Assembly (NCBI RefSeq): GCF_014204325.1
Contig: NZ_JACHKT010000002.1
Location: 1-64,000, forward strand
DNA: 64,000 nt
From: Arcicella rosea
GTDB taxonomy: Bacteria; Bacteroidota; Bacteroidia; Cytophagales; Spirosomataceae
Direction of reading: 5' to 3'
Below the pieces are notes generated by a model that was given only the letters and a program-made list of their open reading frames with translations, was not told where the DNA came from and made no database searches. This document shows, in pieces, positions 1-64,000 of the stretch (the first letter of the stretch is position 1; every line of letters starts with the position of its first letter). The position numbers and the translations under genes were made by a program.

Positions 1-1
1 A

Positions 2-85
2 AAGGCTTTACAAGAAACTTTTCAACTACTTTTAACGCCAGATTTGAGAAATTATCAACAATGTTTAATCATCAGCCCAGTTTAA
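2..85 (+). CDS. possible 3' end of a truncated gene at the window edge
   Basis: An open frame enters from the left edge and stops with TAA at 83-85; its last residues read CLIISPV. A second frame is also open from the edge to a TAA at 115-117, so the sequence alone does not show which frame is used, or whether either is. No family can be recognised from so few residues. Treat this as an edge fragment only. Confidence 0.2.
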   Translation, partial: KALQETFQLLLTPDLRNYQQCLIISPV

Positions 86-177
86 GGGTTGAGCCAATTT
101 TTTTTATTGAAAAATAACAAAAATTCTATAATATAGTTATATTTATAAAAATTCTTGAAATAATAAAATATAATATT

Positions 178-471
178 ATGGATATTTTTCATTTCGATTA
201 CGACTTTCAGGAAAACTCGCAAGGAGCTGGCAACGATTTACAACTGCTAGAAGAAAAATGGCTTGGCGATTCTTTAGTAGGCTATTGGGTAGAATCACAA
301 ACCCAAGACTGGCTTATTTCTCTGGTTTTTGTTTCAAGAGAAACGCCATTAAAATTCCTGATTAGAAGATTGGAGAAGACGCCTTCACATGTAAAAATGG
401 AACAATATCTTGTACTTTCTAGTAAAACTTCTAGGCTTTTGAAACCATTTTATCAAGCCTCTTTGAATTAA
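178..471 (+). CDS. small hypothetical protein (97 aa)
   Basis: I do not recognise the family. The protein is 97 residues, soluble by appearance, with no signal peptide or membrane segment. The first third is acidic (DIFHFDYDF..., LLEEKW) and the rest is mixed beta/alpha with the aromatic stretch SQTQDWLISLVFV. The ATG at 178 is the only sensible start and follows a very AT-rich leader (TATAATATT). A strong hairpin terminator lies 56 nt after the stop, which supports a separate monocistronic gene. Function unknown. Confidence 0.6.
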   Translation: MDIFHFDYDFQENSQGAGNDLQLLEEKWLGDSLVGYWVESQTQDWLISLVFVSRETPLKFLIRRLEKTPSHVKMEQYLVLSSKTSRLLKPFYQASLN

Positions 472-526
472 TTTTCGTCGAAAGTTAAGTAAAAGGATAG
501 ACGTTACTGAAAAGTATTAATTAGTT

Positions 527-570
527 AAAAGCGTTTATATAAAATCGAATTTTATATAAACGCTTTTTTT
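527..570 (+). terminator. rho-independent terminator, 17-bp stem
   Basis: A near-perfect inverted repeat (left arm from about 528, right arm ending near 566, loop TCGAA at 545-549) built around GCGTTTATAT is followed by a T run. It lies downstream of the 97-aa gene and can terminate it. The A run on the left side means it could also work on the opposite strand. Confidence 0.8.
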
Positions 571-668
571 GATGTGTAATATTGGGTTTTCAGTTTATTA
601 TAGCTCGTTTTTTCTGCTAGTAAAGAAATAGATTTTTCAGTGACTTCGGATACCAAACACCTTTTTTT

Positions 669-1637
669 TTATTTCACTTCAAAAAAGCCTTCGCCAATTT
701 TGTAGCCTTCGGCATATAATTCTATGATATGTTTGCCATCTTTATAAGCTTGTCCACGGCTATAAACGAATTCAACAGATTGATGACTGTTATCATAAAC
801 AATCCTTTGTTTGGCAGTATAAGTAACATCTCTATTTTTATACGTAAAACTGCCAGAACCAGTACTCATATCAGCAACAGACTGACCAGATGGATCTATA
901 ATTCTTAAAAAAATCACTTTCGCTTCTCGTGTCGTCAATGGATTTTCTTGCAAATAGAAGGTGATTCTTACTTTATCTACTTTTTTTGATTTATAGACAC
1001 CACCATCACTTTCTTTTCCTTTTACAGAAATCGCATAAACATTAATACTTTCAGCATGAAGAGCCGCCGCCTGAGAAACCTTTTCAGATAATTCTCGATT
1101 ACGTTCGGATAATTCTTTTTGGCGAAGAGTATAATTAATGGCAGAATCGTTCAAGGCTTTCTGAGCAAAAGTAATGTCTTCTAAAAGTGCTTGGGCTTCT
1201 TTACTCAGCGAATCGTTCATCGCAGCCAGAATGCCATTTTCTTTTCTAAGTTTCAGCAATTCATTATCTTTCTCTCCTAATAAAGTAAGGTATTTCTTGA
1301 ATTTCAACTCATACTTTTTCATCGAAAAACCCACTGATTTCTGTAAAGCTATTTTATCTTTTTGTAACTGTTGCTTTGCACGAATCAACTCACTTACATC
1401 TCCACCCAAACGTTTAATTTCAATAATTTTTGTATTTAACTGGTTTTCTATCGAATCTAATTTGGTACTTGCTACTAACAAATCCTTCGCTCTTAAATCG
1501 CTTAAGTCTTCGTTTCTTTTATTAAACTGGCGTTCTCTGAAATATAAAAAACCCAATGCTGTAACTAAAATAATCAATACAGCAACGGCGATTTTAAGTT
1601 TCTGTTCACTTTGTCTATTTGGATTGTACTCCTCCAT
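669..1637 (-). CDS. membrane-anchored coiled-coil protein (322 aa)
   Basis: A single N-terminal transmembrane helix (about residues 14-32, LKIAVAVLIILVTALGFLYF) is followed by a long heptad-rich region (about 36-190, rich in E, K, L, Q and S with few Pro or Gly) and a C-terminal beta-rich domain (about 195-322) ending EGFFEVK. The topology suggests an inner-membrane anchor with a periplasmic coiled-coil stalk and a globular head. Relatives in Bacteroidota are usually left as hypothetical, sometimes loosely labelled as chromosome partitioning proteins because of the coiled coil; I see no ATPase motif to support that. The gene is divergent from yggS and has its own promoter-like sequence at 1702-1733. 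Role unknown, perhaps an envelope scaffold. Confidence 0.8.
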   Translation of the reverse strand: MEEYNPNRQSEQKLKIAVAVLIILVTALGFLYFRERQFNKRNEDLSDLRAKDLLVASTKLDSIENQLNTKIIEIKRLGGDVSELIRAKQQLQKDKIALQKSVGFSMKKYELKFKKYLTLLGEKDNELLKLRKENGILAAMNDSLSKEAQALLEDITFAQKALNDSAINYTLRQKELSERNRELSEKVSQAAALHAESINVYAISVKGKESDGGVYKSKKVDKVRITFYLQENPLTTREAKVIFLRIIDPSGQSVADMSTGSGSFTYKNRDVTYTAKQRIVYDNSHQSVEFVYSRGQAYKDGKHIIELYAEGYKIGEGFFEVK

Positions 1638-1660
1638 TGGCTAGTAATTGATAATTTATG

Positions 1661-1690
1661 TTTGTATTAACTTTAAACGTTATAAGTTTG
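1661..1690 (+). promoter_or_regulatory. candidate Bacteroidota promoter for yggS
   Basis: TTTG at 1661-1664 and TAAGTTTG at 1683-1690 match the -33 and -7 elements (TTTG, TAnnTTTG) with an 18-nt spacer. A second -7-like TAATTTTG lies at 1694-1701 without a good -33 partner. Either would give a leader of about 65-80 nt before the yggS ATG. Confidence 0.5.
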
Positions 1691-1701
1691 GTTTAATTTT
1701 G

Positions 1702-1733
1702 CAAAACTAAGTGTTTGCCCCTGATTACACAAA
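1702..1733 (-). promoter_or_regulatory. candidate Bacteroidota promoter for the coiled-coil gene
   Basis: Read on the minus strand, TTTG (1733-1730), a 20-nt spacer and TAGTTTTG (1709-1702) fit the Bacteroidota sigma-A consensus. Its -7 element directly abuts the TAATTTTG of the divergent side, so the two transcription units share a promoter region. Confidence 0.5.
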
Positions 1734-1770
1734 AATACAAATATTTACCAATCATTCTTGAGCCAAAACC

Positions 1771-2439
1771 ATGAGCATCGCAAAAAATTTAGATAAAATC
1801 AATATTCAATTACAAGGCACAACAGCACGATTAATTGCTGTAACTAAAACTAAACCCATTGCTGATTTGGAAGAAGCCTATCAAGCAAACTGTAAAACCT
1901 TTGGCGAAAATAAGGTTCAGGAAATGGTTGAAAAATGGGAAATCTTGCCTAAAGATATTGAATGGCATTTGATTGGTCATCTACAAAGTAATAAAGTAAA
2001 GTACATGGCTTCTTTTGTAGCAATGATTCATTCTGTTGATTCTTTGAAACTACTTCAGGAAATTAATAAACAAGCTACTAAAAATAATAGAATTATTGAC
2101 TGTTTATTACAAATTTATATTGCCCAAGAAGAAACTAAATTTGGATTATCGCAAGATGAAGCCAAAGAACTCTTACAATCTGATGAGTTTAAGAGCATGA
2201 AAAACATCAAAATTGTGGGTTTGATGGGTATGGCAACTAATACCGACGACCAAACTCAAATCAGATTAGAATTCAGAAGTTTAAAAACGTTTTTTGATGA
2301 ATTAAAAGTTTCAATTCCTGAAAGTGATAACCTACAATTAAAAGAAATTTCAATGGGAATGTCGGGCGATTTTCTGATTGCTGCCGAAGAAGGTTCAACT
2401 CTGGTAAGGGTTGGTTCTGCGATTTTTGGGCATCGTTAA
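1771..2439 (+). CDS. yggS: YggS-family pyridoxal phosphate homeostasis protein
   Basis: This is the conserved PLP-binding protein (PLPBP/YggS) that buffers pyridoxal phosphate in the cytoplasm and influences amino-acid and keto-acid metabolism; it has an alanine-racemase-type TIM barrel without known enzyme activity. The PLP lysine is K26 in AVTKTKP. Other family signatures are ENKVQEM, WHLIGHLQSNK, GLMGMAT, SMGMSGDF and the C-terminal VRVGSAIFGHR. The length (222 aa) is normal. The gene is followed by a bidirectional hairpin and the convergent DUF4230 gene. Identity is secure from motifs; the physiological role is family knowledge. Confidence 0.95.
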   Translation: MSIAKNLDKINIQLQGTTARLIAVTKTKPIADLEEAYQANCKTFGENKVQEMVEKWEILPKDIEWHLIGHLQSNKVKYMASFVAMIHSVDSLKLLQEINKQATKNNRIIDCLLQIYIAQEETKFGLSQDEAKELLQSDEFKSMKNIKIVGLMGMATNTDDQTQIRLEFRSLKTFFDELKVSIPESDNLQLKEISMGMSGDFLIAAEEGSTLVRVGSAIFGHR

Positions 2440-2489
2440 TTTTGAGTGATGAGTTTTTAATGCGGAGTTATTTTTTTGTAAAAGCTCAA

Positions 2490-2535
2490 AATACTTTGCA
2501 GGGCAATTAAACTAGCCTTGCAAAGTACTTATTTT
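2490..2535. terminator. bidirectional terminator between yggS and the DUF4230 gene
   Basis: Arms at about 2491-2504 and 2515-2528 (ATACTTTGCAGGGC paired with GCCTTGCAAAGTAC, one mismatch or wobble) form a stem that ends at the stop codon of the convergent gene. T-rich sequence follows on the plus strand. It serves both converging genes. Confidence 0.7.
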
Positions 2536-3140
2536 AACTCTCTCTTTTTATCTTTCATCGCATATTTTAATACTACTTTTTTCCTAGAAACAGTTTCCAG
2601 AAAAGGCTTTAAAATTTGCTCTGCTGATTTTTTAGTTTGCTCCAGAATACCCATTTCCCTCGCCGATTGTGCTACTTGTACTTCAGCCTTTTTGAAAGCT
2701 TCATCAACCAATTTGGCTTCATCCATAAAAGCGTATTCTGTATTATAAACCTTTGATTTTGAATGATCTATTTTAAAATTACAGATTTCAGGTTCTGGTA
2801 AATGAACGACTAAAATACTGTCTTGTTCGGTAATGTCGGCTACTCTAATCTTGGTTAAATCCAAACAACCTGTGGCTTCTCCCGTGACGATTAACAATAC
2901 TTTTGCATCTGGCAAAAAGTCTTTTTTAATACGACTTTCTACCACATCTCTGAAATTATACTTTACCAACTCCAATTTTCCCATTGAAGTAATCTTTTGT
3001 AAAAGTACGCTGTGCGATACTTCTGGTTCGGCATCTCCAAATGGATTTTTGAAACTTTTAAATTTTTCCCATGCCCAAACAGCCAAAAGAATCAATAGAA
3101 TCAAAGGGATTAAACGAAGTAATCTACGATATATAAGCAT
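2529..3140 (-). CDS. DUF4230 domain-containing membrane-anchored protein
   Basis: I choose the ATG at 3140 (MLIYRRLLRLIPLILL) because it puts a standard signal-anchor at the N terminus; an in-frame start 13 codons upstream adds only a hydrophilic leader and falls in the hemA terminator region. The protein (203 aa) has one membrane helix at about residues 9-23, then a DUF4230 domain with the family-typical pattern KLELVKYNFRDVVE, LLIVTGEATGCLDLTKI and VHLPEPEI. DUF4230 proteins are widespread in Bacteroidota and Firmicutes; no function is established. The C terminus is a basic helix. It lies just downstream of hemA on the same strand but is separated by a terminator. Confidence 0.85.
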   Translation of the reverse strand: MLIYRRLLRLIPLILLILLAVWAWEKFKSFKNPFGDAEPEVSHSVLLQKITSMGKLELVKYNFRDVVESRIKKDFLPDAKVLLIVTGEATGCLDLTKIRVADITEQDSILVVHLPEPEICNFKIDHSKSKVYNTEYAFMDEAKLVDEAFKKAEVQVAQSAREMGILEQTKKSAEQILKPFLETVSRKKVVLKYAMKDKKRELK

Positions 3141-3162
3141 AGTATTGAGATGATATTTATCT

Positions 3163-3198
3163 AAAAACAAAAAACCCACGAAATAATTCGCAGGTTTT
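3163..3198 (-). terminator. hemA terminator
   Basis: On the minus strand AAAACCTGCGAA pairs (two G-T wobbles) with TTCGTGGGTTTT (arms 3187-3198 and 3171-3182), followed by a T-rich tail. It lies 22 nt after the hemA stop. Confidence 0.7.
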
Positions 3199-3219
3199 GA
3201 AAGTATTATTTATCGAAGA

Positions 3220-4500
3220 TTAGTGACTGTAAGCAGAATTATCTGGTTGTTTTTCTAAATCAAATAATTCGTTCAATACATCTACTAATTGATCTGCATC
3301 TCCACGTTTACAAGCTGCTTTCAACTGAATTACTGGCAACTTCATGATTTTTTGCACAATGCCCATCGTAATTTTCTCGATTTTCTCAGATTCTTCAGGT
3401 GAAAGATTCTTCAAATGACGAGCCATCTCTTCTTTACGAATTTGCTCAAGTGCATTTTTCAATTTGTTGATTGTTGGTGAAACAACCATTTCTTTCGACC
3501 AATCATCAAAACCTACAATAGCTTCTGCAATGATTCTTTCTACATGAGGAATCGACGCTAAACGACTTTTCAAAGCTTCATCAGCACGTTCACGAAGACT
3601 ATCAATGTTATATACTAAAGCTCCTGGAATTTCCTCTACATTATCTTCTACACTTCTAGGAACTGATAAATCAATAAAATATTTGAAAGTAAGAATTCCG
3701 ATTCTTTCAATTAATTCTTTGGTAACAATTGGTTTATCAATCATCACTGAAGAAATAATTACGTCGGCTCTTTTCACTTCTCTTTCTAAAGTAGAAAAAT
3801 CAGCGATTCTGAAATTACGTCCCGTAGCGATTTTCTCCGCTTTTGCACGAGTACGATTCATCACTGTGATTTCAGCAAATTCTTGGTCTGCCATGTTTTT
3901 GCAAACATCAATACCAATTTCGCCTAAACCTAAAATCAATACTTTCGGGTTGTTGATATTTCTAGTTACTTCTTCTGTCAAAGCTACTGCGGCATACGAC
4001 GTAGAAGCGGCACCATCACGGAAAGAAGTTTCTTGAGCAACACGTTTGTTTGCAAAGAAAATCGTGTGCATCAAACGGTGAAGGAATGGCCCAGCCATGT
4101 TCAAATCAGCAGCGATTTGGTATGATTGTTTTACTTGGTTAGGAATTTGCAAATCGCCAACAACTTTTGAATGCAAACCTGTTGCTACTTCAAAAAGATG
4201 CTGAACCGCTTCTGCTTGTGTATTAAGTTGTTGAAAATAATCAAAATATAATTCAGTATTAATAATTCCTTTTTCGATTAATAATACTTTGATTAATTCA
4301 GCCGTGATATTTTGTTCGGCTACATAATATACTTCAGTTCGGTTGCAAGTAGAAACAACAAGGCTTTCTTGAATGCCAAACAAATCTCTAATTTTAAGTG
4401 AGAAATTTTTGATTTCTTCCTCCGTTAGAGCTACTTGTTCTCGCACCGCCAAGGGAGCAGATTTATATGATAAACTTAATGCTTTGAAAATATTTTTCAT
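3220..4500 (-). CDS. hemA: glutamyl-tRNA reductase
   Basis: This enzyme reduces glutamyl-tRNA(Glu) with NADPH to glutamate-1-semialdehyde, the first committed step of C5-pathway tetrapyrrole synthesis. The catalytic cysteine is C52 in VVSTCNRTEVYY. The family motif YKSAPLAVRE is at residues 12-21, the Rossmann nucleotide-binding loop LGLGEIGIDV near residue 195, and the C-terminal dimerisation domain begins after about 310. The length of 426 aa is typical. No other heme gene is adjacent in this window; the exported globin lipoprotein about 0.5 kb upstream is a possible heme user, but that is only proximity. Confidence 0.96.
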   Translation of the reverse strand: MKNIFKALSLSYKSAPLAVREQVALTEEEIKNFSLKIRDLFGIQESLVVSTCNRTEVYYVAEQNITAELIKVLLIEKGIINTELYFDYFQQLNTQAEAVQHLFEVATGLHSKVVGDLQIPNQVKQSYQIAADLNMAGPFLHRLMHTIFFANKRVAQETSFRDGAASTSYAAVALTEEVTRNINNPKVLILGLGEIGIDVCKNMADQEFAEITVMNRTRAKAEKIATGRNFRIADFSTLEREVKRADVIISSVMIDKPIVTKELIERIGILTFKYFIDLSVPRSVEDNVEEIPGALVYNIDSLRERADEALKSRLASIPHVERIIAEAIVGFDDWSKEMVVSPTINKLKNALEQIRKEEMARHLKNLSPEESEKIEKITMGIVQKIMKLPVIQLKAACKRGDADQLVDVLNELFDLEKQPDNSAYSH

Positions 4501-4955
4501 GACTCCTTACAATTCCGATTCGCTTCAACAAGGAAAAATCCTTATTTTCAAGCTATACAATTAAACAATTTGTAACGCTGTGTGCCATATTTTCACAAAT
4601 TGAATAATTGTGTAAAATTACAACACGAATGATTATGATTGGTCTTAATAAAGGCTAATTATTTATACTTATCTATAATTTAGAATACATATAAATAAGG
4701 CACTTGTTCTTTGACCAGTATTCTATAAATAATACAATTTTACTGTTTTTAAATTTTGTCGAAAGGTAGTAGAGTTTTTACGCATCAAAACTGACTTTAA
4801 TCAATTTTATTGTTAATATTGATTAGCTTGATTAGCGATGAGTATTGATTTTATTAAATACAAAATCTCTATTTCACAAAAGTAAACAAAGATTGTTGAT
4901 AGTAAAAATTGATATTTTGTATATTGAAATAGTTTTTGACTATAAATATGCTGAA
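4501..4955. other. AT-rich intergenic region with no recognised gene
   Basis: About 455 nt upstream of hemA with no convincing open reading frame, RNA gene or repeat on either strand. It presumably holds the hemA promoter, but I could not find a good TTTG-N19-TAnnTTTG match on the minus strand. Confidence 0.5.
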
Positions 4956-5024
4956 TAAAAAAGGCAAAAGGTATTCTTGAAATGGAACATAAAATTCTTT
5001 TCTGAAAAACCTTTTACCTTTTTC
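4956..5024 (-). terminator. terminator of the tandem-globin gene (long loop)
   Basis: Arms 4960-4971 (AAAGGCAAAAGG) and 5010-5021 (CCTTTTACCTTT) pair with one mismatch or wobble across an ~38-nt loop. On the minus strand the stem is followed by a T run. It lies about 10 nt after the globin stop. Confidence 0.6.
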
Positions 5025-5033
5025 TTTGTAAAA

Positions 5034-5864
5034 CTATTGTCCTACAATATCTCCTTTAAGACTTGCTAGCACTGTCAATAATTGAATTTTAGTTCTTGAT
5101 TCTACTTTGAATTTTATCAAAGATGCGTTCAAGTCTTCAACTAAAGCATTGAAATGAGCGTCTGTAATATTCATTCCTTTGTGAGCCGTTTTCATATCCA
5201 AACCTGAATACTTTTCTGGGCCACCAGAAGCCTGTCCAACTTGATTCACTAGGTTTAATTTCAAGCGATTCAAACGAGCTGGGTCAGCAGCGGCAGCAGC
5301 AAAAAAAGCATTGATACGAGTATCAGCAGCTACTTTTCCAATAAAATCATCAATCACGGCAGTAATCGCAGGATTGCCTCCCAAACGTACATATACTGAA
5401 GTAGGCCCTTCAACAATATCACCTTTCATAGTAGCCAAAGCTGTTAATAATTCTGTTTTTTCAGTAGCTGGTACTTTGAATTTATCAAGTGATAATGATA
5501 AATCTTCTACTAAAGCATTAAAATGAGATTCTTCGATACCCATTCCTTTGTGAGCCGTTTTCATGTCAAGTCCCGAATACTTTTCCATTCCACCCGTTGC
5601 CATTCCAACTTGGTTAATCAAATTGTTGCGTAATCTTGTAAGACGTGCAGGATCTCCAGCAGCATCAGCAAAGAAAGCGTTGATTCTAGCATCACCAGCA
5701 ACATTCGTAATAAATTGGTCAATTACTGCTGAAATAGCCGCATTACCACCCAGACGGTCGTAAAGAGATTTTACAGGAACTACTTCATCATCTTTACTGC
5801 AAGATGTAAACACAAGCATTCCTGCCATGAGGAATGCACCCCATAGTTGCATTGTTTTTTTCAT
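5034..5864 (-). CDS. lipoprotein with two tandem group-1 truncated globin domains
   Basis: A lipoprotein signal peptide (LVFTSC, lipid-attached C22) precedes two homologous group-1 truncated-haemoglobin domains, about residues 33-151 and 156-274. Each has the family elements LYDRLGG/VYVRLGG, a phenylalanine pair (AFF), a GG before a KYSG turn, and MKTAHKGM with the presumed proximal F8 histidine (H105 and H228). Aligned by eye to M. tuberculosis GlbN, the B10 position, usually Tyr, is Ile (I52, I175), and E7/E11 are Leu (L78/L82 and L201/L205), giving apolar distal pockets. Being lipidated, it should act outside the cytoplasm. Group-1 globins bind O2 or NO; the altered pocket leaves the ligand open. 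The duplication is clear; function is inferred. Confidence 0.88.
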   Translation of the reverse strand: MKKTMQLWGAFLMAGMLVFTSCSKDDEVVPVKSLYDRLGGNAAISAVIDQFITNVAGDARINAFFADAAGDPARLTRLRNNLINQVGMATGGMEKYSGLDMKTAHKGMGIEESHFNALVEDLSLSLDKFKVPATEKTELLTALATMKGDIVEGPTSVYVRLGGNPAITAVIDDFIGKVAADTRINAFFAAAAADPARLNRLKLNLVNQVGQASGGPEKYSGLDMKTAHKGMNITDAHFNALVEDLNASLIKFKVESRTKIQLLTVLASLKGDIVGQ

Positions 5865-6029
5865 GTTTTAAAAATTTTACCGATGACTGTAAAAGTATTG
5901 CACGCTCGCTATGCGCTACTTTCACGATTAATTTTAAGGATATTCGAGCAAAGAAGATTAAATTTTAATAGTCAAGAAGTAATAAAAACTTTATAGGCTT
6001 ATTGATTAAAAATGCACTATTGATAATAC

Positions 6030-6455
6030 TTATCGAAAACATAATGCCTTTTTTGCTCCTAATATAAAATCAATGTATTCTGAAGGAACTGGACACTGTG
6101 GACCTTTAAAAGCAGTAAAATCTAATTTTGAAGGATTGAAATCCTCGGAAGTTAATACTTGGTTCAATACTTCTTCTGAGGTCTCGTCTTCATGGAAAGT
6201 AACACTTACTGTCTTTCCTATGCGGTTTACTGTGGCAGCAGTAATTCCTTTATTAGCTGATAATTTGTTGGCGATGTTGATACTATCTTGAACCGATAAA
6301 TCACGGTCGAGATTAAAGACAGCTAGGGAAATTGGTTTTAAATTCATGCGATCAGAAAGTGGCGGTTCTTCCCAGTTGGCATAAATAACAAAGGCAACGA
6401 AAAAACTTAAAATGACAATGCTTGTTACTTTGAATATTTTGCTTAGCGTTTGCAT
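6030..6455 (-). CDS. signal-anchored small protein with a possible ferredoxin-like (HMA-type) fold
   Basis: A 141-aa protein with an N-terminal membrane helix (about residues 8-26, VTSIVILSFFVAFVIYA). Its central part alternates in a beta-alpha-beta-beta-alpha-beta order (ISLAVFNLDR, SVQDSINIANKLSA, ITAATVNRI, KTVSVTFHE, TSEEVLNQVLTS), like heavy-metal-associated domains but without a CxxC metal motif. Two cysteines, in GPQCPVPSEY and near the C terminus (ALCFR), could form a disulfide. It lies upstream of the globin lipoprotein on the same strand with a 165-nt gap, so co-transcription is possible. The fold call is inference from pattern only. Confidence 0.7.
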   Translation of the reverse strand: MQTLSKIFKVTSIVILSFFVAFVIYANWEEPPLSDRMNLKPISLAVFNLDRDLSVQDSINIANKLSANKGITAATVNRIGKTVSVTFHEDETSEEVLNQVLTSEDFNPSKLDFTAFKGPQCPVPSEYIDFILGAKKALCFR

Positions 6456-6548
6456 GACTGAAAATATTTTATTTGGAAGTTCTTAGATACGTTTTTACAT
6501 TCAACTGACATATCTACGCAAGACTTTTCATCTTGGATTGCTGGATTC

Positions 6549-6600
6549 AAAAAAAAATAAAAAATAAAAAAAGGGAATCTCTTCTCAGAAATTCCCTTTT
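6549..6600 (-). terminator. terminator of the 243-aa secreted protein gene
   Basis: AAAAGGGAAT (6569-6578) pairs with ATTCCCTTTT (6591-6600), and on the minus strand the stem is followed by a long T-rich tail (complement of 6549-6568). Confidence 0.8.
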
Positions 6601-6622
6601 CAGTTAATATTTAATCGTTGTC

Positions 6623-7354
6623 TTAATATCCTTTTTCCCAGATTTCGTGTACTCTTTCGCCTGTAACACTTTGTCCAGCATGAATCCAATCTTTGCCATT
6701 GATTACACAATCGTATTCAAATGAAGTATTTGCTTTTTTGTTTCTTTTTGAAGAAAAAGTAAGTTTTTCGAGATACTTCTCCTTTTTCTTGTTAAAAGTA
6801 CCGCCAAAAGTTCCAAAAAACTGATGCGTATCAATATTGAAACTTGCCGACTGAAAATGCTCTCCAGAGAATATTTTTATTGTTTTGAAAGGGCCTCTAA
6901 AAACCGTTTGCATTTTAAATGCTGTGTCTTCTTTGGCTCGTAAACGCCAAAGTGAATTTGAAAAAGGTTCTGTACTTAATTTTTCAGTGATTCGTAACCA
7001 AGTACCAGCCAAAGGACCTTGGGTAACGGTTAAAGTATTTTTATCTAAAGAAAAAACATTTGCGACCGTTAATCCTACCAAAGTAGAATCTTCAGTATTA
7101 AAATCTCTTTTGAACGATAAAATCGTTTTTGAATCAGCTTTTAATATTTCAAAAGCACCGCCACCAGCACTGACAAAGTGCTTATCAGTAGTTTGATAAG
7201 TAGCAAACATCAAATAGTTTTCAGTGAAAATTAGCCTTGAAGTATTGCCCTTAGGATTTACTTGTTGCCATATTCCAGCGATAGTCTGAGCAACCAAAAA
7301 ATTGCTAAGTGTTAGACAAAAACAAAAAATGAGTACTAATATTTTCTTAGTCAT
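6623..7354 (-). CDS. secreted hypothetical protein, two lipocalin-like repeats (243 aa)
   Basis: A signal peptide (MTKKILVLIFCFCLTLSNFLVAQ) precedes a beta-rich protein beginning IAGIWQQVNPKG. The pattern of a GIW motif followed by strands appears twice: residues about 24-125 (IAGIWQQ ... LAGTWLRI) and about 130-240 (SNSLWRLRAKED ... HEIWEKGY). This suggests a lipocalin-like or DUF-type barrel, commonly annotated in Bacteroidota as membrane or secreted protein. I do not recognise a characterised family. It is followed by a strong terminator and appears monocistronic. Confidence 0.75.
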   Translation of the reverse strand: MTKKILVLIFCFCLTLSNFLVAQTIAGIWQQVNPKGNTSRLIFTENYLMFATYQTTDKHFVSAGGGAFEILKADSKTILSFKRDFNTEDSTLVGLTVANVFSLDKNTLTVTQGPLAGTWLRITEKLSTEPFSNSLWRLRAKEDTAFKMQTVFRGPFKTIKIFSGEHFQSASFNIDTHQFFGTFGGTFNKKKEKYLEKLTFSSKRNKKANTSFEYDCVINGKDWIHAGQSVTGERVHEIWEKGY

Positions 7355-7426
7355 TGAAATGATTAAAGTATTGATAATGATTGAGTAATCAACGAAACAT
7401 TCATCGCCTTTAGCATAAATATTTTA

Positions 7427-8524
7427 TTAGTTTTTCCCAATGAGTTTTAATACTTCATTAGCGATTTCTTTTGCTGCCTCTGGTTTGGCTAATTGATGGA
7501 TATTCTTGCTGAGTACTTCTTGCTTAGAAGCATCTTGTAATAAATCAATCGTTGCTTTTACTAAGCTTTCTCTGGCAGCAATATCTTTAACCAAAATAGC
7601 AGCATCATTATTGACCAAACTCATGGCATTCATGGTTTGGTGGTCTTCGGCAGCGGTAGGCAAAGGCACTAATATAGAAGGTTTTGCCGCCAAACATAAT
7701 TCAGAAACCGATAATGCTCCCGCTCTTGAAACTACGACATCCGCCACGGCATAAGCTAAATCCATTTCATAAATAAAATCTGAAACATAAACCTGACCTT
7801 TGAAAACGTTCGCAGTCGTTTTGGCTCTTTCGATATACAATTTACCTGTTTGCCAAACGACTTGATAACCCGCACCAACCAAATTGGTTAATCCAGCATC
7901 AATAGATTCATTGATTGTCCTAGCTCCTTGACTTCCACCAATTACTAAAACTGTCTTTTTAGTAGCTTCTAGTCCGAAGTGTTTTAAGGCTTCGTCTCGT
8001 TTTGATTTTACTTCTAAAATATCTTTTCTGACAGGATTACCCGTCATTTTTATTTTTTCAGCATCAAAAAAAGTATCCATTTTTGGATAAGCCACACAGA
8101 TTTTTTGTGCTTTTCTTGCTAATAATTTATTAGTAATCCCTGCATAAGAATTCTGTTCTTGAATTAAGTAAGGAACACCCATCATGGACGCTGCCAAAAG
8201 CAATGGACCTGAAGCGTAACCTCCAACACCCACGGCAACATCAGGTTTAAAATCTTTAATAATACTTCTGGCTTCGCTCAAGCTTGCGATTAATTTTCTT
8301 GGAAAGCTAAGATTCGCTAATAAATTAGAACGATTAATTCCCGCAATGGGTAAACCAATAATTTGATAACCCGCTTTGGGTACTTTTTCCATTTCCATTT
8401 TCCCTTCTGCTCCTACGAACAAAATTTCTATGGATGGATTTATTTCCTTTAAAGCATTAGCAATAGCAATGGCAGGATAAATGTGTCCGCCTGTTCCTCC
8501 ACCTGAGATGATGACTTTGGTCAT
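7427..8524 (-). CDS. murG: UDP-GlcNAc--lipid I N-acetylglucosaminyltransferase MurG
   Basis: MurG transfers GlcNAc from UDP-GlcNAc to lipid I on the cytoplasmic face of the membrane to make lipid II. The glycine-rich motif GGGTGGHIYP (residues 8-17) is diagnostic, followed by GVGGYASGPLL, IQEQNSYAG, VIGGSQGART, and the donor-binding segment VVSRAGALSVSELCLAAKPSILVPLP with the AAEDHQTMNA motif. The length of 365 aa is normal. It is the last gene of a murD-ftsW-murG run on the minus strand, a section of the dcw (division and cell wall) cluster; murC and ftsQAZ do not follow here, so the cluster is broken after murG. Confidence 0.97.
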   Translation of the reverse strand: MTKVIISGGGTGGHIYPAIAIANALKEINPSIEILFVGAEGKMEMEKVPKAGYQIIGLPIAGINRSNLLANLSFPRKLIASLSEARSIIKDFKPDVAVGVGGYASGPLLLAASMMGVPYLIQEQNSYAGITNKLLARKAQKICVAYPKMDTFFDAEKIKMTGNPVRKDILEVKSKRDEALKHFGLEATKKTVLVIGGSQGARTINESIDAGLTNLVGAGYQVVWQTGKLYIERAKTTANVFKGQVYVSDFIYEMDLAYAVADVVVSRAGALSVSELCLAAKPSILVPLPTAAEDHQTMNAMSLVNNDAAILVKDIAARESLVKATIDLLQDASKQEVLSKNIHQLAKPEAAKEIANEVLKLIGKN

Positions 8525-8593
8525 TTGAATGATAATTAAGCAATAAGTTTTGAGCCTAAAACAAAAAACTTAATTGTACTGTTAAAAACAAAT

Positions 8594-8617
8594 AGCTGAC
8601 AGCTGAGGGCTGAAAAC
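8594..8617. repeat. heptamer-phased intergenic repeat (murG-ftsW spacer)
   Basis: AGCTGAC, AGCTGAG, GGCTGAA follow each other with an exact 7-nt period in the 93-nt spacer between ftsW and murG. It is one of at least ten such loci in the window (see findings). Confidence 0.6.
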
Positions 8618-9760
8618 TTATAAAATTGGATTGTTTACTTTGTCTCTACTCACTGCAATGATAATTCCGACCATTGCACCTGTAAACAAAAGGGAGCTTC
8701 CCCCCATACTTAGTAATGGTAAGTTTTGCCCAGTAACAGGGCCTAAGCCAGTAGCAACACCCATGTGGACCATTGCTTGAATTACCAAACTAAAGGTTAG
8801 CCCAGCCGAAAGTAATCCCCCGAAGGCTCGCCCAGAACTATCGACGGCTTTCATCCCTCGATACAAAAACCAGAGATAAAGCCCCAAAACAAATACTCCG
8901 CCAATCATTCCCCATTCTTCGATAATGATGGCGTAAATAAAGTCAGATTCAGATTCTGTCAAGAAGTATCGTTGTTGACTTTTACCTGGCCCTTTTCCTA
9001 AAACTCCACCGTTGGCGATGGCGTAAAAACTCCGTTCAATTTGATAATCAGAAGTTTGTGAAGCGTCTTTTTTCTTTGTTCCTTTTAATCCACTGGCAAA
9101 GTTGATAACACGGTTTCTGGCTGTTTCGATACGGCTACCTGTACCTGTCATAACCAATAAAGTTGCCGTAATGAAAATACCCGCTAATGCCAATAGTAAA
9201 TATTGGCTTGGTACTCTTCCGAAAAACATCAACAAAAAACAAGTGGTAAATAAAAGCAAAGAAGTAGAAACGTTGGTGAGTGCAATTGCCGAACAGACCA
9301 AAATGATTTTTACAATCATCGGTAAAATTTCATTAAAAGTATAACTCACGTGTTGTCGCTTGGCTAACATTGCCGCCAAATTGGTAATTAATGATAATTT
9401 GGCTAAATCGGAAGGCATAAATGTTAAACCACCAACGTGAATCCAACGATTGGCATGGTTAATTCCTTGTTCAAATTTATAGGCATAAATCAAGAGAGCA
9501 AAAGATAGAATTACACCCGCATTAGAATACATGGCAAAACGATGATAGTCTAGTCGGTGAAAAAACCACATCGAACCAAGCCCCAGCGAAACCAAAATAA
9601 TGTGTTTAAAGATATGATAAAAAATACCTCCACTAGCCATTACCGCTAATTTCCCAGATGCACTCGATACGACGATAATACTTATCATCGACAAAGCTGC
9701 AACGATAGTCCATATTTGATGATCGCCTTTAAGATTACTTTTTAACCAATTTGTCACCAT
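8618..9760 (-). CDS. ftsW: SEDS-family peptidoglycan glycosyltransferase FtsW
   Basis: A polytopic inner-membrane protein of 380 aa with about ten hydrophobic segments, starting MVTNWLKSNLKGDHQIW. Family signatures include LTFMPSDLAKLSL, RVPSQYLLL, YQIERSFYAIANGGVLGKGPG, ESESDFIYAIIIEEWG (the conserved DFI..EE region) and GPVTGQNLPLLSMGGSS. SEDS proteins polymerise lipid II into glycan strands; with murD and murG on either side the cell-division paralogue FtsW is more likely than RodA. Spacing to murD is 30 nt, consistent with an operon. Confidence 0.93.
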   Translation of the reverse strand: MVTNWLKSNLKGDHQIWTIVAALSMISIIVVSSASGKLAVMASGGIFYHIFKHIILVSLGLGSMWFFHRLDYHRFAMYSNAGVILSFALLIYAYKFEQGINHANRWIHVGGLTFMPSDLAKLSLITNLAAMLAKRQHVSYTFNEILPMIVKIILVCSAIALTNVSTSLLLFTTCFLLMFFGRVPSQYLLLALAGIFITATLLVMTGTGSRIETARNRVINFASGLKGTKKKDASQTSDYQIERSFYAIANGGVLGKGPGKSQQRYFLTESESDFIYAIIIEEWGMIGGVFVLGLYLWFLYRGMKAVDSSGRAFGGLLSAGLTFSLVIQAMVHMGVATGLGPVTGQNLPLLSMGGSSLLFTGAMVGIIIAVSRDKVNNPIL

Positions 9761-9790
9761 TTTTCAATGAATTTTGAAATAATATTTTGT

Positions 9791-11134
9791 TTAAGCGATT
9801 GTCAATGCAGATACAGCCGCTTTAAATTGTCGTCCTCTATCTTCGTAATTTTTGAATAAATCAAAGCTTGCACAAGCGGGCGAAAGTAAAACTACATCGC
9901 CTTCTGTGGCTATTTCTTGCCCAAGCGCAACTGCTTTTTGCATACTATCTACCGAGAAAATCAAGGGTACTTTTTTACCAAAGTAATCTAATAATTTTTG
10001 ATTATCCGTTCCCATGCAAATCAAGGCTTTTACTTTTTGTTCAATCAAAGCTTCAATTTGGCTGTAATCATTACCTTTATCAACACCGCCCATAATTAGG
10101 ACAATTGGGTCGTTAAAACTTCCAAGTGCATAAAAAACAGAGTCAACATTTGTCGCTTTTGAATCGTTGACAAATTTTACGCCTCCAACTTCTCCGCAAG
10201 GTTCAAGGCGATGCTCTACACTTTTGAATGATTTTAATCCTTCTGCAATTTTATCGTTTTCAATATCCAATACTTTTGCAACCAAAATAGCAGACATTGC
10301 ATTGATAGCATTGTGCGAACCTTTGATAGGCAAATCTTCTAAAGCAAATGAGAAATGATTTTCTTTATAAGTAACCTCAAGCTTTTCGTTTTGTAAACTT
10401 CCACCTTGTGGTACTTTTCCTTGTAATGAAACTGGGAGATAATTGATTGGAAATGTTTTTTTTGTTAATTCATTGGCAAGAGCTTCACTTTCTTGATAAA
10501 AAATAAAGTTATCAGAAGGTGTCATATTTTGTAATATTCTGAATTTAGAATCTATATAATTCTGAAATTCATAATTATATCTGTCCAAATGGTCGGGCGT
10601 GATATTCAATAAAATAGCAATATCTGCTTTGAATTCGAAACAATTATCCAACTGAAAACTGCTAAGTTCCAATACAAAATAATCTAGCGTATCATCAATT
10701 ACTTGTTTAGCAAAACTATAGCCAATATTACCAGCCAAGCCGACATTCAGCCCTGCATTTTTGAGTAAATGATACGTTAAAAGTGTTGTCGTTGTTTTTC
10801 CGTTACTTCCTGTAATCGCAATAATTTTTGCTTTTGTATATCTTGAAGCCAACTCAATTTCTGAAATAATTGGGATTCTCAATGATTTCAACTTCTGAAC
10901 TAAAGCAACTTTATCAGGAATTCCTGGGCTTTTCACTACTTCATCGGCATCTAAAATTTGTTCTTCTGTATGTTGTCCTTCTTCAAAAAGAATATCATTT
11001 TGATTCAAAATTTCTTTATACTTATCCGATAAAATACCTTTATCCGACAAAAACACCTTAAAGCCTTTTGCTTTTGCCAATAAAGCTGCCCCAACACCAC
11101 TTTCACCTCCGCCCAAGATTGCGATTTTTTTCAT
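9791..11134 (-). CDS. murD: UDP-N-acetylmuramoyl-L-alanine--D-glutamate ligase
   Basis: MurD adds D-glutamate to UDP-MurNAc-L-Ala in the cytoplasm using ATP. Three Mur-ligase domains are visible: an N-terminal Rossmann-like domain (ILGGGESGVGAALLA), the ATP-binding P-loop GSNGKTTTT (109-117) with VLELSSFQL and LNITPDHLDRY, and a C-terminal domain containing FVNDSKATN and the IMGGVDKGNDY motif. The C terminus LLSPACASFDLFKNYEDRG is characteristic of MurD. The length of 447 aa is normal. It is the first gene of the murD-ftsW-murG run. Confidence 0.97.
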   Translation of the reverse strand: MKKIAILGGGESGVGAALLAKAKGFKVFLSDKGILSDKYKEILNQNDILFEEGQHTEEQILDADEVVKSPGIPDKVALVQKLKSLRIPIISEIELASRYTKAKIIAITGSNGKTTTTLLTYHLLKNAGLNVGLAGNIGYSFAKQVIDDTLDYFVLELSSFQLDNCFEFKADIAILLNITPDHLDRYNYEFQNYIDSKFRILQNMTPSDNFIFYQESEALANELTKKTFPINYLPVSLQGKVPQGGSLQNEKLEVTYKENHFSFALEDLPIKGSHNAINAMSAILVAKVLDIENDKIAEGLKSFKSVEHRLEPCGEVGGVKFVNDSKATNVDSVFYALGSFNDPIVLIMGGVDKGNDYSQIEALIEQKVKALICMGTDNQKLLDYFGKKVPLIFSVDSMQKAVALGQEIATEGDVVLLSPACASFDLFKNYEDRGRQFKAAVSALTIA

Positions 11135-11213
11135 ATTCCAGACTTTTGTTATTCTCTAAAGATTCAATTTGCAAAGTAACCAAAAACTCTGCCCTCTTCT
11201 AATATTTTTGATG

Positions 11214-11252
11214 GAAAAATAAAAGCCCAAAGTTATTACACTTCGGGCTTCT
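11214..11252 (-). terminator. mscL terminator
   Basis: On the minus strand AAGCCCGAAGT pairs with ACTTTGGGCTT (arms about 11241-11250 and 11223-11232) and is followed by TTTATTTTT. It lies 26 nt after the mscL stop. Confidence 0.8.
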
Positions 11253-11278
11253 CTGAATCATATTATTAATTTCTATGC

Positions 11279-11584
11279 TTATTCAGTCGTTTTATCTGTA
11301 ATTCCTGCCTTATTGGCTGCTTTAATGATTAAAAAAATCACAAGAGAAATGATTAAAAACTGAACTGTTACTTGGATAAAGTTTCCGTATTTCACTTCTG
11401 CTTTACCAACTAAGACGGATAAATGTGAAAAATCCTCACCACCGATGATAATACCAATAATAGGCATTAAAAGATCATCAACTAATGAAGCAACTATTTT
11501 ACCGAAAGCTCCGCCGATGATTACACCAATCGCCAAGTCAAGCACATTACCTTGGGCAATAAATTTTCTAAATTCTTTTAGCAT
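11279..11584 (-). CDS. mscL: large-conductance mechanosensitive channel (short form)
   Basis: The ATG at 11584 gives [20 protein letters not shown], the canonical MscL start; an in-frame start 14 codons upstream only adds a non-conserved leader. TM1 ([22 protein letters not shown]) carries the pore-lining glycine pattern, and TM2 is [19 protein letters not shown]. The protein is 101 aa, shorter than the usual 120-150. The periplasmic loop is compact and the protein ends soon after TM2 ([13 protein letters not shown]), so most of the C-terminal cytoplasmic helix bundle is missing. It should still open under membrane tension as an osmotic safety valve, since that bundle is dispensable for gating in E. 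coli. Confidence 0.93.
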
Positions 11585-11632
11585 TGTATGAGTGTTTTTA
11601 CAGTAATTGACAATACTAATATGCAAAAAACT

Positions 11633-12574
11633 TTAGAATGTATGCAAAAAACCTAAACCTAAATTTCTAGCTTGTTGAATTTTAGTGCTTAAATCGTCAT
11701 CATAAAGTAGGATAAAGTCAAAAGTAGCACTAAAGTATTTATTGATTTTAGCCGCAACTTTCGCATCAATTCTATTATCAATATGTCCCAAAGAATTGGC
11801 ATTGATAAAAACCTGATGACGCAATTTCAAGTTGACATTTTTGGCAATATCTTTATCAAAGTTTGAAACAATTTGAATTAAGGCAAAATCATTACGAAAC
11901 TTAGAACCCACTCTTATACCATAAGCTGGCTTCAATGCACCAGTTGTAGCGTCTTTTTCTCTTACTCCATCATCTGTTACAATTGTCTGACGAATGGCAC
12001 CAGGCGAAGCAACCATGCTAAAAAATGGTTTTGGTCGCCATTCAAACCCGATAGATTCTGTAATATAAGCAGGCGATAAAAAGTTAGAAATCTTTATATC
12101 GTTGGCAGAAACATCGCCATATTTATAACCCGAAGTAAATTGTGATTGAAAGTTGAATACGCCAACCAAAGCCCATGTAGGAGATATTTTATGACCAACC
12201 TTTGAATCAAAAAACAAGCGGTCTATACTTTTTCTGAAACCGTTACCATTATTGAGTAAGCCATATTGCATTTGCAAATCGTTTACCCAAGTAGTTTTAG
12301 CTTTGGCGTACTCTCTTTTTGTATTGAAAAAAACGGTAAAACCTGTAGCGTTTTGTCCTCCGGGACTCCAGTTACTAAAATCAGCATTGCTGAAATTAGC
12401 ACCATATTGTGTTTTCTTTTTCCAGTATGAAGTATCTTTTTTAATCTCTTTAGGTTTTACTTCCTGTGGCTTGATTTCTTGCGTTTTTGCTTCTGGCGTT
12501 TTTGCTTCTTGAGCGACAATGCTCGACGAATAAAATAAGCTTACGATAAAGAAGAGGAAATGCTGTTTCTTCAT
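11633..12574 (-). CDS. DUF3078 domain-containing outer-membrane protein
   Basis: A signal peptide (MKKQHFLFFIVSLFYSSSIVAQ) is followed by a short low-complexity KTPEAK/KTQEIK/KPQEVK repeat (residues about 24-46) and then a beta-rich DUF3078 domain with the hallmark opening GANFSNADFSNWSPGGQNA and amphipathic strands to a C-terminal Phe (LGLGFLHTF), as in outer-membrane barrels. DUF3078 is specific to Bacteroidota and has no established function. The gene sits 60 nt downstream of guaB on the same strand, with a stable hairpin in between. Confidence 0.88.
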   Translation of the reverse strand: MKKQHFLFFIVSLFYSSSIVAQEAKTPEAKTQEIKPQEVKPKEIKKDTSYWKKKTQYGANFSNADFSNWSPGGQNATGFTVFFNTKREYAKAKTTWVNDLQMQYGLLNNGNGFRKSIDRLFFDSKVGHKISPTWALVGVFNFQSQFTSGYKYGDVSANDIKISNFLSPAYITESIGFEWRPKPFFSMVASPGAIRQTIVTDDGVREKDATTGALKPAYGIRVGSKFRNDFALIQIVSNFDKDIAKNVNLKLRHQVFINANSLGHIDNRIDAKVAAKINKYFSATFDFILLYDDDLSTKIQQARNLGLGFLHTF

Positions 12575-12582
12575 AATATATT

Positions 12583-12623
12583 TTTTAGTCCGTTATTAAT
12601 TTTTTCACAAATAACGGACTAAA
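12583..12623. terminator. hairpin between guaB and the DUF3078 gene (terminator or attenuator)
   Basis: A perfect 14-15-bp stem with arms 12583-12597 (TTTTAGTCCGTTATT) and 12609-12623. It lacks a T tail on the minus strand: the downstream side is A-rich and runs straight into the DUF3078 start. It could terminate guaB weakly or shape the next gene's leader; which one is not decidable by eye. Confidence 0.5.
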
Positions 12624-12634
12624 GTATTATATTC

Positions 12635-14104
12635 TTATTTGGCACTGTAGTTAGGTGCCTCTTTTGAAATGGTAATATCATGTGGATGGCTCTCTCTTGA
12701 ACCAGCCGCTGTGATTTTTACAAATTTCGCTTTTTGCATCGCTTCTATGTTGCCTGCACCGCAGTAACCCATACCAGCTTTTAAGCCTCCCACCATTTGG
12801 TAAATGATTTCAGCCACAGCACCTTTGAACGGTACACGACCAACGATTCCTTCTGGGACTAATTTCTTAATATCATCTTCTGCATCTTGGAAATAACGGT
12901 CTTTTGAACCATCTTCCATTGCTTCTACAGAACCCATACCACGGTAAGTTTTGAATTTACGTCCTTCAAAAAGAATCATTTCACCTGGTGCTTCGTCTGT
13001 TCCAGCCAACATAGAACCAATCATTACAGTACTTGCACCGCCAGCGATAGCTTTTACAATATCACCAGAGAAACGAATACCACCATCAGCAATAATCGGA
13101 ACGCCTAAGTCTGCAACGGCTAAAGCAGCTTCGTAAACAGCCGTTAATTGTGGCATACCTACACCAGCAATGATACGAGTTGTACAAATACTTCCCGGGC
13201 CAACACCTACTTTTACGGCATCAGCACCTGCTTCGGCTAAAGCTCTTGCACCTTCGCCAGTAGCTACGTTTCCAACAATGACATCAAGATTTGGGAATTT
13301 TACTTTGACTGATTTCAACGCATCAATTACTCCTTTTGAATGTCCATGTGCTGTATCAATACTCACTACGTCAACGCCAACTTTTACTAAAGCTTCTACT
13401 CTTTCCAATAAATCAGCAGTAACGCCTACGGCAGCACCTACTCTTAAACGACCTAATGAATCTTTAGAAGCATTTGGATGACTTCTTCTTTTCAAAATAT
13501 CTTTGTAAGTAATCAAACCGATAAGTGTTGAATTCTTATCAATGATAGGTAATTTTTCAATTTTATATTCTTGTAAAATACTTTCAGCATCTTCTAAAGA
13601 AATACCTTCATTAGCAGTAATCAGACCATCTTTAGTCATGATTTCTGTTACTAATCGAGACATATTTTTCTGAAAACGTAAATCTCTATTAGTAAGAATA
13701 CCAATAAGTTTTCCTGCATCATTCACCACTGGAATACCTCCAATTTTGAAATCACGCATGATGCGGTGAGCATCTCCCAAGGTTTGTCCTTCAGTAAGGG
13801 TAATTGGGTCGATAATCATTCCTGATTCCGAACGTTTTACTTTTCTTACTTGTGCAGCCTGCTGGGCAATCGTCATATTTTTATGGATTATTCCGATACC
13901 ACCTTCTTGAGCCATAGCAATAGCTAAATCAGCTTCGGTTACAGTATCCATCGCAGCAGAAACAATTGGAGTATTTAAAATAATGTTACGAGTAAGTTTT
14001 GATTTCGTACTTGTATCTCGTGGAAGGACTTCAGAATAAGCGGGAAGAAGAAGCACATCATCATAAGTGAGGGCTTCGAAAAGGAACTTGGATGTATCTA
14101 ACAT
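12635..14104 (-). CDS. guaB: inosine-5'-monophosphate dehydrogenase
   Basis: IMPDH oxidises IMP to XMP with NAD+, the first committed step of GMP synthesis. I start at the ATG at 14104 ([21 protein letters not shown], 489 aa) because a -7 promoter box lies just upstream at 14137-14144, so the ATG at 14134 would be essentially leaderless. The TIM barrel is interrupted by two CBS domains (about residues 90-205: [20 protein letters not shown] and [18 protein letters not shown]). The active-site loop is [15 protein letters not shown] with the catalytic cysteine, and the flap contains [10 protein letters not shown]. It is full length. Confidence 0.97.
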
Positions 14105-14136
14105 GGCAAATATCGTTGATATTGTTATTTGCAAGA

Positions 14137-14144
14137 CAAAATTA
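14137..14144 (-). promoter_or_regulatory. -7 promoter element for guaB
   Basis: CAAAATTA on the plus strand is TAATTTTG on the minus strand, a match to TAnnTTTG, about 33 nt upstream of the chosen guaB start. The -33 element is weak (no clear TTTG at the right distance). Confidence 0.45.
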
Positions 14145-14374
14145 CTACCTTTTTTGTACTTTTAAAAGATTCGTGAAAAAATTCTTATTAAATGATTGTA
14201 AAATTCTAATTCTATCGAAATTCCTGATTAATTTTTTATTAATCCTGTAAAAGATGGCTTTTACTGAACGAAAAAAATGTGACTCCCATTAAAATCAAGG
14301 AAGTATGATTAATCAGGACATACACTAAAGGTTGTTTTTTTAATTTTGAAAAACATTAATTTTTTCAAAACCTT

Positions 14375-15313
14375 ATGAAAAAAACACTTTTTATCTTATT
14401 AATCATTATTACCCAAAAATCTATTGCTCAAGATTTTAAACCTTACGAGCAAACTATTACAAACACTTCAGTAAAGTACAAGATGATGCCAATTCCCGCT
14501 GGGGAATTTATGTTAGGAAGTCTCGCTTCTGAACAAGGACATGAAGTAGATGAAAGCCCACAAGTAAAAGTAAAAATTGAAGCTTTTTGGATGGGTGCTT
14601 ATGAGGTTACTTACGATGAATATCAATTATTTTTTGAAGAAGAAAGAGACCCAGAACCTAGACCTGATGCCATTACTCGTCCTAGTCCTCCGTACATAGA
14701 TTTTACTTTGGGAATGGGTAAAGTAGGTGGTTTTCCTGCTAATTCAATGCAACAATACGCCGCTGTGATGTACTGTAAATGGTTATATTACAAAACAGGA
14801 ATCTTTCACAGATTGCCAACAGAAGCTGAATGGGAATATGCTTGTCGTGCAGGAAGCAATACGGCGTACTTTTTTGGAAATGATGCTTCAAAATTGTCAG
14901 ATTATGCTTGGTTTAAAAGTAATTCTGAAGAGAAGTACCATCATGTAGGGGAAAAGAAACCAAATGCTTGGGGTTTGTACGATATGCTTGGCAATGTAGC
15001 AGAATGGACACTCGACCAGTACGACGAAACATTTTATCAGAAAATACAAGCAGGCGAAACCAATCCTTATAATATAAAACTAAAACGTTATCCAAGTACT
15101 GTAAAAGGTGGCAATTACCAAGATGAAGCTATTCAATTAAGAAGTGCTAATCGCCTGAAATCAGATGCAGTTTGGAATAGGAGAGACCCACAGATTCCCA
15201 AAAGTAAATGGTGGAATGCTGATTCTCCTTTTGTAGGTTTCAGAATTATTCGTCCTGTAAAACAGCCCACAAAAGAAGAAGTGGAAGCTTTTTTTGAGAA
15301 AATGTTAAAATAA
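14375..15313 (+). CDS. exported SUMF1/formylglycine-generating-enzyme-like protein
   Basis: A signal peptide (MKKTLFILLIIITQKSIAQ) precedes a SUMF1/FGE-sulfatase domain covering almost the whole 312-aa protein: PIPAGEFMLGSLASEQGHE, MGAYEVTYDEYQLF, RLPTEAEWEYACRAG, WGLYDMLGNVAEWTLD and the terminal GFRIIRP. The C-terminal segment (RSANRLKSDAVWNRRD...) lacks the cysteine pair that binds copper in true formylglycine-generating enzymes, so sulfatase activation is unlikely. Such exported SUMF1 proteins in Bacteroidota are usually structural or of unknown function. A -7 box TAATTTTG lies at 14341-14348. It is followed by a MocA-type gene on the same strand after a heptamer-repeat spacer. Confidence 0.88.
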   Translation: MKKTLFILLIIITQKSIAQDFKPYEQTITNTSVKYKMMPIPAGEFMLGSLASEQGHEVDESPQVKVKIEAFWMGAYEVTYDEYQLFFEEERDPEPRPDAITRPSPPYIDFTLGMGKVGGFPANSMQQYAAVMYCKWLYYKTGIFHRLPTEAEWEYACRAGSNTAYFFGNDASKLSDYAWFKSNSEEKYHHVGEKKPNAWGLYDMLGNVAEWTLDQYDETFYQKIQAGETNPYNIKLKRYPSTVKGGNYQDEAIQLRSANRLKSDAVWNRRDPQIPKSKWWNADSPFVGFRIIRPVKQPTKEEVEAFFEKMLK

Positions 15314-15319
15314 ATTTTA

Positions 15320-15438
15320 GCTTTCGGTCATCGGCTTTCAGTCGTCGGCTTTGGTCTTTTGCTTTTGGGTATTTGATGAACGAAAACTAAAACGCATCAA
15401 CTAATATCCGAAATCCGACGACCGAAAGCCGAATTCCA
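15320..15438. repeat. heptamer-phased inverted repeat (SUMF1-MocA spacer)
   Basis: Left arm: GCTTTCG, GTCATCG, GCTTTCA, GTCGTCG, GCTTTGG, TCTTTTG, CTTTTGG in exact 7-nt register (15320-15368). Right arm: ATATCCG, AAATCCG, ACGACCG, AAAGCCG, AATTCCA (15404-15438), the near reverse complement of the left. The arms can fold into a long imperfect hairpin ending 32 nt before the next ATG. Confidence 0.75.
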
Positions 15439-15470
15439 ACAGCAAAAAATAAACAATTAACTAAACAACT

Positions 15471-16790
15471 ATGACCTTTAACAGAAGAGATTTCGTGAAA
15501 AGTACTTCTATCATCACAGGTGGAATACTTACTACTCCGTTTTTATCGGAGGCTTCCTTTTTCAATAGTAATTCTGATGATACTATCAAAGTAGCTTTAA
15601 TTGGCTGCGGGGGTAGAGGTACAGGAGCAATTATTCAGGCATTAAGCACTAAACAAAATGTGAAATTAGTAGCTATGGCGGATGCTTTCAAAGACCGTTT
15701 GGATAGCTGTTATGAAGAAATTACTAGCGATGATTTTGCTCATTTAAAAGCTAAAATTAATGTGCCAGCTGACCATAAATTTACTGGCTTTGATGCTTAT
15801 CAAAAAGCGATTCCTATGGCAGATGTGGTGATTTTGACTACTCCTCCAGGTTTTCGTCCTATCCATTTTGAAGCAGCAGTAAATGCAGGCAAGCATATTT
15901 TTATGGAAAAACCTGTTGCAACTGACCCAGCGGGAATTCAAAGAGTATTAGTCGCTGCTGAAAAAGCAAAAGCGAAGAAATTAAATGTAGTGGTAGGTTT
16001 GCAAAGACGTTACCAAAATTCATACCGTGAATTAATGAAGCGTTATCAAGATGGTATGATTGGTGACATCGTTTCGGCTTCTGTTTGGTGGAATAATGAT
16101 GGCGTTTGGACAAAACCAAGAGTAGCTGGTCAGACTGAAATGGAGTACCAAATGCGCAACTGGTATTATTTTAACTGGCTTTGTGGTGACCATATTACTG
16201 AACAACACATTCATAATATCGACGTAATCAACTGGGCGAAAAATGGCTATCCAGTAAAAGCAAGAGGAACTGGCGGACGTGAAGTAAGAAAAGGAAAAGA
16301 TACAGGAGAAATTTTTGACCACCATATTGTAGAGTTTGAATATGCTGATGGAACAATTATGAATTCTCAATGCCGACACATTAAAGGTACTTGGGCTAAA
16401 GTAGATGAATTAGCAATTGGAACAAAAGGAAAAATTCAGTTTGATGCTGCCAAAATCACAGATCATAAAGGAAAACCTTTGTTCTCTTTTGACAAAAAGA
16501 CTAAAGAAAACCAGCCTTACCAAACCGAACATGATGAATTGTTTGCAGCCATAGCCAAAGGTGAATACAAATTTGCTGATGCAGAAAATGGTGCAAAGTC
16601 AACGATGACTTCTATTTTGGGAAGAATGGCAACATATTCAGGACAAGTAATTGAATGGGATAAAGCCATTAATTCGGGCATTGATATTATGCCAAAAACT
16701 TTTGCTTGGGATGCAGATATGCCTCTGAAACCCGATGCAAACGGCAATTATCCAGTAGCCATTCCGGGTAAGACTAAGTATTTTTCATAA
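15471..16790 (+). CDS. Tat-exported Gfo/Idh/MocA-family oxidoreductase
   Basis: The N terminus carries a twin-arginine signal (NRRDFVKSTSIITGG) followed by TPFLSEA, so the protein is probably folded in the cytoplasm and exported with its cofactor. A Rossmann NAD(P)-binding motif VALIGCGGRGTGA (about residues 42-54) and the family FMEKPVATDP motif (about 144-153) are clear; the C-terminal substrate domain includes NWYYFNWLCGDHITEQHIHNID, with histidines typical of the catalytic region. The length of 439 aa is normal for periplasmic MocA proteins of Bacteroidota. Substrate is probably a sugar or inositol derivative, which the sequence does not define. It ends 62 nt before a strong bidirectional hairpin. 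Confidence 0.92.
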   Translation: MTFNRRDFVKSTSIITGGILTTPFLSEASFFNSNSDDTIKVALIGCGGRGTGAIIQALSTKQNVKLVAMADAFKDRLDSCYEEITSDDFAHLKAKINVPADHKFTGFDAYQKAIPMADVVILTTPPGFRPIHFEAAVNAGKHIFMEKPVATDPAGIQRVLVAAEKAKAKKLNVVVGLQRRYQNSYRELMKRYQDGMIGDIVSASVWWNNDGVWTKPRVAGQTEMEYQMRNWYYFNWLCGDHITEQHIHNIDVINWAKNGYPVKARGTGGREVRKGKDTGEIFDHHIVEFEYADGTIMNSQCRHIKGTWAKVDELAIGTKGKIQFDAAKITDHKGKPLFSFDKKTKENQPYQTEHDELFAAIAKGEYKFADAENGAKSTMTSILGRMATYSGQVIEWDKAINSGIDIMPKTFAWDADMPLKPDANGNYPVAIPGKTKYFS

Positions 16791-16826
16791 AAATATACTT
16801 GAATCATAAAATATTTCACGATTAAC

Positions 16827-17079
16827 AAACATGAGTCATCCCGAATTTTAAAATCACAAAAAAGCGGTCAAAATTAGTTTTTGACCGCTTTTTTGTGATT
16901 GATGAGCAATGAATTCCTACTGTTTGAGCGAAGCGAGTTTAGGAATTCTTGAATTTCCTTTGTTACTTTTCTTGTTTCAAGACAAGAAAAGTAAGAATTG
17001 TACAATAATAAAGATAAAAACCTCTCAAATCGTCCTAAACCTCACTATTCTAAGAAAAAATTCGGGATGACTCATGTTT
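16827..17079. repeat. 253-nt element bounded by perfect 23-nt inverted repeats
   Basis: Perfect 23-nt terminal inverted repeats lie at 16827-16849 and 17057-17079 (core CATGAGTCATCCCGAA). Inside are a strong terminator-like hairpin (16852-16900) and a second hairpin around TTACTTTTCTTG...CAAGAAAAGTAA (about 16961-16995), preceded by GAGCGAAGCGAGTTTAGG. There is no ORF. It looks like a compound non-coding element (MITE-like or a structured RNA locus) between two convergent genes. I could not see a target-site duplication. Confidence 0.7.
16852..16900. terminator. bidirectional terminator after the MocA gene
   Basis: A stem of about 22 bp with arms 16852-16873 and about 16879-16900 (core AAAAGCGGTCAAAA / TTTTTGACCGCTTTT) and a TTAG-type loop. 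It is flanked by A and T runs on both sides, so it works in either direction. Confidence 0.8.
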
Positions 17080-17122
17080 CGTAATGATAAAATTCAGAAT
17101 TATACAGGTTTGATAAATCCTG

Positions 17123-17956
17123 CTACTTTAATTTATCTTTCAAATAAGTAATTGCCAAAGAGTATGCTTCTTCTGATGCTTCTCTGTCAAATTTTGGATT
17201 TGATGGATTGGCAAATGCGTGTTCTGCATCAAAAGATTTTACTTTTACAGATTTACCTGCCGTCGCCATATCTTTCTCGAATTGTGCAACAATCGCTGGA
17301 GAAATCCATTGTTCTTTTCCTGCAAACAATCCTAATACATCACATTTCAAAGTCTTCAATTGTTCAACATCTTTTTCTGGCATTCCATAATACATTACAC
17401 AACCTACCGCTTGCTTACCTTCTAAAATAGCCGATTTTAGCGAAAGTCCACCACCAAAACACCAACCCACCGAAGCAATTTTAGCTTTCGTGCCTACATA
17501 AGCTAAAGCACCTTTGATGATAGCTTGTAAACGAGCAGGGTCAGCACCTGACATCAATGCACCAGCATCTTTAGGGTCTGTAGCGATTTTTCCATCGTAC
17601 ATATCAATTGCTAGAACGTTTACGTCTTTCAAATCACCATAAAATACTTCTGATTGTTTTTTGATATAATCATTCAAACCCCACCATTCTTGATATACAA
17701 ATAAATACTTATTAGAAGGCTTTGCTGATTTAATCAGATAAGCATTTGCCATTTTGCCATCTGGCGTTTTGAATTCAATCATTTTTCCGCCAACAGTACT
17801 TACGTGTGTATAAGGAAGTGGGGAAAGGTGAGCCGCTTGAAATTCTTTAGTAGATGCCATCAATTGCATGTCATCTTTTGTTAATGAACAACAACTCTGT
17901 GAAAAACCAAAGTATGAAAGAGTTGTTAAAGCCAAAGTAGTCAATAGTTTTTTCAT
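17123..17956 (-). CDS. exported dienelactone-hydrolase-family protein
   Basis: The ATG at 17956 starts a clear signal peptide (MKKLLTTLALTTLSYFGFSQ); a longer in-frame start upstream adds 30 unrelated residues. The alpha/beta-hydrolase domain has the DLH nucleophile elbow GWCFGGG with Cys as nucleophile, the motif WWGLNDYIKKQSE near the oxyanion region, and the catalytic His in DAEHAFANP. At the acid position the usual G-x-x-D pattern reads FAGKEQWISP, so Glu may replace Asp. Family members hydrolyse lactones or esters; the substrate here is unknown. 277 aa mature plus signal is normal. Confidence 0.88.
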   Translation of the reverse strand: MKKLLTTLALTTLSYFGFSQSCCSLTKDDMQLMASTKEFQAAHLSPLPYTHVSTVGGKMIEFKTPDGKMANAYLIKSAKPSNKYLFVYQEWWGLNDYIKKQSEVFYGDLKDVNVLAIDMYDGKIATDPKDAGALMSGADPARLQAIIKGALAYVGTKAKIASVGWCFGGGLSLKSAILEGKQAVGCVMYYGMPEKDVEQLKTLKCDVLGLFAGKEQWISPAIVAQFEKDMATAGKSVKVKSFDAEHAFANPSNPKFDREASEEAYSLAITYLKDKLK

Positions 17957-18201
17957 CGAAATAGATACCTCCAATCCCCGATGGAGTATTTGTTTTTGGT
18001 TTAAACGGTTCATTATTGGGGGACAGTCGATAATGAACAAGAACACTGTTGATGCACGTACATGAGATTAACGCAAGATAGCCTAAGATGGTTTTGATTG
18101 GAAAAATATTTCTGAATGGATATTGTGCTTTTTCTAATCAAGAATCAAGACAAATGATAGGAGTGAGGACTTATTTAGCACAAAGAATGGCTAAATACAA
18201 A

Positions 18202-18423
18202 TTGCGGTTTTTTTCACTTTTGTACGGGAAATTGCGTGAAAAAGATGGGCAAGCCTATCTCCGAGATAGGATGTCCTATCTTTTTCACGCAAAAAACCGC
18301 AAAAATGATAGGTCAAGCTATCTCTGAGATAGCTTGACCTATGAAAATGATGGAATGACCTATCTCCGAGATAGCTCGTTGGTTCTTTTTGATGGATTTG
18401 TCTATGAAAAAGATAGGTTGATG
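18202..18423 (-). repeat. palindrome-rich dispersed element, copy A
   Basis: About 222 nt built of nested palindromes with CTATCTC/GAGATAG cores. A 35-nt perfect palindrome lies at 18308-18342 (17-nt arms, centre 18325). A nested hairpin occupies 18234-18290: outer arms of 13 paired bases, GCGTGAAAAAGAT with ATCTTTTTCACGC, enclosing CCTATCT/AGATAGG at 18254-18270. The reverse complement matches 29370-29590 with about 29 differences and no evident indel (about 87% identity). ORFs are open on both strands through it, as expected from its symmetry; I do not believe they are genes. Confidence 0.85.
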
Positions 18424-18486
18424 TGTTTTTGAGATAGATTTTCCGTACTCTTACATACAAGGAGATTGTAGCGGAAATTTCTTAGT

Positions 18487-18846
18487 TTAAAGCTCAACAT
18501 CATTATCAGGTAGTTCTCTCACTTCCACCTCTTCAGGCTTAGGATAAGTAATTAAAGCAGAGAAATCTACTTTCCAAAAATCTAAATCTAAGAGTTGGTT
18601 ACTTTTATTTTTGGTAAGTGTTATCAATACTGGTGTTCCGTCGGTATCGGCGTATTCTACTTGTATCAAATCGCCGTCGTATTCATCTGGATTTTTATTG
18701 CCAATGCTGATACTTCCCATTTTTCCGCCTTCGTATTCAAATACTTCTTCGTCGATAGGATAGTCTTCTGTTGTAAAATTCAATTGGGCTAAAAGATGAA
18801 TAATTAATGCCTTTTCGTTATCTCTTATTTTTCTGGTTTGATTCAT
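18487..18846 (-). CDS. small acidic hypothetical protein (119 aa)
   Basis: A soluble, strongly acidic protein starting MNQTRKIRDNEKALIIHLLAQL. It has an N-terminal helix, then a beta-rich part (GKMGSISIGNKNPDEYDGDLIQVEYADTDGTPVLITLT) and an acidic C-terminal tail (EEVEVRELPDNDVEL). The shape recalls small immunity- or DUF6984-like proteins, but I cannot confirm a family. It sits alone between the palindromic element and the pcrA promoter region. Function unknown. Confidence 0.65.
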   Translation of the reverse strand: MNQTRKIRDNEKALIIHLLAQLNFTTEDYPIDEEVFEYEGGKMGSISIGNKNPDEYDGDLIQVEYADTDGTPVLITLTKNKSNQLLDLDFWKVDFSALITYPKPEEVEVRELPDNDVEL

Positions 18847-18855
18847 GTTTTTTAA

Positions 18856-19102
18856 TTGTGAATGAGTGAGTTAGTGAATGAGTGATTTTGTTGTACGAAG
18901 GTTTAGATTTGTCTTTAAATCGAAAATTGATGTAGCGGCAAACCCTTGCGGTTGCCGTACTCAAAACGGCAACCGCAAGGGTTTGCCGCTACAAAATGTT
19001 AATTTAAGAACTCATTTGAACAAAATTAAACCTTTCGTAAAGATCTAATGATTGATTGAAAATATTAATCACTCATTCACCAAATCACACAATCACTAAA
19101 TG
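18856..19102. repeat. octamer-phased inverted repeat pair upstream of pcrA
   Basis: GTGA recurs every 8 nt (GTGAATGA, GTGAGTTA, GTGAATGA) in about 18858-18885. Its reverse complement TCAC recurs every 8 nt in about 19069-19098. The two arms flank the 28-bp hairpin at 18931-18993. The rest of this 389-nt intergenic stretch shows no gene. Confidence 0.6.
18931..18993. repeat. perfect 28-bp GC-rich hairpin
   Basis: Arms 18931-18958 and 18966-18993 are perfect reverse complements (TGTAGCGGCAAACCC... and its mirror) with the 7-nt loop ACTCAAA. It is far more GC-rich than its surroundings and has no T tail. It resembles a REP-type extragenic palindrome rather than a normal terminator. Confidence 0.8.
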
Positions 19103-19235
19103 TATCAAAATTACGGCTTATTTTCTTTGATGATAAGCCTTTCAAGCTTCATTTCTAAAACAAAGCTGTGTTCATACCAAGCCCTCCCTTATTTTTTCGT
19201 AATTTTGAGGTCAATTCAAATTGAATTAAAAATTT

Positions 19236-21548
19236 ATGGATTATTTAAAAGGATTAAACGAACCGCAACGTGAAGCGGTACAACATATAGATGGCCCTTT
19301 GATGATTATTGCAGGTGCTGGTTCTGGTAAAACTCGTGTTCTTACTTATCGCACTGCTTATTTAATCGAAAAAGGCGTTGACCCATTTCAGATTTTACTC
19401 CTCACTTTTACCAATAAAGCCGCTGGCGAAATGCGTCAGCGTATTGAAAATGCGGTTGGAAATGATGGTAAAAACCTTTGGATGGGTACTTTTCACTCGG
19501 TATTTGCAAAAATCCTTCGTTTTGATGGCAAGCATTTGGGCTATACTTCCGATTTCTCGATTTATGATACTGACGATTCTAAATCTTTAATCAGAGCAAT
19601 CGTCAAAGAGCGAGGTCTGGACGATAAAGTATATAAAGCCAATGTAATTTATAACCGTATTTCTGGAGCAAAAAACCGTTTGATTGGCCCAGACGAGTAC
19701 TTGAATAATTCTGTCATTGCAGCAGATGACACAGCGGCGAAGTTGCCAGAAATGGGCAAATTGTATAAGCTTTATACTTTGCGTTGTTTCCAAGCCAATG
19801 CGATGGACTTTGATGATTTGTTGTACAATACCAATATTCTCTTCCGTGACCACCCTGCGGTGTTGGATAAGTATCAACGCAAATTCAAATACATCATGGT
19901 AGATGAGTTTCAGGATACGAATATTTCGCAGTACTTGATTGTGAAGAAATTATCGGAATTGTCGAAAAATCTTTGTGTAGTTGGTGACGATGCCCAGTCG
20001 ATTTACGCTTTCCGTGGAGCAAGTATTGATAATATTTTGAATTTGGAGAAAGATTATCCAAATATGGCAACCATTAAATTGGAGCAAAATTATCGTTCAA
20101 CGAAAAATATTGTGGAAGCTGCCAATTCTATCATTGCCAAAAACAAAAATCAGTTAAAGAAAAAAGTATTTACAGAAAACGAAGTAGGTTCATTAATTGA
20201 ACTTATCAAAGCGAGTTCAGACAACGAAGAAGGACGATTAATTGCGACGCACCTTTTTGAATCAAAAATGGCTCATGGTTTGAGAAATACCGATTTTGCT
20301 ATTTTGTATAGAACCAATGCACAGTCAAGAGCTTTTGAAGAATCGCTTCGTAAACTGAATATCAAGTACAGAATTATCGGTGGTTTGTCTTTCTACCAAC
20401 GTCGTGAAGTAAAAGATTTATTGGCGTACTTCCGTTTTGTGGTGAATCAAAAAGACGAGGAAGCATTTAAAAGAATCATCAATTTACCGAAAAGAGGAAT
20501 TGGAGATACGACCATTGCGAAGATTGCTGTAACGGCTTCTGAAAATCAGATTTCTGTTTGGGAAGTAGTTTCAAACATCAAACAATTCCAAGCAGGACGA
20601 TTTGCCGATACCATCGAAGGCTTTGCTGATTTGATAAAGTCTTTCAAAATCATGGTTGAAGTCAATAAAAAAGACGCTTATGAAGTAGCTGCGCACATTG
20701 CCAAAGCATCGGGTTTACTCAGAGAATTGCATGAAGATAAAACGGTAGAAGGACTTTCTCGCTACGAAAACGTACAGGAATTATTGAACTCCATCAAGCA
20801 ATTTGTGGATGATAACGAAGTAGAGGAGGAAGATAAATCGCTTTCGAGTTTCTTGCAAACCGTTTCATTATTAACGACCGCCGATAGCGACGACCCAGAT
20901 GGCGATAACGACAGAGTAACTTTGATGACAATTCACGGAGCAAAAGGTTTGGAGTTTAATCATGTGTATGTAGTGGGGATGGAAGAAGATCTTTTCCCAA
21001 GCCAAATGATGTTGCAAAGCAGAGCGGATTTAGAAGAAGAACGTCGTTTGTTTTATGTAGCCATTACTCGTGCTGAAAAGAAATTGATGATGTCTTATGC
21101 AGAATCTCGTTATCAGTACGGACGTTTGAAACCTTGTGAACCAAGTCGTTTCTTAGACGAAATCGACCCGCAATATTTGCAATTTGCTAAAAATATCCGT
21201 CGTCCAGAAGAAAAACCTGCTCCGCAAGGCTTTGTAAGAATGACCAACAGAGAACAAAAAGCCCCTGATTTTGGTACTTCAAACAAACCAACTTCTACGG
21301 CAAGTCTGATAGCCAAACCTGCGGCTCGTCCTGTGGTTGGTAATACTTATATTCCTTCGCAAGATTTTGTACCAAGCGATACCAAAAATTTAGTAGAAGG
21401 CGACAGAGTAGAGCATTTAAAATTTGGTTTCGGAAAAGTAAAAAAGATAGACATAAACGGAACCGACCGCAAAGCAGTCATTCAATTTGAAGGAACAATT
21501 GGCGAGAAAACGCTTTTATTGAGCTTTGCTAAATTGAGGATTTTGTAG
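19236..21548 (+). CDS. pcrA: UvrD/PcrA-type 3'-5' DNA helicase
   Basis: An SF1A helicase of 770 aa acting in repair and in clearing replication conflicts. The Q motif LNEPQREAV, Walker A AGAGSGKT (about 27-34), motif Ia TFTNKAAGEM, Walker B VDEFQDTN, motif III GDDAQSIYAFRGA, motif IV QNYRSTKNI, motif V TLMTIHGAKGLEF and motif VI YVAITRAEKKL are all intact. The C terminus has a Tudor-like module (GDRVEHLKFGFGKVKKID), typical of PcrA/UvrD and used for RNA polymerase contact. UvrD and PcrA cannot be fully separated by eye; PcrA is the usual Bacteroidota assignment. A -7 box TAATTTTG is at 19200-19207. A 23-bp hairpin follows. Confidence 0.95.
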   Translation: MDYLKGLNEPQREAVQHIDGPLMIIAGAGSGKTRVLTYRTAYLIEKGVDPFQILLLTFTNKAAGEMRQRIENAVGNDGKNLWMGTFHSVFAKILRFDGKHLGYTSDFSIYDTDDSKSLIRAIVKERGLDDKVYKANVIYNRISGAKNRLIGPDEYLNNSVIAADDTAAKLPEMGKLYKLYTLRCFQANAMDFDDLLYNTNILFRDHPAVLDKYQRKFKYIMVDEFQDTNISQYLIVKKLSELSKNLCVVGDDAQSIYAFRGASIDNILNLEKDYPNMATIKLEQNYRSTKNIVEAANSIIAKNKNQLKKKVFTENEVGSLIELIKASSDNEEGRLIATHLFESKMAHGLRNTDFAILYRTNAQSRAFEESLRKLNIKYRIIGGLSFYQRREVKDLLAYFRFVVNQKDEEAFKRIINLPKRGIGDTTIAKIAVTASENQISVWEVVSNIKQFQAGRFADTIEGFADLIKSFKIMVEVNKKDAYEVAAHIAKASGLLRELHEDKTVEGLSRYENVQELLNSIKQFVDDNEVEEEDKSLSSFLQTVSLLTTADSDDPDGDNDRVTLMTIHGAKGLEFNHVYVVGMEEDLFPSQMMLQSRADLEEERRLFYVAITRAEKKLMMSYAESRYQYGRLKPCEPSRFLDEIDPQYLQFAKNIRRPEEKPAPQGFVRMTNREQKAPDFGTSNKPTSTASLIAKPAARPVVGNTYIPSQDFVPSDTKNLVEGDRVEHLKFGFGKVKKIDINGTDRKAVIQFEGTIGEKTLLLSFAKLRIL

Positions 21549-21557
21549 ATTTTAATG

Positions 21558-21610
21558 TTTATCACTAGGGCTGGGCTGGACTTAAATTCCAGCCCAGCCC
21601 TAGTGATAAA
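21558..21610. terminator. bidirectional terminator, perfect 23-bp stem
   Basis: Arms 21558-21580 and 21588-21610 are perfect reverse complements (core CACTAGGGCTGGGCTGGA) with a 7-nt loop. It lies between convergent pcrA and the TSUP permease gene. Flanking A/T runs allow termination in both directions. Confidence 0.8.
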
Positions 21611-21653
21611 ATAATTTTTAATACCAATCCTCCTTTTAAGGAAAGACAAATCC

Positions 21654-22652
21654 CTACTCCTCCACCATCCTATTATTCTTCACATTAGCCAAATACACAA
21701 AAGTACTCAAACCCCCTACGAGTGTTATTAAACACATTATCAACTGCATTAAATTAGGTTTAATAACCCACATCGCTCCAATAAATTGAACGATTAAGAT
21801 AATGTATAGAAAAGTGGCAACAGCTTTTCTAGGTACTTTATTGATGACAAAAGAACCAAGTGGTGCAAAAAAAGCCACAAAAGGAATACAAGCCAACCAC
21901 ATTTCAAAGGCTTCTGATTGAAAATCTTTTATTACACCTGCATGAAGGAAGAATCCTAAGATAGTCTCTAAAGTCATGATGATTACGGATGATGGCACAG
22001 CTACTTTTTCGTCGATACGATAATAAATCGTCATCAAACAGAAAGAAAAAATATTAATCCCTGTTCCGAATATAGAAGAAATCATTCCTCCGACCAATCC
22101 AAAAAAGAGTAATCTCGCCATATCCGAACGCTGGAAGGACTGAATTTTATCGAATACTGTTCGTTTCGGCTTGGTGTTTTCATACCATAAAACCAAACCA
22201 AAACTTAGCCAAAGTGACACAAAAAAGAGTTTTGCCAAAGGCGGAGAAATAAGCGGAACAATGTAATAAGTACCGAAAATCAGTCCGAAAATGCCTCCGA
22301 ACGTGACATATTTAATATAATTCCACTCAACTTTTATTTTTAAGTTTAAAATCAGTAAACTTGCTGAAGTCATTCCAATACTTTGAATGGCGAAAGCAAA
22401 ATTTCTAGCCACAGCAGGCGGTATTTTTAGGAGTAAAGTAAAAACAGGATAAGCAATAGCCGCACTTCCTTCGGGACTAGAACCCGCTATGAACGAACCA
22501 AAAATCATAGTAAGAATTGCATAACCATGTTTTGCAAAAATATAGAAGCTATCGGTGGATACCATGTGATATGTCCAAACACTCAATACCACTATCAAGA
22601 ATGACAGGTAAAGCCAAGGTAGTTTGATTTTTTTCAGTTTGTCGGTTTGCAT
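21654..22652 (-). CDS. TSUP-family (TauE/SafE) membrane permease
   Basis: The first ATG is at 22652 (MQTDKLKKIKLPWLYL); an in-frame TTG one codon upstream is less likely. The 332-aa protein has about eight to nine membrane segments and two TauE/SafE half-repeats (GSFIAGSSPEGSAAIAYPVFT and GGMISSIFGTGINIFSFCLMT), the glycine-rich re-entrant motifs of this sulfite/sulfonate/organic-anion exporter family. Substrate is not inferable. A -7-like TACCTTTG (complement of 22681-22688) lies 29 nt upstream. It is convergent with pcrA. Confidence 0.88.
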   Translation of the reverse strand: MQTDKLKKIKLPWLYLSFLIVVLSVWTYHMVSTDSFYIFAKHGYAILTMIFGSFIAGSSPEGSAAIAYPVFTLLLKIPPAVARNFAFAIQSIGMTSASLLILNLKIKVEWNYIKYVTFGGIFGLIFGTYYIVPLISPPLAKLFFVSLWLSFGLVLWYENTKPKRTVFDKIQSFQRSDMARLLFFGLVGGMISSIFGTGINIFSFCLMTIYYRIDEKVAVPSSVIIMTLETILGFFLHAGVIKDFQSEAFEMWLACIPFVAFFAPLGSFVINKVPRKAVATFLYIILIVQFIGAMWVIKPNLMQLIMCLITLVGGLSTFVYLANVKNNRMVEE

Positions 22653-22732
22653 CAATAAAAATCTTTAATTTTACGGGGAACAAAGGTAAACGCAATTTTC
22701 AATTATAAAAATTCTCATTCAAGAGTATCAAT

Positions 22733-23137
22733 ATGCAAAATATAGAGGAAATACTTCAAAAATTGATAGCCGAGCATAATTTCTTAAAAGATATGCAAGA
22801 ACGCATCGTGGGTAACCATGATATTATGATTGAAAACCAAAAGCGTAATGCTGATAATCATGATTTGGTGATTCAAAATCAATCAACGATTATCAAAAAC
22901 CAAGAAATTATTGTCAACAATCAGGTAAGTATTATTCGTAATCAAAGACAAATTGCGGATAACCAAATTACGCTTTCTGTGATGTTACAAACGCAAACTC
23001 ATTTGTTGAATTTAGTCAAGAAACTTTCTGGTCAGGAAGAATCTTTTGAAGATACCGAAAAGTTTGTTCAAGCTTTAAAAAGACAAACGATTGATAATTT
23101 GAACAGTCCTTCTCTGAACGACCCACAAACGCTTTAG
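22733..23137 (+). CDS. Asn-heptad coiled-coil protein (134 aa)
   Basis: No known family is recognised. The centre (about residues 28-80) is eight consecutive 7-residue units, each opening with Asn followed by Gln or His: NHDIMIE, NQKRNAD, NHDLVIQ, NQSTIIK, NQEIIVN, NQVSIIR, NQRQIAD, NQITLSV. Hydrophobic residues recur at fixed positions, so an oligomeric parallel coiled coil with a ladder of core asparagines is likely, as described for N@d layers in trimeric coiled coils. The flanking N-terminal (EEILQKLIAEHNFLKDM) and C-terminal parts look helical too. There is no signal peptide, so it is probably cytoplasmic. A terminator follows directly. Confidence 0.75.
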   Translation: MQNIEEILQKLIAEHNFLKDMQERIVGNHDIMIENQKRNADNHDLVIQNQSTIIKNQEIIVNNQVSIIRNQRQIADNQITLSVMLQTQTHLLNLVKKLSGQEESFEDTEKFVQALKRQTIDNLNSPSLNDPQTL

Positions 23138-23159
23138 CAAAAAAATCACTCATCATATT

Positions 23160-23199
23160 TTGCCAGAATGATTTACTTTATTCTGGCATTTTTTATTAT
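23160..23199 (+). terminator. terminator of the Asn-heptad protein gene
   Basis: GCCAGAAT pairs with ATTCTGGC (about 23162-23187) and is followed by a run of T (ATTTTTTATTATT). It lies 23 nt after the stop. Confidence 0.85.
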
Positions 23200-23373
23200 T
23201 AGCTTCTTCTAAACTATCGTATCTCAATACTTCTTTATTTCCTCTTTTTTGGAAATGCAAATCTCGCTATTTATCTCTGTATAGCCAAGAAATATAATAA
23301 TTCTTATAAGTAGAGCCTTTTAATTACTATTTTAAGCTCTTTTTCGGAGGTTCTTAAATTTTTAAAAATAAAA

Positions 23374-23795
23374 TTCCATTTATGTGGATTTTAATAATGT
23401 TGTTCCACTTGTTAGAAATATTTCTATTGAATCTATCAAGCCAGAGCGAAGAAAATTGCAGAGGAAACAGGTTATGCTAATCCAATACTAATACTAAACT
23501 AAATTTCCATATTTACGGAAATAGATTTTGAAAATATTCATGTTTTCCCAGAAACGAATAAGAATTTGTCATATTAATTGCCATTTCAAGTCAAATATTC
23601 AAAAAATAGAAAAATAAGTGGAAATTTTTTCCGCTTATTTGGAAATTGTAAATTTTAGCTATTACTTTGTATCAGAAATTAGAAAAGTGACAAAAAATCT
23701 ATATTTAGTCATTTTAATTTGTTTAGCAGTGGAAAATCAAAATATTAAAATTGGGGTATTACAAACTTTCCATATTTAACGAATGTGGAAAGTTT
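23374..23795. promoter_or_regulatory. cluster of TTCC...GGAA dyads upstream of the DUF3179 gene
   Basis: 23505-23520 is TTCCATATTTACGGAA. 23374-23389 is the same spacing with one mismatch (GGAT). 23763-23795 has TTTCCATA facing TGTGGAAA with a longer spacer. The same 16-nt dyad recurs at 25185-25200, 25352-25367 and 25380-25395. A dimeric transcription factor is the likely reader; its identity is unknown. Confidence 0.55.
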
Positions 23796-23864
23796 TAAAA
23801 ACAAAAACCCGATTTAATAAATGATTCAAAGATATTTTAAGTATTTATAAATGGTTAATAATTC

Positions 23865-23900
23865 AAACTCTACTTATCAGATTGATGTGTAGAGTTTTTT
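23865..23900 (+). terminator. terminator-like hairpin with no gene upstream
   Basis: AAACTCTAC (23865-23873) pairs with GTAGAGTTT (from 23889) and continues into a T run. It stands 50 nt before the DUF3179 start with no annotated gene before it, so it could be an attenuator in that leader or the end of an unannotated small RNA. Confidence 0.5.
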
Positions 23901-23949
23901 CATTATTAGTCCTCAACAACATTCAAAGTATTCATTAGCCAAATAAAAA

Positions 23950-25101
23950 ATGAAAAAACTCTTCTATCTGGGTATTATCGGACTCATCATTTTTGAGATT
24001 TTAAATGTTTATTTCATTATGCCAATGCCAGGAAGCCAGCAAATGCGAAGTATAGACATTGCTTATTTTCTTTATACTTGGCGTTGGATATTTAGAGGAA
24101 TATTTGGAGTAATGATTGTGTTTGGCATTTTTCCTGCTTTTCAACAAGCTCGTTGGTTTACTCTGTTGGGTATTTTATTCGCTGCTGGTGTTTGTTATGC
24201 TTTTAATTTCAAAATGGCGGCTGATGCCATGTTTGAAGAAACCCAAGCCCTAAGCATGAAGCCTGCTAGTGAAAACCAAATAAAACTTGACAGAGTAATT
24301 ATTGGCGTTGAACTCAACGGAGAAGCTAAAGCTTATCCAATTTCACAGATTATCTATCATCATCAAGTTTGTGATACTTTAGCGGGCAAGCTTATCATGG
24401 TTACTTACTGCTCGGTTTGTAGAACAGGAAGAGTGTTTGAGCCAATTGTCAATGGGAAAGTAGAGGCGTTCCGATTGGTTGGAATGGATCATTTCAACGC
24501 CATGTTTGAAGATAACACAACAAAAAGTTGGTGGCGACAAGCTAACGGTGAAGCCATCACGGGCGAGCTAAAAGGAACGATGTTGCCAGAACTTGTATCA
24601 CAGCAAGTTTCCTTGGATACTTGGCTAAAAATGTATCCCACCAGTAAAATTATGCAGCCTGATTTAAAGTATAAAGAAGAATATGATAGTACTGCTAAGT
24701 ATGAATCTGGGAAATCGAAAAAGAAGTTGACAGGTACTGATTCTTTATCTTGGAAAGATAAATCTTGGGTGGTGGGTATTCAGCTCTATGGCGAAAGTAA
24801 AGCTTTTGATTGGAATCGTTTGAAGAAAGAACGAATTATTCAGACCAACATTGGGAAGAAGGCTGTCATTTTAGTACTGGCGGATGATAATAAAAGCTTT
24901 TTTGCTTTCTTGAACCCAACTTCCAACGGAAAGTTTTCGGTTAAAAATGATACTTTAATCGAAAATAGAAATCGGTATAATTTAAAGGGTGAGAATCTTG
25001 AGCAGATTACTAATAAACAGGCTTCTTTGATTAGAATAAAGGCTTATCAGGAATTTTGGCACAGTTGGAAAACATTCCATCCTGATACTCAAGAATATTA
25101 A
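23950..25101 (+). CDS. DUF3179 domain-containing membrane protein
   Basis: Three N-terminal hydrophobic segments (about residues 4-24, 45-65, 70-88) are followed by a DUF3179 domain (about 110-370). Family features are KAYPISQIIYHHQVCDTLAG and the cysteine motif TYCSVCRTGRVFEP; in the family this CxxC region has been noted as possibly redox-active (some members carry selenocysteine there). Here both positions are ordinary Cys codons. Function of DUF3179 is not established. The gene is preceded by a cluster of TTCC...GGAA dyads shared with the next gene, which suggests common control of an envelope-related set. Confidence 0.85.
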   Translation: MKKLFYLGIIGLIIFEILNVYFIMPMPGSQQMRSIDIAYFLYTWRWIFRGIFGVMIVFGIFPAFQQARWFTLLGILFAAGVCYAFNFKMAADAMFEETQALSMKPASENQIKLDRVIIGVELNGEAKAYPISQIIYHHQVCDTLAGKLIMVTYCSVCRTGRVFEPIVNGKVEAFRLVGMDHFNAMFEDNTTKSWWRQANGEAITGELKGTMLPELVSQQVSLDTWLKMYPTSKIMQPDLKYKEEYDSTAKYESGKSKKKLTGTDSLSWKDKSWVVGIQLYGESKAFDWNRLKKERIIQTNIGKKAVILVLADDNKSFFAFLNPTSNGKFSVKNDTLIENRNRYNLKGENLEQITNKQASLIRIKAYQEFWHSWKTFHPDTQEY

Positions 25102-25184
25102 TGTTCTTAATTTAAAAGTTTACAGGTGAAAATTCAATAGTTATGTATCTTCTTTCTCAAAAATTAATTTTATATTCAGTGGAA

Positions 25185-25395
25185 TTCCATATTAATGGAA
25201 AATTGTTGTTCTTTATAGTTTTGAATTGAAGGAATATCTTTCTTATATTACTTTAGAAAGTTAACGAAAAACCTACTGTACTATTCAATACTAGTAATAA
25301 GTGTATTTTTATTTATACTTTTTTGATAAAATCATTTATTCTCAATATTTATTCCGTTTGTTTGGAAATGTTTTTTGTATTCCATAATTTTGGAA
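25185..25395. promoter_or_regulatory. three TTCC-N8-GGAA dyads upstream of the beta-barrel gene
   Basis: Perfect 16-nt dyads: 25185-25200 (TTCCATATTAATGGAA), 25352-25367 (TTCCGTTTGTTTGGAA) and 25380-25395 (TTCCATAATTTTGGAA). The last two are 28 nt apart, roughly in helical phase, 36-80 nt before the ATG at 25431. The 329-nt spacer has no gene; codons can be read upstream of 25431 in frame, but they run through these dyads from a TTG and lack a signal peptide. Confidence 0.6.
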
Positions 25396-25430
25396 CAACT
25401 TCCAATTTTAAAGAACTTAATCATTACAAA

Positions 25431-26345
25431 ATGAAGAAACATTTACTAACGTTTACTTGTACCTGCTACTTACTATTTTTCACTAAGATGAGTTTGGCAC
25501 AAACAACTCAAGACGGCTTGATGATGTCAAAAAATGAGCTGTGTTTAGTACTTAATTACGATAAAGAATCTTGGAATCAATACTGGGAAGGCGAAAGACT
25601 TCGTAATAATCCTAATATAGGTACGCTTTCTACACAAATGGCTTCGTTCATGGCAGCTTATGGTGTTACTCAAAAACTAAATGTTTTTGCCGTTTTGCCG
25701 TATATCAAAAACGAAGCTTCGGCTGGAACGATGACAGGCTTGCAAGGAGTTCAAGATTTAAGTATTGCCGCAAAGTATAATTTCTTTTCTTATGGCAAAA
25801 TGCAATTATTCGGAGTAATCGGTGCTTCTGTTCCAGTTACTGATTATGTGCCTGACTTCTTGCCTTTCTCAATCGGATTACATTCTAAAACAGCTTCTGC
25901 TAGATTGATTGTACATCAATTATTGCCTTATGGTATTCATGTAACGGCACAAGGCGGTTACATTGCTAGAAGCAAAACTAACGTTGACAGAACTAATTAC
26001 TATACTGGTAATGAAATAGAATATAGCCACGAAATGGCTGTACCTGACCAAGTAAGTACTTCTTTAAGAATTGGTGTAAATAAAAAAGCAGTATTGGCTG
26101 AGGCTTTTATCGACAATATTACTGCAACAAGCGGAACAGATATTCGCCGTTACGATATGCCTTTACCTGCTAATAAAATGGACTGGACTCGTGTTGGTGT
26201 TTTTGTTACTTGGCACACTCCGATTGAGAACTTTTCTGTAAACGGACATTTCTCGCATGTAATTGCGGGTAGAAACGTCGGCAAAGTGGAGGCTTCTTAT
26301 GGCGCTCAATTACAATACATTTTGAATTTTAAGAAAAAGAAATAG
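25431..26345 (+). CDS. outer-membrane beta-barrel protein (phenol-degradation MetA/transporter-like)
   Basis: The ATG at 25431 starts a signal peptide (MKKHLLTFTCTCYLLFFTKMSLAQ). The 304-aa protein then alternates amphipathic strands with the pattern seen in the MetA-type/alpha-amylase-like outer-membrane family: LNVFAVLPYIKNE, LQGVQDLSIAAKYNFF, GVIGASVPVTDY, and a terminal strand YGAQLQYILNF. Proteins of this shape are thought to be small channels or structural barrels; no substrate can be read. It is followed 44 nt later by a PAP2-type lipoprotein and then a second barrel, so the three probably form one transcription unit. Confidence 0.8.
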   Translation: MKKHLLTFTCTCYLLFFTKMSLAQTTQDGLMMSKNELCLVLNYDKESWNQYWEGERLRNNPNIGTLSTQMASFMAAYGVTQKLNVFAVLPYIKNEASAGTMTGLQGVQDLSIAAKYNFFSYGKMQLFGVIGASVPVTDYVPDFLPFSIGLHSKTASARLIVHQLLPYGIHVTAQGGYIARSKTNVDRTNYYTGNEIEYSHEMAVPDQVSTSLRIGVNKKAVLAEAFIDNITATSGTDIRRYDMPLPANKMDWTRVGVFVTWHTPIENFSVNGHFSHVIAGRNVGKVEASYGAQLQYILNFKKKK

Positions 26346-26389
26346 CCTTTCGTTAGCCATTTCATTCTGACAATTATCCCCATAGCATC

Positions 26390-27892
26390 ATGAAATCAAG
26401 AATTTTATCTATATTTTTTATTAGTCTTTTTGCATTATCTTGTTCAAAAGAAGTTGAAAGAACATCACTTCGCCCATTAGTCCCAACAAGTAATGAGCCC
26501 AACGCTGGTACTTGGAAAATGTATTTTGGTGTAGCAACCGACTATGCTATTCCAGCACCGAAAGAAACAAGTTCTGCTGAATACAAAGCTGAATTAGCAG
26601 AAGCACAGAAAGTAGCTTCAAATTTAACTGCTGAACAAAAAAGTGCATTAACATACTGGCAAGTTGGTGCCGTAGGTCGTTGGAACGAAATTGCTCGTGA
26701 ACTTATCGCTAGATACAACCTTGCTCCAGAACCAAACGAAAACGGTACTTATTCAGCACCGAATTCAGCTAAACCTGATACTTTACCTTATTTCCCTTTT
26801 GCCAATCCTCCTTATGCTTCAAGAGCTTATGCTTTAATTAGTGTGGCTCAATACGATGCTTTGGTTGCAACTTGGGCTTATAAGTACAAGTACAACAGAA
26901 AAACAAATACAGATGATTTACCAGATTATCCTTCTGAAGATGCTGTTATTGCAGCTGCTTCAAGTAGAGTATTGAAGTTTTTATTTCCAGGAAGTTATCC
27001 AACGCAATTGATTGATAACCGTTATGAAGAAGGTCGTAAAGTAGGCATTTGGGCAGGTAAAAATGTACAAAGTGATGTTGATGCCGCAGATGTTTTAGGA
27101 AAAGCCGTTGCTGATAAAATCATTGCTTATGCAAAAGCTGACGGAACAGGTTCGGCGGGAGGAAACCTTACTATTCAAGCACAAATGGCTGAATCTGCTA
27201 TGGCAAGAGGATTAAAAACTGCTTGGAAAAGTCTTGATATTCCTGCTCGTCCGGGAATGTTAATGAAATTTGGAGAAGTAAAAACTTGGAACTTCGATAA
27301 AGCTACTCGTGATGCCATTCGTCCTGCTGCTCCTCCTGCATTAGATTCTGAAGCTTTCAAAAAAGATTTAGCAGAAGTAAAACATTACGCAAACAATATT
27401 ACTCGTAAACAATGGTCGATTGTACAATTCTGGGCAGATGGCTTGGGTACTTCAACACCTCCAGGACACTGGAATCAGATTGCAATGGATTTAATCAGAG
27501 AGGCAAGTATGTCTGAAATCAGAACAGCAAGAGCTTTGGCATTGATGAATACTGCTATTCATGATGCGGGTGTTTGTTGTTGGGATACCAAATACTACTA
27601 TTTTTATCCAAGACCCAACCAAGTTGACCCAAGTATCAAAACTGCGACAGGAACACCGAATTTCCCAAGTTTTACCTCTGGTCACGCAACATTTTCGGCA
27701 GCTGCGGTTTCTGTACTTTCCTATATCTTTCCTAGCCAACAAACTAGTTTAGATGCAATGGCAAAAGAAGCTTCTGAATCAAGAATTTATGGAGCAATTC
27801 ACTATCGTTTTGATAGCGAAGTAGGTTTAGCTTGTGGCAAGAAAATCGGTGATTTCGCTGTAGCTCGTGGTAAAGCTGATGGTGGCAATTAG
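26390..27892 (+). CDS. PAP2/vanadium-haloperoxidase-like lipoprotein with a degenerate N-terminal copy
   Basis: A lipoprotein signal (ISLFALSC) precedes a 500-aa PAP2-superfamily protein. The C-terminal half holds the intact vanadate/phosphate site: K-x6-RP (K401 to R408-P409 in KYYYFYPRP), SGH (H432) and R-x5-H-x3-D (R465, H471, D475). The N-terminal half repeats the same layout (RAYALISVAQYDA against RALALMNTAIHDA; VLKFLFP against VLSYIFP; ending AKADG against GKADG), but SGH reads SED and the third-motif histidine is lost, so it is a non-catalytic copy. The site fits acid phosphatase or vanadium-dependent haloperoxidase; I cannot decide. It is surrounded by beta-barrel genes, consistent with an envelope role. 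Confidence 0.88.
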   Translation: MKSRILSIFFISLFALSCSKEVERTSLRPLVPTSNEPNAGTWKMYFGVATDYAIPAPKETSSAEYKAELAEAQKVASNLTAEQKSALTYWQVGAVGRWNEIARELIARYNLAPEPNENGTYSAPNSAKPDTLPYFPFANPPYASRAYALISVAQYDALVATWAYKYKYNRKTNTDDLPDYPSEDAVIAAASSRVLKFLFPGSYPTQLIDNRYEEGRKVGIWAGKNVQSDVDAADVLGKAVADKIIAYAKADGTGSAGGNLTIQAQMAESAMARGLKTAWKSLDIPARPGMLMKFGEVKTWNFDKATRDAIRPAAPPALDSEAFKKDLAEVKHYANNITRKQWSIVQFWADGLGTSTPPGHWNQIAMDLIREASMSEIRTARALALMNTAIHDAGVCCWDTKYYYFYPRPNQVDPSIKTATGTPNFPSFTSGHATFSAAAVSVLSYIFPSQQTSLDAMAKEASESRIYGAIHYRFDSEVGLACGKKIGDFAVARGKADGGN

Positions 27893-27957
27893 TGAGTGAT
27901 GAATTGGGAATGTTGAATTGTGAGTTTTCGTATTTCACAATTCAATATTCACAAAGA
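27893..27957. repeat. heptamer-phased inverted repeat (PAP2-barrel spacer)
   Basis: TGAATTG, GGAATGT, TGAATTG, TGAGTTT in 7-nt register are followed by CACAATT, CAATATT, CACAAAG, their near reverse complement. The array starts immediately after the PAP2 stop codon. Confidence 0.55.
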
Positions 27958-27999
27958 AATAGAAAATTCTTCTCTTTTAAATATCTAAAAACAATCTCT

Positions 28000-29166
28000 A
28001 TGAAAAAAACTTTACAATCTTTGACACTTGCCGCTATTGTTTTGTTCGCCAACGAACAAGCTAAGGCACAAGGTTGTGTTGCTGTTCGTCAGATGGGCGG
28101 AATCAATGCGATGTCGGCTTCATCTTCTTATAACCTCTCAAAAGGTGAATTTCAAGTAGGAGCAAACTACCGTTACTTTCACTCTTGGCGTCATTTTGTG
28201 GGTACTGAAGAACAACCGCAACGGCAAACATTAGGCAATGCCGTTAATATTTACCAACATGCTGTTGACATAAATGTTTCTTACGGACTTTCAAGCAGAT
28301 TACAGTTGAATGCAACTGTTCCTTTTCTTGAAACCGAACGTTCACAAACACTTACTTTAACTGCTGATGCTGCTACGAAGAAATTAACTCGTTATAGTGT
28401 AAGTGCTGGAGGTTTAGGGGATGTTCGTTTTGGAGCAAATTATTGGTTAATTAAACCAGAAAATGCACACAAAGGAAATATCATGATTGGTGCGGGTATC
28501 AAATTAGCAACGGGTAGTTATACTGCTACTGATGATGCACTGCAAACAGATGGAACAAAGAAAAATGTAGTGATGGATCAAGCCATTCAACCGGGTGATG
28601 GTGGTGTTGGTTTTTCTATTGAATTTCAAGGATTCAGACAATTGCACAGAAATATCTATGGTTTTGCCAATGCTTATTATTTGTTTAATCCACGTGAATC
28701 AAATGGTTCTTTCAAATCAGCACCCAAAGCGGGTTTAGATGGCTATAATATTTATGCTTCGCCAGACCAATACTTCGCTCGTGCAGGGCTTACAACAGCC
28801 GTTGGTAAACACCAAAATCTAGCGTTCTCATTAGCAGGTAGATTTGAAGGAATTCCTGCTTATGACGTCTTCGGTGGACAAGTAGCCTATCGTCGTCCGG
28901 GTTATGTAGTAGCCGTTGAACCAGGTGTTACTTACCGTAAAGGACAACATACTTTTAGTTTGTTTGTGCCTTATAACTTTATCAAAAATCGTATTCAAAG
29001 TGCTGCTGATATTGCAGACCAAAACTTACAAAATTCAAAAATTACTGATCCAACAAAATACGTTCATGTACAAGGCGATGCCGCTTTTGCCGATTATTCA
29101 ATCAGTTTAGGTTATTCATACAGAATTGCTAAAAAAGCAAAAGTACCTACTTGGAAAGTAAACTAA
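28000..29166 (+). CDS. second outer-membrane beta-barrel protein (388 aa)
   Basis: The ATG at 28000 gives a proper signal peptide (MKKTLQSLTLAAIVLFANEQAKAQ); an in-frame start at the PAP2 stop would add 36 residues translated from a repeat. The mature protein begins GCVAVRQMGG and is rich in alternating hydrophobic strands (QVGANYRYFHSW, LQLNATVPFLETER, DVRFGANYWLI, IMIGAGIKLATGS), ending ISLGYSYRIA. It resembles DUF-type outer-membrane transporters next to copper or haloperoxidase-like genes in Bacteroidota. No substrate can be inferred. A terminator follows 47 nt after the stop. Confidence 0.8.
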   Translation: MKKTLQSLTLAAIVLFANEQAKAQGCVAVRQMGGINAMSASSSYNLSKGEFQVGANYRYFHSWRHFVGTEEQPQRQTLGNAVNIYQHAVDINVSYGLSSRLQLNATVPFLETERSQTLTLTADAATKKLTRYSVSAGGLGDVRFGANYWLIKPENAHKGNIMIGAGIKLATGSYTATDDALQTDGTKKNVVMDQAIQPGDGGVGFSIEFQGFRQLHRNIYGFANAYYLFNPRESNGSFKSAPKAGLDGYNIYASPDQYFARAGLTTAVGKHQNLAFSLAGRFEGIPAYDVFGGQVAYRRPGYVVAVEPGVTYRKGQHTFSLFVPYNFIKNRIQSAADIADQNLQNSKITDPTKYVHVQGDAAFADYSISLGYSYRIAKKAKVPTWKVN

Positions 29167-29212
29167 CACTATAAAACATCCCATCGTTTAACCTTTAAAA
29201 TATTTAACATAT

Positions 29213-29256
29213 CCAAAGAGATTATTCCGAAAGGAGTAGTCTCTTTTTGGTTTTTA
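29213..29256 (+). terminator. terminator of the barrel/PAP2 cluster
   Basis: AGAGATTATTCC pairs (two G-T wobbles) with GGAGTAGTCTCT around a GAAA tetraloop at about 29229-29232, followed by TTTTTGGTTTTT. Confidence 0.8.
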
Positions 29257-29369
29257 GGATTTATCCGTAGGTCGAGTTTCCAAACGACTAAAATCTGTTG
29301 GGGCAAAATGATGCAATGAAGGAATGGAGTGGACTGGTTAGGAAACCAGCCACGGGAAGAAGAAAACCC

Positions 29370-29590
29370 ACCAATCTATCTTTTTTATAGCCAAACCTAT
29401 CGAAAAGAACCAATAACCCATCTCCGAGATAGGTCATTCCATCTTTTTGATAGAACGTGCTATCTCCAAGATAGCTTGACCTATCATTTTTGCGGTTTTT
29501 TGCGTGAAAAAGATGGAACATCCTATCTCCGAGATAGGTTCGCCTATCTTTCTCACGCAATTTCCCGTATAAAAGTGAAGAAAACCGCAA
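29370..29590 (+). repeat. palindrome-rich dispersed element, copy B
   Basis: About 221 nt, matching the reverse complement of 18202-18423 at about 87%. It has the same ordered set of CTATCT/AGATAG palindromes, including the nested GCGTGAAAAAGAT ... CTTTCTCACGC hairpin at about 29501-29558 and TTGCGGTTTTTTGCG. The differences often preserve or only soften base pairing. Similarity stops abruptly on both sides. The remainder of the 672-nt gap (29257-29369 and 29591-29838) shows no gene. Confidence 0.85.
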
Positions 29591-29838
29591 ATTTAAAGTT
29601 CCAATAATTATTTGACCATCAATTGTTTGGCTCTAGTAAATAGTTAAATAAATGCGAATAAAAAACCTTCTTTCAAAATTTTACCCTAATTCTCGCTACA
29701 ATTGACCGTTTACTAATTTTATAGAAAGATTTATGCCTAAAAAATTGAAAATCAATCAAAGTTTTCTGAACTTCTCAGCAGTTTTTAATAAACCCATTGT
29801 ATTCTGTTTTTCGATTTCCAAAATCGACTCAAAGCTCT

Positions 29839-32800
29839 ATGAAAACCTCTTTCTCTCGCCCTAAATCGGGTCTCTACTTCCTGCTCATTTCTTTCTTTTT
29901 GTTGTTTTCTTGTTCAAAATTTGGGGATGTTTCTATCCGAAATATGAATTTTGAAGATGAGGTTCAGCTTACTCAGAACCTTGTGTTTACTTTCAACAAG
30001 GATTTGGTCAAAGAATCAGATTTGAATACTTGGTCGTCTGAACCTCTGATTGAATTTTCGCCAAAAGTAGAAGGTAAATTTAAGTGGACTGCCACCAACG
30101 AATTAGTATTTTCGCCTGCTGTGGGTTTTGAACCTGCTACCGATTACTCAGCAACAGTGTTAAAAAGTATTTTGACAAAAGCTGAAAAAGATTTAGGCTT
30201 GGATGTGGATAAAATCAAGTTTCATACGCCTTATTTGAAAGCAGAAAATGTAGAAGCGTTTTGGACAAAATCAAGAGAAGACGGGCAGGCTTCGGCGATG
30301 TTGAAAGTGAATTTCAATTATCCCGTCAATCCACAAGAGTTAGCCAAAGTATTGGTTGTGACCGACGAAGACGGCAAGCCACAGGATTTTCAAATTACGC
30401 AATCGGGTGCTTTGTCGAATGTGTTGGTAAAGCTGAAAAATCAAAGTAATGCCAGCGGAAAATCTTTTAAAATAACCATTGAAAAAGGACTTTCAATGCC
30501 CAATTCTACTTTTGAAACTTCAGAAGAATTGAGTTTAGAAACGACTTTACCCGATATTAAAACCTTAGAAATTATTGACGTTCAGCATGGTTTCGAGAAT
30601 AACCAAGGTTTTATAAAAGTAATTACCAACCAAAGTGTGTCGGCAGAACGTTTGCAAGAAATGTACTCAGTAACGAGCGATGGTGGCGAAAAACAGCAAG
30701 AAACCGTTGAAGAAGCCGTTGTAGAGTACGATTCTACGGGAAATCCCATCGAAACAAAAACCGTATCTGTAACGCCAGAAAAGAATAATCCAACACTCAC
30801 AACGAAAGTAGAAACGATTGAGAATGGGTTTATTATTCGTGGAGATTTCAATGAAAGTGATAATTATATTCTGACAATCAATAAAAATATTAAAGGAGTA
30901 CTCGGAGCAAATTTGTCAGATGAATACGTGAAAGATTTGTACTTCGGACAAATGCCTGCTTCGATTGGTTTTGTGAATAAAAAAGCCATTTACTTGTCGT
31001 CGAAAGGAAGTAAAAATATTGCTGTCAATATCGTTAATACACCCAAAGTAAATGTAAGAATCGCCAAAGTGTATGAAAACAACATTTTGCATTTTATGAA
31101 GAATGGGCGTTATCAGGATTATAACGACTACAACGAAGAAACAGGCGAATACAAAGCAGGTTCGTTTATGTACGATACAGATGAATCGGGGCAATATTCG
31201 GATGTGATTGTAAATAAAACTGTAGAAACGTCTAACCTTGCCAAAACAAAAGGCGTGCGTGCCTTGAATTTATCTTTGCCCGAACAAAATAATATCAAAG
31301 GCATTTATTTAGTCAGTTTGAATTCAAACGATGAGTATTACAACAGTGCGACCAAACTGGTAAGTATCTCAGACATTGGTTTAATCATGAAAACTTCTGA
31401 AAATGAAGTAGTGGTTTTTGCTAATTCTATCAAAACAGCAGAACCCTTACGAGATGTAGAAATCCGTTTGGTTTCAAGTAATAATCAAACCATTCAAACG
31501 GCAAAAACAGATTCAAAAGGCATTGTTACTTTCAAAGATTTAAAAGCTTCTGGCTTTAAAGTAGCGATGATTTCTGCTCATACGCCCGACGATTTCAATT
31601 ACTTATTGATGGATGGCTCGCAAGTAGAAACCTCTCGTTTTGATGTAGAAGGCAAACGAGATAATACTTCTGGTTTTGAGGCTTTCGTTTACGGCGACCG
31701 AGATATTTATCGTCCGGGAGAAACCATCAACACCAATACAATCATCCGTAAACAAAACTGGGAATCGGTTGGAGAAATTCCTGTGAAAATTCGTCTTTTA
31801 TTACCAAATGGACGAGAATTTAAAAGCTTTAGAAAAGAAACCAATGCACAAGGGGCAGTGGCTTTATCTATTCCAACCAATACTTCTGCCATTACGGGAA
31901 CTTACGTATTGGAAGTACTGAATGCCAACGATGTTTTGTTGGCTTCCAGAAATATTGCGATTGAGGAATTTATGCCCGACAGAATTAAAGTAGAAGTAAA
32001 ATCGGGCAAAGAATTTTACCGAAATGGCGAAACTGTACAAATTTCAGCTACAGCTTTAAATTTATTTGGGCCGCCTGCTGCTGATAGAAATTACGAAATG
32101 CAGTTTAAACTAAAACGTAAACGCTTTGAAGCAAAAGATTTCAAAAACTATATTTTTGACATTCAAGACAATACCAATTTTGAAGACATAGCTCGTGAAG
32201 GTGTAACAGATGCCAACGGAATGTTCAAAGAAAACTTCCAAATTCCTGCTACTTACAGCAATATGGGCGTACTGGAATCCAAAACTTTTGTGACTGTTTT
32301 TGATGAAACGGGTCGCCCAGTGAACAGACTCAAGAAGTTAGACATTTTTACACAAAGTGTTTTTTACGGAATCGGAATGCCCGATACATACATAAGTACC
32401 AACGTTCCCGTTCAGATTCCTTTGGTGGTGGTAAATAAAGATGGAAAACTAACGACTGCGAAAGGCAAAGTAGAAATTGTCCGTTTTGAATATCAGACTG
32501 TTATTCAGAAAAATTCAGATAATACTTTAAAATACTCTTCAAAAAAACAGACGAAAGTCGTGTATTCAAGAGCTTTATCGTTTGATAATGGTAAAACTAC
32601 TGTGGCTTACGCTCCGCCAGTTTCGGGAGAATACGAAGTAAGAGTACACAGCGAAGGAGCGAAATCTTGGACGGCACAAAGTTTTTATGCTTATGGTTTT
32701 GGCAGTACACAAAACAGTTCTTTTGAAGTAAACAACGAAGGACAAGTAGAAATGGAATTTGATAAAGAAAAGTACAATGTAGGCGACAAAGCCAAAGTAC

Positions 32801-35376
32801 TTTTCAAAACGCCTTTTGCTGGAAAACTGATTGTGACGGTTGAGCGAAATCACGTGTTAGAAAATTTTGTGATTGAAACTGACAAAAAATCGGCAGAATT
32901 GAGTTTCCCAATTCGGAAAGAACATTTGCCCAATGTGTATGTTTCGGCTACGCTGATTCGTCCTTTGGATGATTCAAATTTGCCGCTGACGGTGGCACAT
33001 GGTTACGCTCCTGTGATGGTGGAAGATGTTGATAATCAATTACCGATTGAAATTGTGGCGGTTGAAAAATCTCGTTCAAAAACCAAACAAAAAATAACGA
33101 TTAAAACCAAAGCCAATACAGAAGTAACGATTGCGGTAGTGGACGAAGGCATTTTGCAATTGAAAAATTTCAAAACGCCCGACCCTTACAATCATTTTTA
33201 CCAAAAACAGGCTTTAGAAGTAAATAGCTTTGATTTATATCCTTTCCTTTTCCCAGAATTATCTATTTCAGGGAGTTCGTCGGTAGGTGGTGATGGTTAT
33301 GATTTGGAAAAAAGAGTCAATCCATTAATCAACGGCAGAGTAAAATTAGTAGCGATTTGGTCGGGCATTGTGAAAACTGGTTTTGGTGGAGAAACTACTT
33401 TTGAAGTCGATATTCCACAGTTTTCTGGCGATTTACGCATCATGGCGGTTGGCTACAAAGACGAAGCATTTGGCTCGGCTACCAAAAACATGAAAGTTGC
33501 CGACCCATTGGTGGTAAGTACTGCTTTGCCAAGATTTGTTTCGCCTAATGATGAAATACAAGTACCCGTAAACATCACCAATACTACCAAACAAAATGCT
33601 TCGGTAAGTGCCAATATTACTTTATCGGGCGGACTGACGGTTACGGGACAAAGAACGCAAAATTTGGTAATTCCAGCAGAAAAAGAAGGTAGAACTTACT
33701 TCTCTGTAAAAGCAGGAGCAATGACGGGCAATGCCGTAGTAAACGTTACAGTAAATGGTTTGAAAGAGAAGTTTACTGAAAAGATTGATTTAACCATTCG
33801 TCCAAGTACTTCTTTACTCAAAACGGCTGTTGCTGGACAAGTAAATGGCGGCGGAACGGCTACGGTAAATTTGGTACATGATTATTTACCAAACAGTATT
33901 AGTTCTGAAATTACCTTGAGTAAATCGCCAATGGTGCAGTTTACCAATCAGTTCCAAAGTTTGTTAGATTATCCTTATGGTTGCGTAGAACAAACTACGG
34001 CTTCGGCTTTTCCACAATTGTACTTTGCCGATTTAGTAAAACAAATTCAGTCGGGCAAAAAGCCTTATATGAAAACAGGCAACAATCAGTTGAATCCACG
34101 CTTTAATGTAGAAACTGCCATTCGTAAATTAGAAACGATGCAATTACCAAGTGGAGGAATGTCGTACTGGCAAGGTGGCGAGCGTGAATCTTGGTGGGGT
34201 TCTGCTTTTGCAACGCACTTTTTGTTGGAAGCTCAGAAAAATGATTTTGAAGTAAATAATACCACTTTGGGCAAATTGATTGAGTACCTCAGCAATCAAT
34301 CTAACACGAAAAAGACCGAAAACGAATATTATTATCAAGGAAGTGGCTTTACGACTAAAGTAATTGCAAGCCGAGAAACCATTTATAGTTTGTACGTTTT
34401 GGCTTTGGCGGGCAAACCCAACCGTTCGGTAATGAATTATTACAAAGCCAATCCGAATATTTTAACAACCGACGAAAAGTATTTATTAGCGGCAGCTTAT
34501 AGTTTGATTGGCGATGTAAGAAGTTACTCAGCCATTTTACCGAAAAGTTATGCTTTTGAACAAACTGAAAAGCAATCTGGTGGAAGTTTCAGCTCGCCTA
34601 TTAGAAATCAGGCTTTGGTATTAAATACTTTGATTGATACCGACCCGAATAATATTCAAATTCCGACTTTGGCAAGACAACTTTCCACAGTACTCAAGCA
34701 AGAACGTTGGCTAACGACGCAAGAGCAATCTTTTGCCTTTTTAGCTTTGGGTAAATTGGCGAAAAAAGCCAACGTAAGCAACATTACTGCTTCGTTGATT
34801 GCCAACGGAAAAGTGGTAGGTAATTTTACGGCAAAAGATTTATTAGTAAAAAATGTCGCTAATCAGTCCCAGATTCGCACGCAAGGAAAAGGTACTTTGT
34901 ATTACTTCGCTCAAGCAGAAGGTCTGAGTGCTTCGGGTAAATACGAAGAAACGGATAATATTTTGAGAGTGCGTAAGCAATTCTATACTCGTTCTGGACA
35001 ACCTTTGGGCGAAGCTAAATTCAAACAAAATCAGTTAATTGTGGTAAAAATCACTTTATCCACATCGAATGGTTTGAATGTGGATAACGTAGTGGTTACG
35101 GATATGCTTCCAGCAGGTTTGGAAATTGAAAACCCAAGATTGAATGCTGATAGAGATTTAGTATGGATAAAAGACCAAAGTACGCCAGAGCATTTTGACA
35201 TTCGAGACGATAGAATTAATTTCTTCACCAATGTTTCGGATAAAACTCAAACCTTCTATTATTTGGTAAGAGCAGTTTCAAAAGGGAAATTCCAAATGGG
35301 ACCAGTTTCAGCAGATGCCATGTATCGTGGAGAGTACAGAAGTTATTCAGGCGGAGGTATTGCGGTGGTGGAGTAA
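29839..35376 (+). CDS. bacterial alpha-2-macroglobulin, thioester-containing lipoprotein
   Basis: The ATG at 29839 begins a lipoprotein signal (LLISFFLLFSC); an upstream in-frame TTG adds 14 residues before it. The 1845-aa protein has a stack of macroglobulin (MG) beta domains, including FVYGDRDIYRPGETINT, an A2M core (LKNFKTPDPY, VAIWSGIVKTGFGGETTFEVDIPQFSGDLRIMAVGY) and an alpha-alpha toroid thioester domain with the intact motif YGCVEQT (thioester Cys at 1382). The family traps attacking proteases by covalent linkage in the periplasm or at the surface. In Proteobacteria the gene pairs with the peptidoglycan synthase pbpC; no pbpC is present in this window. It is full length. Confidence 0.93.
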   Translation: MKTSFSRPKSGLYFLLISFFLLFSCSKFGDVSIRNMNFEDEVQLTQNLVFTFNKDLVKESDLNTWSSEPLIEFSPKVEGKFKWTATNELVFSPAVGFEPATDYSATVLKSILTKAEKDLGLDVDKIKFHTPYLKAENVEAFWTKSREDGQASAMLKVNFNYPVNPQELAKVLVVTDEDGKPQDFQITQSGALSNVLVKLKNQSNASGKSFKITIEKGLSMPNSTFETSEELSLETTLPDIKTLEIIDVQHGFENNQGFIKVITNQSVSAERLQEMYSVTSDGGEKQQETVEEAVVEYDSTGNPIETKTVSVTPEKNNPTLTTKVETIENGFIIRGDFNESDNYILTINKNIKGVLGANLSDEYVKDLYFGQMPASIGFVNKKAIYLSSKGSKNIAVNIVNTPKVNVRIAKVYENNILHFMKNGRYQDYNDYNEETGEYKAGSFMYDTDESGQYSDVIVNKTVETSNLAKTKGVRALNLSLPEQNNIKGIYLVSLNSNDEYYNSATKLVSISDIGLIMKTSENEVVVFANSIKTAEPLRDVEIRLVSSNNQTIQTAKTDSKGIVTFKDLKASGFKVAMISAHTPDDFNYLLMDGSQVETSRFDVEGKRDNTSGFEAFVYGDRDIYRPGETINTNTIIRKQNWESVGEIPVKIRLLLPNGREFKSFRKETNAQGAVALSIPTNTSAITGTYVLEVLNANDVLLASRNIAIEEFMPDRIKVEVKSGKEFYRNGETVQISATALNLFGPPAADRNYEMQFKLKRKRFEAKDFKNYIFDIQDNTNFEDIAREGVTDANGMFKENFQIPATYSNMGVLESKTFVTVFDETGRPVNRLKKLDIFTQSVFYGIGMPDTYISTNVPVQIPLVVVNKDGKLTTAKGKVEIVRFEYQTVIQKNSDNTLKYSSKKQTKVVYSRALSFDNGKTTVAYAPPVSGEYEVRVHSEGAKSWTAQSFYAYGFGSTQNSSFEVNNEGQVEMEFDKEKYNVGDKAKVLFKTPFAGKLIVTVERNHVLENFVIETDKKSAELSFPIRKEHLPNVYVSATLIRPLDDSNLPLTVAHGYAPVMVEDVDNQLPIEIVAVEKSRSKTKQKITIKTKANTEVTIAVVDEGILQLKNFKTPDPYNHFYQKQALEVNSFDLYPFLFPELSISGSSSVGGDGYDLEKRVNPLINGRVKLVAIWSGIVKTGFGGETTFEVDIPQFSGDLRIMAVGYKDEAFGSATKNMKVADPLVVSTALPRFVSPNDEIQVPVNITNTTKQNASVSANITLSGGLTVTGQRTQNLVIPAEKEGRTYFSVKAGAMTGNAVVNVTVNGLKEKFTEKIDLTIRPSTSLLKTAVAGQVNGGGTATVNLVHDYLPNSISSEITLSKSPMVQFTNQFQSLLDYPYGCVEQTTASAFPQLYFADLVKQIQSGKKPYMKTGNNQLNPRFNVETAIRKLETMQLPSGGMSYWQGGERESWWGSAFATHFLLEAQKNDFEVNNTTLGKLIEYLSNQSNTKKTENEYYYQGSGFTTKVIASRETIYSLYVLALAGKPNRSVMNYYKANPNILTTDEKYLLAAAYSLIGDVRSYSAILPKSYAFEQTEKQSGGSFSSPIRNQALVLNTLIDTDPNNIQIPTLARQLSTVLKQERWLTTQEQSFAFLALGKLAKKANVSNITASLIANGKVVGNFTAKDLLVKNVANQSQIRTQGKGTLYYFAQAEGLSASGKYEETDNILRVRKQFYTRSGQPLGEAKFKQNQLIVVKITLSTSNGLNVDNVVVTDMLPAGLEIENPRLNADRDLVWIKDQSTPEHFDIRDDRINFFTNVSDKTQTFYYLVRAVSKGKFQMGPVSADAMYRGEYRSYSGGGIAVVE

Positions 35377-35377
35377 A

Positions 35378-35503
35378 GCTTTCGGTTTTCAGCTTTCGGT
35401 CATCGGCTAATTAAAACAAATCTAAGGGGAAAATTATTGGATAAATTTTCCCCACTAAGATTGAAGAAAAACAATCACTCATTCACAATTCACTCAATCA
35501 CAA
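35378..35503. repeat. heptamer-phased repeats between the A2M and FKBP genes
   Basis: GCTTTCG, GTTTTCA, GCTTTCG, GTCATCG, GCTAATT in 7-nt register at 35378-35412, using the same heptamers as at 15320. A second array of TCAC units lies at 35473-35503, a 31-nt block that is identical to 40712-40742. The gap to the FKBP start holds no gene. Confidence 0.65.
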
Positions 35504-35598
35504 TTAACTATTTTGAACCAAACAAGATTTAAAAAATGTTTCAAACAAAATAAGTAAAAGGCTTTAGGCTACTATCATTTACATTAAACAATCAAAAA

Positions 35599-36036
35599 AT
35601 GAGTTTTGCAGATACTCGACAAGCACAAATGCGTGAAATTTTAGCGAACGAAATTGCCAAAGGAGAAGCTTTTTTGGCAGAAAATAAAAAAAGACCAGAA
35701 GTTATTGAAACGCCAAGTGGTTTACAATACGAAGTATTAGTTGAAGGCGATGGTCCAAAACCAAGTGGTTCAAGAAGTAAAGTATTAACACATTATCACG
35801 GTACAACTATCGACGGTAAAGTATTTGACAGTAGTGTTTTGCGTAACGAACCAATCAGCTTTGGCTTGAACCAAGTAATTACAGGCTGGACAGAAGGTTT
35901 ACAATTAATGCCAACAGGAAGTAAATATAAATTCTATTTACCACATCATTTAGCTTATGGCGAACGTGGAGCAGGTAGAGACATTCCGGGCGGAGCTACT
36001 TTGATTTTTGAAGTAGAATTATTAAAAACGAACTAA
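35599..36036 (+). CDS. FKBP-type peptidyl-prolyl cis-trans isomerase
   Basis: A cytoplasmic (no signal peptide) FKBP of 145 aa: an N-terminal helical lead (SFADTRQAQMREILANEIAKGEAF, FKBP N-type) followed by the FK506-binding domain with VLTHYHGTTIDGKVFDSS, VITGWTEGLQLMPTGSKYKFYLP, LAYGERGAG and IFEVELL. It catalyses prolyl isomerisation and helps protein folding. The layout is FkpA/FklB-like, with the short dimerisation arm. It is followed by a good terminator and appears monocistronic. Confidence 0.93.
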   Translation: MSFADTRQAQMREILANEIAKGEAFLAENKKRPEVIETPSGLQYEVLVEGDGPKPSGSRSKVLTHYHGTTIDGKVFDSSVLRNEPISFGLNQVITGWTEGLQLMPTGSKYKFYLPHHLAYGERGAGRDIPGGATLIFEVELLKTN

Positions 36037-36059
36037 GGTTTTTCAAGAATTTTTAGTTG

Positions 36060-36095
36060 AAAAAGGGTAACTTTCGTTACCCTTTTTTGTTTTTA
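36060..36095 (+). terminator. FKBP gene terminator
   Basis: AAAAAGGGTAAC pairs with GTTACCCTTTTT around TTTC, followed by T-rich sequence. It lies 24 nt after the stop. Confidence 0.9.
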
Positions 36096-36232
36096 TACCT
36101 TTATGGTTAAATAGATAAATTTGAGTTTTGTATTTAAAAAGAAATGTAATACTTTAGATAATATTTTGAAAATCTATTACTTATTTAAGTTTCACTCATC
36201 CTGATTTTATATAACTCTATCATATTTAACAC

Positions 36233-37567
36233 ATGAAAACAATCATCACCTCCATGTTGGCTTTAACGAGCTTTGCTTCTTTCTGCCAAAATTCCAGTAC
36301 TTTTGAAATTGAGACACTCTTGAAACCTGAGAAATTTCTTTATCAAACACCTTCCAATAATGTTTTTAAATTCTTAAAAGCAGATATTGAAAAAAACTCT
36401 CAACTTCCTGACAGCCTTGTTACTTTCGGAGAACATCCTTTCTTAACAGGTATTCTAATGGCTTATAAAGAGCATCGCCCTTTTACGATTTCGCCAGATA
36501 TTATGTGGTTGCTGATTAGCCAAGGTTTTGCTAGACATATTTCGAATAATTCAGAAACATTCAGAAAAGAACTTGTTGGTTTTAAAGACAAAAAGACCTT
36601 GAATATTGTTTCAAACGATATTCAACTTGGTAATCCTAACAGTAATTGGGAAGCACTTTTTCCACAATTTAAGCATCAAATTAGTGATTATATTGGCAAC
36701 AAATTGACAGCAGTACTCACTTCCGATTTTAGTACAACTACGCCAACAAGCAGAATTGTAAGTGAAATTACAGTGATGGAAACCGTTAAAGAATACTTCA
36801 ATTATAAAGTGATTATGATTGGTTGTGGGCTACCAAAAATTACAATTGAAGGAACGGTTGAAGATTGGCAAAAGGTACTCGACAAAACAAAATATATTTC
36901 CAAATACAATTTAACTTGGTGGACTTCAGAGCTTGAGCCTGTTTTACAGGAAATTATTGAAACTAAAAAAGGCAATTTCAAGAAAGATTTCTGGATGAAT
37001 ATGGTAAAAGCACATACTGAGAAAAAGTATGGTTCGCCCACAACGATTGACGGATGGATTGTTAAGTTTTTCCCTTATACCAAAGAAGGTAAAAAGACAG
37101 ATTTAAAGCCCATTTTAGCAATCAACGATTTGGCTTCTGAATTGGTGAAAGTACCATTTGTTTTAGAAGATAAAAGAAACAAAAAAAGTTATAAAATGGA
37201 GTTTTGGGCTGGTTTTGTAGGTTTGTCGCAAAACAAAAATGACTATACTTTAAAACCAGAAATCGCTTGGGCAATCAATAATAAAAATACTTTCGACCCG
37301 AAAAAGTCAGCATTTAGGTATCAAGAAACAATCGATGATTTATCAATTAGCAATATTGAAACCATTCCAAACGATATTTACTCTTTACAGAAAATAGATA
37401 ATTTACATTTATCGTTCATCAAAACAGTTCGTATTCCAGATGAATTAGCCAAAATTTCAATCGAAAATCTTGAATTAAAAGGGCAAATTTCTGCGAAAGA
37501 AGTACAAAGAATTAGAAAATTATTACCTAATACCAAGTTGAAGATTAATGGGGAAGTAAGAGAATAG
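36233..37567 (+). CDS. exported DUF4419 domain-containing protein
   Basis: A signal peptide (MKTIITSMLALTSFASFC) is followed by a DUF4419 domain over most of the 444 aa: HPFLTGILMAYKEHRPFTISPDIMWLLISQGFARHI, the segment SRIVSEITVMETVKEYFNYKVIMIGCGLPKI and a C-terminal extension ending KINGEVRE. DUF4419 occurs in bacteria and fungi; no function is established. The last ~80 residues (ISNIETIPNDIYSLQKIDNLHLSFI..) look like a short leucine-rich-repeat-like strand ladder. It stands alone and converges on the TonB receptor gene. Confidence 0.88.
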   Translation: MKTIITSMLALTSFASFCQNSSTFEIETLLKPEKFLYQTPSNNVFKFLKADIEKNSQLPDSLVTFGEHPFLTGILMAYKEHRPFTISPDIMWLLISQGFARHISNNSETFRKELVGFKDKKTLNIVSNDIQLGNPNSNWEALFPQFKHQISDYIGNKLTAVLTSDFSTTTPTSRIVSEITVMETVKEYFNYKVIMIGCGLPKITIEGTVEDWQKVLDKTKYISKYNLTWWTSELEPVLQEIIETKKGNFKKDFWMNMVKAHTEKKYGSPTTIDGWIVKFFPYTKEGKKTDLKPILAINDLASELVKVPFVLEDKRNKKSYKMEFWAGFVGLSQNKNDYTLKPEIAWAINNKNTFDPKKSAFRYQETIDDLSISNIETIPNDIYSLQKIDNLHLSFIKTVRIPDELAKISIENLELKGQISAKEVQRIRKLLPNTKLKINGEVRE

Positions 37568-37580
37568 AAGTATTTCAAAC

Positions 37581-37619
37581 AAAAAGGCTAGTTACTTCAA
37601 GATGAGTAACTAGCCTTTT
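37581..37619. terminator. bidirectional terminator between DUF4419 and TonB-receptor genes
   Basis: Arms 37582-37596 (AAAAGGCTAGTTACT) and 37605-37619 are perfect reverse complements with an 8-nt loop. Flanking A/T runs serve both converging genes. Confidence 0.85.
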
Positions 37620-37636
37620 CATTTTAAAACCTTTAC

Positions 37637-40111
37637 TTAAAACTTCAAACTGATCCCAGCCATTACATTGGTTCCAGCTTGTGGATAGTAGAAGTTTTCT
37701 GTATAAACTGTTCCTTCTGAAATGTAAGAATAAGTATAACCGTTTGATTCGTATAAAGTGTTAAAAAGGTTATTTACCAAGAAAGTGAAATTTACTTCTC
37801 TCAAAGTTTTGCCTTTTATCGTATAAATCGCACGGAAATCATTGGTAAAGTAAGCATCCAATTTACGGTTTTCGTTAGCAGTATTGTCCAAGTATTGTTT
37901 GCCAACGTATTTAGACAATAAGCCCAATTCTAAACCTTTAGCAGGTGTAAATAAAATTTGTGAACCAACAATTACATTCGGAGAAAAAGCAATATCTGTT
38001 TTACTAAGCGTTGGCAAAGCTACTTGTGTTTCGTTATCGTAATTGTAGATTGATTCCGTGAAGTTCTTGATTTTGTTCTCCGACAAAGTAGCGTTTGCAT
38101 TAATCTTCAAGGTTTTGTTTACTTGAATGCCAGCTTCTACTTCTAATCCTAAACGATAACTTTCTGGCACGTTCACACGAATTGGAGAGCCAACATCATT
38201 CAATTTTCCAGTTAAAACCAATTGGTTATTGTAATTCATAAAGTAACCGTTCAAAGCAAAAGCCGCTTTTCCTTTTTGAACTTTATAACCTGCTTCAAAA
38301 TCGTTCAACTTTTCAGATTTAGGCGTTGCACCAACATTATCAACAAAGTCAGAACGGTTTGGTTCTTTGTTGCCGACGCTGTATGAAGCATAAGCTGAAG
38401 CATTAGACGCTATTTGATAACTCACTCCAAACTTAGGATTAAAGAATTGATAATCTACTTTTTGTCCGATGTTCAAAAGGTTATCATCCGTTCCTTTAAT
38501 TTCATAATTTACAGTTCTTACTTGTAAATCCGCAAAAGCATTTACTTTTTTAGAAAGTTGACAGAATACTTTTCCGTAAATATTGAAATCTGTTTTCTGT
38601 GCCGTTCCGTTATAATATCTGTCTCCTAATTTTGAAGTAGAAGCATATTGTGCCCAAATGATTTCCCCATAATGACGACCCTCATATTGATTTAATCCAC
38701 CGCCGATATTAGCTTTTAACTTTTTACTTCCTTGATAATCAAAAGAGAAAGTTGTTCCATAAAAATCATTATCCAACCATTTTCTACGAACTAAATCTGT
38801 TTTTTTTACTGTATCTGTTCCTAAAATCACATTTGGCAGGCCGTATTTTGAAAACTTATCTTGTTCCTTAAATTGTTCGTAATAACCACGACCATAAGTA
38901 TAATGGAAATTCAAGTTGAATGTCCAAGCATTTGATAACGTATGTGAAGAAAGCAATTGATAATGGTCTTGCTGATAATTATCTGTTTGATTTGGATAAG
39001 TATATAAATTGAATGTACGATTTATCGGCAAAGTTGCTTCTGATACACCTTCCCAAGCTTGATATGTTTTTTCTTTTCCAGAGAATACATTCAAACGAAC
39101 AAAGGATTTTTTTCCGAAGTAAGCTCCCGAAAGGTAAAATGATTTTAAATCAGCACTAGCTCTGTCAACATAACCATCAGAAGTAACTTTCGACAAACGA
39201 GCATCAAAAGTAAATTTATCATTTACCAAACCAGAACCAACCAAAATAGTATTCTTTAAAGTATTGAATGAGCCATAAGCGGAGTTTATTTCGGCATAAG
39301 CCTGTTTTCTGAATTCGTTAGTAGAAATATTGATAGATGCCCCAAAAGCACCCGCACCGTTGGTAGAAGTCCCCACGCCACGTTGTACTTGAATTGAACT
39401 GACCGAACTAGCCAAATCAGGCGTATTGACCCAAAAAGTACCTTGAGATTCTGCATCGTTCACAGGAATACCATTGATGGTTACATTGATTCTGGTAGCA
39501 TCTGTTCCTCTGATTCTAACACCTGTATAACCTACACCAGCACCAGCATCGGAAGTAGAAACTAACGAAGGCGTAAAGTTTAACAATTGCGGAATATCTT
39601 GTCCAAGATTTTGTTTCTGAATATCTTCTTTAGAAACATCCGTAAAAGCAATGGCTGATTTTGCATTGGCTCTGGTTCCATTCACCACTACTTCATCTGC
39701 CGCAAAAGTAGATTTGTTAAGTTTAAAATCAAAAGTGACATCTTTTTGTAAATCAATCACTTGTATATTTTTCTCATAACCAACATAACTTACTTTCAAG
39801 GTATAAGTACCTTTTTTTACATTTTTGAGTGTGAAAAAACCTTGTGCATTACTTTGTGTTCCTCTTACAGCATTCACTAACACAACGTTTGCACCAGCCA
39901 AAGGTTTGTTACTTTCGGCATCAAGTATTTTCCCTGAAATAGTATATTGAGCGTATGATTTTGTGGAGAGAAAAAGTACCAAAACGAATAGATTTGAATA
40001 CTTTAAAATAGCAAAATGTTGATTCTTTGAAGAAAGAATCATGGCAACGAAATGTTTGAGAATCGCTGTTTGATTAAACAGTTTTCTCAGATTAGTCGTT
40101 AAATTTTTCAT
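37637..40111 (-). CDS. TPP-regulated TonB-dependent outer-membrane receptor (probable thiamine importer)
   Basis: The ATG at 40111 (MKNLTTNLRKLF) is chosen; the next ATG at 40042 gives a tidier signal peptide (ending LFLSTKSYAQ) and is a real alternative, while an upstream TTG is unlikely. After the signal comes a carboxypeptidase-regulatory-like domain (YTISGKILDAESNKPLAGANVVL), a plug domain (VPQLLNFTPSLVSTSDAGAGVGYTGVRIRGTD ... VNGIPVNDAESQG) and a 22-strand-type barrel to ..VMAGISLKF. The TPP riboswitch directly upstream predicts repression by thiamine pyrophosphate, matching the thiamin-regulon receptors known in Bacteroidota. The substrate is therefore probably thiamine or a precursor. 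No inner-membrane partner is adjacent. Confidence 0.93.
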   Translation of the reverse strand: MKNLTTNLRKLFNQTAILKHFVAMILSSKNQHFAILKYSNLFVLVLFLSTKSYAQYTISGKILDAESNKPLAGANVVLVNAVRGTQSNAQGFFTLKNVKKGTYTLKVSYVGYEKNIQVIDLQKDVTFDFKLNKSTFAADEVVVNGTRANAKSAIAFTDVSKEDIQKQNLGQDIPQLLNFTPSLVSTSDAGAGVGYTGVRIRGTDATRINVTINGIPVNDAESQGTFWVNTPDLASSVSSIQVQRGVGTSTNGAGAFGASINISTNEFRKQAYAEINSAYGSFNTLKNTILVGSGLVNDKFTFDARLSKVTSDGYVDRASADLKSFYLSGAYFGKKSFVRLNVFSGKEKTYQAWEGVSEATLPINRTFNLYTYPNQTDNYQQDHYQLLSSHTLSNAWTFNLNFHYTYGRGYYEQFKEQDKFSKYGLPNVILGTDTVKKTDLVRRKWLDNDFYGTTFSFDYQGSKKLKANIGGGLNQYEGRHYGEIIWAQYASTSKLGDRYYNGTAQKTDFNIYGKVFCQLSKKVNAFADLQVRTVNYEIKGTDDNLLNIGQKVDYQFFNPKFGVSYQIASNASAYASYSVGNKEPNRSDFVDNVGATPKSEKLNDFEAGYKVQKGKAAFALNGYFMNYNNQLVLTGKLNDVGSPIRVNVPESYRLGLEVEAGIQVNKTLKINANATLSENKIKNFTESIYNYDNETQVALPTLSKTDIAFSPNVIVGSQILFTPAKGLELGLLSKYVGKQYLDNTANENRKLDAYFTNDFRAIYTIKGKTLREVNFTFLVNNLFNTLYESNGYTYSYISEGTVYTENFYYPQAGTNVMAGISLKF

Positions 40112-40230
40112 TTTTGAAAAGATTAACAACAGGCAAAGGAGTCAAATCCCGTTAGATTTAACAATGTGAAACCCTATGTAATTGATTGATTTTAAATCTG
40201 TTTACGTAATCTAAACGCTAAACCAAATTT

Positions 40231-40312
40231 ACAAAATCCCTTCGACGGAATTACCCGCATCAGGTTCAGTGGGTATAATCTCAGCCCGTTATATTAAGGC
40301 ACCCCTTTTTGT
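40231..40312 (-). promoter_or_regulatory. TPP riboswitch (THI element)
   Basis: Read on the minus strand, the conserved core is complete: GGGGTGCC, GGGCTGAGA, ACCCACTGAACCTGAT, GGGTAATTCCGTCGAAGGGA. The closing helix pairs ACAAAA (near 40312) with TTTTGT (40236-40231). It begins a few nt downstream of a -7 box, so it is the first structure in the transcript, and lies about 120 nt before the receptor ATG. It should sense thiamine pyrophosphate and shut off the receptor. Confidence 0.96.
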
Positions 40313-40322
40313 GATTGTAGGA

Positions 40323-40330
40323 CAAAGGTA
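40323..40330 (-). promoter_or_regulatory. -7 element of the riboswitch/TonB-receptor promoter
   Basis: CAAAGGTA on the plus strand is TACCTTTG on the minus strand, a perfect TAnnTTTG, placed so that transcription starts a few nt before the riboswitch. The -33 element is poor. Confidence 0.6.
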
Positions 40331-40380
40331 TGACGAAAACTGATAAATTGTATTTTTTTATTTTGAAGACTTTTAAGATT

Positions 40381-40638
40381 TGAGACTTTAGGATTTTAAG
40401 ACTTTAGACTCAAGAGACAAGACGCAAGAATTTTCTTTTTAGATTTTAGGATTTTAAGACTTTAGAGTCAAGAGACAAGAAACAAGAATTTTTTTTTAGA
40501 TTTTAGGATATAAAGACTTTAGATTCAAGAGACAAGACGCAAGAACTTTCTTTTTAGATTTTAGGATTTTAAGACTTTAGATTTAAGAGACAAGACGCAA
40601 GACTTTTCTTTTTGAGATTTTAGGATTCTCTGGTTTTA
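40381..40638. repeat. four tandem copies of a ~58-nt unit with internal 7-8-nt phasing
   Basis: The landmark CAAGAGACAAGA occurs at 40411, 40469, 40526 and (with one change) 40584, giving a unit of 57-58 nt. Each unit contains GACTTTAG, GGATTTTA and AAGACGCAAGA blocks that are themselves spaced at 7-8 nt. No ORF spans it. A related degenerate array is at 51400-51545. Confidence 0.85.
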
Positions 40639-40711
40639 AGACTTGAGGTGAGTGAATATATTACTCACCCTCAAGCTTTAAAAATGGGGAATATTTATTT
40701 GCAAAATTTAA

Positions 40712-40742
40712 AATCACTCATTCACAATTCACTCAATCACAA
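40712..40742. repeat. 31-nt block identical to 35473-35503
   Basis: The two blocks are identical over 31 nt and consist of TCAC units at 7-8-nt spacing. Here the block ends 5 nt before the moxR stop codon. Confidence 0.85.
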
Positions 40743-40746
40743 CTAA

Positions 40747-41724
40747 TTATCTCGGCACTTCTATTTTTTGTAAAATCTGAGCAATTACATCTTCTGGCGT
40801 TGAGCCTTCCATTTCTTTTTCTGGTGTCAGAATTATTCTATGACGAAGTACTGATGGCGTAAGTTCTTGTACATCCTGTGGCGTTACAAAATCTCTCCCA
40901 CGAATCGCTGCTAAAGCTTTTGAAGCATTCAACAAAGCCACGGATGCTCTTGGCGAAGCACCTAAATAAATGAATTTTGAATTACGTGTTTCATGAATAA
41001 TCTTGGCGATGTACTCCAAAATCTTAATATCAACAATCGACTGGCGTACTTTTTCTCTTAAAGTACTGAGTTGTAAAGGTGTCAAAATTCTGTTTACTAA
41101 TTCAACTGGATTACTTGATTCAGCACTAGAACGCCCGTGATTTCCTTGAAGAATTTGTACTTCTTCCTGATAAGATGGATACTTAATGATGATTTTAAAA
41201 AGAAAGCGGTCGAGTTGGGCTTCTGGCAAACGATATGTTCCTTCTTGTTCAATCGGGTTTTGGGTTGCCATTACCAAAAATGGGAATGACATCGGATAAG
41301 TAGTTCCAGAATTGGTGATTTGTCGTTCTTCCATTACTTCAAACAATGCGGCTTGCGTTTTGGCTGGAGAGCGATTTATTTCATCAATCAAGACAATATT
41401 TGAAAAAATTGGGCCTTTTTTGAAGTCAAATTCTGCTGTTTTAGGATTAAAAATGGCTGTTCCCAACACATCAGAAGGCATCATATCAGGTGTAAATTGA
41501 ATACGACTAAAATCCGTAGAAATGGTTTTTGCCAACAATTTTGCCGTAAGTGTTTTAGCTACGCCTGGAACTCCTTCTAACAAAACATGACCATCTGCAA
41601 AAATGGCAGTAAGTAATAAATCAATTGTATTTTGCTGACCAATGATGATTTTTCCGATTTCTGCTCGGATATTTGCTACAGCTTCTTGTAAATCGCTTAG
41701 GTCTATTCTTGATTCAAATTCCAT
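40747..41724 (-). CDS. MoxR-family AAA+ ATPase
   Basis: A 325-aa MoxR chaperone-like ATPase with Walker A EGVPGVAKTLTAK (about 54-66), Walker B VLIDEINRSPAKTQAAL, sensor 1 VMATQNPIEQEGTYRLPEAQLDRF, and a C-terminal lid domain (YLGASPRASVALLNASKALA). MoxR ATPases work with membrane/VWA-type partners on assembly or envelope-stress tasks. The gene heads the downstream end of the cluster SpoIIM, membrane protein, DUF4129, hypothetical, DUF4350, MoxR. The usual partner DUF58 gene is missing after it: the next gene is the TonB receptor. Confidence 0.94.
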   Translation of the reverse strand: MEFESRIDLSDLQEAVANIRAEIGKIIIGQQNTIDLLLTAIFADGHVLLEGVPGVAKTLTAKLLAKTISTDFSRIQFTPDMMPSDVLGTAIFNPKTAEFDFKKGPIFSNIVLIDEINRSPAKTQAALFEVMEERQITNSGTTYPMSFPFLVMATQNPIEQEGTYRLPEAQLDRFLFKIIIKYPSYQEEVQILQGNHGRSSAESSNPVELVNRILTPLQLSTLREKVRQSIVDIKILEYIAKIIHETRNSKFIYLGASPRASVALLNASKALAAIRGRDFVTPQDVQELTPSVLRHRIILTPEKEMEGSTPEDVIAQILQKIEVPR

Positions 41725-41880
41725 TGTTTCTCAATTGTGTATTATGTGTATTATTTGTAATATTTTGAAAATCCTTTTTAAATGTTCAAATACAATGACT
41801 TATTTGAATCTATAAAATATTCGACGTTATTGTGTGATTTAAAGGATGATATATCACTATTTTAAACCCTAGTGCTAGAC

Positions 41881-41926
41881 AGCTCACAATTCATCACTCA
41901 TAATTCACAACTCATAATTCTTAATC
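41881..41926. repeat. heptamer-phased repeat (DUF4350-moxR spacer)
   Basis: TCACAAT, TCATCAC, TCATAAT, TCACAAC, TCATAAT, TCTTAAT in exact 7-nt register, ending next to the DUF4350 stop codon. The remaining spacer holds no gene. Confidence 0.65.
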
Positions 41927-43181
41927 AGGTCTTTTGATAAAAATCTTCAATGTATTTATTCAATTTGATTAAGTCTTTTTCTGTTACTTTTTCACTGGCT
42001 TGGATATTTTCAACATAATCAAAAAGTTCGTTAATTTCAGCGATAGTTAAATTAGTTTTTCTACTTAAATCATCTCTAAACTCTTGGTCGATTACGGTTG
42101 TTTTTAGGTGGAATTTGTTCCTGATATACGCCAACAAGTAGGTAATTTTCTTTACTGAAATAGCTTGATGGTCTTTCTGATTATAATACAAAGCACCAAT
42201 TGTTTCTACGAAAGCTAATGAAGTATTTTGTGGTGTTTCGATGATTGGAATAATTCTTTGTTTCCGTTTTCCTTCAAAAATCAAGTAAATAAATAGCGAT
42301 GCTAAAGTAATAAAATAAGCACATTTCAAAGCTGGCTGACTTACAATAAACTTGAAGGGAGAAGTATCAATATCGTCGTCTTCACCTTTTGCATTTTTAG
42401 CTTTCAAAATACTTCTGTCCTTTTTTCCAAAGCCAACGATGCTTACATATTCATCCCAAAAAACTTGGTTTTCGGGTAAGTATGAAAGTGCCTTGAACGC
42501 ATAATCTGCATTATTATCTTTCACCAAATAAAAGTTTGAAAAAGCTTTAGGAGTTGTACTCAAGTAAAAAGAACCTTTGCCAAAATTTATTTTGATAAAA
42601 TTGGGTTTACCATCGTAGTTTTTGCCCAAAATTTCAGCATTCGTTTTGATAATTACTTTCTTCAAACTATCCTTTGGTAAATCAAGTGAAAAGTAACTTC
42701 CTATTGATTGATGATGATAAAGATAAGGCTTATTGGGCTTGAGGGCTGGATTTTCTAAACTGATATTAACAGAATCTTTGGTGAATTTCCGAAGATAAGC
42801 CGTTTCAAAATGTAGTGTATCGTTTAGTCCGTAAAAATCTTCGGCAGCGATAAAAGCATTATTTCCAGCACCGACATACGCTAACAACTTTTTGAGGTTG
42901 ATGGAATCTGCCCTGAAGTACTGATAAACATAGATATAATTACTCTTTCGGTTTTTCCAAGCTGCTTTTTTGTGGTAAATCGGTACTTTACTATCTGATA
43001 TTTGCTGATTTCTAAATACTTGTGGAAGCAGTTTATACAATAGTTCGCAACCATAAGGAATTTTGTCCTTACTTGAATAAGTCTGAGTCCAATCGATGGG
43101 TTTTGGTTTGTAGATTTCTACCAAAACGAAGCCAAGAACGGTTGAAAAAAGGATTAGAAGATACAAACGGTGTTTTTTCAT
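41925..43181 (-). CDS. DUF4350 domain-containing membrane protein
   Basis: An N-terminal signal-anchor (about residues 4-22, RLYLLILFSTVLGFVLVEIY) is followed by a DUF4350 domain (PIDWTQTYSSKDKIPYGCELLYKLLP, typical of the family's glutamine-amidotransferase-like fold) and a second membrane helix around residues 273-292 (LKCAYFITLASLFIYLIFEGK), leaving a cytoplasmic C-terminal helical part. It is part of the MoxR cluster and overlaps nothing; the gap to the next gene upstream (43184) is 2 nt, so they are translationally coupled. Function is unknown, probably partner of the MoxR/DUF4129 set. Confidence 0.88.
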   Translation of the reverse strand: MKKHRLYLLILFSTVLGFVLVEIYKPKPIDWTQTYSSKDKIPYGCELLYKLLPQVFRNQQISDSKVPIYHKKAAWKNRKSNYIYVYQYFRADSINLKKLLAYVGAGNNAFIAAEDFYGLNDTLHFETAYLRKFTKDSVNISLENPALKPNKPYLYHHQSIGSYFSLDLPKDSLKKVIIKTNAEILGKNYDGKPNFIKINFGKGSFYLSTTPKAFSNFYLVKDNNADYAFKALSYLPENQVFWDEYVSIVGFGKKDRSILKAKNAKGEDDDIDTSPFKFIVSQPALKCAYFITLASLFIYLIFEGKRKQRIIPIIETPQNTSLAFVETIGALYYNQKDHQAISVKKITYLLAYIRNKFHLKTTVIDQEFRDDLSRKTNLTIAEINELFDYVENIQASEKVTEKDLIKLNKYIEDFYQKT

Positions 43182-43183
43182 GC

Positions 43184-43741
43184 TTACTCTTCTGAATCGC
43201 TACCATCATCGGTGATGGTTGTTAGGCTAATGATTTTATCGTTTTGAACAGTAATTTCAAGAAAAGAATCACTTGTTCCGAATCTTATACTTATGGTTGT
43301 AATCCAATCTTCAACAGAGTTATCCACATCACGAACTTTATATGATTTTGGAAAACGCTTTTTTACTTTCGCCATCGCATCGCCAACTTTTAAATCTAAA
43401 TTATCGATTTTAAACTTTGGAGTTTTCAAATCAAAACCACTTACGGTTTCATCCATCACAAAGAAAGTATCTTTTCCATAGAAGTACATTTCGAAATGAT
43501 TTGATAGCTGCGCATCTTGGGTTTCCTCTTTTGTTACTGAATCTGGCGAACCTAATTTGTCTAAAATTACACCATAATTACTCGCTAATTTAATGCCTGA
43601 AACACTCATTGTGTAATAGTCGAGTGTATCATAATCATCGCCTTCATCGTGAATATTATTAGTTTTTGAAGAAGGTTTGAAGGATGAAAATGCAATAAAT
43701 ACTAACATTGAAAAGAAAGTAACTGAACCTAGATATTTCAT
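43184..43741 (-). CDS. signal-anchored hypothetical protein (185 aa) in the MoxR cluster
   Basis: No known family. An N-terminal hydrophobic segment (about residues 5-20) precedes an acidic stretch (DEGDDYDTLDYY), then a globular domain with GVILDKLGSPDSVTKEE and KVKKRFPKSYKV, loosely like BamE/OmlA-type small periplasmic folds (one-line resemblance only). It ends DDGSDSEE. It is tightly packed: 2 nt from DUF4350 and 32 nt from the DUF4129 gene, so it probably belongs to the same operon. Confidence 0.78.
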   Translation of the reverse strand: MKYLGSVTFFSMLVFIAFSSFKPSSKTNNIHDEGDDYDTLDYYTMSVSGIKLASNYGVILDKLGSPDSVTKEETQDAQLSNHFEMYFYGKDTFFVMDETVSGFDLKTPKFKIDNLDLKVGDAMAKVKKRFPKSYKVRDVDNSVEDWITTISIRFGTSDSFLEITVQNDKIISLTTITDDGSDSEE

Positions 43742-43773
43742 ATTTTGATGTACGATTTAGATTATGAATCGTA

Positions 43774-44484
43774 TTAATTAATTTGATTACTGAATGTTAA
43801 AAATGAATCACGGATTTCGATAAAATGTGCTTCATCAATCGGGAAATCACCATACCAAGTATATTCAAATTGGCGTGTTACTTGGTTGAAACTGGTATTA
43901 AGTTTTGATGATTGTAATTCATAAACGTAAGACTGATTGGTTTTATTGATTTGCCAATGAATCAGACCTGCATCGTTCAATTCTTTCAATGCTTTTAAAT
44001 AATATAACCTTACGGCTAGACGATAATTTTTTTGAAGTACGGCTTCTGCGATGGCATCGTTAAAATCTATTTGATGAATATTTTCTTGAATGGTTTGATA
44101 AGGAATATTGTACTTAGATTTCTTCTTGAAAAGTCCATCGAAATCAACACCCATCAATTTCAAAATAATAAAAACAATGACGACCGCTACAAAAAAGTAA
44201 GCAAAGGTTTTCCACATATCTGGGTTACCAACGCCTGAAAATCTTTCTGAAAACCAATCAAAAAGTTCACGAAGAAAACGTCTCCACCAAGTATCTACGT
44301 AATTTACTTGTTCTGTTCCGTATTGATAATCTTTCAGTTTTTTGAAAGTACTCATCTGACTTTCGCTTGGTTTTCTGACAATTACTTTTGTCGAATCTGC
44401 CAAAGTATCTGTACCAAGCAAAGCGGTAAGTAATATTAAATTTATAGAAGTGAGATAATACAATCTAATATTCTTCATCTTCAT
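43774..44484 (-). CDS. DUF4129 domain-containing membrane protein
   Basis: I start at the ATG at 44484 (MKMKNIRLYYL); the ATG two codons later (44478) is equally plausible, and the longer in-frame start lies deeper in the upstream gene. The protein has an N-terminal signal-anchor, a membrane helix near residues 94-114 (FAYFFVAVVIVFIILKL) and a C-terminal DUF4129 domain (INFNDAIAEAVLQKNYRLAVRLYYLKALKEL, then the TNQSYVYEL and FEYTWYGDFPIDEAHF motifs). DUF4129 is associated with transglutaminase-like and MoxR clusters. Its start overlaps the end of the upstream gene by about 20 nt, indicating translational coupling. Confidence 0.87.
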   Translation of the reverse strand: MKMKNIRLYYLTSINLILLTALLGTDTLADSTKVIVRKPSESQMSTFKKLKDYQYGTEQVNYVDTWWRRFLRELFDWFSERFSGVGNPDMWKTFAYFFVAVVIVFIILKLMGVDFDGLFKKKSKYNIPYQTIQENIHQIDFNDAIAEAVLQKNYRLAVRLYYLKALKELNDAGLIHWQINKTNQSYVYELQSSKLNTSFNQVTRQFEYTWYGDFPIDEAHFIEIRDSFLTFSNQIN

Positions 44485-45475
44485 TTTCAAATGTTTTCTT
44501 CTGACCAATGTCTGAAATTTGAGATTTTAAAGAGTTTCCATCTCTTCTTTCTACCAAATTAAAGTATTGAAAACTTAATGCCACATAAGTTAATGAGGAA
44601 ATTAATACACGCCCGATGGTAGCAAAAATCGTTGAAATAATAATAGGAAGATTTCCTGTACCGCCAGCACCTACTTTAAAAATTTTCAGAAAAGTAATAA
44701 TGATAGATGGTGCTGAAAAAATCAAAGAAAGAAAGTAATTGATAATGGCAAAAATTACCATCAAACCAAAAGTTGACCACCATTTTTGCTGAATCAAATG
44801 ATTGGCTCTGCCGAAAGCTTCCCAAGTGCCAAGTCCTTCAAAAGCTACAATCGGAGTATTTAAAATAAAAATAACTCCTAAATATAAAATCGTTACAAAA
44901 CAGAGCATTCCCGTCAAGAAAATGGACAAATTTGCCCCAACACCAGAACCCGCACCAGAACTAATTAAACTTATAAAGAGAACAAAAGCTAAAACAATAA
45001 TCAATAATGCAATGGTAACACTCAAAATACTGGCAAGAACTGGTAAAAATAAACCTTTTACTCGCTCCCAAACCATTGAAACAGTAATGTTTGTTGGCTC
45101 TTCCGATTCTTGATACTCAATGAAAAAAGCATAAACCGTAGCCGAAACCATAATTGTTGCTAGAAAGATAAATAGCAAGGCAAAAAAGTAATTTGCCGAT
45201 AATAAGTATGCCGTATTTTTACCAATAATTTCCCCGAAAATCTCAGCTGGATTTGTACCTTCTGGGCTTTGTCCTTGGGCAAGTCCTCCAACTTCCAAGG
45301 CAGCAATTTGTACCAAACCACTAAAAATACCGCCAATCAGTACCAATGGGCCAGTTAAGTACAGTAACGACAAACACAAAGGTTTAAAATTGGCAGTCAC
45401 AAAATTGAAAGTGACATTGATTTTATCACTGAAATCACGTTCTTGTTCAAAGACTATTTTTGATGAATTTTTCAT
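44465..45475 (-). CDS. polytopic membrane protein of the MoxR cluster (336 aa)
   Basis: About six to seven membrane helices are visible: LCLSLLYLTGPLVLIGGIFSG, YFFALLFIFLATIMVSATVYA, LPVLASILSVTIALLIIVLAFVLF, LSIFLTGMLCFVTILYLGVIF, TFGLMVIFAIINYFLSLIF and more. It recalls the DUF4013/glycerophosphoryl-diester-phosphodiesterase-membrane-domain type, but I cannot assign it firmly. Its start overlaps the SpoIIM stop (45447-45475) and its stop overlaps the DUF4129 start, so this is the middle of a coupled operon. The N terminus is cytosolic and charged (MKNSSKIVFEQERDFSDKIN). Confidence 0.8.
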   Translation of the reverse strand: MKNSSKIVFEQERDFSDKINVTFNFVTANFKPLCLSLLYLTGPLVLIGGIFSGLVQIAALEVGGLAQGQSPEGTNPAEIFGEIIGKNTAYLLSANYFFALLFIFLATIMVSATVYAFFIEYQESEEPTNITVSMVWERVKGLFLPVLASILSVTIALLIIVLAFVLFISLISSGAGSGVGANLSIFLTGMLCFVTILYLGVIFILNTPIVAFEGLGTWEAFGRANHLIQQKWWSTFGLMVIFAIINYFLSLIFSAPSIIITFLKIFKVGAGGTGNLPIIISTIFATIGRVLISSLTYVALSFQYFNLVERRDGNSLKSQISDIGQKKTFENEDEEY

Positions 45476-46415
45476 TAGAAAAACGGTTTAATTGTATAGG
45501 ATAAACTACAAAATACCAGATGATAAACAGTGCCGATGGCAAAATAATCATCATACTTGGTATCAGAGAAAGATGTTTACGAGTAAGAAAACTTTCGATA
45601 AAACCAGCAGTAATAAACAAAGGAACTAAGCCAATGATAATCTTTAAGCCTTGTTTTGCTCCTTTTTTAAAAGATTCAAGTCGGGTAAAAGTTTTGGGAA
45701 ACAATAAGCTATTCCCCATTACCAAACCTGCACAACCTGCAATAACGATGGATGAAATTTCAAGTGTTCCATGAAGCCAAATTGTTAGCAAAGAAGTCTC
45801 TAAAAAACCATGTTGATAACAAAAGTATTGAAAAACACCCACCATGATTCCATTGAAAACTAAAAAATATCCAGTGCCGACCGAGAAAAAAATCCCCATG
45901 ACAAAGGTGATGAATGAAACCCTGATATTATTGATAGTAATAAGAAAAAACATAGAGATTTCATCCTGATTTCCATAAACTGCTAATGGGTCACCTTTTT
46001 CTACATTTTCTAAAGTCATTTCTACGTATTCATTTCCTAAAATTAAACGGGCAAATGAATCATCATAAGCTACTGAAACGGCACCAATCAAAGCCGAAAT
46101 TGTGAAAATGATGAATGAAAACAGTAACTGTTTCTGAGATTGATAAAACAAAAAAGGCAGTTCTATTTTCCAGAAAGTAAAAAACCGATTCGCTTTTTCA
46201 CGTTTATTCGCATAGATTTTACTAAAAAGACTTGATGTTAAACCATTCAAATACTTTGTAGTAGGGGAATCTGGATAGAAAGTACGAGCATAAGCAAGAT
46301 CGTCTGTCAATGCAATAAATCTTTCAGAAAGTATATCAGGATTCACATTGAGAGCGTCTTCCTCAAATTCCTGCCATTTGTCGAGGTTATGCTTTTTAAA
46401 TAGGGCTTCCCGCAT
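45447..46415 (-). CDS. SpoIIM-family (stage II sporulation protein M) membrane protein
   Basis: A 322-aa membrane protein with the SpoIIM pattern: a soluble N-terminal part (RWQEFEEDAL-like, WQEFEEDALNVN), then repeated helices (LLFSFIIFTISALIGAVSVA, FITFVMGIFFSVGTGYFLVFNGIMVG, LTIWLHGTLEISSIVIAGCAGLVMG with the conserved histidine/glutamate HGTLE). Despite its name the family is common in non-sporulating Bacteroidota, in the RDD/SpoIIM/DUF4129/MoxR cluster. It is the first gene of the minus-strand operon and is divergent from the RDD gene across a double palindrome. Confidence 0.9.
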   Translation of the reverse strand: MREALFKKHNLDKWQEFEEDALNVNPDILSERFIALTDDLAYARTFYPDSPTTKYLNGLTSSLFSKIYANKREKANRFFTFWKIELPFLFYQSQKQLLFSFIIFTISALIGAVSVAYDDSFARLILGNEYVEMTLENVEKGDPLAVYGNQDEISMFFLITINNIRVSFITFVMGIFFSVGTGYFLVFNGIMVGVFQYFCYQHGFLETSLLTIWLHGTLEISSIVIAGCAGLVMGNSLLFPKTFTRLESFKKGAKQGLKIIIGLVPLFITAGFIESFLTRKHLSLIPSMMIILPSALFIIWYFVVYPIQLNRFSNEKFIKNSL

Positions 46416-46468
46416 GAAAGTAAATTAGGGCTTATAAATAAAATTTGTTTGAAATGCTTCTCTCTGCT

Positions 46469-46502
46469 AACTTTCGGAAAGTTACAAAACTTTCTGAAAG
46501 TT
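46469..46502. promoter_or_regulatory. two tandem 15-bp palindromes between SpoIIM and RDD genes
   Basis: AACTTTCGGAAAGTT at 46469-46483 and AACTTTCTGAAAGTT at 46488-46502 are perfect dyads (odd centre) with centres 19 nt apart. They lie in the only divergent promoter region of the cluster, so one dimeric regulator may control both directions. Confidence 0.6.
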
Positions 46503-46586
46503 GCCACACTACTAGCTTTTTTGCATCAAAAACTTTTCTTAGTTTTAGGTAAATTAATACACATTCTCAGCCTTAAAAAATTAACA

Positions 46587-47312
46587 ATGAATAAAATACG
46601 CATTCAAACCACACAAAATGTTGCTTTAGACTTTACACCTGCAAGTGTTGGCGACCGTATCTTAGCTCATATTATCGACTGGGTTATTTTCATCGCTTGG
46701 GGTACTTTGTGTTCAATCTCTTTTTCTGGGCTATTTGCTTCTTTTGAGGATAATACTTTCGTCGTAATCATTTTTATTACTTTTATCGTTTTACCCATCA
46801 TGTGTTATGATTTACTTTTTGAAGTATTCATGAATGGACAAAGTATTGGTAAAAGAGCGATGAATATCAGGGTAATTAATCTTGATGGAACACAACCCAC
46901 GCTGGGTGCTTATTTGATGCGTTGGCTTTTTAGACTAGCCGATACCATGATTTTTGGCTCAGTTGTGGCATTGGTTGTCGCTTCTGTAAATGGTAAAGGG
47001 CAAAGAATTGGTGATATTGCCGCAGGTACTGCCGTTGTGAAAATCAAGCCATTAGTAAGTTTAGAACAGCTTCGTCAAGAAAGTATTGCTGAAAATTATC
47101 AAGTAGTGTTTCCAGAAGTAAGTATTTTATCTGACCAAGATATTATTACTTTGAGAGCCGTTTTGAAAAAGGGAGAACACAATCACCAATTGATTGAAGA
47201 AGCAACCGAAAAAGTAAAAGAAGTAATGGGCATTAATACTGATTTGAACGATACCGATTTCTTGAAACAAGTATTAAAAGATCACACTTATTTAACCACT
47301 ATTGAGGGATAG
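46587..47312 (+). CDS. RDD-family membrane protein
   Basis: The ATG at 46587 (MNKIRIQTTQNVALDF) is chosen; the upstream in-frame TTG start would translate the palindromic operator region. The RDD domain (about residues 12-150) has VGDRILAHIIDW (the R-D-D positions), several membrane helices, FMNGQSIGKRAMNIRVI and QRIGDIAAGTAVVKIK. RDD proteins are small membrane proteins of unclear transport or stress function. The C-terminal 80 residues are cytoplasmic and helical. Its 3' end overlaps the convergent AraC gene by 14 nt. Confidence 0.9.
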   Translation: MNKIRIQTTQNVALDFTPASVGDRILAHIIDWVIFIAWGTLCSISFSGLFASFEDNTFVVIIFITFIVLPIMCYDLLFEVFMNGQSIGKRAMNIRVINLDGTQPTLGAYLMRWLFRLADTMIFGSVVALVVASVNGKGQRIGDIAAGTAVVKIKPLVSLEQLRQESIAENYQVVFPEVSILSDQDIITLRAVLKKGEHNHQLIEEATEKVKEVMGINTDLNDTDFLKQVLKDHTYLTTIEG

Positions 47313-48201
47313 CTTTTACCCATCTTTCACTTCTAATAAAAGCGGCTTTTGCCAAAAATACTTTTCTATAACCAAGTGGGCTTTGTCCAGTTACTTGTTT
47401 GAACTGCTTGTTGAAATGCGAAATATTACCAAAACCACTTTCAAAACAAACTTCGGCTACTTGTTTTTCAGAATTAGCCAATAAATTACAAGCGTGTTTG
47501 ATGCGATATTCGGTTACTAAATCTAGGAAGGTTTTCTTGGTGATTTTTTTGAAGTATCTACAAAAAGCCGTTTCTGTCATACTTGCTAAATGGGCGGCGG
47601 TTTCTAAATGGAGTTCTTGCGTGTAATTTTCGATGACGTAAGCGTAAATTTTATTGATTCTATCTAAATCCACAGCCGACATTTCGAATTGCTTTGGTTC
47701 GCTTTCAATCAATTTCAAATCATTAGAAATGGCAATTGTATTCAATAAATCTAGCAAACCAAGCATTCGTTGAAAAGGAGGAACATTCAAAAGAAAAACC
47801 ATTTCCTTGGCAATTCTATCTCTGGTTTTTCCTGTGATTTGTAATCCTTGTTTAGCTTTTTCAAGAAGTATTCTTATGGGTTCTGTTTCTTGATTTTTAA
47901 AAAACATTTCGCCCCAAACTTCTTCTTTAAATTGTACAACGATAGCCTGTGAAGAATCTTCTGGGCCGATTCCATCGTTTTTCCAGCAATGAGGAATGTT
48001 TGGTCCTAACAAAACCAAATCACCTGTCTGAAAATCAGCCACGTTAGTTCCTACAAAACGTTTTCCCTCACTTTTTACAATTAAAGTAAGTTCAAATTCT
48101 GGATGAAAATGAAAAGGAGCATCGAAATAAGAATAACTTAATTGTTTGAAGAAAATTGAGCTATTCGATGAATCACCCAATTGTTCAAAAGAAGCTTTCA
48201 T
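47299..48201 (-). CDS. AraC-family transcriptional regulator
   Basis: 300 aa with an N-terminal cupin sensor domain (about 20-110: HFHPEFELTLIVKSEGKRFVGT, GDLVLLGPNIPHCW) and a C-terminal AraC double helix-turn-helix (about 195-290: LHLETAAHLASMTETAFCRYFKK and VCFESGFGNISHFNKQFKQVTGQSPLGYRK). Such proteins usually activate sugar or carbon-catabolic genes in response to a small ligand. No obvious target operon is adjacent: the convergent RDD gene overlaps its end, and small hypotheticals lie upstream. Ligand unknown. Confidence 0.93.
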   Translation of the reverse strand: MKASFEQLGDSSNSSIFFKQLSYSYFDAPFHFHPEFELTLIVKSEGKRFVGTNVADFQTGDLVLLGPNIPHCWKNDGIGPEDSSQAIVVQFKEEVWGEMFFKNQETEPIRILLEKAKQGLQITGKTRDRIAKEMVFLLNVPPFQRMLGLLDLLNTIAISNDLKLIESEPKQFEMSAVDLDRINKIYAYVIENYTQELHLETAAHLASMTETAFCRYFKKITKKTFLDLVTEYRIKHACNLLANSEKQVAEVCFESGFGNISHFNKQFKQVTGQSPLGYRKVFLAKAAFIRSERWVKAIPQ

Positions 48202-48302
48202 TTATTGTAATTTTATCGAATTGATTGAAAACCAAAGTTTTAGGGTAAAAATGCACATATTTTACTAAAAAACCATAAAAAATCAATCAAATTGAAAAAT
48301 GA

Positions 48303-48497
48303 TTAATGCTTCGGACAGCCACAATCTTTTTTCTTGAAGATTCCCCAAAGAAAGCCTTTTTTACGACGACGCTTCACTTTCAAGCTCGAATGTGATTGAC
48401 TTTCTGCAATAGTTGTTTTGGCAGTACTTGAAGTAAATGCTTCACTTTCAACTTGTACACAAGAAAAAAGAACGGTAATAAGAATTAATTTTTTCAT
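48303..48497 (-). CDS. small secreted Cys-tailed protein (64 aa)
   Basis: From the ATG at 48497 (MKKLILITVLFSCVQVESEA) this is a signal-peptide protein, possibly a lipoprotein because of the LFSC box. The mature part has a Ser-rich linker, a basic patch (KVKRRRKKGFLWG) and the tail FKKKDCGCPKH with a CxC pair. Small proteins with this basic-plus-DCGCPKH end occur in Cytophagales; I know no function. A CxC-His tail could bind metal, which is only inference. Confidence 0.65.
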   Translation of the reverse strand: MKKLILITVLFSCVQVESEAFTSSTAKTTIAESQSHSSLKVKRRRKKGFLWGIFKKKDCGCPKH

Positions 48498-48572
48498 CAT
48501 TGACAATACTTTAATGATTTTTAACACAATGCTATTTCAACGAAAAAATAGCAAAATCGGTATCACAACAGT

Positions 48573-49019
48573 TCAAAACTTACGAATTAACACAACAGCG
48601 ATGATTAATAAAATGGCTCCAAAAATTTTCCCAATCGAAATAGGTTTTACGGGTAAATCAAATAAACCAAAATGATCTAAAGCCATAGAAATGACCATTT
48701 GTCCCGCTACAATTAAGCCAAAAGTAAATGCTACGCCCAATCTTGGAATCAAAATTACCACTGTACTTACATAAAAAGCACCCAAAATTCCTGCAAACCA
48801 AACATACCAAGGTGCATTTTGTGCATAAGTGATTTGTTTGAGAGGTACTTTTGTGATGATAGCATAAACGCCTAAAGCAATTAAACCTGTCAAGAATGAT
48901 AAAAAAGCCGCTAAAATTGGGTTTTCAACAATTTTAGTCATTTTTCCATTCAAACCAGCTTGTATCGGAAAAACCACTCCACAAATAAAAGCCAAAAACA
49001 TAAAGAAGTATTGCATCAT
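48573..49019 (-). CDS. DMT-superfamily transporter (DUF606/YdcZ type)
   Basis: 148 aa with five predicted membrane helices (FFMFLAFICGVVFPIQAGLNG, LAAFLSFLTGLIALGVYAII, WYVWFAGILGAFYVSTVVILI, GVAFTFGLIVAGQMVISMALDHFGLF, ISIGKIFGAILLIIAVVLI). The GLFDLPV..P and LNGKMTK motifs match the short half-size DMT members formerly called DUF606. Such halves often dimerise to make the exporter. Substrate unknown. It lies upstream of the small secreted protein on the same strand with a 75-nt gap. Confidence 0.88.
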   Translation of the reverse strand: MMQYFFMFLAFICGVVFPIQAGLNGKMTKIVENPILAAFLSFLTGLIALGVYAIITKVPLKQITYAQNAPWYVWFAGILGAFYVSTVVILIPRLGVAFTFGLIVAGQMVISMALDHFGLFDLPVKPISIGKIFGAILLIIAVVLIRKF

Positions 49020-49139
49020 GAAATTTAATAAAAATAATTCATTGAGTTCGTTTTTTACAAAATCATATTTAAAGTTTGATAGTTCATTATTGTTGTCTTT
49101 CTGATGAACAATCCCTATTTTTAGACAAAAACCGTTTAT

Positions 49140-50441
49140 ATGTCACCAACAACTAAAAAAACTGAAATACTTGCAGGCATAAGTTCATTTTTAGCCACGA
49201 TGTACATTATCATCGTCAATCCTTCTATACTTTCTCAAGCAGGAATGCCATTTGATGCCGTGCTGACGGCCACCGTTTTACTTTCATTCTTTTGTAGTTT
49301 GATGATGGGCTTGTATGCCAAAAACCCAATTGTGGTTGCTCCAGGCATGGGAATGAATGCTTTTTTTACTTTCACAGCCGTAAAAGGCATGGGAATTTCC
49401 TATCAAGTTGCTTTGGGAGCAGTATTTTGGGCAGGTGTTTTTTTCTTATTTTTGTCGATTTTTAATTTGCGTACTTATATCGTAAAGGCAATTCCTAAAC
49501 CACTTCGTTTTGCCATTTCTGCGGGAATTGGTTTGTTTATTAGCCTTATCGGTTTTGAAAATGCACATTTTATCGTTTCAAATCCTGTTACTTTGGTGAG
49601 CATTGCCAGTTTTCATAATCCGATTGTTATTACTTTTTTAATTGGTTTATTGCTGACAGCGGTTTTGGTAGTTCGAGAAGTAAAAGGTGCGATTATTATC
49701 GGAATTGTTATTACTACTTTATTGGCAATTCCTATCGGAAGAATTTGGGGAGATGCTTCAGCCATTAATTTCGGACAAAAAACTTTAGTCAATTGGAATG
49801 GACTTATCGCTTCGCCAGATTTTAGTTTACTTTTTCAATTAGACATCATTGGTTCGTTCAAATTTGCTTTGTTTCCTATCATTTTTGCTTTTGTGTTTAC
49901 TGATATGTTTGATAGCCTTTCTACTTTTGTAGGTTTGGCAGAAGCGGCTTACTTGTACGACGAAAACGGTGAACCACGAAATATTAAGCAATCTTTATTG
50001 ACCGACGCTGTCGCAACTTTGTTGGGGGGTATTTTAGGAACAAGTCCCGGAACGGCTTATATAGAATCAGCCGTGGGTATTGAACAAGGCGGACGAAGAG
50101 GTTTAACGGCTATTACGGCAGGGATTTTGTTTTTGCCTTTTATGTTTTTATCGCCTTTATTGTCGGTGATTCCTTCCATTGCTACGGCTCCCGCTTTAAT
50201 ACTTGTTGGAGTATTTATGATGAAACCCATTACTAAAATCAGTTGGTCGAAAATGGATGATGCCATTCCTGCTTTCTTGGCTTTGGTACTGATTCCTTTT
50301 TCTTACTCCATCACACAAGGAATTATTTGGGGTTTTCTTTCTTGGACAATCATCAAAGTATTCACAGGAAAACACAAAGAAGTTTCAATGGCTCTTTGGG
50401 TGATTGATGCTTTTGCGGTATTGTCATTAATTATTTCTTGA
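49140..50441 (+). CDS. NCS2-family purine permease (AzgA-like)
   Basis: 433 aa with about 12-14 membrane segments. The conserved elements AMYIIIVNPSIL, VVAPGMGMNAFFTF, SAGIGLFISLIGFENAHF, DMFDSLSTFVGLAEAAYLYDENGEPRNIKQSLLTDAVATLLGGILGTSPGTAYIESAVGIEQGGRRGLTAI are typical of the AzgA branch (adenine, guanine, hypoxanthine uptake by proton symport). The next gene is an exported MTA/SAH-nucleosidase-like protein, which would release adenine in the periplasm, so together they look like a purine-salvage pair. Confidence 0.93.
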   Translation: MSPTTKKTEILAGISSFLATMYIIIVNPSILSQAGMPFDAVLTATVLLSFFCSLMMGLYAKNPIVVAPGMGMNAFFTFTAVKGMGISYQVALGAVFWAGVFFLFLSIFNLRTYIVKAIPKPLRFAISAGIGLFISLIGFENAHFIVSNPVTLVSIASFHNPIVITFLIGLLLTAVLVVREVKGAIIIGIVITTLLAIPIGRIWGDASAINFGQKTLVNWNGLIASPDFSLLFQLDIIGSFKFALFPIIFAFVFTDMFDSLSTFVGLAEAAYLYDENGEPRNIKQSLLTDAVATLLGGILGTSPGTAYIESAVGIEQGGRRGLTAITAGILFLPFMFLSPLLSVIPSIATAPALILVGVFMMKPITKISWSKMDDAIPAFLALVLIPFSYSITQGIIWGFLSWTIIKVFTGKHKEVSMALWVIDAFAVLSLIIS

Positions 50442-50442
50442 T

Positions 50443-50550
50443 GTGATTAGTGATTGGTTATTAGTGATTAGATTTCTGCCATAGATAGTAAAATTCTAAT
50501 TGCGAAATCCAACCCTAATCACCAATTACTAATCACCAATCACTCAATCA
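50443..50550. repeat. heptamer-phased inverted repeat (permease-nucleosidase spacer)
   Basis: GTGATTA, GTGATTG, GTTATTA, GTGATTA in 7-nt register (50443-50470) and, after a 44-nt spacer, CTAATCA, CCAATTA, CTAATCA, CCAATCA, ending CTCAATCA (50515-50550). The right arm is a near reverse complement of the left and stops 2 nt before the next ATG. Confidence 0.8.
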
Positions 50551-50552
50551 AC

Positions 50553-51338
50553 ATGAAAAAAGTACTTTTATTCCTCTTCATCAGTTTACAAATTCAAGCT
50601 CAAAAGCCTTTAACAGCCATTTTAGGAGCATTTAGTCAAGAAGTAAAATTGTTGGAGGATTCACTAAGTAATAAAAAAGAAGTAAATCTAAAAGGTATTC
50701 GTTTCTTGACGGGAGAATTACGTGGACGTTCCGTAGTTGTTGCTTTAACAGGCGTTGGCAAAGTAAATGCCGCCATGACGACCAGTATTTTATTGATGAA
50801 ATGGAATCCCGAACAATTGATTTTCACAGGAATCGCAGGCGGCATTCATCCAGATTTACAACCGGGCGATATTGTAATCGCAAAAGCTACTTTTGAACAT
50901 GATTTTGGAAAAATAGATTCTACAGGTTTTACCTTGCGTGCTACTCGAAATCCTGGATATATTGAATTAAATCCGATTTACTTTCCTGCGGATGAAATCT
51001 TGCTGAAAAAAGCAAAAAGTATTTCCAACAAAACAAAGTATAAAATTGTAGGAAACAGAAACCTAAAAGTAATGACAGGAACAATTGCGACTGGCGATGT
51101 TTTTGTGAATTCTAATCAGAAAGTAGAAGAATTAAGACTGAAATACGGTGCAGATGCTACAGAAATGGAAGGTGCTGCCGTGGCACAAGTATGTTATCAA
51201 CAGAAAATTCCTTGCTTGGTCATCAGAAGTATCAGCGATAATGCCAATTCAAAAGCACATTTAGACATGAAAACTTTTGAATTTGTGGCAGCATACAATT
51301 CTGCAAGTTTGGTTTTGGGTATTTTAGGAAGTTTATAA
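50553..51338 (+). CDS. exported 5'-methylthioadenosine/S-adenosylhomocysteine nucleosidase-like protein
   Basis: A signal peptide (MKKVLLFLFISLQIQAQ) precedes a PNP/MTAN-type nucleosidase: ILGAFSQEV, GVGKVNAAM, IFTGIAGGIHPDLQPGDIVIA, ATEMEGAAVAQV (the purine-binding Glu) and IRSISDNANSKA with the catalytic Asp of the SDNA-type motif. Cytoplasmic MTANs cleave MTA, SAH and 5'-deoxyadenosine to adenine; this one has an export signal, which is unusual. The preceding purine permease fits import of the released base. 261 aa including the signal is a normal length. Confidence 0.9.
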   Translation: MKKVLLFLFISLQIQAQKPLTAILGAFSQEVKLLEDSLSNKKEVNLKGIRFLTGELRGRSVVVALTGVGKVNAAMTTSILLMKWNPEQLIFTGIAGGIHPDLQPGDIVIAKATFEHDFGKIDSTGFTLRATRNPGYIELNPIYFPADEILLKKAKSISNKTKYKIVGNRNLKVMTGTIATGDVFVNSNQKVEELRLKYGADATEMEGAAVAQVCYQQKIPCLVIRSISDNANSKAHLDMKTFEFVAAYNSASLVLGILGSL

Positions 51339-51399
51339 AAGTTAATGATTGTTAAGAGAAAAACTATTTTTATTGTGAAAAGCGTTCTTTCTTTTTAGA

Positions 51400-51575
51400 A
51401 GCAAGATTTTAGAGACAATACGCAAGACTTTGGACTTGAAGACCTTAGGACTAGAAGACCTTAGGAATTTAGGACTGGAGGAATTTGGAGTTTCAAAAAC
51501 AAGATTCATTACTTTAGGATTTTAGACTTGAATTATAAATACAAGAAACAAAAAAGCTCATAGCTCAAGGCTAAT
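51400..51575. repeat. degenerate 7-8-nt phased repeats (nucleosidase-kinase spacer)
   Basis: GAC units recur every 7-8 nt (GACTTTG, GACTTGAA, GACCTTAG, GACTAGAA, GACCTTAG) from about 51426, resembling the array at 40381-40638. The end is AGCTCAT, AGCTCAA, GGCTAAT in 7-nt register (51555-51575), stopping 4 nt before the kinase ATG. Confidence 0.65.
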
Positions 51576-51578
51576 AAT

Positions 51579-52859
51579 ATGAATTCAAAAACACTCAGAA
51601 TATTCGTTGCACTTTCTGTACTTCTTTTGGGAGGAGTAATCATTGTACAATATTATTGGTTTCGTCAGGCTTACGATATTCAAGACCGTGATTTTGACCA
51701 ACGAGCAACTTCTGCTTTGCGAGTAGTGAGCAAACGTTTATTGGATTTCAACAAAAATCCAAATAATAAATTAATTGACCCTGTCGAGCGAGTTACTTCA
51801 AATTATTATACTGTTCAGGTAAATGATACCATCAATCACATGATTGTGGAGGAATTTCTAAAACAAGAATTTGCTCATAATGATATTAGGCTCAATTTTG
51901 AATTTGGTGTTTATGATTGCCTCAAAGACAATATCAATTATACTTCTTTTGTTTGTCATTCTGAAAACTGCGACCGTTCGGATTCTACCAGTAATTATCA
52001 TTTTCCAGATTTGAATATCCATAATTATTACTTTGGTGTTCACTTTCCAGATAAAAAATTATTCCTTTTAAGCGACCTCGACAATTGGTTTGTTTCATCT
52101 GCAATTCTGTTGGTGGTGATGGCTTTTTTCGTGTATGCTTTGATGTTGATTTTCAAGCAAAAAAGGCTTTCAGAAATCCAGAATGATTTTATCAATAACA
52201 TGACTCATGAATTTAAAACGCCGATTTCAACCATTTCTATTTCCAGTGAAGTACTGATGAAACCAGAAATTGTGAATACTCCTGAACGATTATTGAGTTA
52301 TGCAGCCATTATCAGAAAAGAAGCCGCACGGTTAAAAAAGAATGTAGATACCGTTTTACAAACTGCCAATATTGCTCAGAAAATTGATAAACTCAATTTT
52401 GAAGAAGTAGATATTAATGAATTAATTGAAGATTTGTCCATCAATTGCGAACCATTATTTAAGGAAAAAAATGGGGAACTAATTATTGAATTGAAGGCCA
52501 AAAATGCTTTAATCAAGGCTGATAGACTTCATTTCACCAATATTATTCACAATTTAATTGACAATGGTGTTAAATATTGCGAACGAAAACCTTACATTAA
52601 AATTTCTTCTGAAAATATTGGCAACAACTTGGTGATTTCAATCAAAGATAATGGCATTGGCATTTCGGATAGAGATCAAAAACAAGTATTTAACAAATTC
52701 TTTAGAGTACATACTGGGGATGTTCATAATGTAAAAGGCTTCGGTTTGGGACTTTATTATGTGAAAGAAATGGTGGAAGGGCATAAAGGAAGAATAGAAT
52801 TGAAAAGTAAAATAGGAGAGGGTTGTGAGTTTAGATTATTCATTCCTTATACTGTTTAA
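51579..52859 (+). CDS. orphan membrane sensor histidine kinase
   Basis: 426 aa: TM1 (about 7-27, IFVALSVLLLGGVIIVQYYWF), a periplasmic sensor region (about 28-168), TM2 (about 170-190, SAILLVVMAFFVYALMLIF), HisKA with the phospho-acceptor H in NNMTHEFKTPIS, and HATPase with N box IIHNLIDNGVKYCE, G1 KDNGIGISD and G2 GFGLGLYYVKEMVEG. All catalytic boxes are intact. No response regulator gene is adjacent (the next gene is on the opposite strand), which is unusual because such Bacteroidota kinases are normally followed by one. The cognate regulator must be elsewhere. Confidence 0.93.
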   Translation: MNSKTLRIFVALSVLLLGGVIIVQYYWFRQAYDIQDRDFDQRATSALRVVSKRLLDFNKNPNNKLIDPVERVTSNYYTVQVNDTINHMIVEEFLKQEFAHNDIRLNFEFGVYDCLKDNINYTSFVCHSENCDRSDSTSNYHFPDLNIHNYYFGVHFPDKKLFLLSDLDNWFVSSAILLVVMAFFVYALMLIFKQKRLSEIQNDFINNMTHEFKTPISTISISSEVLMKPEIVNTPERLLSYAAIIRKEAARLKKNVDTVLQTANIAQKIDKLNFEEVDINELIEDLSINCEPLFKEKNGELIIELKAKNALIKADRLHFTNIIHNLIDNGVKYCERKPYIKISSENIGNNLVISIKDNGIGISDRDQKQVFNKFFRVHTGDVHNVKGFGLGLYYVKEMVEGHKGRIELKSKIGEGCEFRLFIPYTV

Positions 52860-52865
52860 ATCAAA

Positions 52866-52893
52866 AAAGGTATCGACAAATGCCGATACCTTT
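52866..52893. terminator. bidirectional terminator between kinase and DUF6515 genes
   Basis: AAAGGTATCG (52866-52875) and CGATACCTTT (52884-52893) are perfect reverse complements around an 8-nt loop, between two convergent genes. Confidence 0.85.
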
Positions 52894-52909
52894 ATCAAAA
52901 CCTAAACAC

Positions 52910-53650
52910 CTAACTAATGATTTTTATTACTTCGTACCAGATTTCTCCGTTTTGTAAAACTGCTCTGTATTGCACTCCATCAACGATATAATAAGTATCG
53001 CCATTGATTTGTAGTTTCTCATAACCATCAGGAATACTTTCAACCAAAGCACCAATTGGAGGAGGAACAACTACGTAATCGTTGTTTTGATATTCATAAT
53101 ACGCTCCGTTGTAATAATGATATGGACGATTATAAAGATTAAAGACTCTGTGTTCACGTGGTAAATATCTAACTCTAATACCAATCGGTGCAGGCGTAAC
53201 CATGTATGTATTTTGGTATGGTCTGTAATAAACACCATTATTATAACGGAAATTTATCCCTCCGAACGAAACAGCAATAGAAGTACTCGGTGCAACATTT
53301 ACGACTGTGTTACGTCTTGGTAAAGAAGCATAACGCCAGTTTGGAGTACTGTTTCTGTAAACAACAGTTGTTTGTTTAACAACAGGTCTTCTATTGATAA
53401 TTACTTTATGATTATCATATCTGTCATTACCACGGTTATCGTCTCTTCCACGTCCATTATTTCCATTGTCGTGTTGTTCTTTTTTGCTTTTGTCGTCTCT
53501 TCTATCACCATGTGGATTTTGGGCGTTACTTATAAAAGAGCTACTAAGACCTATACTTGCCATCAAAATAAGTGTGGCTAATGTGATTTTACTTTTAGAA
53601 CCAACTTCTATCGAAGTGTTAGGTTGAATGTGCATTGCTTTCATAATCAT
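52910..53650 (-). CDS. DUF6515-family secreted protein
   Basis: 246 aa with a signal-like hydrophobic segment (about residues 22-42, ITLATLILMASIGLSSSFISNAQ), a charged low-complexity linker (DDKSKKEQHDNGNNGRGRDD) and Tyr/Pro-rich repeats typical of DUF6515: GGINFRYNNGVYYRPYQNTYMVTPAPIGIRVRYLP, then YHYYNGAYYEYQNNDYVVVPPPIGALV, and a final SH3-like segment YEKLQINGDTYYIVDGVQYRAV. Each repeat carries a YYxPY-type motif followed by P-P-I-G. No function is established; envelope location is likely. The ATG at 53650 is used; another ATG two codons later (53644) is possible. Confidence 0.85.
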   Translation of the reverse strand: MIMKAMHIQPNTSIEVGSKSKITLATLILMASIGLSSSFISNAQNPHGDRRDDKSKKEQHDNGNNGRGRDDNRGNDRYDNHKVIINRRPVVKQTTVVYRNSTPNWRYASLPRRNTVVNVAPSTSIAVSFGGINFRYNNGVYYRPYQNTYMVTPAPIGIRVRYLPREHRVFNLYNRPYHYYNGAYYEYQNNDYVVVPPPIGALVESIPDGYEKLQINGDTYYIVDGVQYRAVLQNGEIWYEVIKIIS

Positions 53651-53798
53651 GTTTTTTAATTTTATGTCGTTTAGATTGGGTATAATTTTAAAAGTTTAGT
53701 CTCTATCATTATCGTTAACAATCATTAACATTTGAGTAAATTGAGCATTTATTGGCTTAAATATTCAAATCATTTAAAAACCTTCTAAAAAATAACAG

Positions 53799-54695
53799 AT
53801 GAAAAAGTACTTTATTTTAATCTATTTATTAAACGGTTGTTTATTCTCAGTTTTTGCACAAAAAAAAGCGGAAAAGCAGGAATGGATAAAACTATTTAAT
53901 GGTAAAAACTTGGATGGTTGGGACATCAAAATTGCTGGCGAGAACCTCAATGTGAATTATAAAAATACTTTTCGGGTGGAAGATGGAATGATGCGTATTG
54001 CTTATGACCAATACAAAACTTTTGACGATAAGTTTGGACATATTTATTACAAAACGCCCTATTCGTATTATATCATTCGTTTTGAATATCGTTTTCAAGG
54101 TGAACAATTGGCTGGCGGTGCTTCATGGAATGTGAGAAATAGTGGAGTAATGTTGCACTCTCAGTCGGCTAAAAGTTTATCGAAAGGACAAAGTTTTCCA
54201 GTTTCTTTAGAGTTACAATTATTGGGCGGTTTAGGAAAAGGTGAGCGTCATACTGGAAATTTATGTACGCCAGGTACGGAAGTATATATGAATGGGAAAA
54301 TAGTTACAGACCATTGTACGGATTCACATTCAAAAACATATCATGGCGACCAATGGGTAAAAGCAGAAGCCATTGTTTATGGCGATTCATTAATTCACCA
54401 TATTATTGAAGGTGATACAGTACTAACTTTTGAAAAAATGCACATTGGCGGAGGTTTCGTAAGCCAAGATTACGATTGGAAGCAAGCTAAGATTGATAAT
54501 GGAGCAGAATGGATAAAAAAAGATGGACAACCTTTGAAAGAAGGCTACATCGCAATGCAAGCCGAAAGCCATGCCATTGATTTCCGTAATATAGAATTAT
54601 TAAATTTAAAAGGATGTACCGACCCCAAAGCAAGCAATTACAAATCTTATTACAAAGAGTCTGACAATAAAAGCTGTACTTATCGCAAAAAATAG
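53799..54695 (+). CDS. exported 3-keto-disaccharide hydrolase (DUF1080) with a C-terminal GCTDP module
   Basis: A signal peptide (MKKYFILIYLLNGCLFSVFAQ) precedes a concanavalin-like DUF1080 domain: WIKLFNGKNLDGWDIKI, FRVEDGMMRIAYD, FGHIYYKTPYSYYIIRFEYRF, SGVMLHSQ, SLELQLLGG and AMQAESHAIDFRNIEL. DUF1080 enzymes hydrolyse 3-keto-glycosides or disaccharides, often together with MocA-type dehydrogenases. After the domain comes one copy of a GCTDPKASNYKSYY...CTY unit (residues about 272-294) similar to the Cys-bounded GCTDPxAxNY repeats seen in Bacteroidota surface proteins. The 298-aa protein is full length. The nearest MocA gene is 38 kb away. Confidence 0.9.
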   Translation: MKKYFILIYLLNGCLFSVFAQKKAEKQEWIKLFNGKNLDGWDIKIAGENLNVNYKNTFRVEDGMMRIAYDQYKTFDDKFGHIYYKTPYSYYIIRFEYRFQGEQLAGGASWNVRNSGVMLHSQSAKSLSKGQSFPVSLELQLLGGLGKGERHTGNLCTPGTEVYMNGKIVTDHCTDSHSKTYHGDQWVKAEAIVYGDSLIHHIIEGDTVLTFEKMHIGGGFVSQDYDWKQAKIDNGAEWIKKDGQPLKEGYIAMQAESHAIDFRNIELLNLKGCTDPKASNYKSYYKESDNKSCTYRKK

Positions 54696-54702
54696 TGTCG
54701 AT

Positions 54703-54984
54703 TTACTTGTTCCATTTTTCGATACATTCTTGTTCCGCTTTTAGCCAATGGTCGAGTGCTCTGCCACGAGGACGACGTTCTTCAAGATAAATTTCGTAAG
54801 CACGCAATTTTATTTGTTCAAAACGCTGAACATCTTGCCAGAAAAACTCGCAAGTATTTTGTTCAACATCAAAAGGGGGATTAGGGAAAAAATCCTGTCT
54901 CCCTTCAATGTCTGCTGTATGTCGATAGCAAAGATATTTCTTCGGACAGTTGTCACCTCTGCACATGGTTATATCGTATAGCAT
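54703..54984 (-). CDS. small Cys-rich protein with a DUF2934-like C terminus
   Basis: 93 aa. The N terminus has three cysteines and a histidine in a compact set (MCRGDNCPKKYLCYRHTA), suggestive of a small metal site. The C-terminal half (RAYEIYLEERRPRGRALDHWLKAEQE) follows the DUF2934 pattern, a short helix-turn motif of unknown role. No signal peptide. It is convergent with the DUF1080 gene (7-nt gap). Function unknown. Confidence 0.7.
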   Translation of the reverse strand: MLYDITMCRGDNCPKKYLCYRHTADIEGRQDFFPNPPFDVEQNTCEFFWQDVQRFEQIKLRAYEIYLEERRPRGRALDHWLKAEQECIEKWNK

Positions 54985-55160
54985 TATTCTAGCATTAAAT
55001 AGAATTATTGTTTGTGCAAAAATATCAACATAATTTATTGAATTTCGTTGAATTATCTTCTTTAAATTAATTTCACGCTGACTTTTGACAAATTATTCTT
55101 ACTGATATTGTCAATAAAAGCACTTCATTGAAAAAAACTCATCAAAATCTTTCATAACTA
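54985..55160. other. intergenic region without a recognised gene
   Basis: AT-rich spacer between the divergent small Cys-rich gene and the ribosomal operon promoter. It holds a -7-like TATTTTTG on the minus strand (complement of 55017-55024) that may serve the small gene. Nothing else is seen. Confidence 0.5.
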
Positions 55161-55191
55161 TTTGTATATTAAGAAGAAAGCCGTAATTTTG
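55161..55191 (+). promoter_or_regulatory. promoter of the rplK operon
   Basis: TTTG (55161-55164), a 19-nt spacer and TAATTTTG (55184-55191) match the Bacteroidota sigma-A consensus almost perfectly. It predicts a start near 55197 and a 5' leader of about 180 nt. Confidence 0.75.
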
Positions 55192-55196
55192 CAGTC

Positions 55197-55375
55197 CGTT
55201 TCATAGACCAGTTAGGTAAAAAGTATGAATAAGTACTTTCAAATGACTGTGAATCAGATTGTTTAGTTACAAAATAATCTACATGAAATAGACCGAGGAT
55301 TTTCAGGTAAGGAAGCTTCCACCCTTATTGGCAGAAAATTTTCAATAACTCAAACGATTTTAAATTTTTACCATA
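55197..55375 (+). promoter_or_regulatory. ~180-nt rplK leader, possible autoregulatory region
   Basis: The leader between the predicted start site and the rplK ATG contains several short inverted repeats (for example AGATT...AATCT around 55256-55281 and GGAAGCTTCC near 55311) and TTTCAT/ATGAAA arms. Leaders of L11-L1 operons usually carry an L1-binding mimic of 23S rRNA; I could not confirm one by eye. It is not a tRNA. Confidence 0.35.
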
Positions 55376-55813
55376 ATGGCAAAAGAAATAGCAGGCTACG
55401 TAAAGTTGCAATGCAAAGGTGGTGCCGCTAACCCATCACCCCCAATTGGTCCAGCCTTGGGTTCTAAGGGTTTGAATATCATGGAGTTCTGTAAGCAGTT
55501 CAATGCTAGAACACAAGATAAACCAGGTGTTATTCTTCCAGTTTTGATTACTTACTACAAAGACAAATCTTTTGAATTCGTAGTTAAGACTCCTCCTGCA
55601 CCAATTTTGTTGTTGGAAGCAGCGAAAGTGAAATTGGGTTCTGCTCAACCAAACTTGAAAAAAGTTGGTTCAGTATCTTGGGATCAAGTTCGTACTATCG
55701 CAGAAACAAAAATGCCTGATTTAAACTGTTTCACCATCGAATCAGCAATGAGCATGGTAGCAGGTACAGCTCGCTCAATGGGCTTGAACGTAACAGGAGA
55801 AAAACCTTTTTGA
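55376..55813 (+). CDS. rplK: 50S ribosomal protein L11
   Basis: 145 aa. Signatures [38 protein letters not shown] (N-terminal domain, proline-rich loop of the thiostrepton site) and the C-terminal rRNA-binding part [28 protein letters not shown]. It binds 23S rRNA at the GTPase-associated region and takes part in factor binding and the stringent response. It heads rplK-rplA-rplJ-rplL. The usual upstream secE and nusG genes are absent here. The stop codon TGA is the first triplet of a heptamer array. Confidence 0.98.
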
Positions 55814-55917
55814 GTTATGAGTTATGAGTTATGAGTTGTGAGTTGAAATGAGGACATATACACAAATAATCCAGTTTTAATCAATAACTAATAACTAATC
55901 ACTAATAACCAATAACG
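55811..55917. repeat. heptamer-phased inverted repeat between rplK and rplA
   Basis: TGAGTTA x3 and TGAGTTG x2 in perfect 7-nt register start within the rplK stop codon (55811-55845). After a short spacer come AATAACT x2, AATCACT, AATAACC and AATAACG (55883-55917), the near mirror of the left arm. This 115-nt spacer is abnormal for rplK-rplA, which are normally a few to tens of nt apart. Confidence 0.85.
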
Positions 55918-55928
55918 AAATTAAAAAA

Positions 55929-56627
55929 ATGGCTAAGTTAACAAAAAAGCAAAAAGAAGCTCAATCAAAATATGACGCAACGCAATCGTATTCACTTACG
56001 AAAGCTGCTGAAATTTTGAAAGAGATTTCATATACGAAGTTCGACTCTTCAGTAGATATCGACGTTCGTTTGGGGGTTGACCCTCGTAAAGCTGACCAAA
56101 TGGTTCGTGGCGTAGTTGCTTTGCCTCATGGAACAGGAAAAGAAGTACGAGTTCTTGTACTTTGTACTCCTGATAAAGAGGAAGAAGCAAAAGCGGCAGG
56201 TGCTGATTTTGTTGGTTTGGATGAATATATCCAAAAAATTGAAAAAGGTTGGACTGACATTGATGTAATCATCACAATGCCAACCGTAATGGCTAAGTTA
56301 GGTCGTTTAGGTCGTGTTTTAGGACCTCGTGGCTTAATGCCAAATCCAAAATCAGGTACTGTTACCTTGAACGTTGGACAAGCTGTTACAGAAGTGAAAG
56401 CTGGTAAAATCGACTTTAAAGTTGACAAAACTGGTATCATCCACACTTCTATCGGTAAGGTTTCATTCACTCCTGAGAAATTAGCTGAAAATGCTCAGGA
56501 ACTTATCAACACTTTGTTGAAATTGAAGCCATCTTCAGCCAAAGGAACTTATGTGAAGTCAGTTAATTTGTCTTCTACAATGTCTCCGGGTGTTAAAATT
56601 GACCAAGGAACAGTTAAAGGTTTGTAA
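55929..56627 (+). CDS. rplA: 50S ribosomal protein L1
   Basis: 232 aa with the conserved segments [62 protein letters not shown] and [35 protein letters not shown]1 forms the mobile L1 stalk at the E site and represses its own operon by binding mRNA in many bacteria. It is preceded by the heptamer-repeat spacer and followed 2 nt later by rplJ, so L1 and L10 are translationally close. Confidence 0.98.
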
Positions 56628-56629
56628 TC

Positions 56630-57163
56630 ATGACAAAGGAAGAAAAAGGTATAATTATCCAAGAGTTGAGCGAAAAGTTCGCTGCTACTCCTTACTTCTA
56701 TATTACAGATACCGGTGGTTTAACTGTTGCAGAAGTAAACGCATTTAGAAGAATGTGTTTCCAACGTGGTTTTGAGTACCGTGTCGTTAAAAACACGCTT
56801 ATCGCAAAAGCATTGGAAACAACTGGAGTAGACTATACTTCATTTAACGATACAGTTTTCAAAGGTTTATCAGGAATCATTTTCTCACCAGAAAATCCTA
56901 AAACTCCTGCGAAATTGATTAAAGACTTCAAAAAAGAAGCAGGTAAAGATAAAATTAAATTCAAAGGTGCTTCTATTGAAGGAGGTTTATACATCGGAGA
57001 AGATCAATTAGCTGCTCTTGAAAATGTTAAGTCTAAACAAGAGATGATTGGCGAAATCGTTGGATTGTTACAATCTCCTGCGAAAAATGTTGTTTCTGCT
57101 CTTCAAAGCAGTGGTGGCAAATTAGCTGGTATCATCAAAACTCTTTCAGAGAGAGAAGGTTAA
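56630..57163 (+). CDS. rplJ: 50S ribosomal protein L10
   Basis: 177 aa with L10 features: KGIIIQELSEKFAATPYFYITDTGGLTVAEVNAFRRMCFQRGFEYRVVKNTLIAKAL and a C-terminal helix (VSALQSSGGKLAGIIKTLSERE) that binds the L7/L12 dimers. It anchors the stalk to 23S rRNA. It lies directly between rplA and rplL. Confidence 0.98.
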   Translation: MTKEEKGIIIQELSEKFAATPYFYITDTGGLTVAEVNAFRRMCFQRGFEYRVVKNTLIAKALETTGVDYTSFNDTVFKGLSGIIFSPENPKTPAKLIKDFKKEAGKDKIKFKGASIEGGLYIGEDQLAALENVKSKQEMIGEIVGLLQSPAKNVVSALQSSGGKLAGIIKTLSEREG

Positions 57164-57299
57164 TTTTCAAACTTGATTCTGATTGTAATAATCACTTTCA
57201 AATTTTTAAGTTAGTTTATTTTCAAATTGAAATAGGCTTCCAAGTACAAAAACATATAGTAAATTAATAAAATCGTAAACAATAAAAAATCTTAATACA

Positions 57300-57683
57300 A
57301 TGGCAGATTTAAAAGCATTCGCTGAGCAATTAGTGAACTTAACTGTAAAAGAAGTTAATGAATTAGCAGCAATTTTGAAAGATGAGTATGGTATCGAGCC
57401 TGCTGCTGCTGCTGCAGTAGTTGTAGCTGGTAACGCTGGTGGTGGTGACGCTGCTGAAGCTCCTGCTGAACAAACATCATTTGATGTTATCTTGAAATCT
57501 GCTGGTGCAAGTAAATTAGCAGTAGTTAAATTGGTGAAAGACTTAACAGGTCTTGGCTTGAAAGAAGCTAAAGATTTAGTTGACGGAGCTCCAAAAGCTG
57601 TTAAAGAAGGCGTATCTAAAGACGAAGCTGAAGGTTTGAAAAAATCTTTAGAAGAAGCTGGTGCTGAAGTTGAAGTTAAGTAA
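57300..57683 (+). CDS. rplL: 50S ribosomal protein L7/L12
   Basis: 127 aa: an N-terminal dimerisation helix pair ([31 protein letters not shown]), an Ala/Gly-rich hinge ([23 protein letters not shown]) and the C-terminal factor-binding domain [49 protein letters not shown]. It recruits translation GTPases. A strong terminator follows, whereas in most bacteria rpoB comes next; rpoBC are not in this window. Confidence 0.98.
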
Positions 57684-57704
57684 TTAACTGACATTTTTAG
57701 AATA

Positions 57705-57739
57705 GAAAAAGGGTTGCAACTTAGTTGTAACCCTTTTTT
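57705..57739 (+). terminator. rplL terminator
   Basis: Arms 57706-57720 (AAAAAGGGTTGCAAC) and 57724-57738 (GTTGTAACCCTTTTT) with a 3-nt loop, one G-T-type wobble, and a T tail. It closes the ribosomal operon 22 nt after rplL. Confidence 0.9.
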
Positions 57740-57765
57740 CGTTTGTACCCATTACGCTAAAACCA

Positions 57766-57795
57766 TTAAAAAAGTGAGAGAAAAATCCCTCACCT
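57766..57795 (-). terminator. purM terminator
   Basis: On the minus strand GTGAGGG pairs with CTCTCAC (arms about 57787-57793 and 57774-57780) and is followed by a T run (complement of 57767-57773). It lies about 85 nt after the purM stop. Confidence 0.65.
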
Positions 57796-57879
57796 TAATA
57801 AGCTATTTATTTTTATTGAATTTGTCTAATATCTGCATTAAATACAGTTAACTGATTTCAGATAACTGTTAACCATCTC

Positions 57880-59043
57880 CTAATAAACAAACTCTCCAAA
57901 TTCAGATTGAATCGTTACTTGTTTACCTTCAAAGCCTTCTACTCTACCAATGATTTGTGCCTCTATTCCGAATGATTTTGAAATATCAATCAAAGTTTGA
58001 GCATATTGTGGGTTGATATATACTTCTAGTCTATGCCCCATATTGAAGACCTTATACATTTCTTTAAAATCTGTATTACTTTCTTCCTGAATCATTTTAA
58101 ACAATGGAGGCAAAGCAAAAAGATTATCTTTGATAATGTGTACGTTATTTACAAAATGTAAGACCTTCGTTTGTGCGCCGCCTGAACAATGTACCATTCC
58201 ATGAATTACGGGTCTTAATTCGTTTAATATCGCTTTTACAACGGGTGCATAAGTACGAGTTGGAGAAAGTATTAATTGCCCTACGTTCAATGGAGTTCCT
58301 GCCACTTCATCAGTCAGGCGTTTTGAGCCACTGTAAACCAAATCTTTTGGTACAGCAGGGTCAAAGCTTTCAGCGTATAAATCTGCCAAATAATGCCCAA
58401 GAACATCATGACGGGCAGAAGTAAGTCCATTTGAACCCATTCCACCATTATAAGCCTTTTCGTAATTCGCTTGTCCATCAGAAGCTAAACCAACAATCAC
58501 ATCGCCCGCTTGAATAGTATGATTAGAAATTACGTCTGAACGTTTCATTCTAGCAATTACGGTAGAATCTACGATAATTGTCCTCACTAAATCACCCACA
58601 TCTGCTGTTTCGCCTCCAGTACTCCAAATACCAATGCCATTATCTCTAAGCATTTCTAATACTTCTTCAGTACCATTGATAATTTCAGCAATTACCTCGC
58701 CTGGAATAAGGTTTTTGTTACGTCCAATCGTGCTTGATAGCAGCATATTATCAGTTGCTCCTACACAAATTAAATCGTCAGTATTCATCACTACCGCATC
58801 TTGAGCGATACCACGCCAAACAGAAACATCGCCAGTTTCTTTCCAATAAAGATAAGCTAATGACGATTTTGTACCCGCACCATCGGCGTGCATAATATTG
58901 CAATAGGTGTCATCGCCACCCAACATATCTGGTGAAATTTTACAAAATGCTTGTGGAAAAAGCCCTTTATCAAGTTTTTCGATGGCTTTATGTACGTCTT
59001 CTTTAGAGGCAGAAACACCTCTTTGCATGTAACGATCGGTCAT
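57880..59043 (-). CDS. purM: phosphoribosylformylglycinamidine cyclo-ligase
   Basis: AIR synthetase, the fifth step of purine synthesis (FGAM + ATP to AIR). I start at 59043 (MTDRYMQRGVSASKEDV, 387 aa) because the promoter -7 box at 59082-59089 makes the ATG at 59076 almost leaderless. Motifs: GGDDTYCNIMHADGAGTKSSLAYLY (ATP/substrate loop), DAVVMNTDDLICVGA, GGETADVGDLV, GLASDGQANYEKAYNGGMGSNGLTSAR, and MVHCSGGAQTKVLHF in the C-terminal domain. The length matches the longer Bacteroidota form. It is not adjacent to purine genes other than functionally (guaB is 45 kb away). Confidence 0.95.
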   Translation of the reverse strand: MTDRYMQRGVSASKEDVHKAIEKLDKGLFPQAFCKISPDMLGGDDTYCNIMHADGAGTKSSLAYLYWKETGDVSVWRGIAQDAVVMNTDDLICVGATDNMLLSSTIGRNKNLIPGEVIAEIINGTEEVLEMLRDNGIGIWSTGGETADVGDLVRTIIVDSTVIARMKRSDVISNHTIQAGDVIVGLASDGQANYEKAYNGGMGSNGLTSARHDVLGHYLADLYAESFDPAVPKDLVYSGSKRLTDEVAGTPLNVGQLILSPTRTYAPVVKAILNELRPVIHGMVHCSGGAQTKVLHFVNNVHIIKDNLFALPPLFKMIQEESNTDFKEMYKVFNMGHRLEVYINPQYAQTLIDISKSFGIEAQIIGRVEGFEGKQVTIQSEFGEFVY

Positions 59044-59081
59044 TATGCGGTTTACTGTTTTCGTTTGGTTAATCAATGTTA

Positions 59082-59089
59082 CAAAGTTA
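59082..59089 (-). promoter_or_regulatory. -7 element for purM
   Basis: CAAAGTTA on the plus strand is TAACTTTG on the minus strand (TAnnTTTG). A start a few nt downstream of it gives a leader of about 35 nt to the ATG at 59043. No good -33 element was found. Confidence 0.5.
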
Positions 59090-59385
59090 CGCTTATCTAA
59101 ACAAAAAACTTCATTTAAAGCTTTACTAAAGAATGCTTGTCTGCAAATTTCTTGAAAAGAGATAAAACCTTCTGAATTCAGGGCTTTTTTTAATGTTTTT
59201 ATAAACTTCTGATTAACAAAAGATTAAGTACAACAAAAAAGTATAACAAGACGTTATTTTTTCAAGATTTATCAGTAATTTACTAAATCATTAAATACAT
59301 CTGTTAAAAACACATAAAGCAGTAAAAATTTACAAAAGCAATCACGAGTTCTAGTATATTCTTTCAACATTAAAATTTAAGGATT
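59090..59385. other. intergenic region between divergent purM and the HNH gene, nothing recognised
   Basis: AT-rich, about 300 nt, with no convincing ORF, hairpin or repeat. It should contain the HNH gene promoter, but I found no good consensus match. Confidence 0.5.
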
Positions 59386-59904
59386 ATGGGTCGGAAAGTT
59401 TTAGTTTTAAATCAAGATTATAGTGCTTTAACCGTTTGTTCGATTCCTAAGGCTTTTTTACTAGTGTTTCTAAAAAAAGCTGATTTAATATCTGAGTCTG
59501 CTACTGAGCAACTAAGAAGTGTCTCGCAATCTTTTCCAATGCCTTCGGTAATTCGCTTACATCGTTATGTGTATTTACCTTATAAAGGTGTGATGTTATC
59601 AAGACAAAATATTTTTAGACGTGATGGTGGACAATGCCAGTACTGCGGAACACCCGAAGATTTAACCTTAGACCATGTTTTGCCAAAGTCAAGAGGTGGA
59701 AGAACTTCGTGGGATAATCTCACAACGGCTTGTAAAAGATGTAATTCACGAAAAGGAGACCTTACTCCAGAAGAAGCAGGAATGCCTTTAAAGACAAAAC
59801 CTTATAAACCTTCTTTTGTGATGTTTTTAAGAGATTTTGGTGGAAGTATAGAAGATAGCTGGTTACCTTTCTTGGGGAAGAAAAAAGAGAAGGTGATGGT
59901 ATAA
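59386..59904 (+). CDS. HNH endonuclease-domain protein
   Basis: 172 aa. N-terminal part VLVLNQDYSALTVCSIPKAFLLV, then an HNH domain with a zinc-finger frame: CQYCG and CKRCN give four cysteines, and LTLDHVLPKSRGGRTSWDNLTTACKRCNSRKGD carries the H-N-H/DH-x-N signature. This small stand-alone family is found once in most Bacteroidota and is conserved near housekeeping genes; it may act in DNA repair or processing rather than restriction. No methylase is nearby. It is monocistronic with a strong bidirectional terminator. Confidence 0.93.
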   Translation: MGRKVLVLNQDYSALTVCSIPKAFLLVFLKKADLISESATEQLRSVSQSFPMPSVIRLHRYVYLPYKGVMLSRQNIFRRDGGQCQYCGTPEDLTLDHVLPKSRGGRTSWDNLTTACKRCNSRKGDLTPEEAGMPLKTKPYKPSFVMFLRDFGGSIEDSWLPFLGKKKEKVMV

Positions 59905-59909
59905 TAAGT

Positions 59910-59955
59910 AAATTAAAACGAGGTCGCCCATTCCTGAGCGACCTCGTTTTAATTT
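59910..59955. terminator. bidirectional terminator between HNH and DUF2480 genes
   Basis: Arms 59910-59927 (AAATTAAAACGAGGTCGC) and 59938-59955 are perfect reverse complements with a 10-nt loop and T/A flanks. Confidence 0.9.
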
Positions 59956-59977
59956 ATTATTGATTCGTAGAAATTCT

Positions 59978-60496
59978 CTACCTAACCATTGCCTTTTTAT
60001 AAAGTGGCACAGTACTACAAGGTTCACCAAACATTAACGATTGTACATAAGGCTTGAATAATCTAGTGATTTCTACATAAGCACTGGTTGGTACAGGTAC
60101 TTTTGAGCAGCCTTTGATAACAACTTTCGCTCCACGGTAATCTTCTAGATTAATTTTGGCAAGGGCTTCGTAAAACAGTTTATCTTCCAAGGCTTTTAAA
60201 TCTCCGAAAACGATACAATTTGCAAAGTCTTGCATTTTCAAAGTCAATAACATATATGCCCAAGTAGGAATTACGGCATCTTCAGAACAAATCACAGCCA
60301 CATTTTTACCTTCATATTGCGACCAGTCATGATTTTTTAGAAATTCTCTAAAGTCTTTTTCCTTCAAAATCATGCCCATAAAAAGATTGTCTTTCAAATC
60401 ATAAACTACTCTTTCGCCTTGATGATAAAGTTCTTCAAGGTCGAATGAGATTAATCCACTGCTGGCTACTTTATTGATGATAATATCTTCTTCCAT
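59978..60496 (-). CDS. DUF2480 family protein
   Basis: 172 aa, starting MEEDIIINKVASSGLISFDLEELYHQGERVVYDLKDNLFMGMILKEKDFR and ending SLMFGEPCSTVPLYKK, a close match to the Bacteroidota DUF2480 pattern (INKVASSGL, VPTSAYVEI, GEPCSTVP). No signal peptide and no enzyme motif. Function unknown. Its start is 6 nt after the tsaB stop on the same strand, so it is co-transcribed with tsaB. Two cysteines (GCSK, EPCST) are conserved-looking. Confidence 0.9.
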   Translation of the reverse strand: MEEDIIINKVASSGLISFDLEELYHQGERVVYDLKDNLFMGMILKEKDFREFLKNHDWSQYEGKNVAVICSEDAVIPTWAYMLLTLKMQDFANCIVFGDLKALEDKLFYEALAKINLEDYRGAKVVIKGCSKVPVPTSAYVEITRLFKPYVQSLMFGEPCSTVPLYKKAMVR

Positions 60497-60502
60497 ATTC
60501 GA

Positions 60503-61186
60503 TTAAATTTTCTTTGGCTGAGTTCCTACAAAATCCTTTAAATAGAAAGGTTCAAAGCTCACTACGTTTTCAAACAACGATTCTTCAAAAGATTTAGTTG
60601 CCAAAACACCAATGGTTTTAGCAGAAGGATGAACAGTGTTTTCTAAAAAAATAGCGTTTTTATGCGAAATGGCTTCACGACATTTTTCTGCTCCGTCGCC
60701 GAAGAAAACAATGGGCTGTGTATTCAGTAAGTCAAGAAAGGAATATTCGTCGATAATTTTAGCTTCGGTTTCTAAAATATTGTGATGTTTTTTATCCCAA
60801 ATACTACAATATACTTCCATTCTTCGAGCATCAATCATCGGACAAAACAAGTAATTCTCAGGAAAGAAATCACTTATTTGCATTATCATCGCTTCTAAAG
60901 TATTTACGGAAATCAGCGGTTTATCCAAAGCAAAACAAAAGCCTTTTGCCGTAGAAACACCAATTCGTAAGCCTGTATATGAGCCTGGTCCTTTGGCTAC
61001 GGCGATGGCATCTAACTGGTTTAAGCTAAAACCAGCATGAGTAACAATATTTTCGCAAAGCGTTGTAAGCATTCCTGAATGAGATTTTTCAGTGTAAAGC
61101 TCACTACAAGCCAAAATTTTGCCGTCTTGATGAAGGGCAACCGAACATACTTTGGTGGAAGTATCTATACTAAGGATTAATGCCAT
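60503..61186 (-). CDS. tsaB: tRNA threonylcarbamoyladenosine biosynthesis protein TsaB
   Basis: 227 aa ASKHA-fold protein, partner of TsaD in making t6A at position 37 of ANN-decoding tRNAs. The N-terminal LSIDTSTKVCSVAL, the motif AVAKGPGSYTGLRIGVSTAKGFCFAL and the YLFCPMIDARRMEVY segment are diagnostic; TsaB lacks the metal-binding histidines of TsaD, as expected. A -7 box (TAATTTTG, complement of 61212-61219) lies 26 nt upstream. It is first of a two-gene unit with DUF2480. Confidence 0.95.
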   Translation of the reverse strand: MALILSIDTSTKVCSVALHQDGKILACSELYTEKSHSGMLTTLCENIVTHAGFSLNQLDAIAVAKGPGSYTGLRIGVSTAKGFCFALDKPLISVNTLEAMIMQISDFFPENYLFCPMIDARRMEVYCSIWDKKHHNILETEAKIIDEYSFLDLLNTQPIVFFGDGAEKCREAISHKNAIFLENTVHPSAKTIGVLATKSFEESLFENVVSFEPFYLKDFVGTQPKKI

Positions 61187-61211
61187 TGAGATTTTAAGAA
61201 TTAATTTCCCA

Positions 61212-61219
61212 CAAAATTA
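61212..61219 (-). promoter_or_regulatory. -7 element for tsaB-DUF2480
   Basis: CAAAATTA on the plus strand is TAATTTTG on the minus strand, 26 nt upstream of tsaB and just beyond the terminator of the preceding protease gene. The -33 element is not clear. Confidence 0.5.
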
Positions 61220-61233
61220 CATCCAAGCTATGG

Positions 61234-61268
61234 CAAATAAAAATGGCGATAGATTTCTCTAACGCCAT
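61234..61268 (-). terminator. terminator of the S41 peptidase gene
   Basis: On the minus strand ATGGCGTTAGA and TCTATCGCCAT (arms 61258-61268 and 61243-61253) pair with one mismatch around a GAAA tetraloop, followed by TTTTATTTG. It lies 26 nt after the stop. Confidence 0.8.
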
Positions 61269-61293
61269 CTTGTTTTTATACTTGTGTAATTTG

Positions 61294-62958
61294 CTAATTC
61301 CCTTTCAAAATTGATTGATAGCGAGGCATATCTCCAAATAATTTTAATGCTTCTTGAATTTCTGGGTCTTTGGCAAACGATTGTTCACGAGTACCTTTTT
61401 GTAAGTAATAATGCACCACAATTTCTTGCTCTAAAGCTGTTTTGATTTCATCCTTAAACTTCATAATATCAGCTTCTTTACTGTGTGAAAGTTTATTTCT
61501 TAAAGCTTTCAATTGTTCAGAAATATTTTCAAAATAACGTTCTCTTTTCGCTGAAGCTTCTAAAAGATTAAGGTCTTTTTCGGCTTGCGTAGTATAATCA
61601 AAATCTTGTGTAACCGCCCATTTTACAAAGTCGTTATACTCTGCATTGGTCAATTCAAAATCTTTTGCAGGTTTGATGGTAGGATGTTCAAAATGATATT
61701 TGATAGCATAATCAAACAAAATAAACTTGTTTGACAATGCCAAAGTAACCGCCGCTGGATATGGTTTGTCAACTTCAATATCTGGTAAAACGCCACCGCC
61801 ATCATATACTACTCTTCCACTTTTTTTGGTTTTGAATGGTCTGCGGAGCGAATCTGGTAATTTACCAACACTTCCATCTGGATTACGGTGACTATAATCA
61901 ATTGCCTGAATGCAACGTCCGCTTGGAATATAATACTTCGCTGTAGTTACTTTTAATTTAGTATTGTAGGTTAAATCACGAGTAATTTGAACCAAACCTT
62001 TTCCATAACTACGTTGTCCGATTAACACGCCACGGTCATAATCTTGAATGACTCCTGCTACAATTTCAGCGGCTGAAGCACTTCTTGAATTTGTTAAAAC
62101 CGTTACTGGAATTTCTGTATCCATTGCCGCATTTAAGCCAACATAAGTTTTATTCCAATCTTGTACTTTACCTTTGGTTGAAACAATTTCGGATTCTTTT
62201 GGAAGAAAAATGTTACAAATATCAACTGCCATGTTCAACAATCCTCCCGGATTTTCACGTAAATCCAATACTAATTTTTTCATGCCTTTTCCTTTCAATT
62301 CGGTAAATGCCGTACGAACTTCTTTGGAAGCAGTACTTGTAAAATCTTTTAAATCAATATAACCTACTTCGTTATTAATCATGCCGTAATATGGCACGTT
62401 TTTCATTTTTACGACATCACGAGTAATCGAAAATTCTTCTAATTTATCCGTTCCATAACGTTTTACGGTTAGTTTTACGGCTGTTCCAGTTTGTCCTTTG
62501 ATTAGTTTTCCAGCATCACCAATTTTTCGGGCTGCTAAATCAATGCCATCTACTTTTACAATTTCATCGCCAATGCGTAAACCTGATTTTTCTGCGGGTG
62601 TACCTTCATCAATGAGCATAATCAATATTTTGCCGTTTCTATTACTTGTAACAATGCCAATGCCATTGTACTTGCCCGTCGTCATCGTCATATAATCTTC
62701 GATTTCATCTTCTGCATAATACACAGTATATGGGTCGAATGATTTCAACATGGCATCAATAGACGTTTTGATGGTTCTATTGGGATTGATTTCATCTACG
62801 TAATAACGGTTCAATTCCTTGAAGAGCGTTGCATAAATGTCTAAATTTTTGGCGATTTCGAAGAAGCGTTCGCCCGGGTCAGTAAATGAAGCCAACGAAA
62901 AGCCCACCACAGTAACAGCTGTGATTATTAATGACTTAGCAGACATTTTTATATTCAT
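61294..62958 (-). CDS. C-terminal processing (S41) peptidase with PDZ domain
   Basis: 554 aa with an N-terminal signal/anchor (SLIITAVTVVGFSLASF), a Ctp N-terminal helical part, a PDZ domain (about 85-165: GIGIVTSNRNGKILIMLIDEGTPAEKSGLRIGDEIVKVDG) and the S41 domain: KGMKKLVLDLRENPGGLLNMAVDI, the catalytic Ser in RSASAAEIVAGVIQD and Lys in RSYGKGLVQ. The C-terminal ~150 residues are helical (EQLKALRNKLSHSKEADIM). CtpA-type proteases cleave the C terminus of envelope proteins in the periplasm. It is full length, and it heads away from rnpA. Confidence 0.95.
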   Translation of the reverse strand: MNIKMSAKSLIITAVTVVGFSLASFTDPGERFFEIAKNLDIYATLFKELNRYYVDEINPNRTIKTSIDAMLKSFDPYTVYYAEDEIEDYMTMTTGKYNGIGIVTSNRNGKILIMLIDEGTPAEKSGLRIGDEIVKVDGIDLAARKIGDAGKLIKGQTGTAVKLTVKRYGTDKLEEFSITRDVVKMKNVPYYGMINNEVGYIDLKDFTSTASKEVRTAFTELKGKGMKKLVLDLRENPGGLLNMAVDICNIFLPKESEIVSTKGKVQDWNKTYVGLNAAMDTEIPVTVLTNSRSASAAEIVAGVIQDYDRGVLIGQRSYGKGLVQITRDLTYNTKLKVTTAKYYIPSGRCIQAIDYSHRNPDGSVGKLPDSLRRPFKTKKSGRVVYDGGGVLPDIEVDKPYPAAVTLALSNKFILFDYAIKYHFEHPTIKPAKDFELTNAEYNDFVKWAVTQDFDYTTQAEKDLNLLEASAKRERYFENISEQLKALRNKLSHSKEADIMKFKDEIKTALEQEIVVHYYLQKGTREQSFAKDPEIQEALKLFGDMPRYQSILKGN

Positions 62959-63092
62959 TTGTCAGAAAATGTTAAAAGGGGAAATCGTAAAGTATTCATC
63001 CTTTACTTGATTGTACAAAGAACCAAACGAAGAAGTTTGTAGAAGTATTTCATAGCTTTGGTTAATTTCTTAGCTGATTGAAATACCGTTGG

Positions 63093-63551
63093 CTACACCA
63101 TTTTTTTGAAAATCGCTTTCATCGATTTTTCAATTTTGGCATAATCTTCTATCGTCTTTGCAATATACACAAAAGCAATATAAGCTGGAATTTGTGAAGA
63201 AGGTTTTTCCATCAAAAGATGTTTGTTCAAACGATAAGCCTCACGAGTACGGCGTTTGATGAGATTTCTGTCAACAGCATGTTTGAAGTAACGTTTTGAA
63301 ACAGAAATTAAAATAGCAGTATTAATTTTTGGTGTATTTTCTGTAGAAGTTTCAGGAATAATGTCAATCTCTGCATCAATGAATTCTGTACTCTCCGTTA
63401 CAGCGACTAAACTTGCATTATCGAGAATATAAGAAACACGAAAGGGGTAGAGAAAAACCGAGTTGATTTTTTCACTACCCTTTCTATCGAAGAGCTTATC
63501 TATAACTTTCTTAGAACTTAGACGTTCCGACTTTTTGAAAGTAAATTTCAT
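63093..63551 (-). CDS. rnpA: ribonuclease P protein component
   Basis: 152 aa basic protein with the RNP motif VDRNLIKRRTREAYRLNKHLL and the N-terminal FKKSERLSSKKVIDKLFDRKGSEKIN segment. It assists the RNase P RNA in maturing tRNA 5' ends. It lies 103 nt downstream of rpmH on the same strand, the conserved rpmH-rnpA order. Relatives in Cytophagales share this slightly longer form with an acidic insertion (DAEIDIIPETSTENT). Confidence 0.95.
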   Translation of the reverse strand: MKFTFKKSERLSSKKVIDKLFDRKGSEKINSVFLYPFRVSYILDNASLVAVTESTEFIDAEIDIIPETSTENTPKINTAILISVSKRYFKHAVDRNLIKRRTREAYRLNKHLLMEKPSSQIPAYIAFVYIAKTIEDYAKIEKSMKAIFKKMV

Positions 63552-63654
63552 GCTTTAATTTGTTAATTTGAAGATTTGCTCGCTTGAAAATGTCATTAAA
63601 ACAAAGTTCAAACGCTACTCATTTTCAAATTTTCAAATTGTTCACATTCTAAGA

Positions 63655-63810
63655 CTATTTACCTCTTTTCTCGTCTGAAACTGTCAATTTGTGTCTTCCT
63701 CTTGCACGACGAGCAGCCAAAGTACGGCGACCGTTTGGAGTTGACATTCTTTCACGGAATCCGTGTTTGTTCTTTCTTTTCTTTACAGAAGGTTGAAATG
63801 TTCTTTTCAT
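63655..63810 (-). CDS. rpmH: 50S ribosomal protein L34
   Basis: 51 aa, [20 protein letters not shown] at the start, then [31 protein letters not shown], the standard L34 sequence. The start ATG is the complement of 63808-63810 and the stop is TAG (complement of 63655-63657). It is too short for a length-filtered gene search. It precedes rnpA, the usual order in bacterial genomes, where dnaA and the origin are often near; none is visible here. A near-perfect promoter lies upstream. Confidence 0.97.
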
Positions 63811-63854
63811 GGCATTATATCTTTATAATTCTTATATTTCTAAAACAGGACTGC

Positions 63855-63885
63855 AAAGGTACAGAAGTTTTTTGAAGTTGCAAAT
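63855..63885 (-). promoter_or_regulatory. promoter of rpmH-rnpA
   Basis: On the minus strand TTTG (63885-63882), a 19-nt spacer and TACCTTTG (63862-63855) match the Bacteroidota consensus exactly. The start would lie near 63848, a leader of about 40 nt. Confidence 0.75.
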
Positions 63886-64000
63886 TCTTTCTAAAAACTT
63901 TCTGACACTAAGGTAATGATAATGAGTATCTTTGATGGAAATTATTAGAAAATTAGTCCTAAATACTTATTCAACACGCTAATTTTATATCACTTTGAAA
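63886..64000. other. right edge of the window, nothing recognised
   Basis: AT-rich, no convincing gene. An ATG at 63936 opens only 15 codons. TATCTTTG at 63927-63934 resembles a -7 element on the plus strand but has no -33 partner. Confidence 0.4.

Follow-up and report, generated by a model that had tools for sequence, protein, structure and literature searches.

Paired arrays of seven-nucleotide words in intergenic DNA of Arcicella rosea: candidate hairpin elements with replaceable words

Are the intergenic repeats of Arcicella rosea, in which the repeated word differs from locus to locus, held together by a common step of seven nucleotides, and which process could keep this step while the sequence changes? 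The first-pass annotation of the window (the whole stretch of 64,000 nucleotides analyzed here) had proposed such a 7-nt phase, and a test for lag-7 excess over shuffled intergenic DNA had been set beforehand. The claim survived it: in the 45 intergenic regions of the window, identity at lag 7 was 0.334 vs. 0.298 in dinucleotide shuffles (z = 7.8), with lags 5 (z = -3.6) and 14 (z = +3.4) as runners-up, and 38 scan positions were strongly periodic at lag 7 vs. a shuffle mean of 0.4. Other lags with strong positions were 14 (39), 16 (26), 15 (15), and 9 (10). Across 583 intergenic regions in 855 kb of the A. rosea genome, lag 7 reached z = 19.0 over shuffles, followed by lags 14 (z = 9.7), 8 (z = 8.7), 21 (z = 7.4), 15 (z = 6.0), and 3 (z = 5.0). 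Strong lag-7 stretches were identified in 21 of these 583 regions, compared with 2.7 (at most 8) in shuffles; among 717 ORFs, 4 contained one, the shuffle control being made of intergenic regions only. A chance reading of the pattern was therefore set aside for both the window and the 855 kb.

Individual sites were less uniform. Sixteen stretches cut around the positions named in the first-pass annotation were compared with 500 shuffles each at lags 7, 8, and 14 (Table 1). Nine stand out alone, matched by no more than 9 of 500 shuffles (15320, 19069, 27893, 35378, 41881, 50443, 50515, 55811, and 55883), three are weak (8594, 18856, and 51400-51575; 19 to 27 of 500), and four give no signal at these lags (15404, 35473, 40381, and 40712). 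Array counts depend on the detector thresholds, and gene edges are those of the longest ORFs of at least 80 aa (at least 60 aa in the count of convergent genes in Bacteroides oleiciplenus) and not of an annotation.

Table 1. Arrays, arms and cores in the window; the last column gives the number of shuffles as good as the native stretch, or the basis of the entry.
Coordinates	Strand	Feature	Neighborhood or partner	Shuffles as good, or basis
8592..8617	-	weak array AGCTGACAGCTGAGGGCTG	at stop of minus-strand ORF 8618-9760	lag 7 11/14; 19/500
15317..15352	+	left arm, words GCTTTCG/GTCATCG	3 nt past stop of 14375-15313	2/500
15404..15437	-	right arm CCGACGACCGAAAGCCGAA	complement of 15317-15352	pairing; own periodicity not significant (150/500)
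18858..18887	+	8-nt-phase left arm GTGAATGA/GTGAGTTA, 30 nt	87% complementary to 19067-19096	25/500
19067..19101	-	8-nt-phase right arm	partner of 18858-18887	9/500
27892..27925	+	short degenerate left arm	at stop of ORF 26390-27892	lag 14, 7/500
35374..35408	+	left arm AGCTTTC/GGTTTTC/GGTCATC	at stop of macroglobulin-like gene 29797-35376	0/500
35471..35511	-	right arm, other vocabulary TCACTCA/ACAATTC, period 15	before FKBP gene 35599-36036	396/500
40379..40627	+	58-nt tandem repeat, 4.3 copies, 90%		lag-7 part alone not significant, 121/500
40712..40746	-	right arm	adjoins stop of minus-strand ORF 40747-41724	378/500
41883..41925	-	right arm AATTCAC/AACTCAT	adjoins stop of minus-strand ORF 41925-43181	0/500
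50443..50473	+	left arm GTGATTA GTGATTG GTTATTA GTGATTA	1 nt past stop of permease gene 49140-50441	0/500
50474..50508	.	core of 50443-50546 element		sequence
50509..50546	-	right arm TAATCAC/CAATTAC	6 nt before start of phosphorylase gene (50553-51338)	2/500
51424..51486	+	8-nt-phase array AAGACCTTAGGACTAG		weak, 27/500
55803..55848	+	left arm TGAGTTA x3 TGAGTTG x2		0/500
55849..55874	.	core of rplK-rplA element		sequence
55875..55919	-	right arm AATAACT/AATCACT/AATAACC	ends 9 nt before rplA start (L1, 55929-56627)	3/500

Most arrays are inverted arms that fill the spacer between two gene edges with fixed polarity, a G-type word at the left gene and its complement at the right gene. Within 25 nt of a left edge, 29 of 33 arrays are G>C and none C>G, and within 25 nt of a right edge 36 of 38 are C>G; swapped polarity was found 0 times vs. 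111 normal cases in 80 loci, which had been chosen by the normal pattern. The arms described at first as mirror images are indeed paired, as reverse complements. Arms of one spacer have 6.8 6-mers in common vs. 2.8 between spacers (57 spacers). Some spacers exhibit two different arm words (C2 35377, C3 235161, and C2 276112) and others one arm only; no left arm was seen for the 41883-41925 array. The repeat at 40379-40627 is built of 8-nt AGACTTTA/GGATTTTA and 7-nt CAAGACG/CAAGAGA words. The statement that different loci use different heptamers and are not simple copies holds in part, since one word recurs at many loci; in addition, the arrays at 35473 and 40712 (40712-40750) nearly duplicate one another (39 nt, 95%, period 15). 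A separate palindrome (18931-18993) lies inside the core of the 18858-19101 element.

Four of five folded window stretches beat all 200 shuffles, and for 35374-35515 four of 200 shuffles were as good. The stretch in which 15317-15352 pairs with 15404-15437 reached z = -5.2 and the whole 50443-50546 element, folded as RNA, z = -7.5; the stem in 40613-40746 is not formed by the heptamer arm. Native arms of one genome pair with -30.1 kcal/mol, chimeras of arms taken from genomes with different words with -13.0, and shuffled arms with -12.9. As arms with different words pair no better than shuffled ones, both arms are concluded to switch word together. In 25 Bacteroides elements with filtered cores, a few of them orthologues, the unit variants are ordered in mirror fashion (25.16 of 28 identical; after permutation 23.90, and at most 24.68 in 5000 permutations), and the same test with mis-registered, duplicated cores gave no clear effect (22.04 vs. 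21.73; maximum of 2000 permutations 22.15). A known structured RNA was rejected, as no Rfam family matched the elements of the window or of five Bacteroides loci; the only match was a TPP riboswitch at 40220-40316.

Word changes at a fixed site were revealed by comparison of relatives. Arrays occupy the rplK-rplA spacer in all seven genus members read vs. 1 of 23 other relatives, with the words TGAGTTA, ATTTGAAA, CAGTTAT, and CAGGAAA (30 of the 39 genomes of the search were read, G003 of the genus being left out; a Fisher test in which G321 was added to the genus post hoc was discarded). Several words at one site agree with the joint word change seen in Bacteroides. There, 16 of 23 B. oleiciplenus elements had clean flanks and were compared; one (L282) yielded no relative, leaving 15 sites. 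Twenty-two of 43 comparisons were occupied and 21 were not, vs. a base rate of 7/93 (p = 3e-8); since gene pairs with almost no spacer count in this rate, the enrichment is lenient. This rate derives from a contig comparison with G008 (93 orthologous pairs, few arrays); among its seven occupied pairs, one lies within overlapping genes, and a single site, seen in two relatives, accounts for two others. Ten comparisons carry another word, eight of them together with a short core motif, although motifs of six to seven letters allow chance matches; other-word occupancy alone amounts to 10/31 vs. 7/93 (p = 0.0014, kinship of the genomes ignored). Some elements that the eye recognizes escape the detector (G009 at L288, G010 at L283, and G014 at L290), and a synteny comparison with G001-G003 (25 best matches, 8 pairs) was too small to use. 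Unrelated insertion at the same spacers was rejected as the whole story on the basis of this occupancy and may hold for single sites; different words at one site could also be left by independent insertions, one after another, in a permissive spacer. The periodicity itself is less specific in Bacteroides, since lags 4 (z = 8.8), 8 (7.6), and 11 (7.1) were high alongside lag 7 (8.7) in two contigs.

The comparison also bears on fixed-step slippage, which the first-pass annotation had suggested. Ordinary simple-sequence repeats, lengthened by 7-nt replication slippage and tolerated in spacers as harmless, would fit the whole heptamers that related genomes have gained or lost at three sites (L286, L289, and L298), a change that the first-pass annotation had proposed to look for; an 18-nt duplication at L287, not a multiple of seven, does not fit. 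In most genomes of one survey, moreover, heptamers outnumber the other long simple repeats (Mrazek 2007, as quoted in the available part of PMC4679880). As sole cause, slippage is distinctly unlikely, because arms share their words, variants are mirrored in Bacteroides, both arms change word together, one polarity prevails, and the same word recurs in distant phyla; nor would it yield a shared core.

A second alternative is selection for a hairpin (a transcription terminator, mRNA end, or insulator) in which pairing is constrained and sequence is free. It would account for pairing that is kept while the sequence changes, for the 13 of 23 B. oleiciplenus elements located between convergent genes according to ORF calls, and for the unrelated hairpin-like sequences of G009 and G010 at the L298 site. 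Nevertheless, an element separates rplK from rplA, a place where termination should be harmful, arrays occur in 8 of 106 start-start spacers, empty sites exist, and a hairpin requires neither whole-word replacement nor a fixed 7-nt step; this explanation is considered unlikely.

The first-pass annotation had also raised a heptamer-adding process. A telomerase-like or terminal polymerase might add G-type words to 3' DNA ends, and the joining of two such ends would leave a G-type left and a C-type right arm. This predicts the polarity, two-word spacers, composite arms, a small replacement without target duplication (as at L293), and a changed gene order as at 50443, where the flanking genes are situated 12-13 kb apart in G001 and G003; a bacterial reverse transcriptase that makes tandem repeats, DRT10, exists (PMC12632851, available part). 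Independent addition at two ends, however, predicts neither the mirrored unit variants nor the conserved core of Bacteroides, and is rather improbable.

Transposition by a classical transposase would be a further source of dispersed copies. In this scenario, the elements are MITE- or REP-like and the heptamers putative transposase binding sites, in line with copies sharing a core in Bacteroides, with empty sites, and with the presence of two elements on the same contig in a viral collection. REP/BIME sequences move by a tyrosine (Y1) transposase. Its family PF01797 is present in six of the nine genomes searched, including A. rosea, and was not found in three element-bearing ones (G009, G011, and G014, the last a 4.5-Mb bin that may be incomplete). 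The REP tag is not constant, GTAG occurring on either strand in 5/25 and CGTC in 0/25 Bacteroides cores, and a RAYT-driven REP was rejected on these two grounds. Furthermore, the two aligned empty sites (L293 and L297) exhibit no target duplication, and, in contrast to terminal repeats, the words of the arms differ at one and the same site; such elements are a distinctly unlikely explanation.

The reading that we favor, at about even chances, is that the arrays are hairpin elements of one family, mobile or rewritable, with arms arising from fold-back copying and 7-nt slippage. An element consists of two inverted arms of 7-nt (or 8-nt) words and a short core, about 60-200 bp in all, and lies in a spacer that it fills to the gene edges. 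In Bacteroides alone, elements were found to have a core in common; none was seen by eye among those of A. rosea. Dispersed copies with the same word, whole-unit gain and loss, empty sites, both-arm word differences between related species at one site, and one exact core inversion (L283, flanks 99-100% identical) were observed. The element would spread and re-enter sites as a folded strand; within the hairpin, one arm would template the other and thereby copy any new word or unit variant into it, and misalignment by one word would add or remove whole heptamers. The edge position may be a by-product, the arms occupying whatever gene ends and translation starts can spare. Several words supply a stop codon, and insertion near a gene 3' end would close the reading frame immediately; the first TGA of the 55803-55848 arm is the stop codon of rplK (L11, 55376-55813). 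Against hairpin elements, neither a transposition event nor an enzyme or single-stranded intermediate was seen, and arms with different words as well as lone arms are not predicted by fold-back copying without later change.

A broader and more doubtful version is that an undescribed bacterial process writes and rewrites G-type words of seven or eight letters, replacing both arms as a unit at a fixed site while position, step, polarity, and, in Bacteroides, core persist; the self-copying hairpin would then be present across many phyla and carry structure and step, not sequence, as its heritable information. Hairpins of the window word GTGATTA are patchily distributed over several phyla; in its strict form this hairpin was found in 2 of 296 genomes of the window's phylum, one being A. 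rosea itself, and with swapped polarity in 0 of 296. A process that conserves complementarity and step instead of sequence would be unusual among mobile elements. Hairpin elements also lengthen spacers within essential operons, as between rplK and rplA. Repetitive short ORFs occur in annotations, and heptamer elements may account for them.

How far the system is already described depends on the feature considered. Short tandem repeats of cyanobacteria were reportedly noted by Mazel in 1990. Long simple sequence repeats are likewise rich in heptamers and lie between genes, as do the present tandem 7-nt units (above chance, mainly intergenic, with whole-unit changes in copy number), but they are treated, in the sources as available, as single arrays attributed to slippage. 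The heptamer-derived satellite (GATAGRA)n of Chloroflexus shares tandem arrays, paired arms not being described in the accessible part of PMC6749651. REP/BIME sequences are likewise short, dispersed, palindromic, and intergenic, and are marked by the GTAG or CGTC tag (PMC3733652, in part). DRT10 also makes short tandem repeats, the motif of which varies in sequence and length (9 nt in one case); its product is cDNA in phage defense, and the available part of PMC12632851 describes no genomic arrays. TAACTGA repeats, according to the portion available of MacGregor (2015; PMC4679880), precede start codons in Beggiatoaceae, Cyanobacteria, and some Bacteroidetes, and differ mostly by 7-nt indels between two close Cyanothece strains. 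They resemble the present arrays in their intergenic 7-nt units adjoining start codons and their patchy occurrence across phyla, but that study regards them as one directly repeated word that may have a regulatory role, with related words rare in the genome concerned and only one inverted repeat reported; the same word, as CAGTTAT, occupies rplK-rplA in G005.

The closest likeness is to the intergenic GGGAATC and GGGGA(T/C)T heptamers of Xanthomonas and Nostoc. As far as the available part of the report goes (Rehm et al., 2015; PMC4692102), these form convergent inverted pairs in two Xanthomonas genomes (70 in one, 75 in the other) and few pairs in Nostoc, lie near stop codons on the coding and near start codons on the non-coding strand, and an earlier GTGATTA heptamer in Helicobacter pylori is cited. 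The 7-nt units, intergenic location, convergent inverted pairs, and ties of repeat strand to gene edge are shared with the present arrays. The system of Rehm et al. is nevertheless a single G-rich, quadruplex-forming word, interpreted as G4, while the window words (GTGATTA, TGAGTTA, GCTTTCG, and others) contain no GGG, and neither a core nor word replacement at orthologous sites was found in that description as available. The form is thus not undescribed as a whole, as had been supposed: single-word heptamer repeats, inverted pairing, and polarity are known from PMC4692102 and PMC4679880, as far as accessible, and word replacement at fixed sites is the part for which the literature search returned no earlier description. 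Until now, each heptamer repeat of bacteria has been presented as a curiosity of its own, with a single word. Should they all be arms of the same type of hairpin element, in which words can be replaced, the separate reports would describe one phenomenon, the mechanism of which would be testable by strain comparison.

The 7-nt phase that the first-pass annotation had read between genes was borne out by an autocorrelation scan, which revealed a lag-7 excess in the intergenic regions of the window. In 855 kb of the genome of Arcicella rosea (G000, 5.3 Mb; the window lies on contig C2), lag 7 reached z=19.0 and was accompanied by lags 14 and 21 and by a second phase at 8 and 15; strong lag-7 stretches were found in 21 of 583 intergenic regions versus 4 of 717 ORFs. 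When 16 stretches at the positions listed in that annotation were compared with shuffles, nine were significant alone and three weak, whereas four were not, two of these being near-copies of each other with period 15 and one a 58-nt repeat. The pattern is genuine, with more order than had been claimed for it.

Viewed together with the gene edges, the arrays in G000 spacers are arms. The left arm starts flush with the left gene's edge, with words such as GTGATTA, TGAGTTA, GCTTTCG, GGATTTC or CAAGACG, or the 8-nt words ATTTGAAG and GGACTTTA, and the right arm extends as far as the right gene's edge, carrying the complementary words. Polarity was counted for 92 array segments, which came from 71 of the 567 spacers no longer than 700 nt. 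Of the 33 segments lying no more than 25 nt from the left edge, 29 had G>C, four were equal and none had C>G; of the 38 lying equally close to the right edge, 36 had C>G. With the nearer edge as sole criterion, the counts were 32/43 (left, G>C) and 42/49 (right, C>G); several exceptions, judged by eye, are right arms within long spacers or AT-rich runs. Arrays occurred in 12/87 stop-stop, 51/374 stop-start and 8/106 start-start spacers. The two arms of a spacer have words in common (6.8 shared 6-mers versus 2.8 between spacers; 57 spacers), and some spacers exhibit two vocabularies, composite arms or a single arm. RNA folding of five window stretches was better than all 200 shuffles in four cases and not in the fifth; in one of the four, the stem is not formed by the heptamer arm. 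At three places in G000, the arms of a heptamer element flank a palindrome of the TAGCGGYAA...CCTTGCGGTT type, which looks as if it had been inserted there.

Among 30 genomes read, an rplK-rplA spacer of 109-164 nt with arrays was present in all seven of the genus and in one of 23 others, a member of the same family (G321); the spacers of the remaining 22 measure 4-71 nt, with no arrays found by the detector. The word is TGAGTTA in G000, G001 and G007, ATTTGAAA in G002, CAGTTAT in G005, CAGTTAT/CAGGAAA in G004 and G006, and of the AATTTGAG type in G321. The final bases upstream of rplA are alike in most genus members, and the arms therefore occupy a portion of the spacer that is not needed for translation. 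In another family member, G313, the rplK-rplA spacer is only 20 nt long; its contig C6 contains tiled hits to the TGAGTTA arm, each at 89% and following one another in steps of 21, suggesting an extended array of some 270 nt.

Locations of elements and other features
Sequence	Position	Strand	Feature	Remark
Window	18199-18429; 29363-29593		231-nt inverted repeats	87% complementary, 10.9 kb apart; perhaps a dispersed element
Window	18931-18993		Palindrome between heptamer arms
G000, C2	230840-231130		Palindrome between heptamer arms
G000, C3	216167-216401		Palindrome between heptamer arms
Window	40220-40316	-	TPP riboswitch, RF00059, 71 bits	upstream of minus-strand ORF 37637-40129
Window	40379-40627		58-nt repeat	directly past the riboswitch
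Window	40613-40746		Fold better than all shuffles	stem not from heptamer arm
Window	50443-50546		Heptamer element	at gene-order change
Window	55803-55919		Heptamer element	between rplK and rplA
G313, C6	2746882-2747150		Tiled TGAGTTA-arm matches
L371 (IMG/VR contig)	5865-5934; 9911-9975		GTGATTA hairpins

The genes flanking one window element are adjacent in G000 and 12-13 kb apart in the genus members G001 and G003, which places this element at a change of gene order.

In Bacteroides, a 901-nt query spanning an element of B. oleiciplenus (G008) was compared with 10 genomes, nine of which had between 11 and 106 matches; these counts overstate the number of elements, as the query element comes close to a palindrome and is matched on both strands at many places. 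A core roughly 26 nt long, GGCTGCGC...GCATGG, is found in both directions and adjoins many arm words (GTGATTA, AAATATT, AAAATTA, ACAATTG, GGTATTA, TACTATT and ACGATTT) in a listing of 57 rows, many of them doubled and a few in coding-like sequence. Among 25 elements, the two arms of one element mirrored each other's unit variants more than did arms taken from different elements; an earlier, mis-registered test of mirror order gave no clear difference within versus between elements. At four B. oleiciplenus sites (L280, L281, L282 and C4_498332), GTGATTA elements are nested within a second palindromic element, whose ends resemble AAATGATAATTTA...TAAATTATCATTT and GCGAAGCGGAGCTTCG.

For 16 of 23 G008 elements, both flanks were located in up to four relatives (G009, G010, G011, G014), yielding 43 comparisons at 15 sites. 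One detector classed 22 as occupied, 16 as lacking an array and five as having a spacer of at most 16 nt, against a base rate of 7/93 for orthologous spacers not picked for an element. GTGATTA was kept in 12 of the 22 occupied comparisons and another word was present in 10, eight of which contain a core motif. Site L294 carries five words in five genomes, L283 has GGAGAAG arms in G011 with a core of the same kind, and L288, L289 and L292 have GCTACAA/GCTACGA in G009. At a further site, GTGATTA arms in G008 and G009 correspond to an ACAAG-type word in G010, which G014 matches as far as two broken contigs show, and to unrelated inverted sequence in G011. Between G008 and G014, the L283 core is exactly inverted within flanks that are 99-100% identical. 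Changes by whole units comprise a shift of one heptamer (L286, G010), one additional heptamer in each arm (L289, G014) and 21 additional nt (L298, G014); an 18-nt duplication (L287, G014) goes against a whole-heptamer rule. The aligned empty sites, L293 (two genomes) and L297 (one genome), revealed no target duplication, and at L293 the element takes the place of about ten bases at the gene end and provides the stop codon.

Arm pairing was assessed in 57 spacers, each 60 nt or longer, which came from 16 Bacteroides sites and from rplK-rplA, whether or not an array had been detected. Left and right spacer ends of the same genome paired with a mean of -30.1 kcal/mol, compared with -13.0 kcal/mol for ends from genomes of dissimilar sequence (126 pairings) and -12.9 for shuffled ends; native pairing was the stronger in 108/126. 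Thus, wherever the arm word differs between genomes, both arms differ. That arms are rewritten is the bolder, hypothetical reading.

A strict GTGATTA hairpin pattern matched at least 120 stretches in a scan of named genomes. Among the matches listed, 80 loci include members of Bacteroidota, Oscillospiraceae, Betaproteobacteria, Chloroflexi, Planctomycetes, Gemmatimonadetes and Cyanobacteria, with one labeled Thermoplasmata archaeon, many being metagenome bins whose taxon labels may be wrong. Their G+C content ranges from 0.28 to 0.68, most elements are intergenic by crude ORF calls, and polarity was normal (G-type word at the left gene) in 111 cases and swapped in none, the loci having been picked via the normal pattern. 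Within the phylum of A. rosea, 2 of 296 genomes, including its own, contain the strict pattern, and none of the 296 a swapped pattern of equal degeneracy. Together with the scan, this gives the single word a widely separated yet patchy occurrence. Two GTGATTA hairpins are located on a contig from a viral collection (L371), a possible vehicle.

Among the open-licence papers listed by literature searches, no title or abstract mentioned word replacement or rewritable arms, and a search for the repeat sequences themselves gave no paper. The bacterial enzyme DRT10 is able to produce short tandem repeats (PMC12632851); the present data hold no link between it and the elements. Single-word heptamer repeats have been described with regard to start-codon position and 7-nt indels (MacGregor, 2015; PMC4679880) and in inverted pairs (Rehm et al., 2015; PMC4692102), and GTGATTA was already known from Helicobacter pylori, according to a citation in Rehm et al. 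(2015). In the latter study, the inverted pairs have a polarity identical to that found here. The elements belong with the intergenic heptamer repeats, a kind already described.
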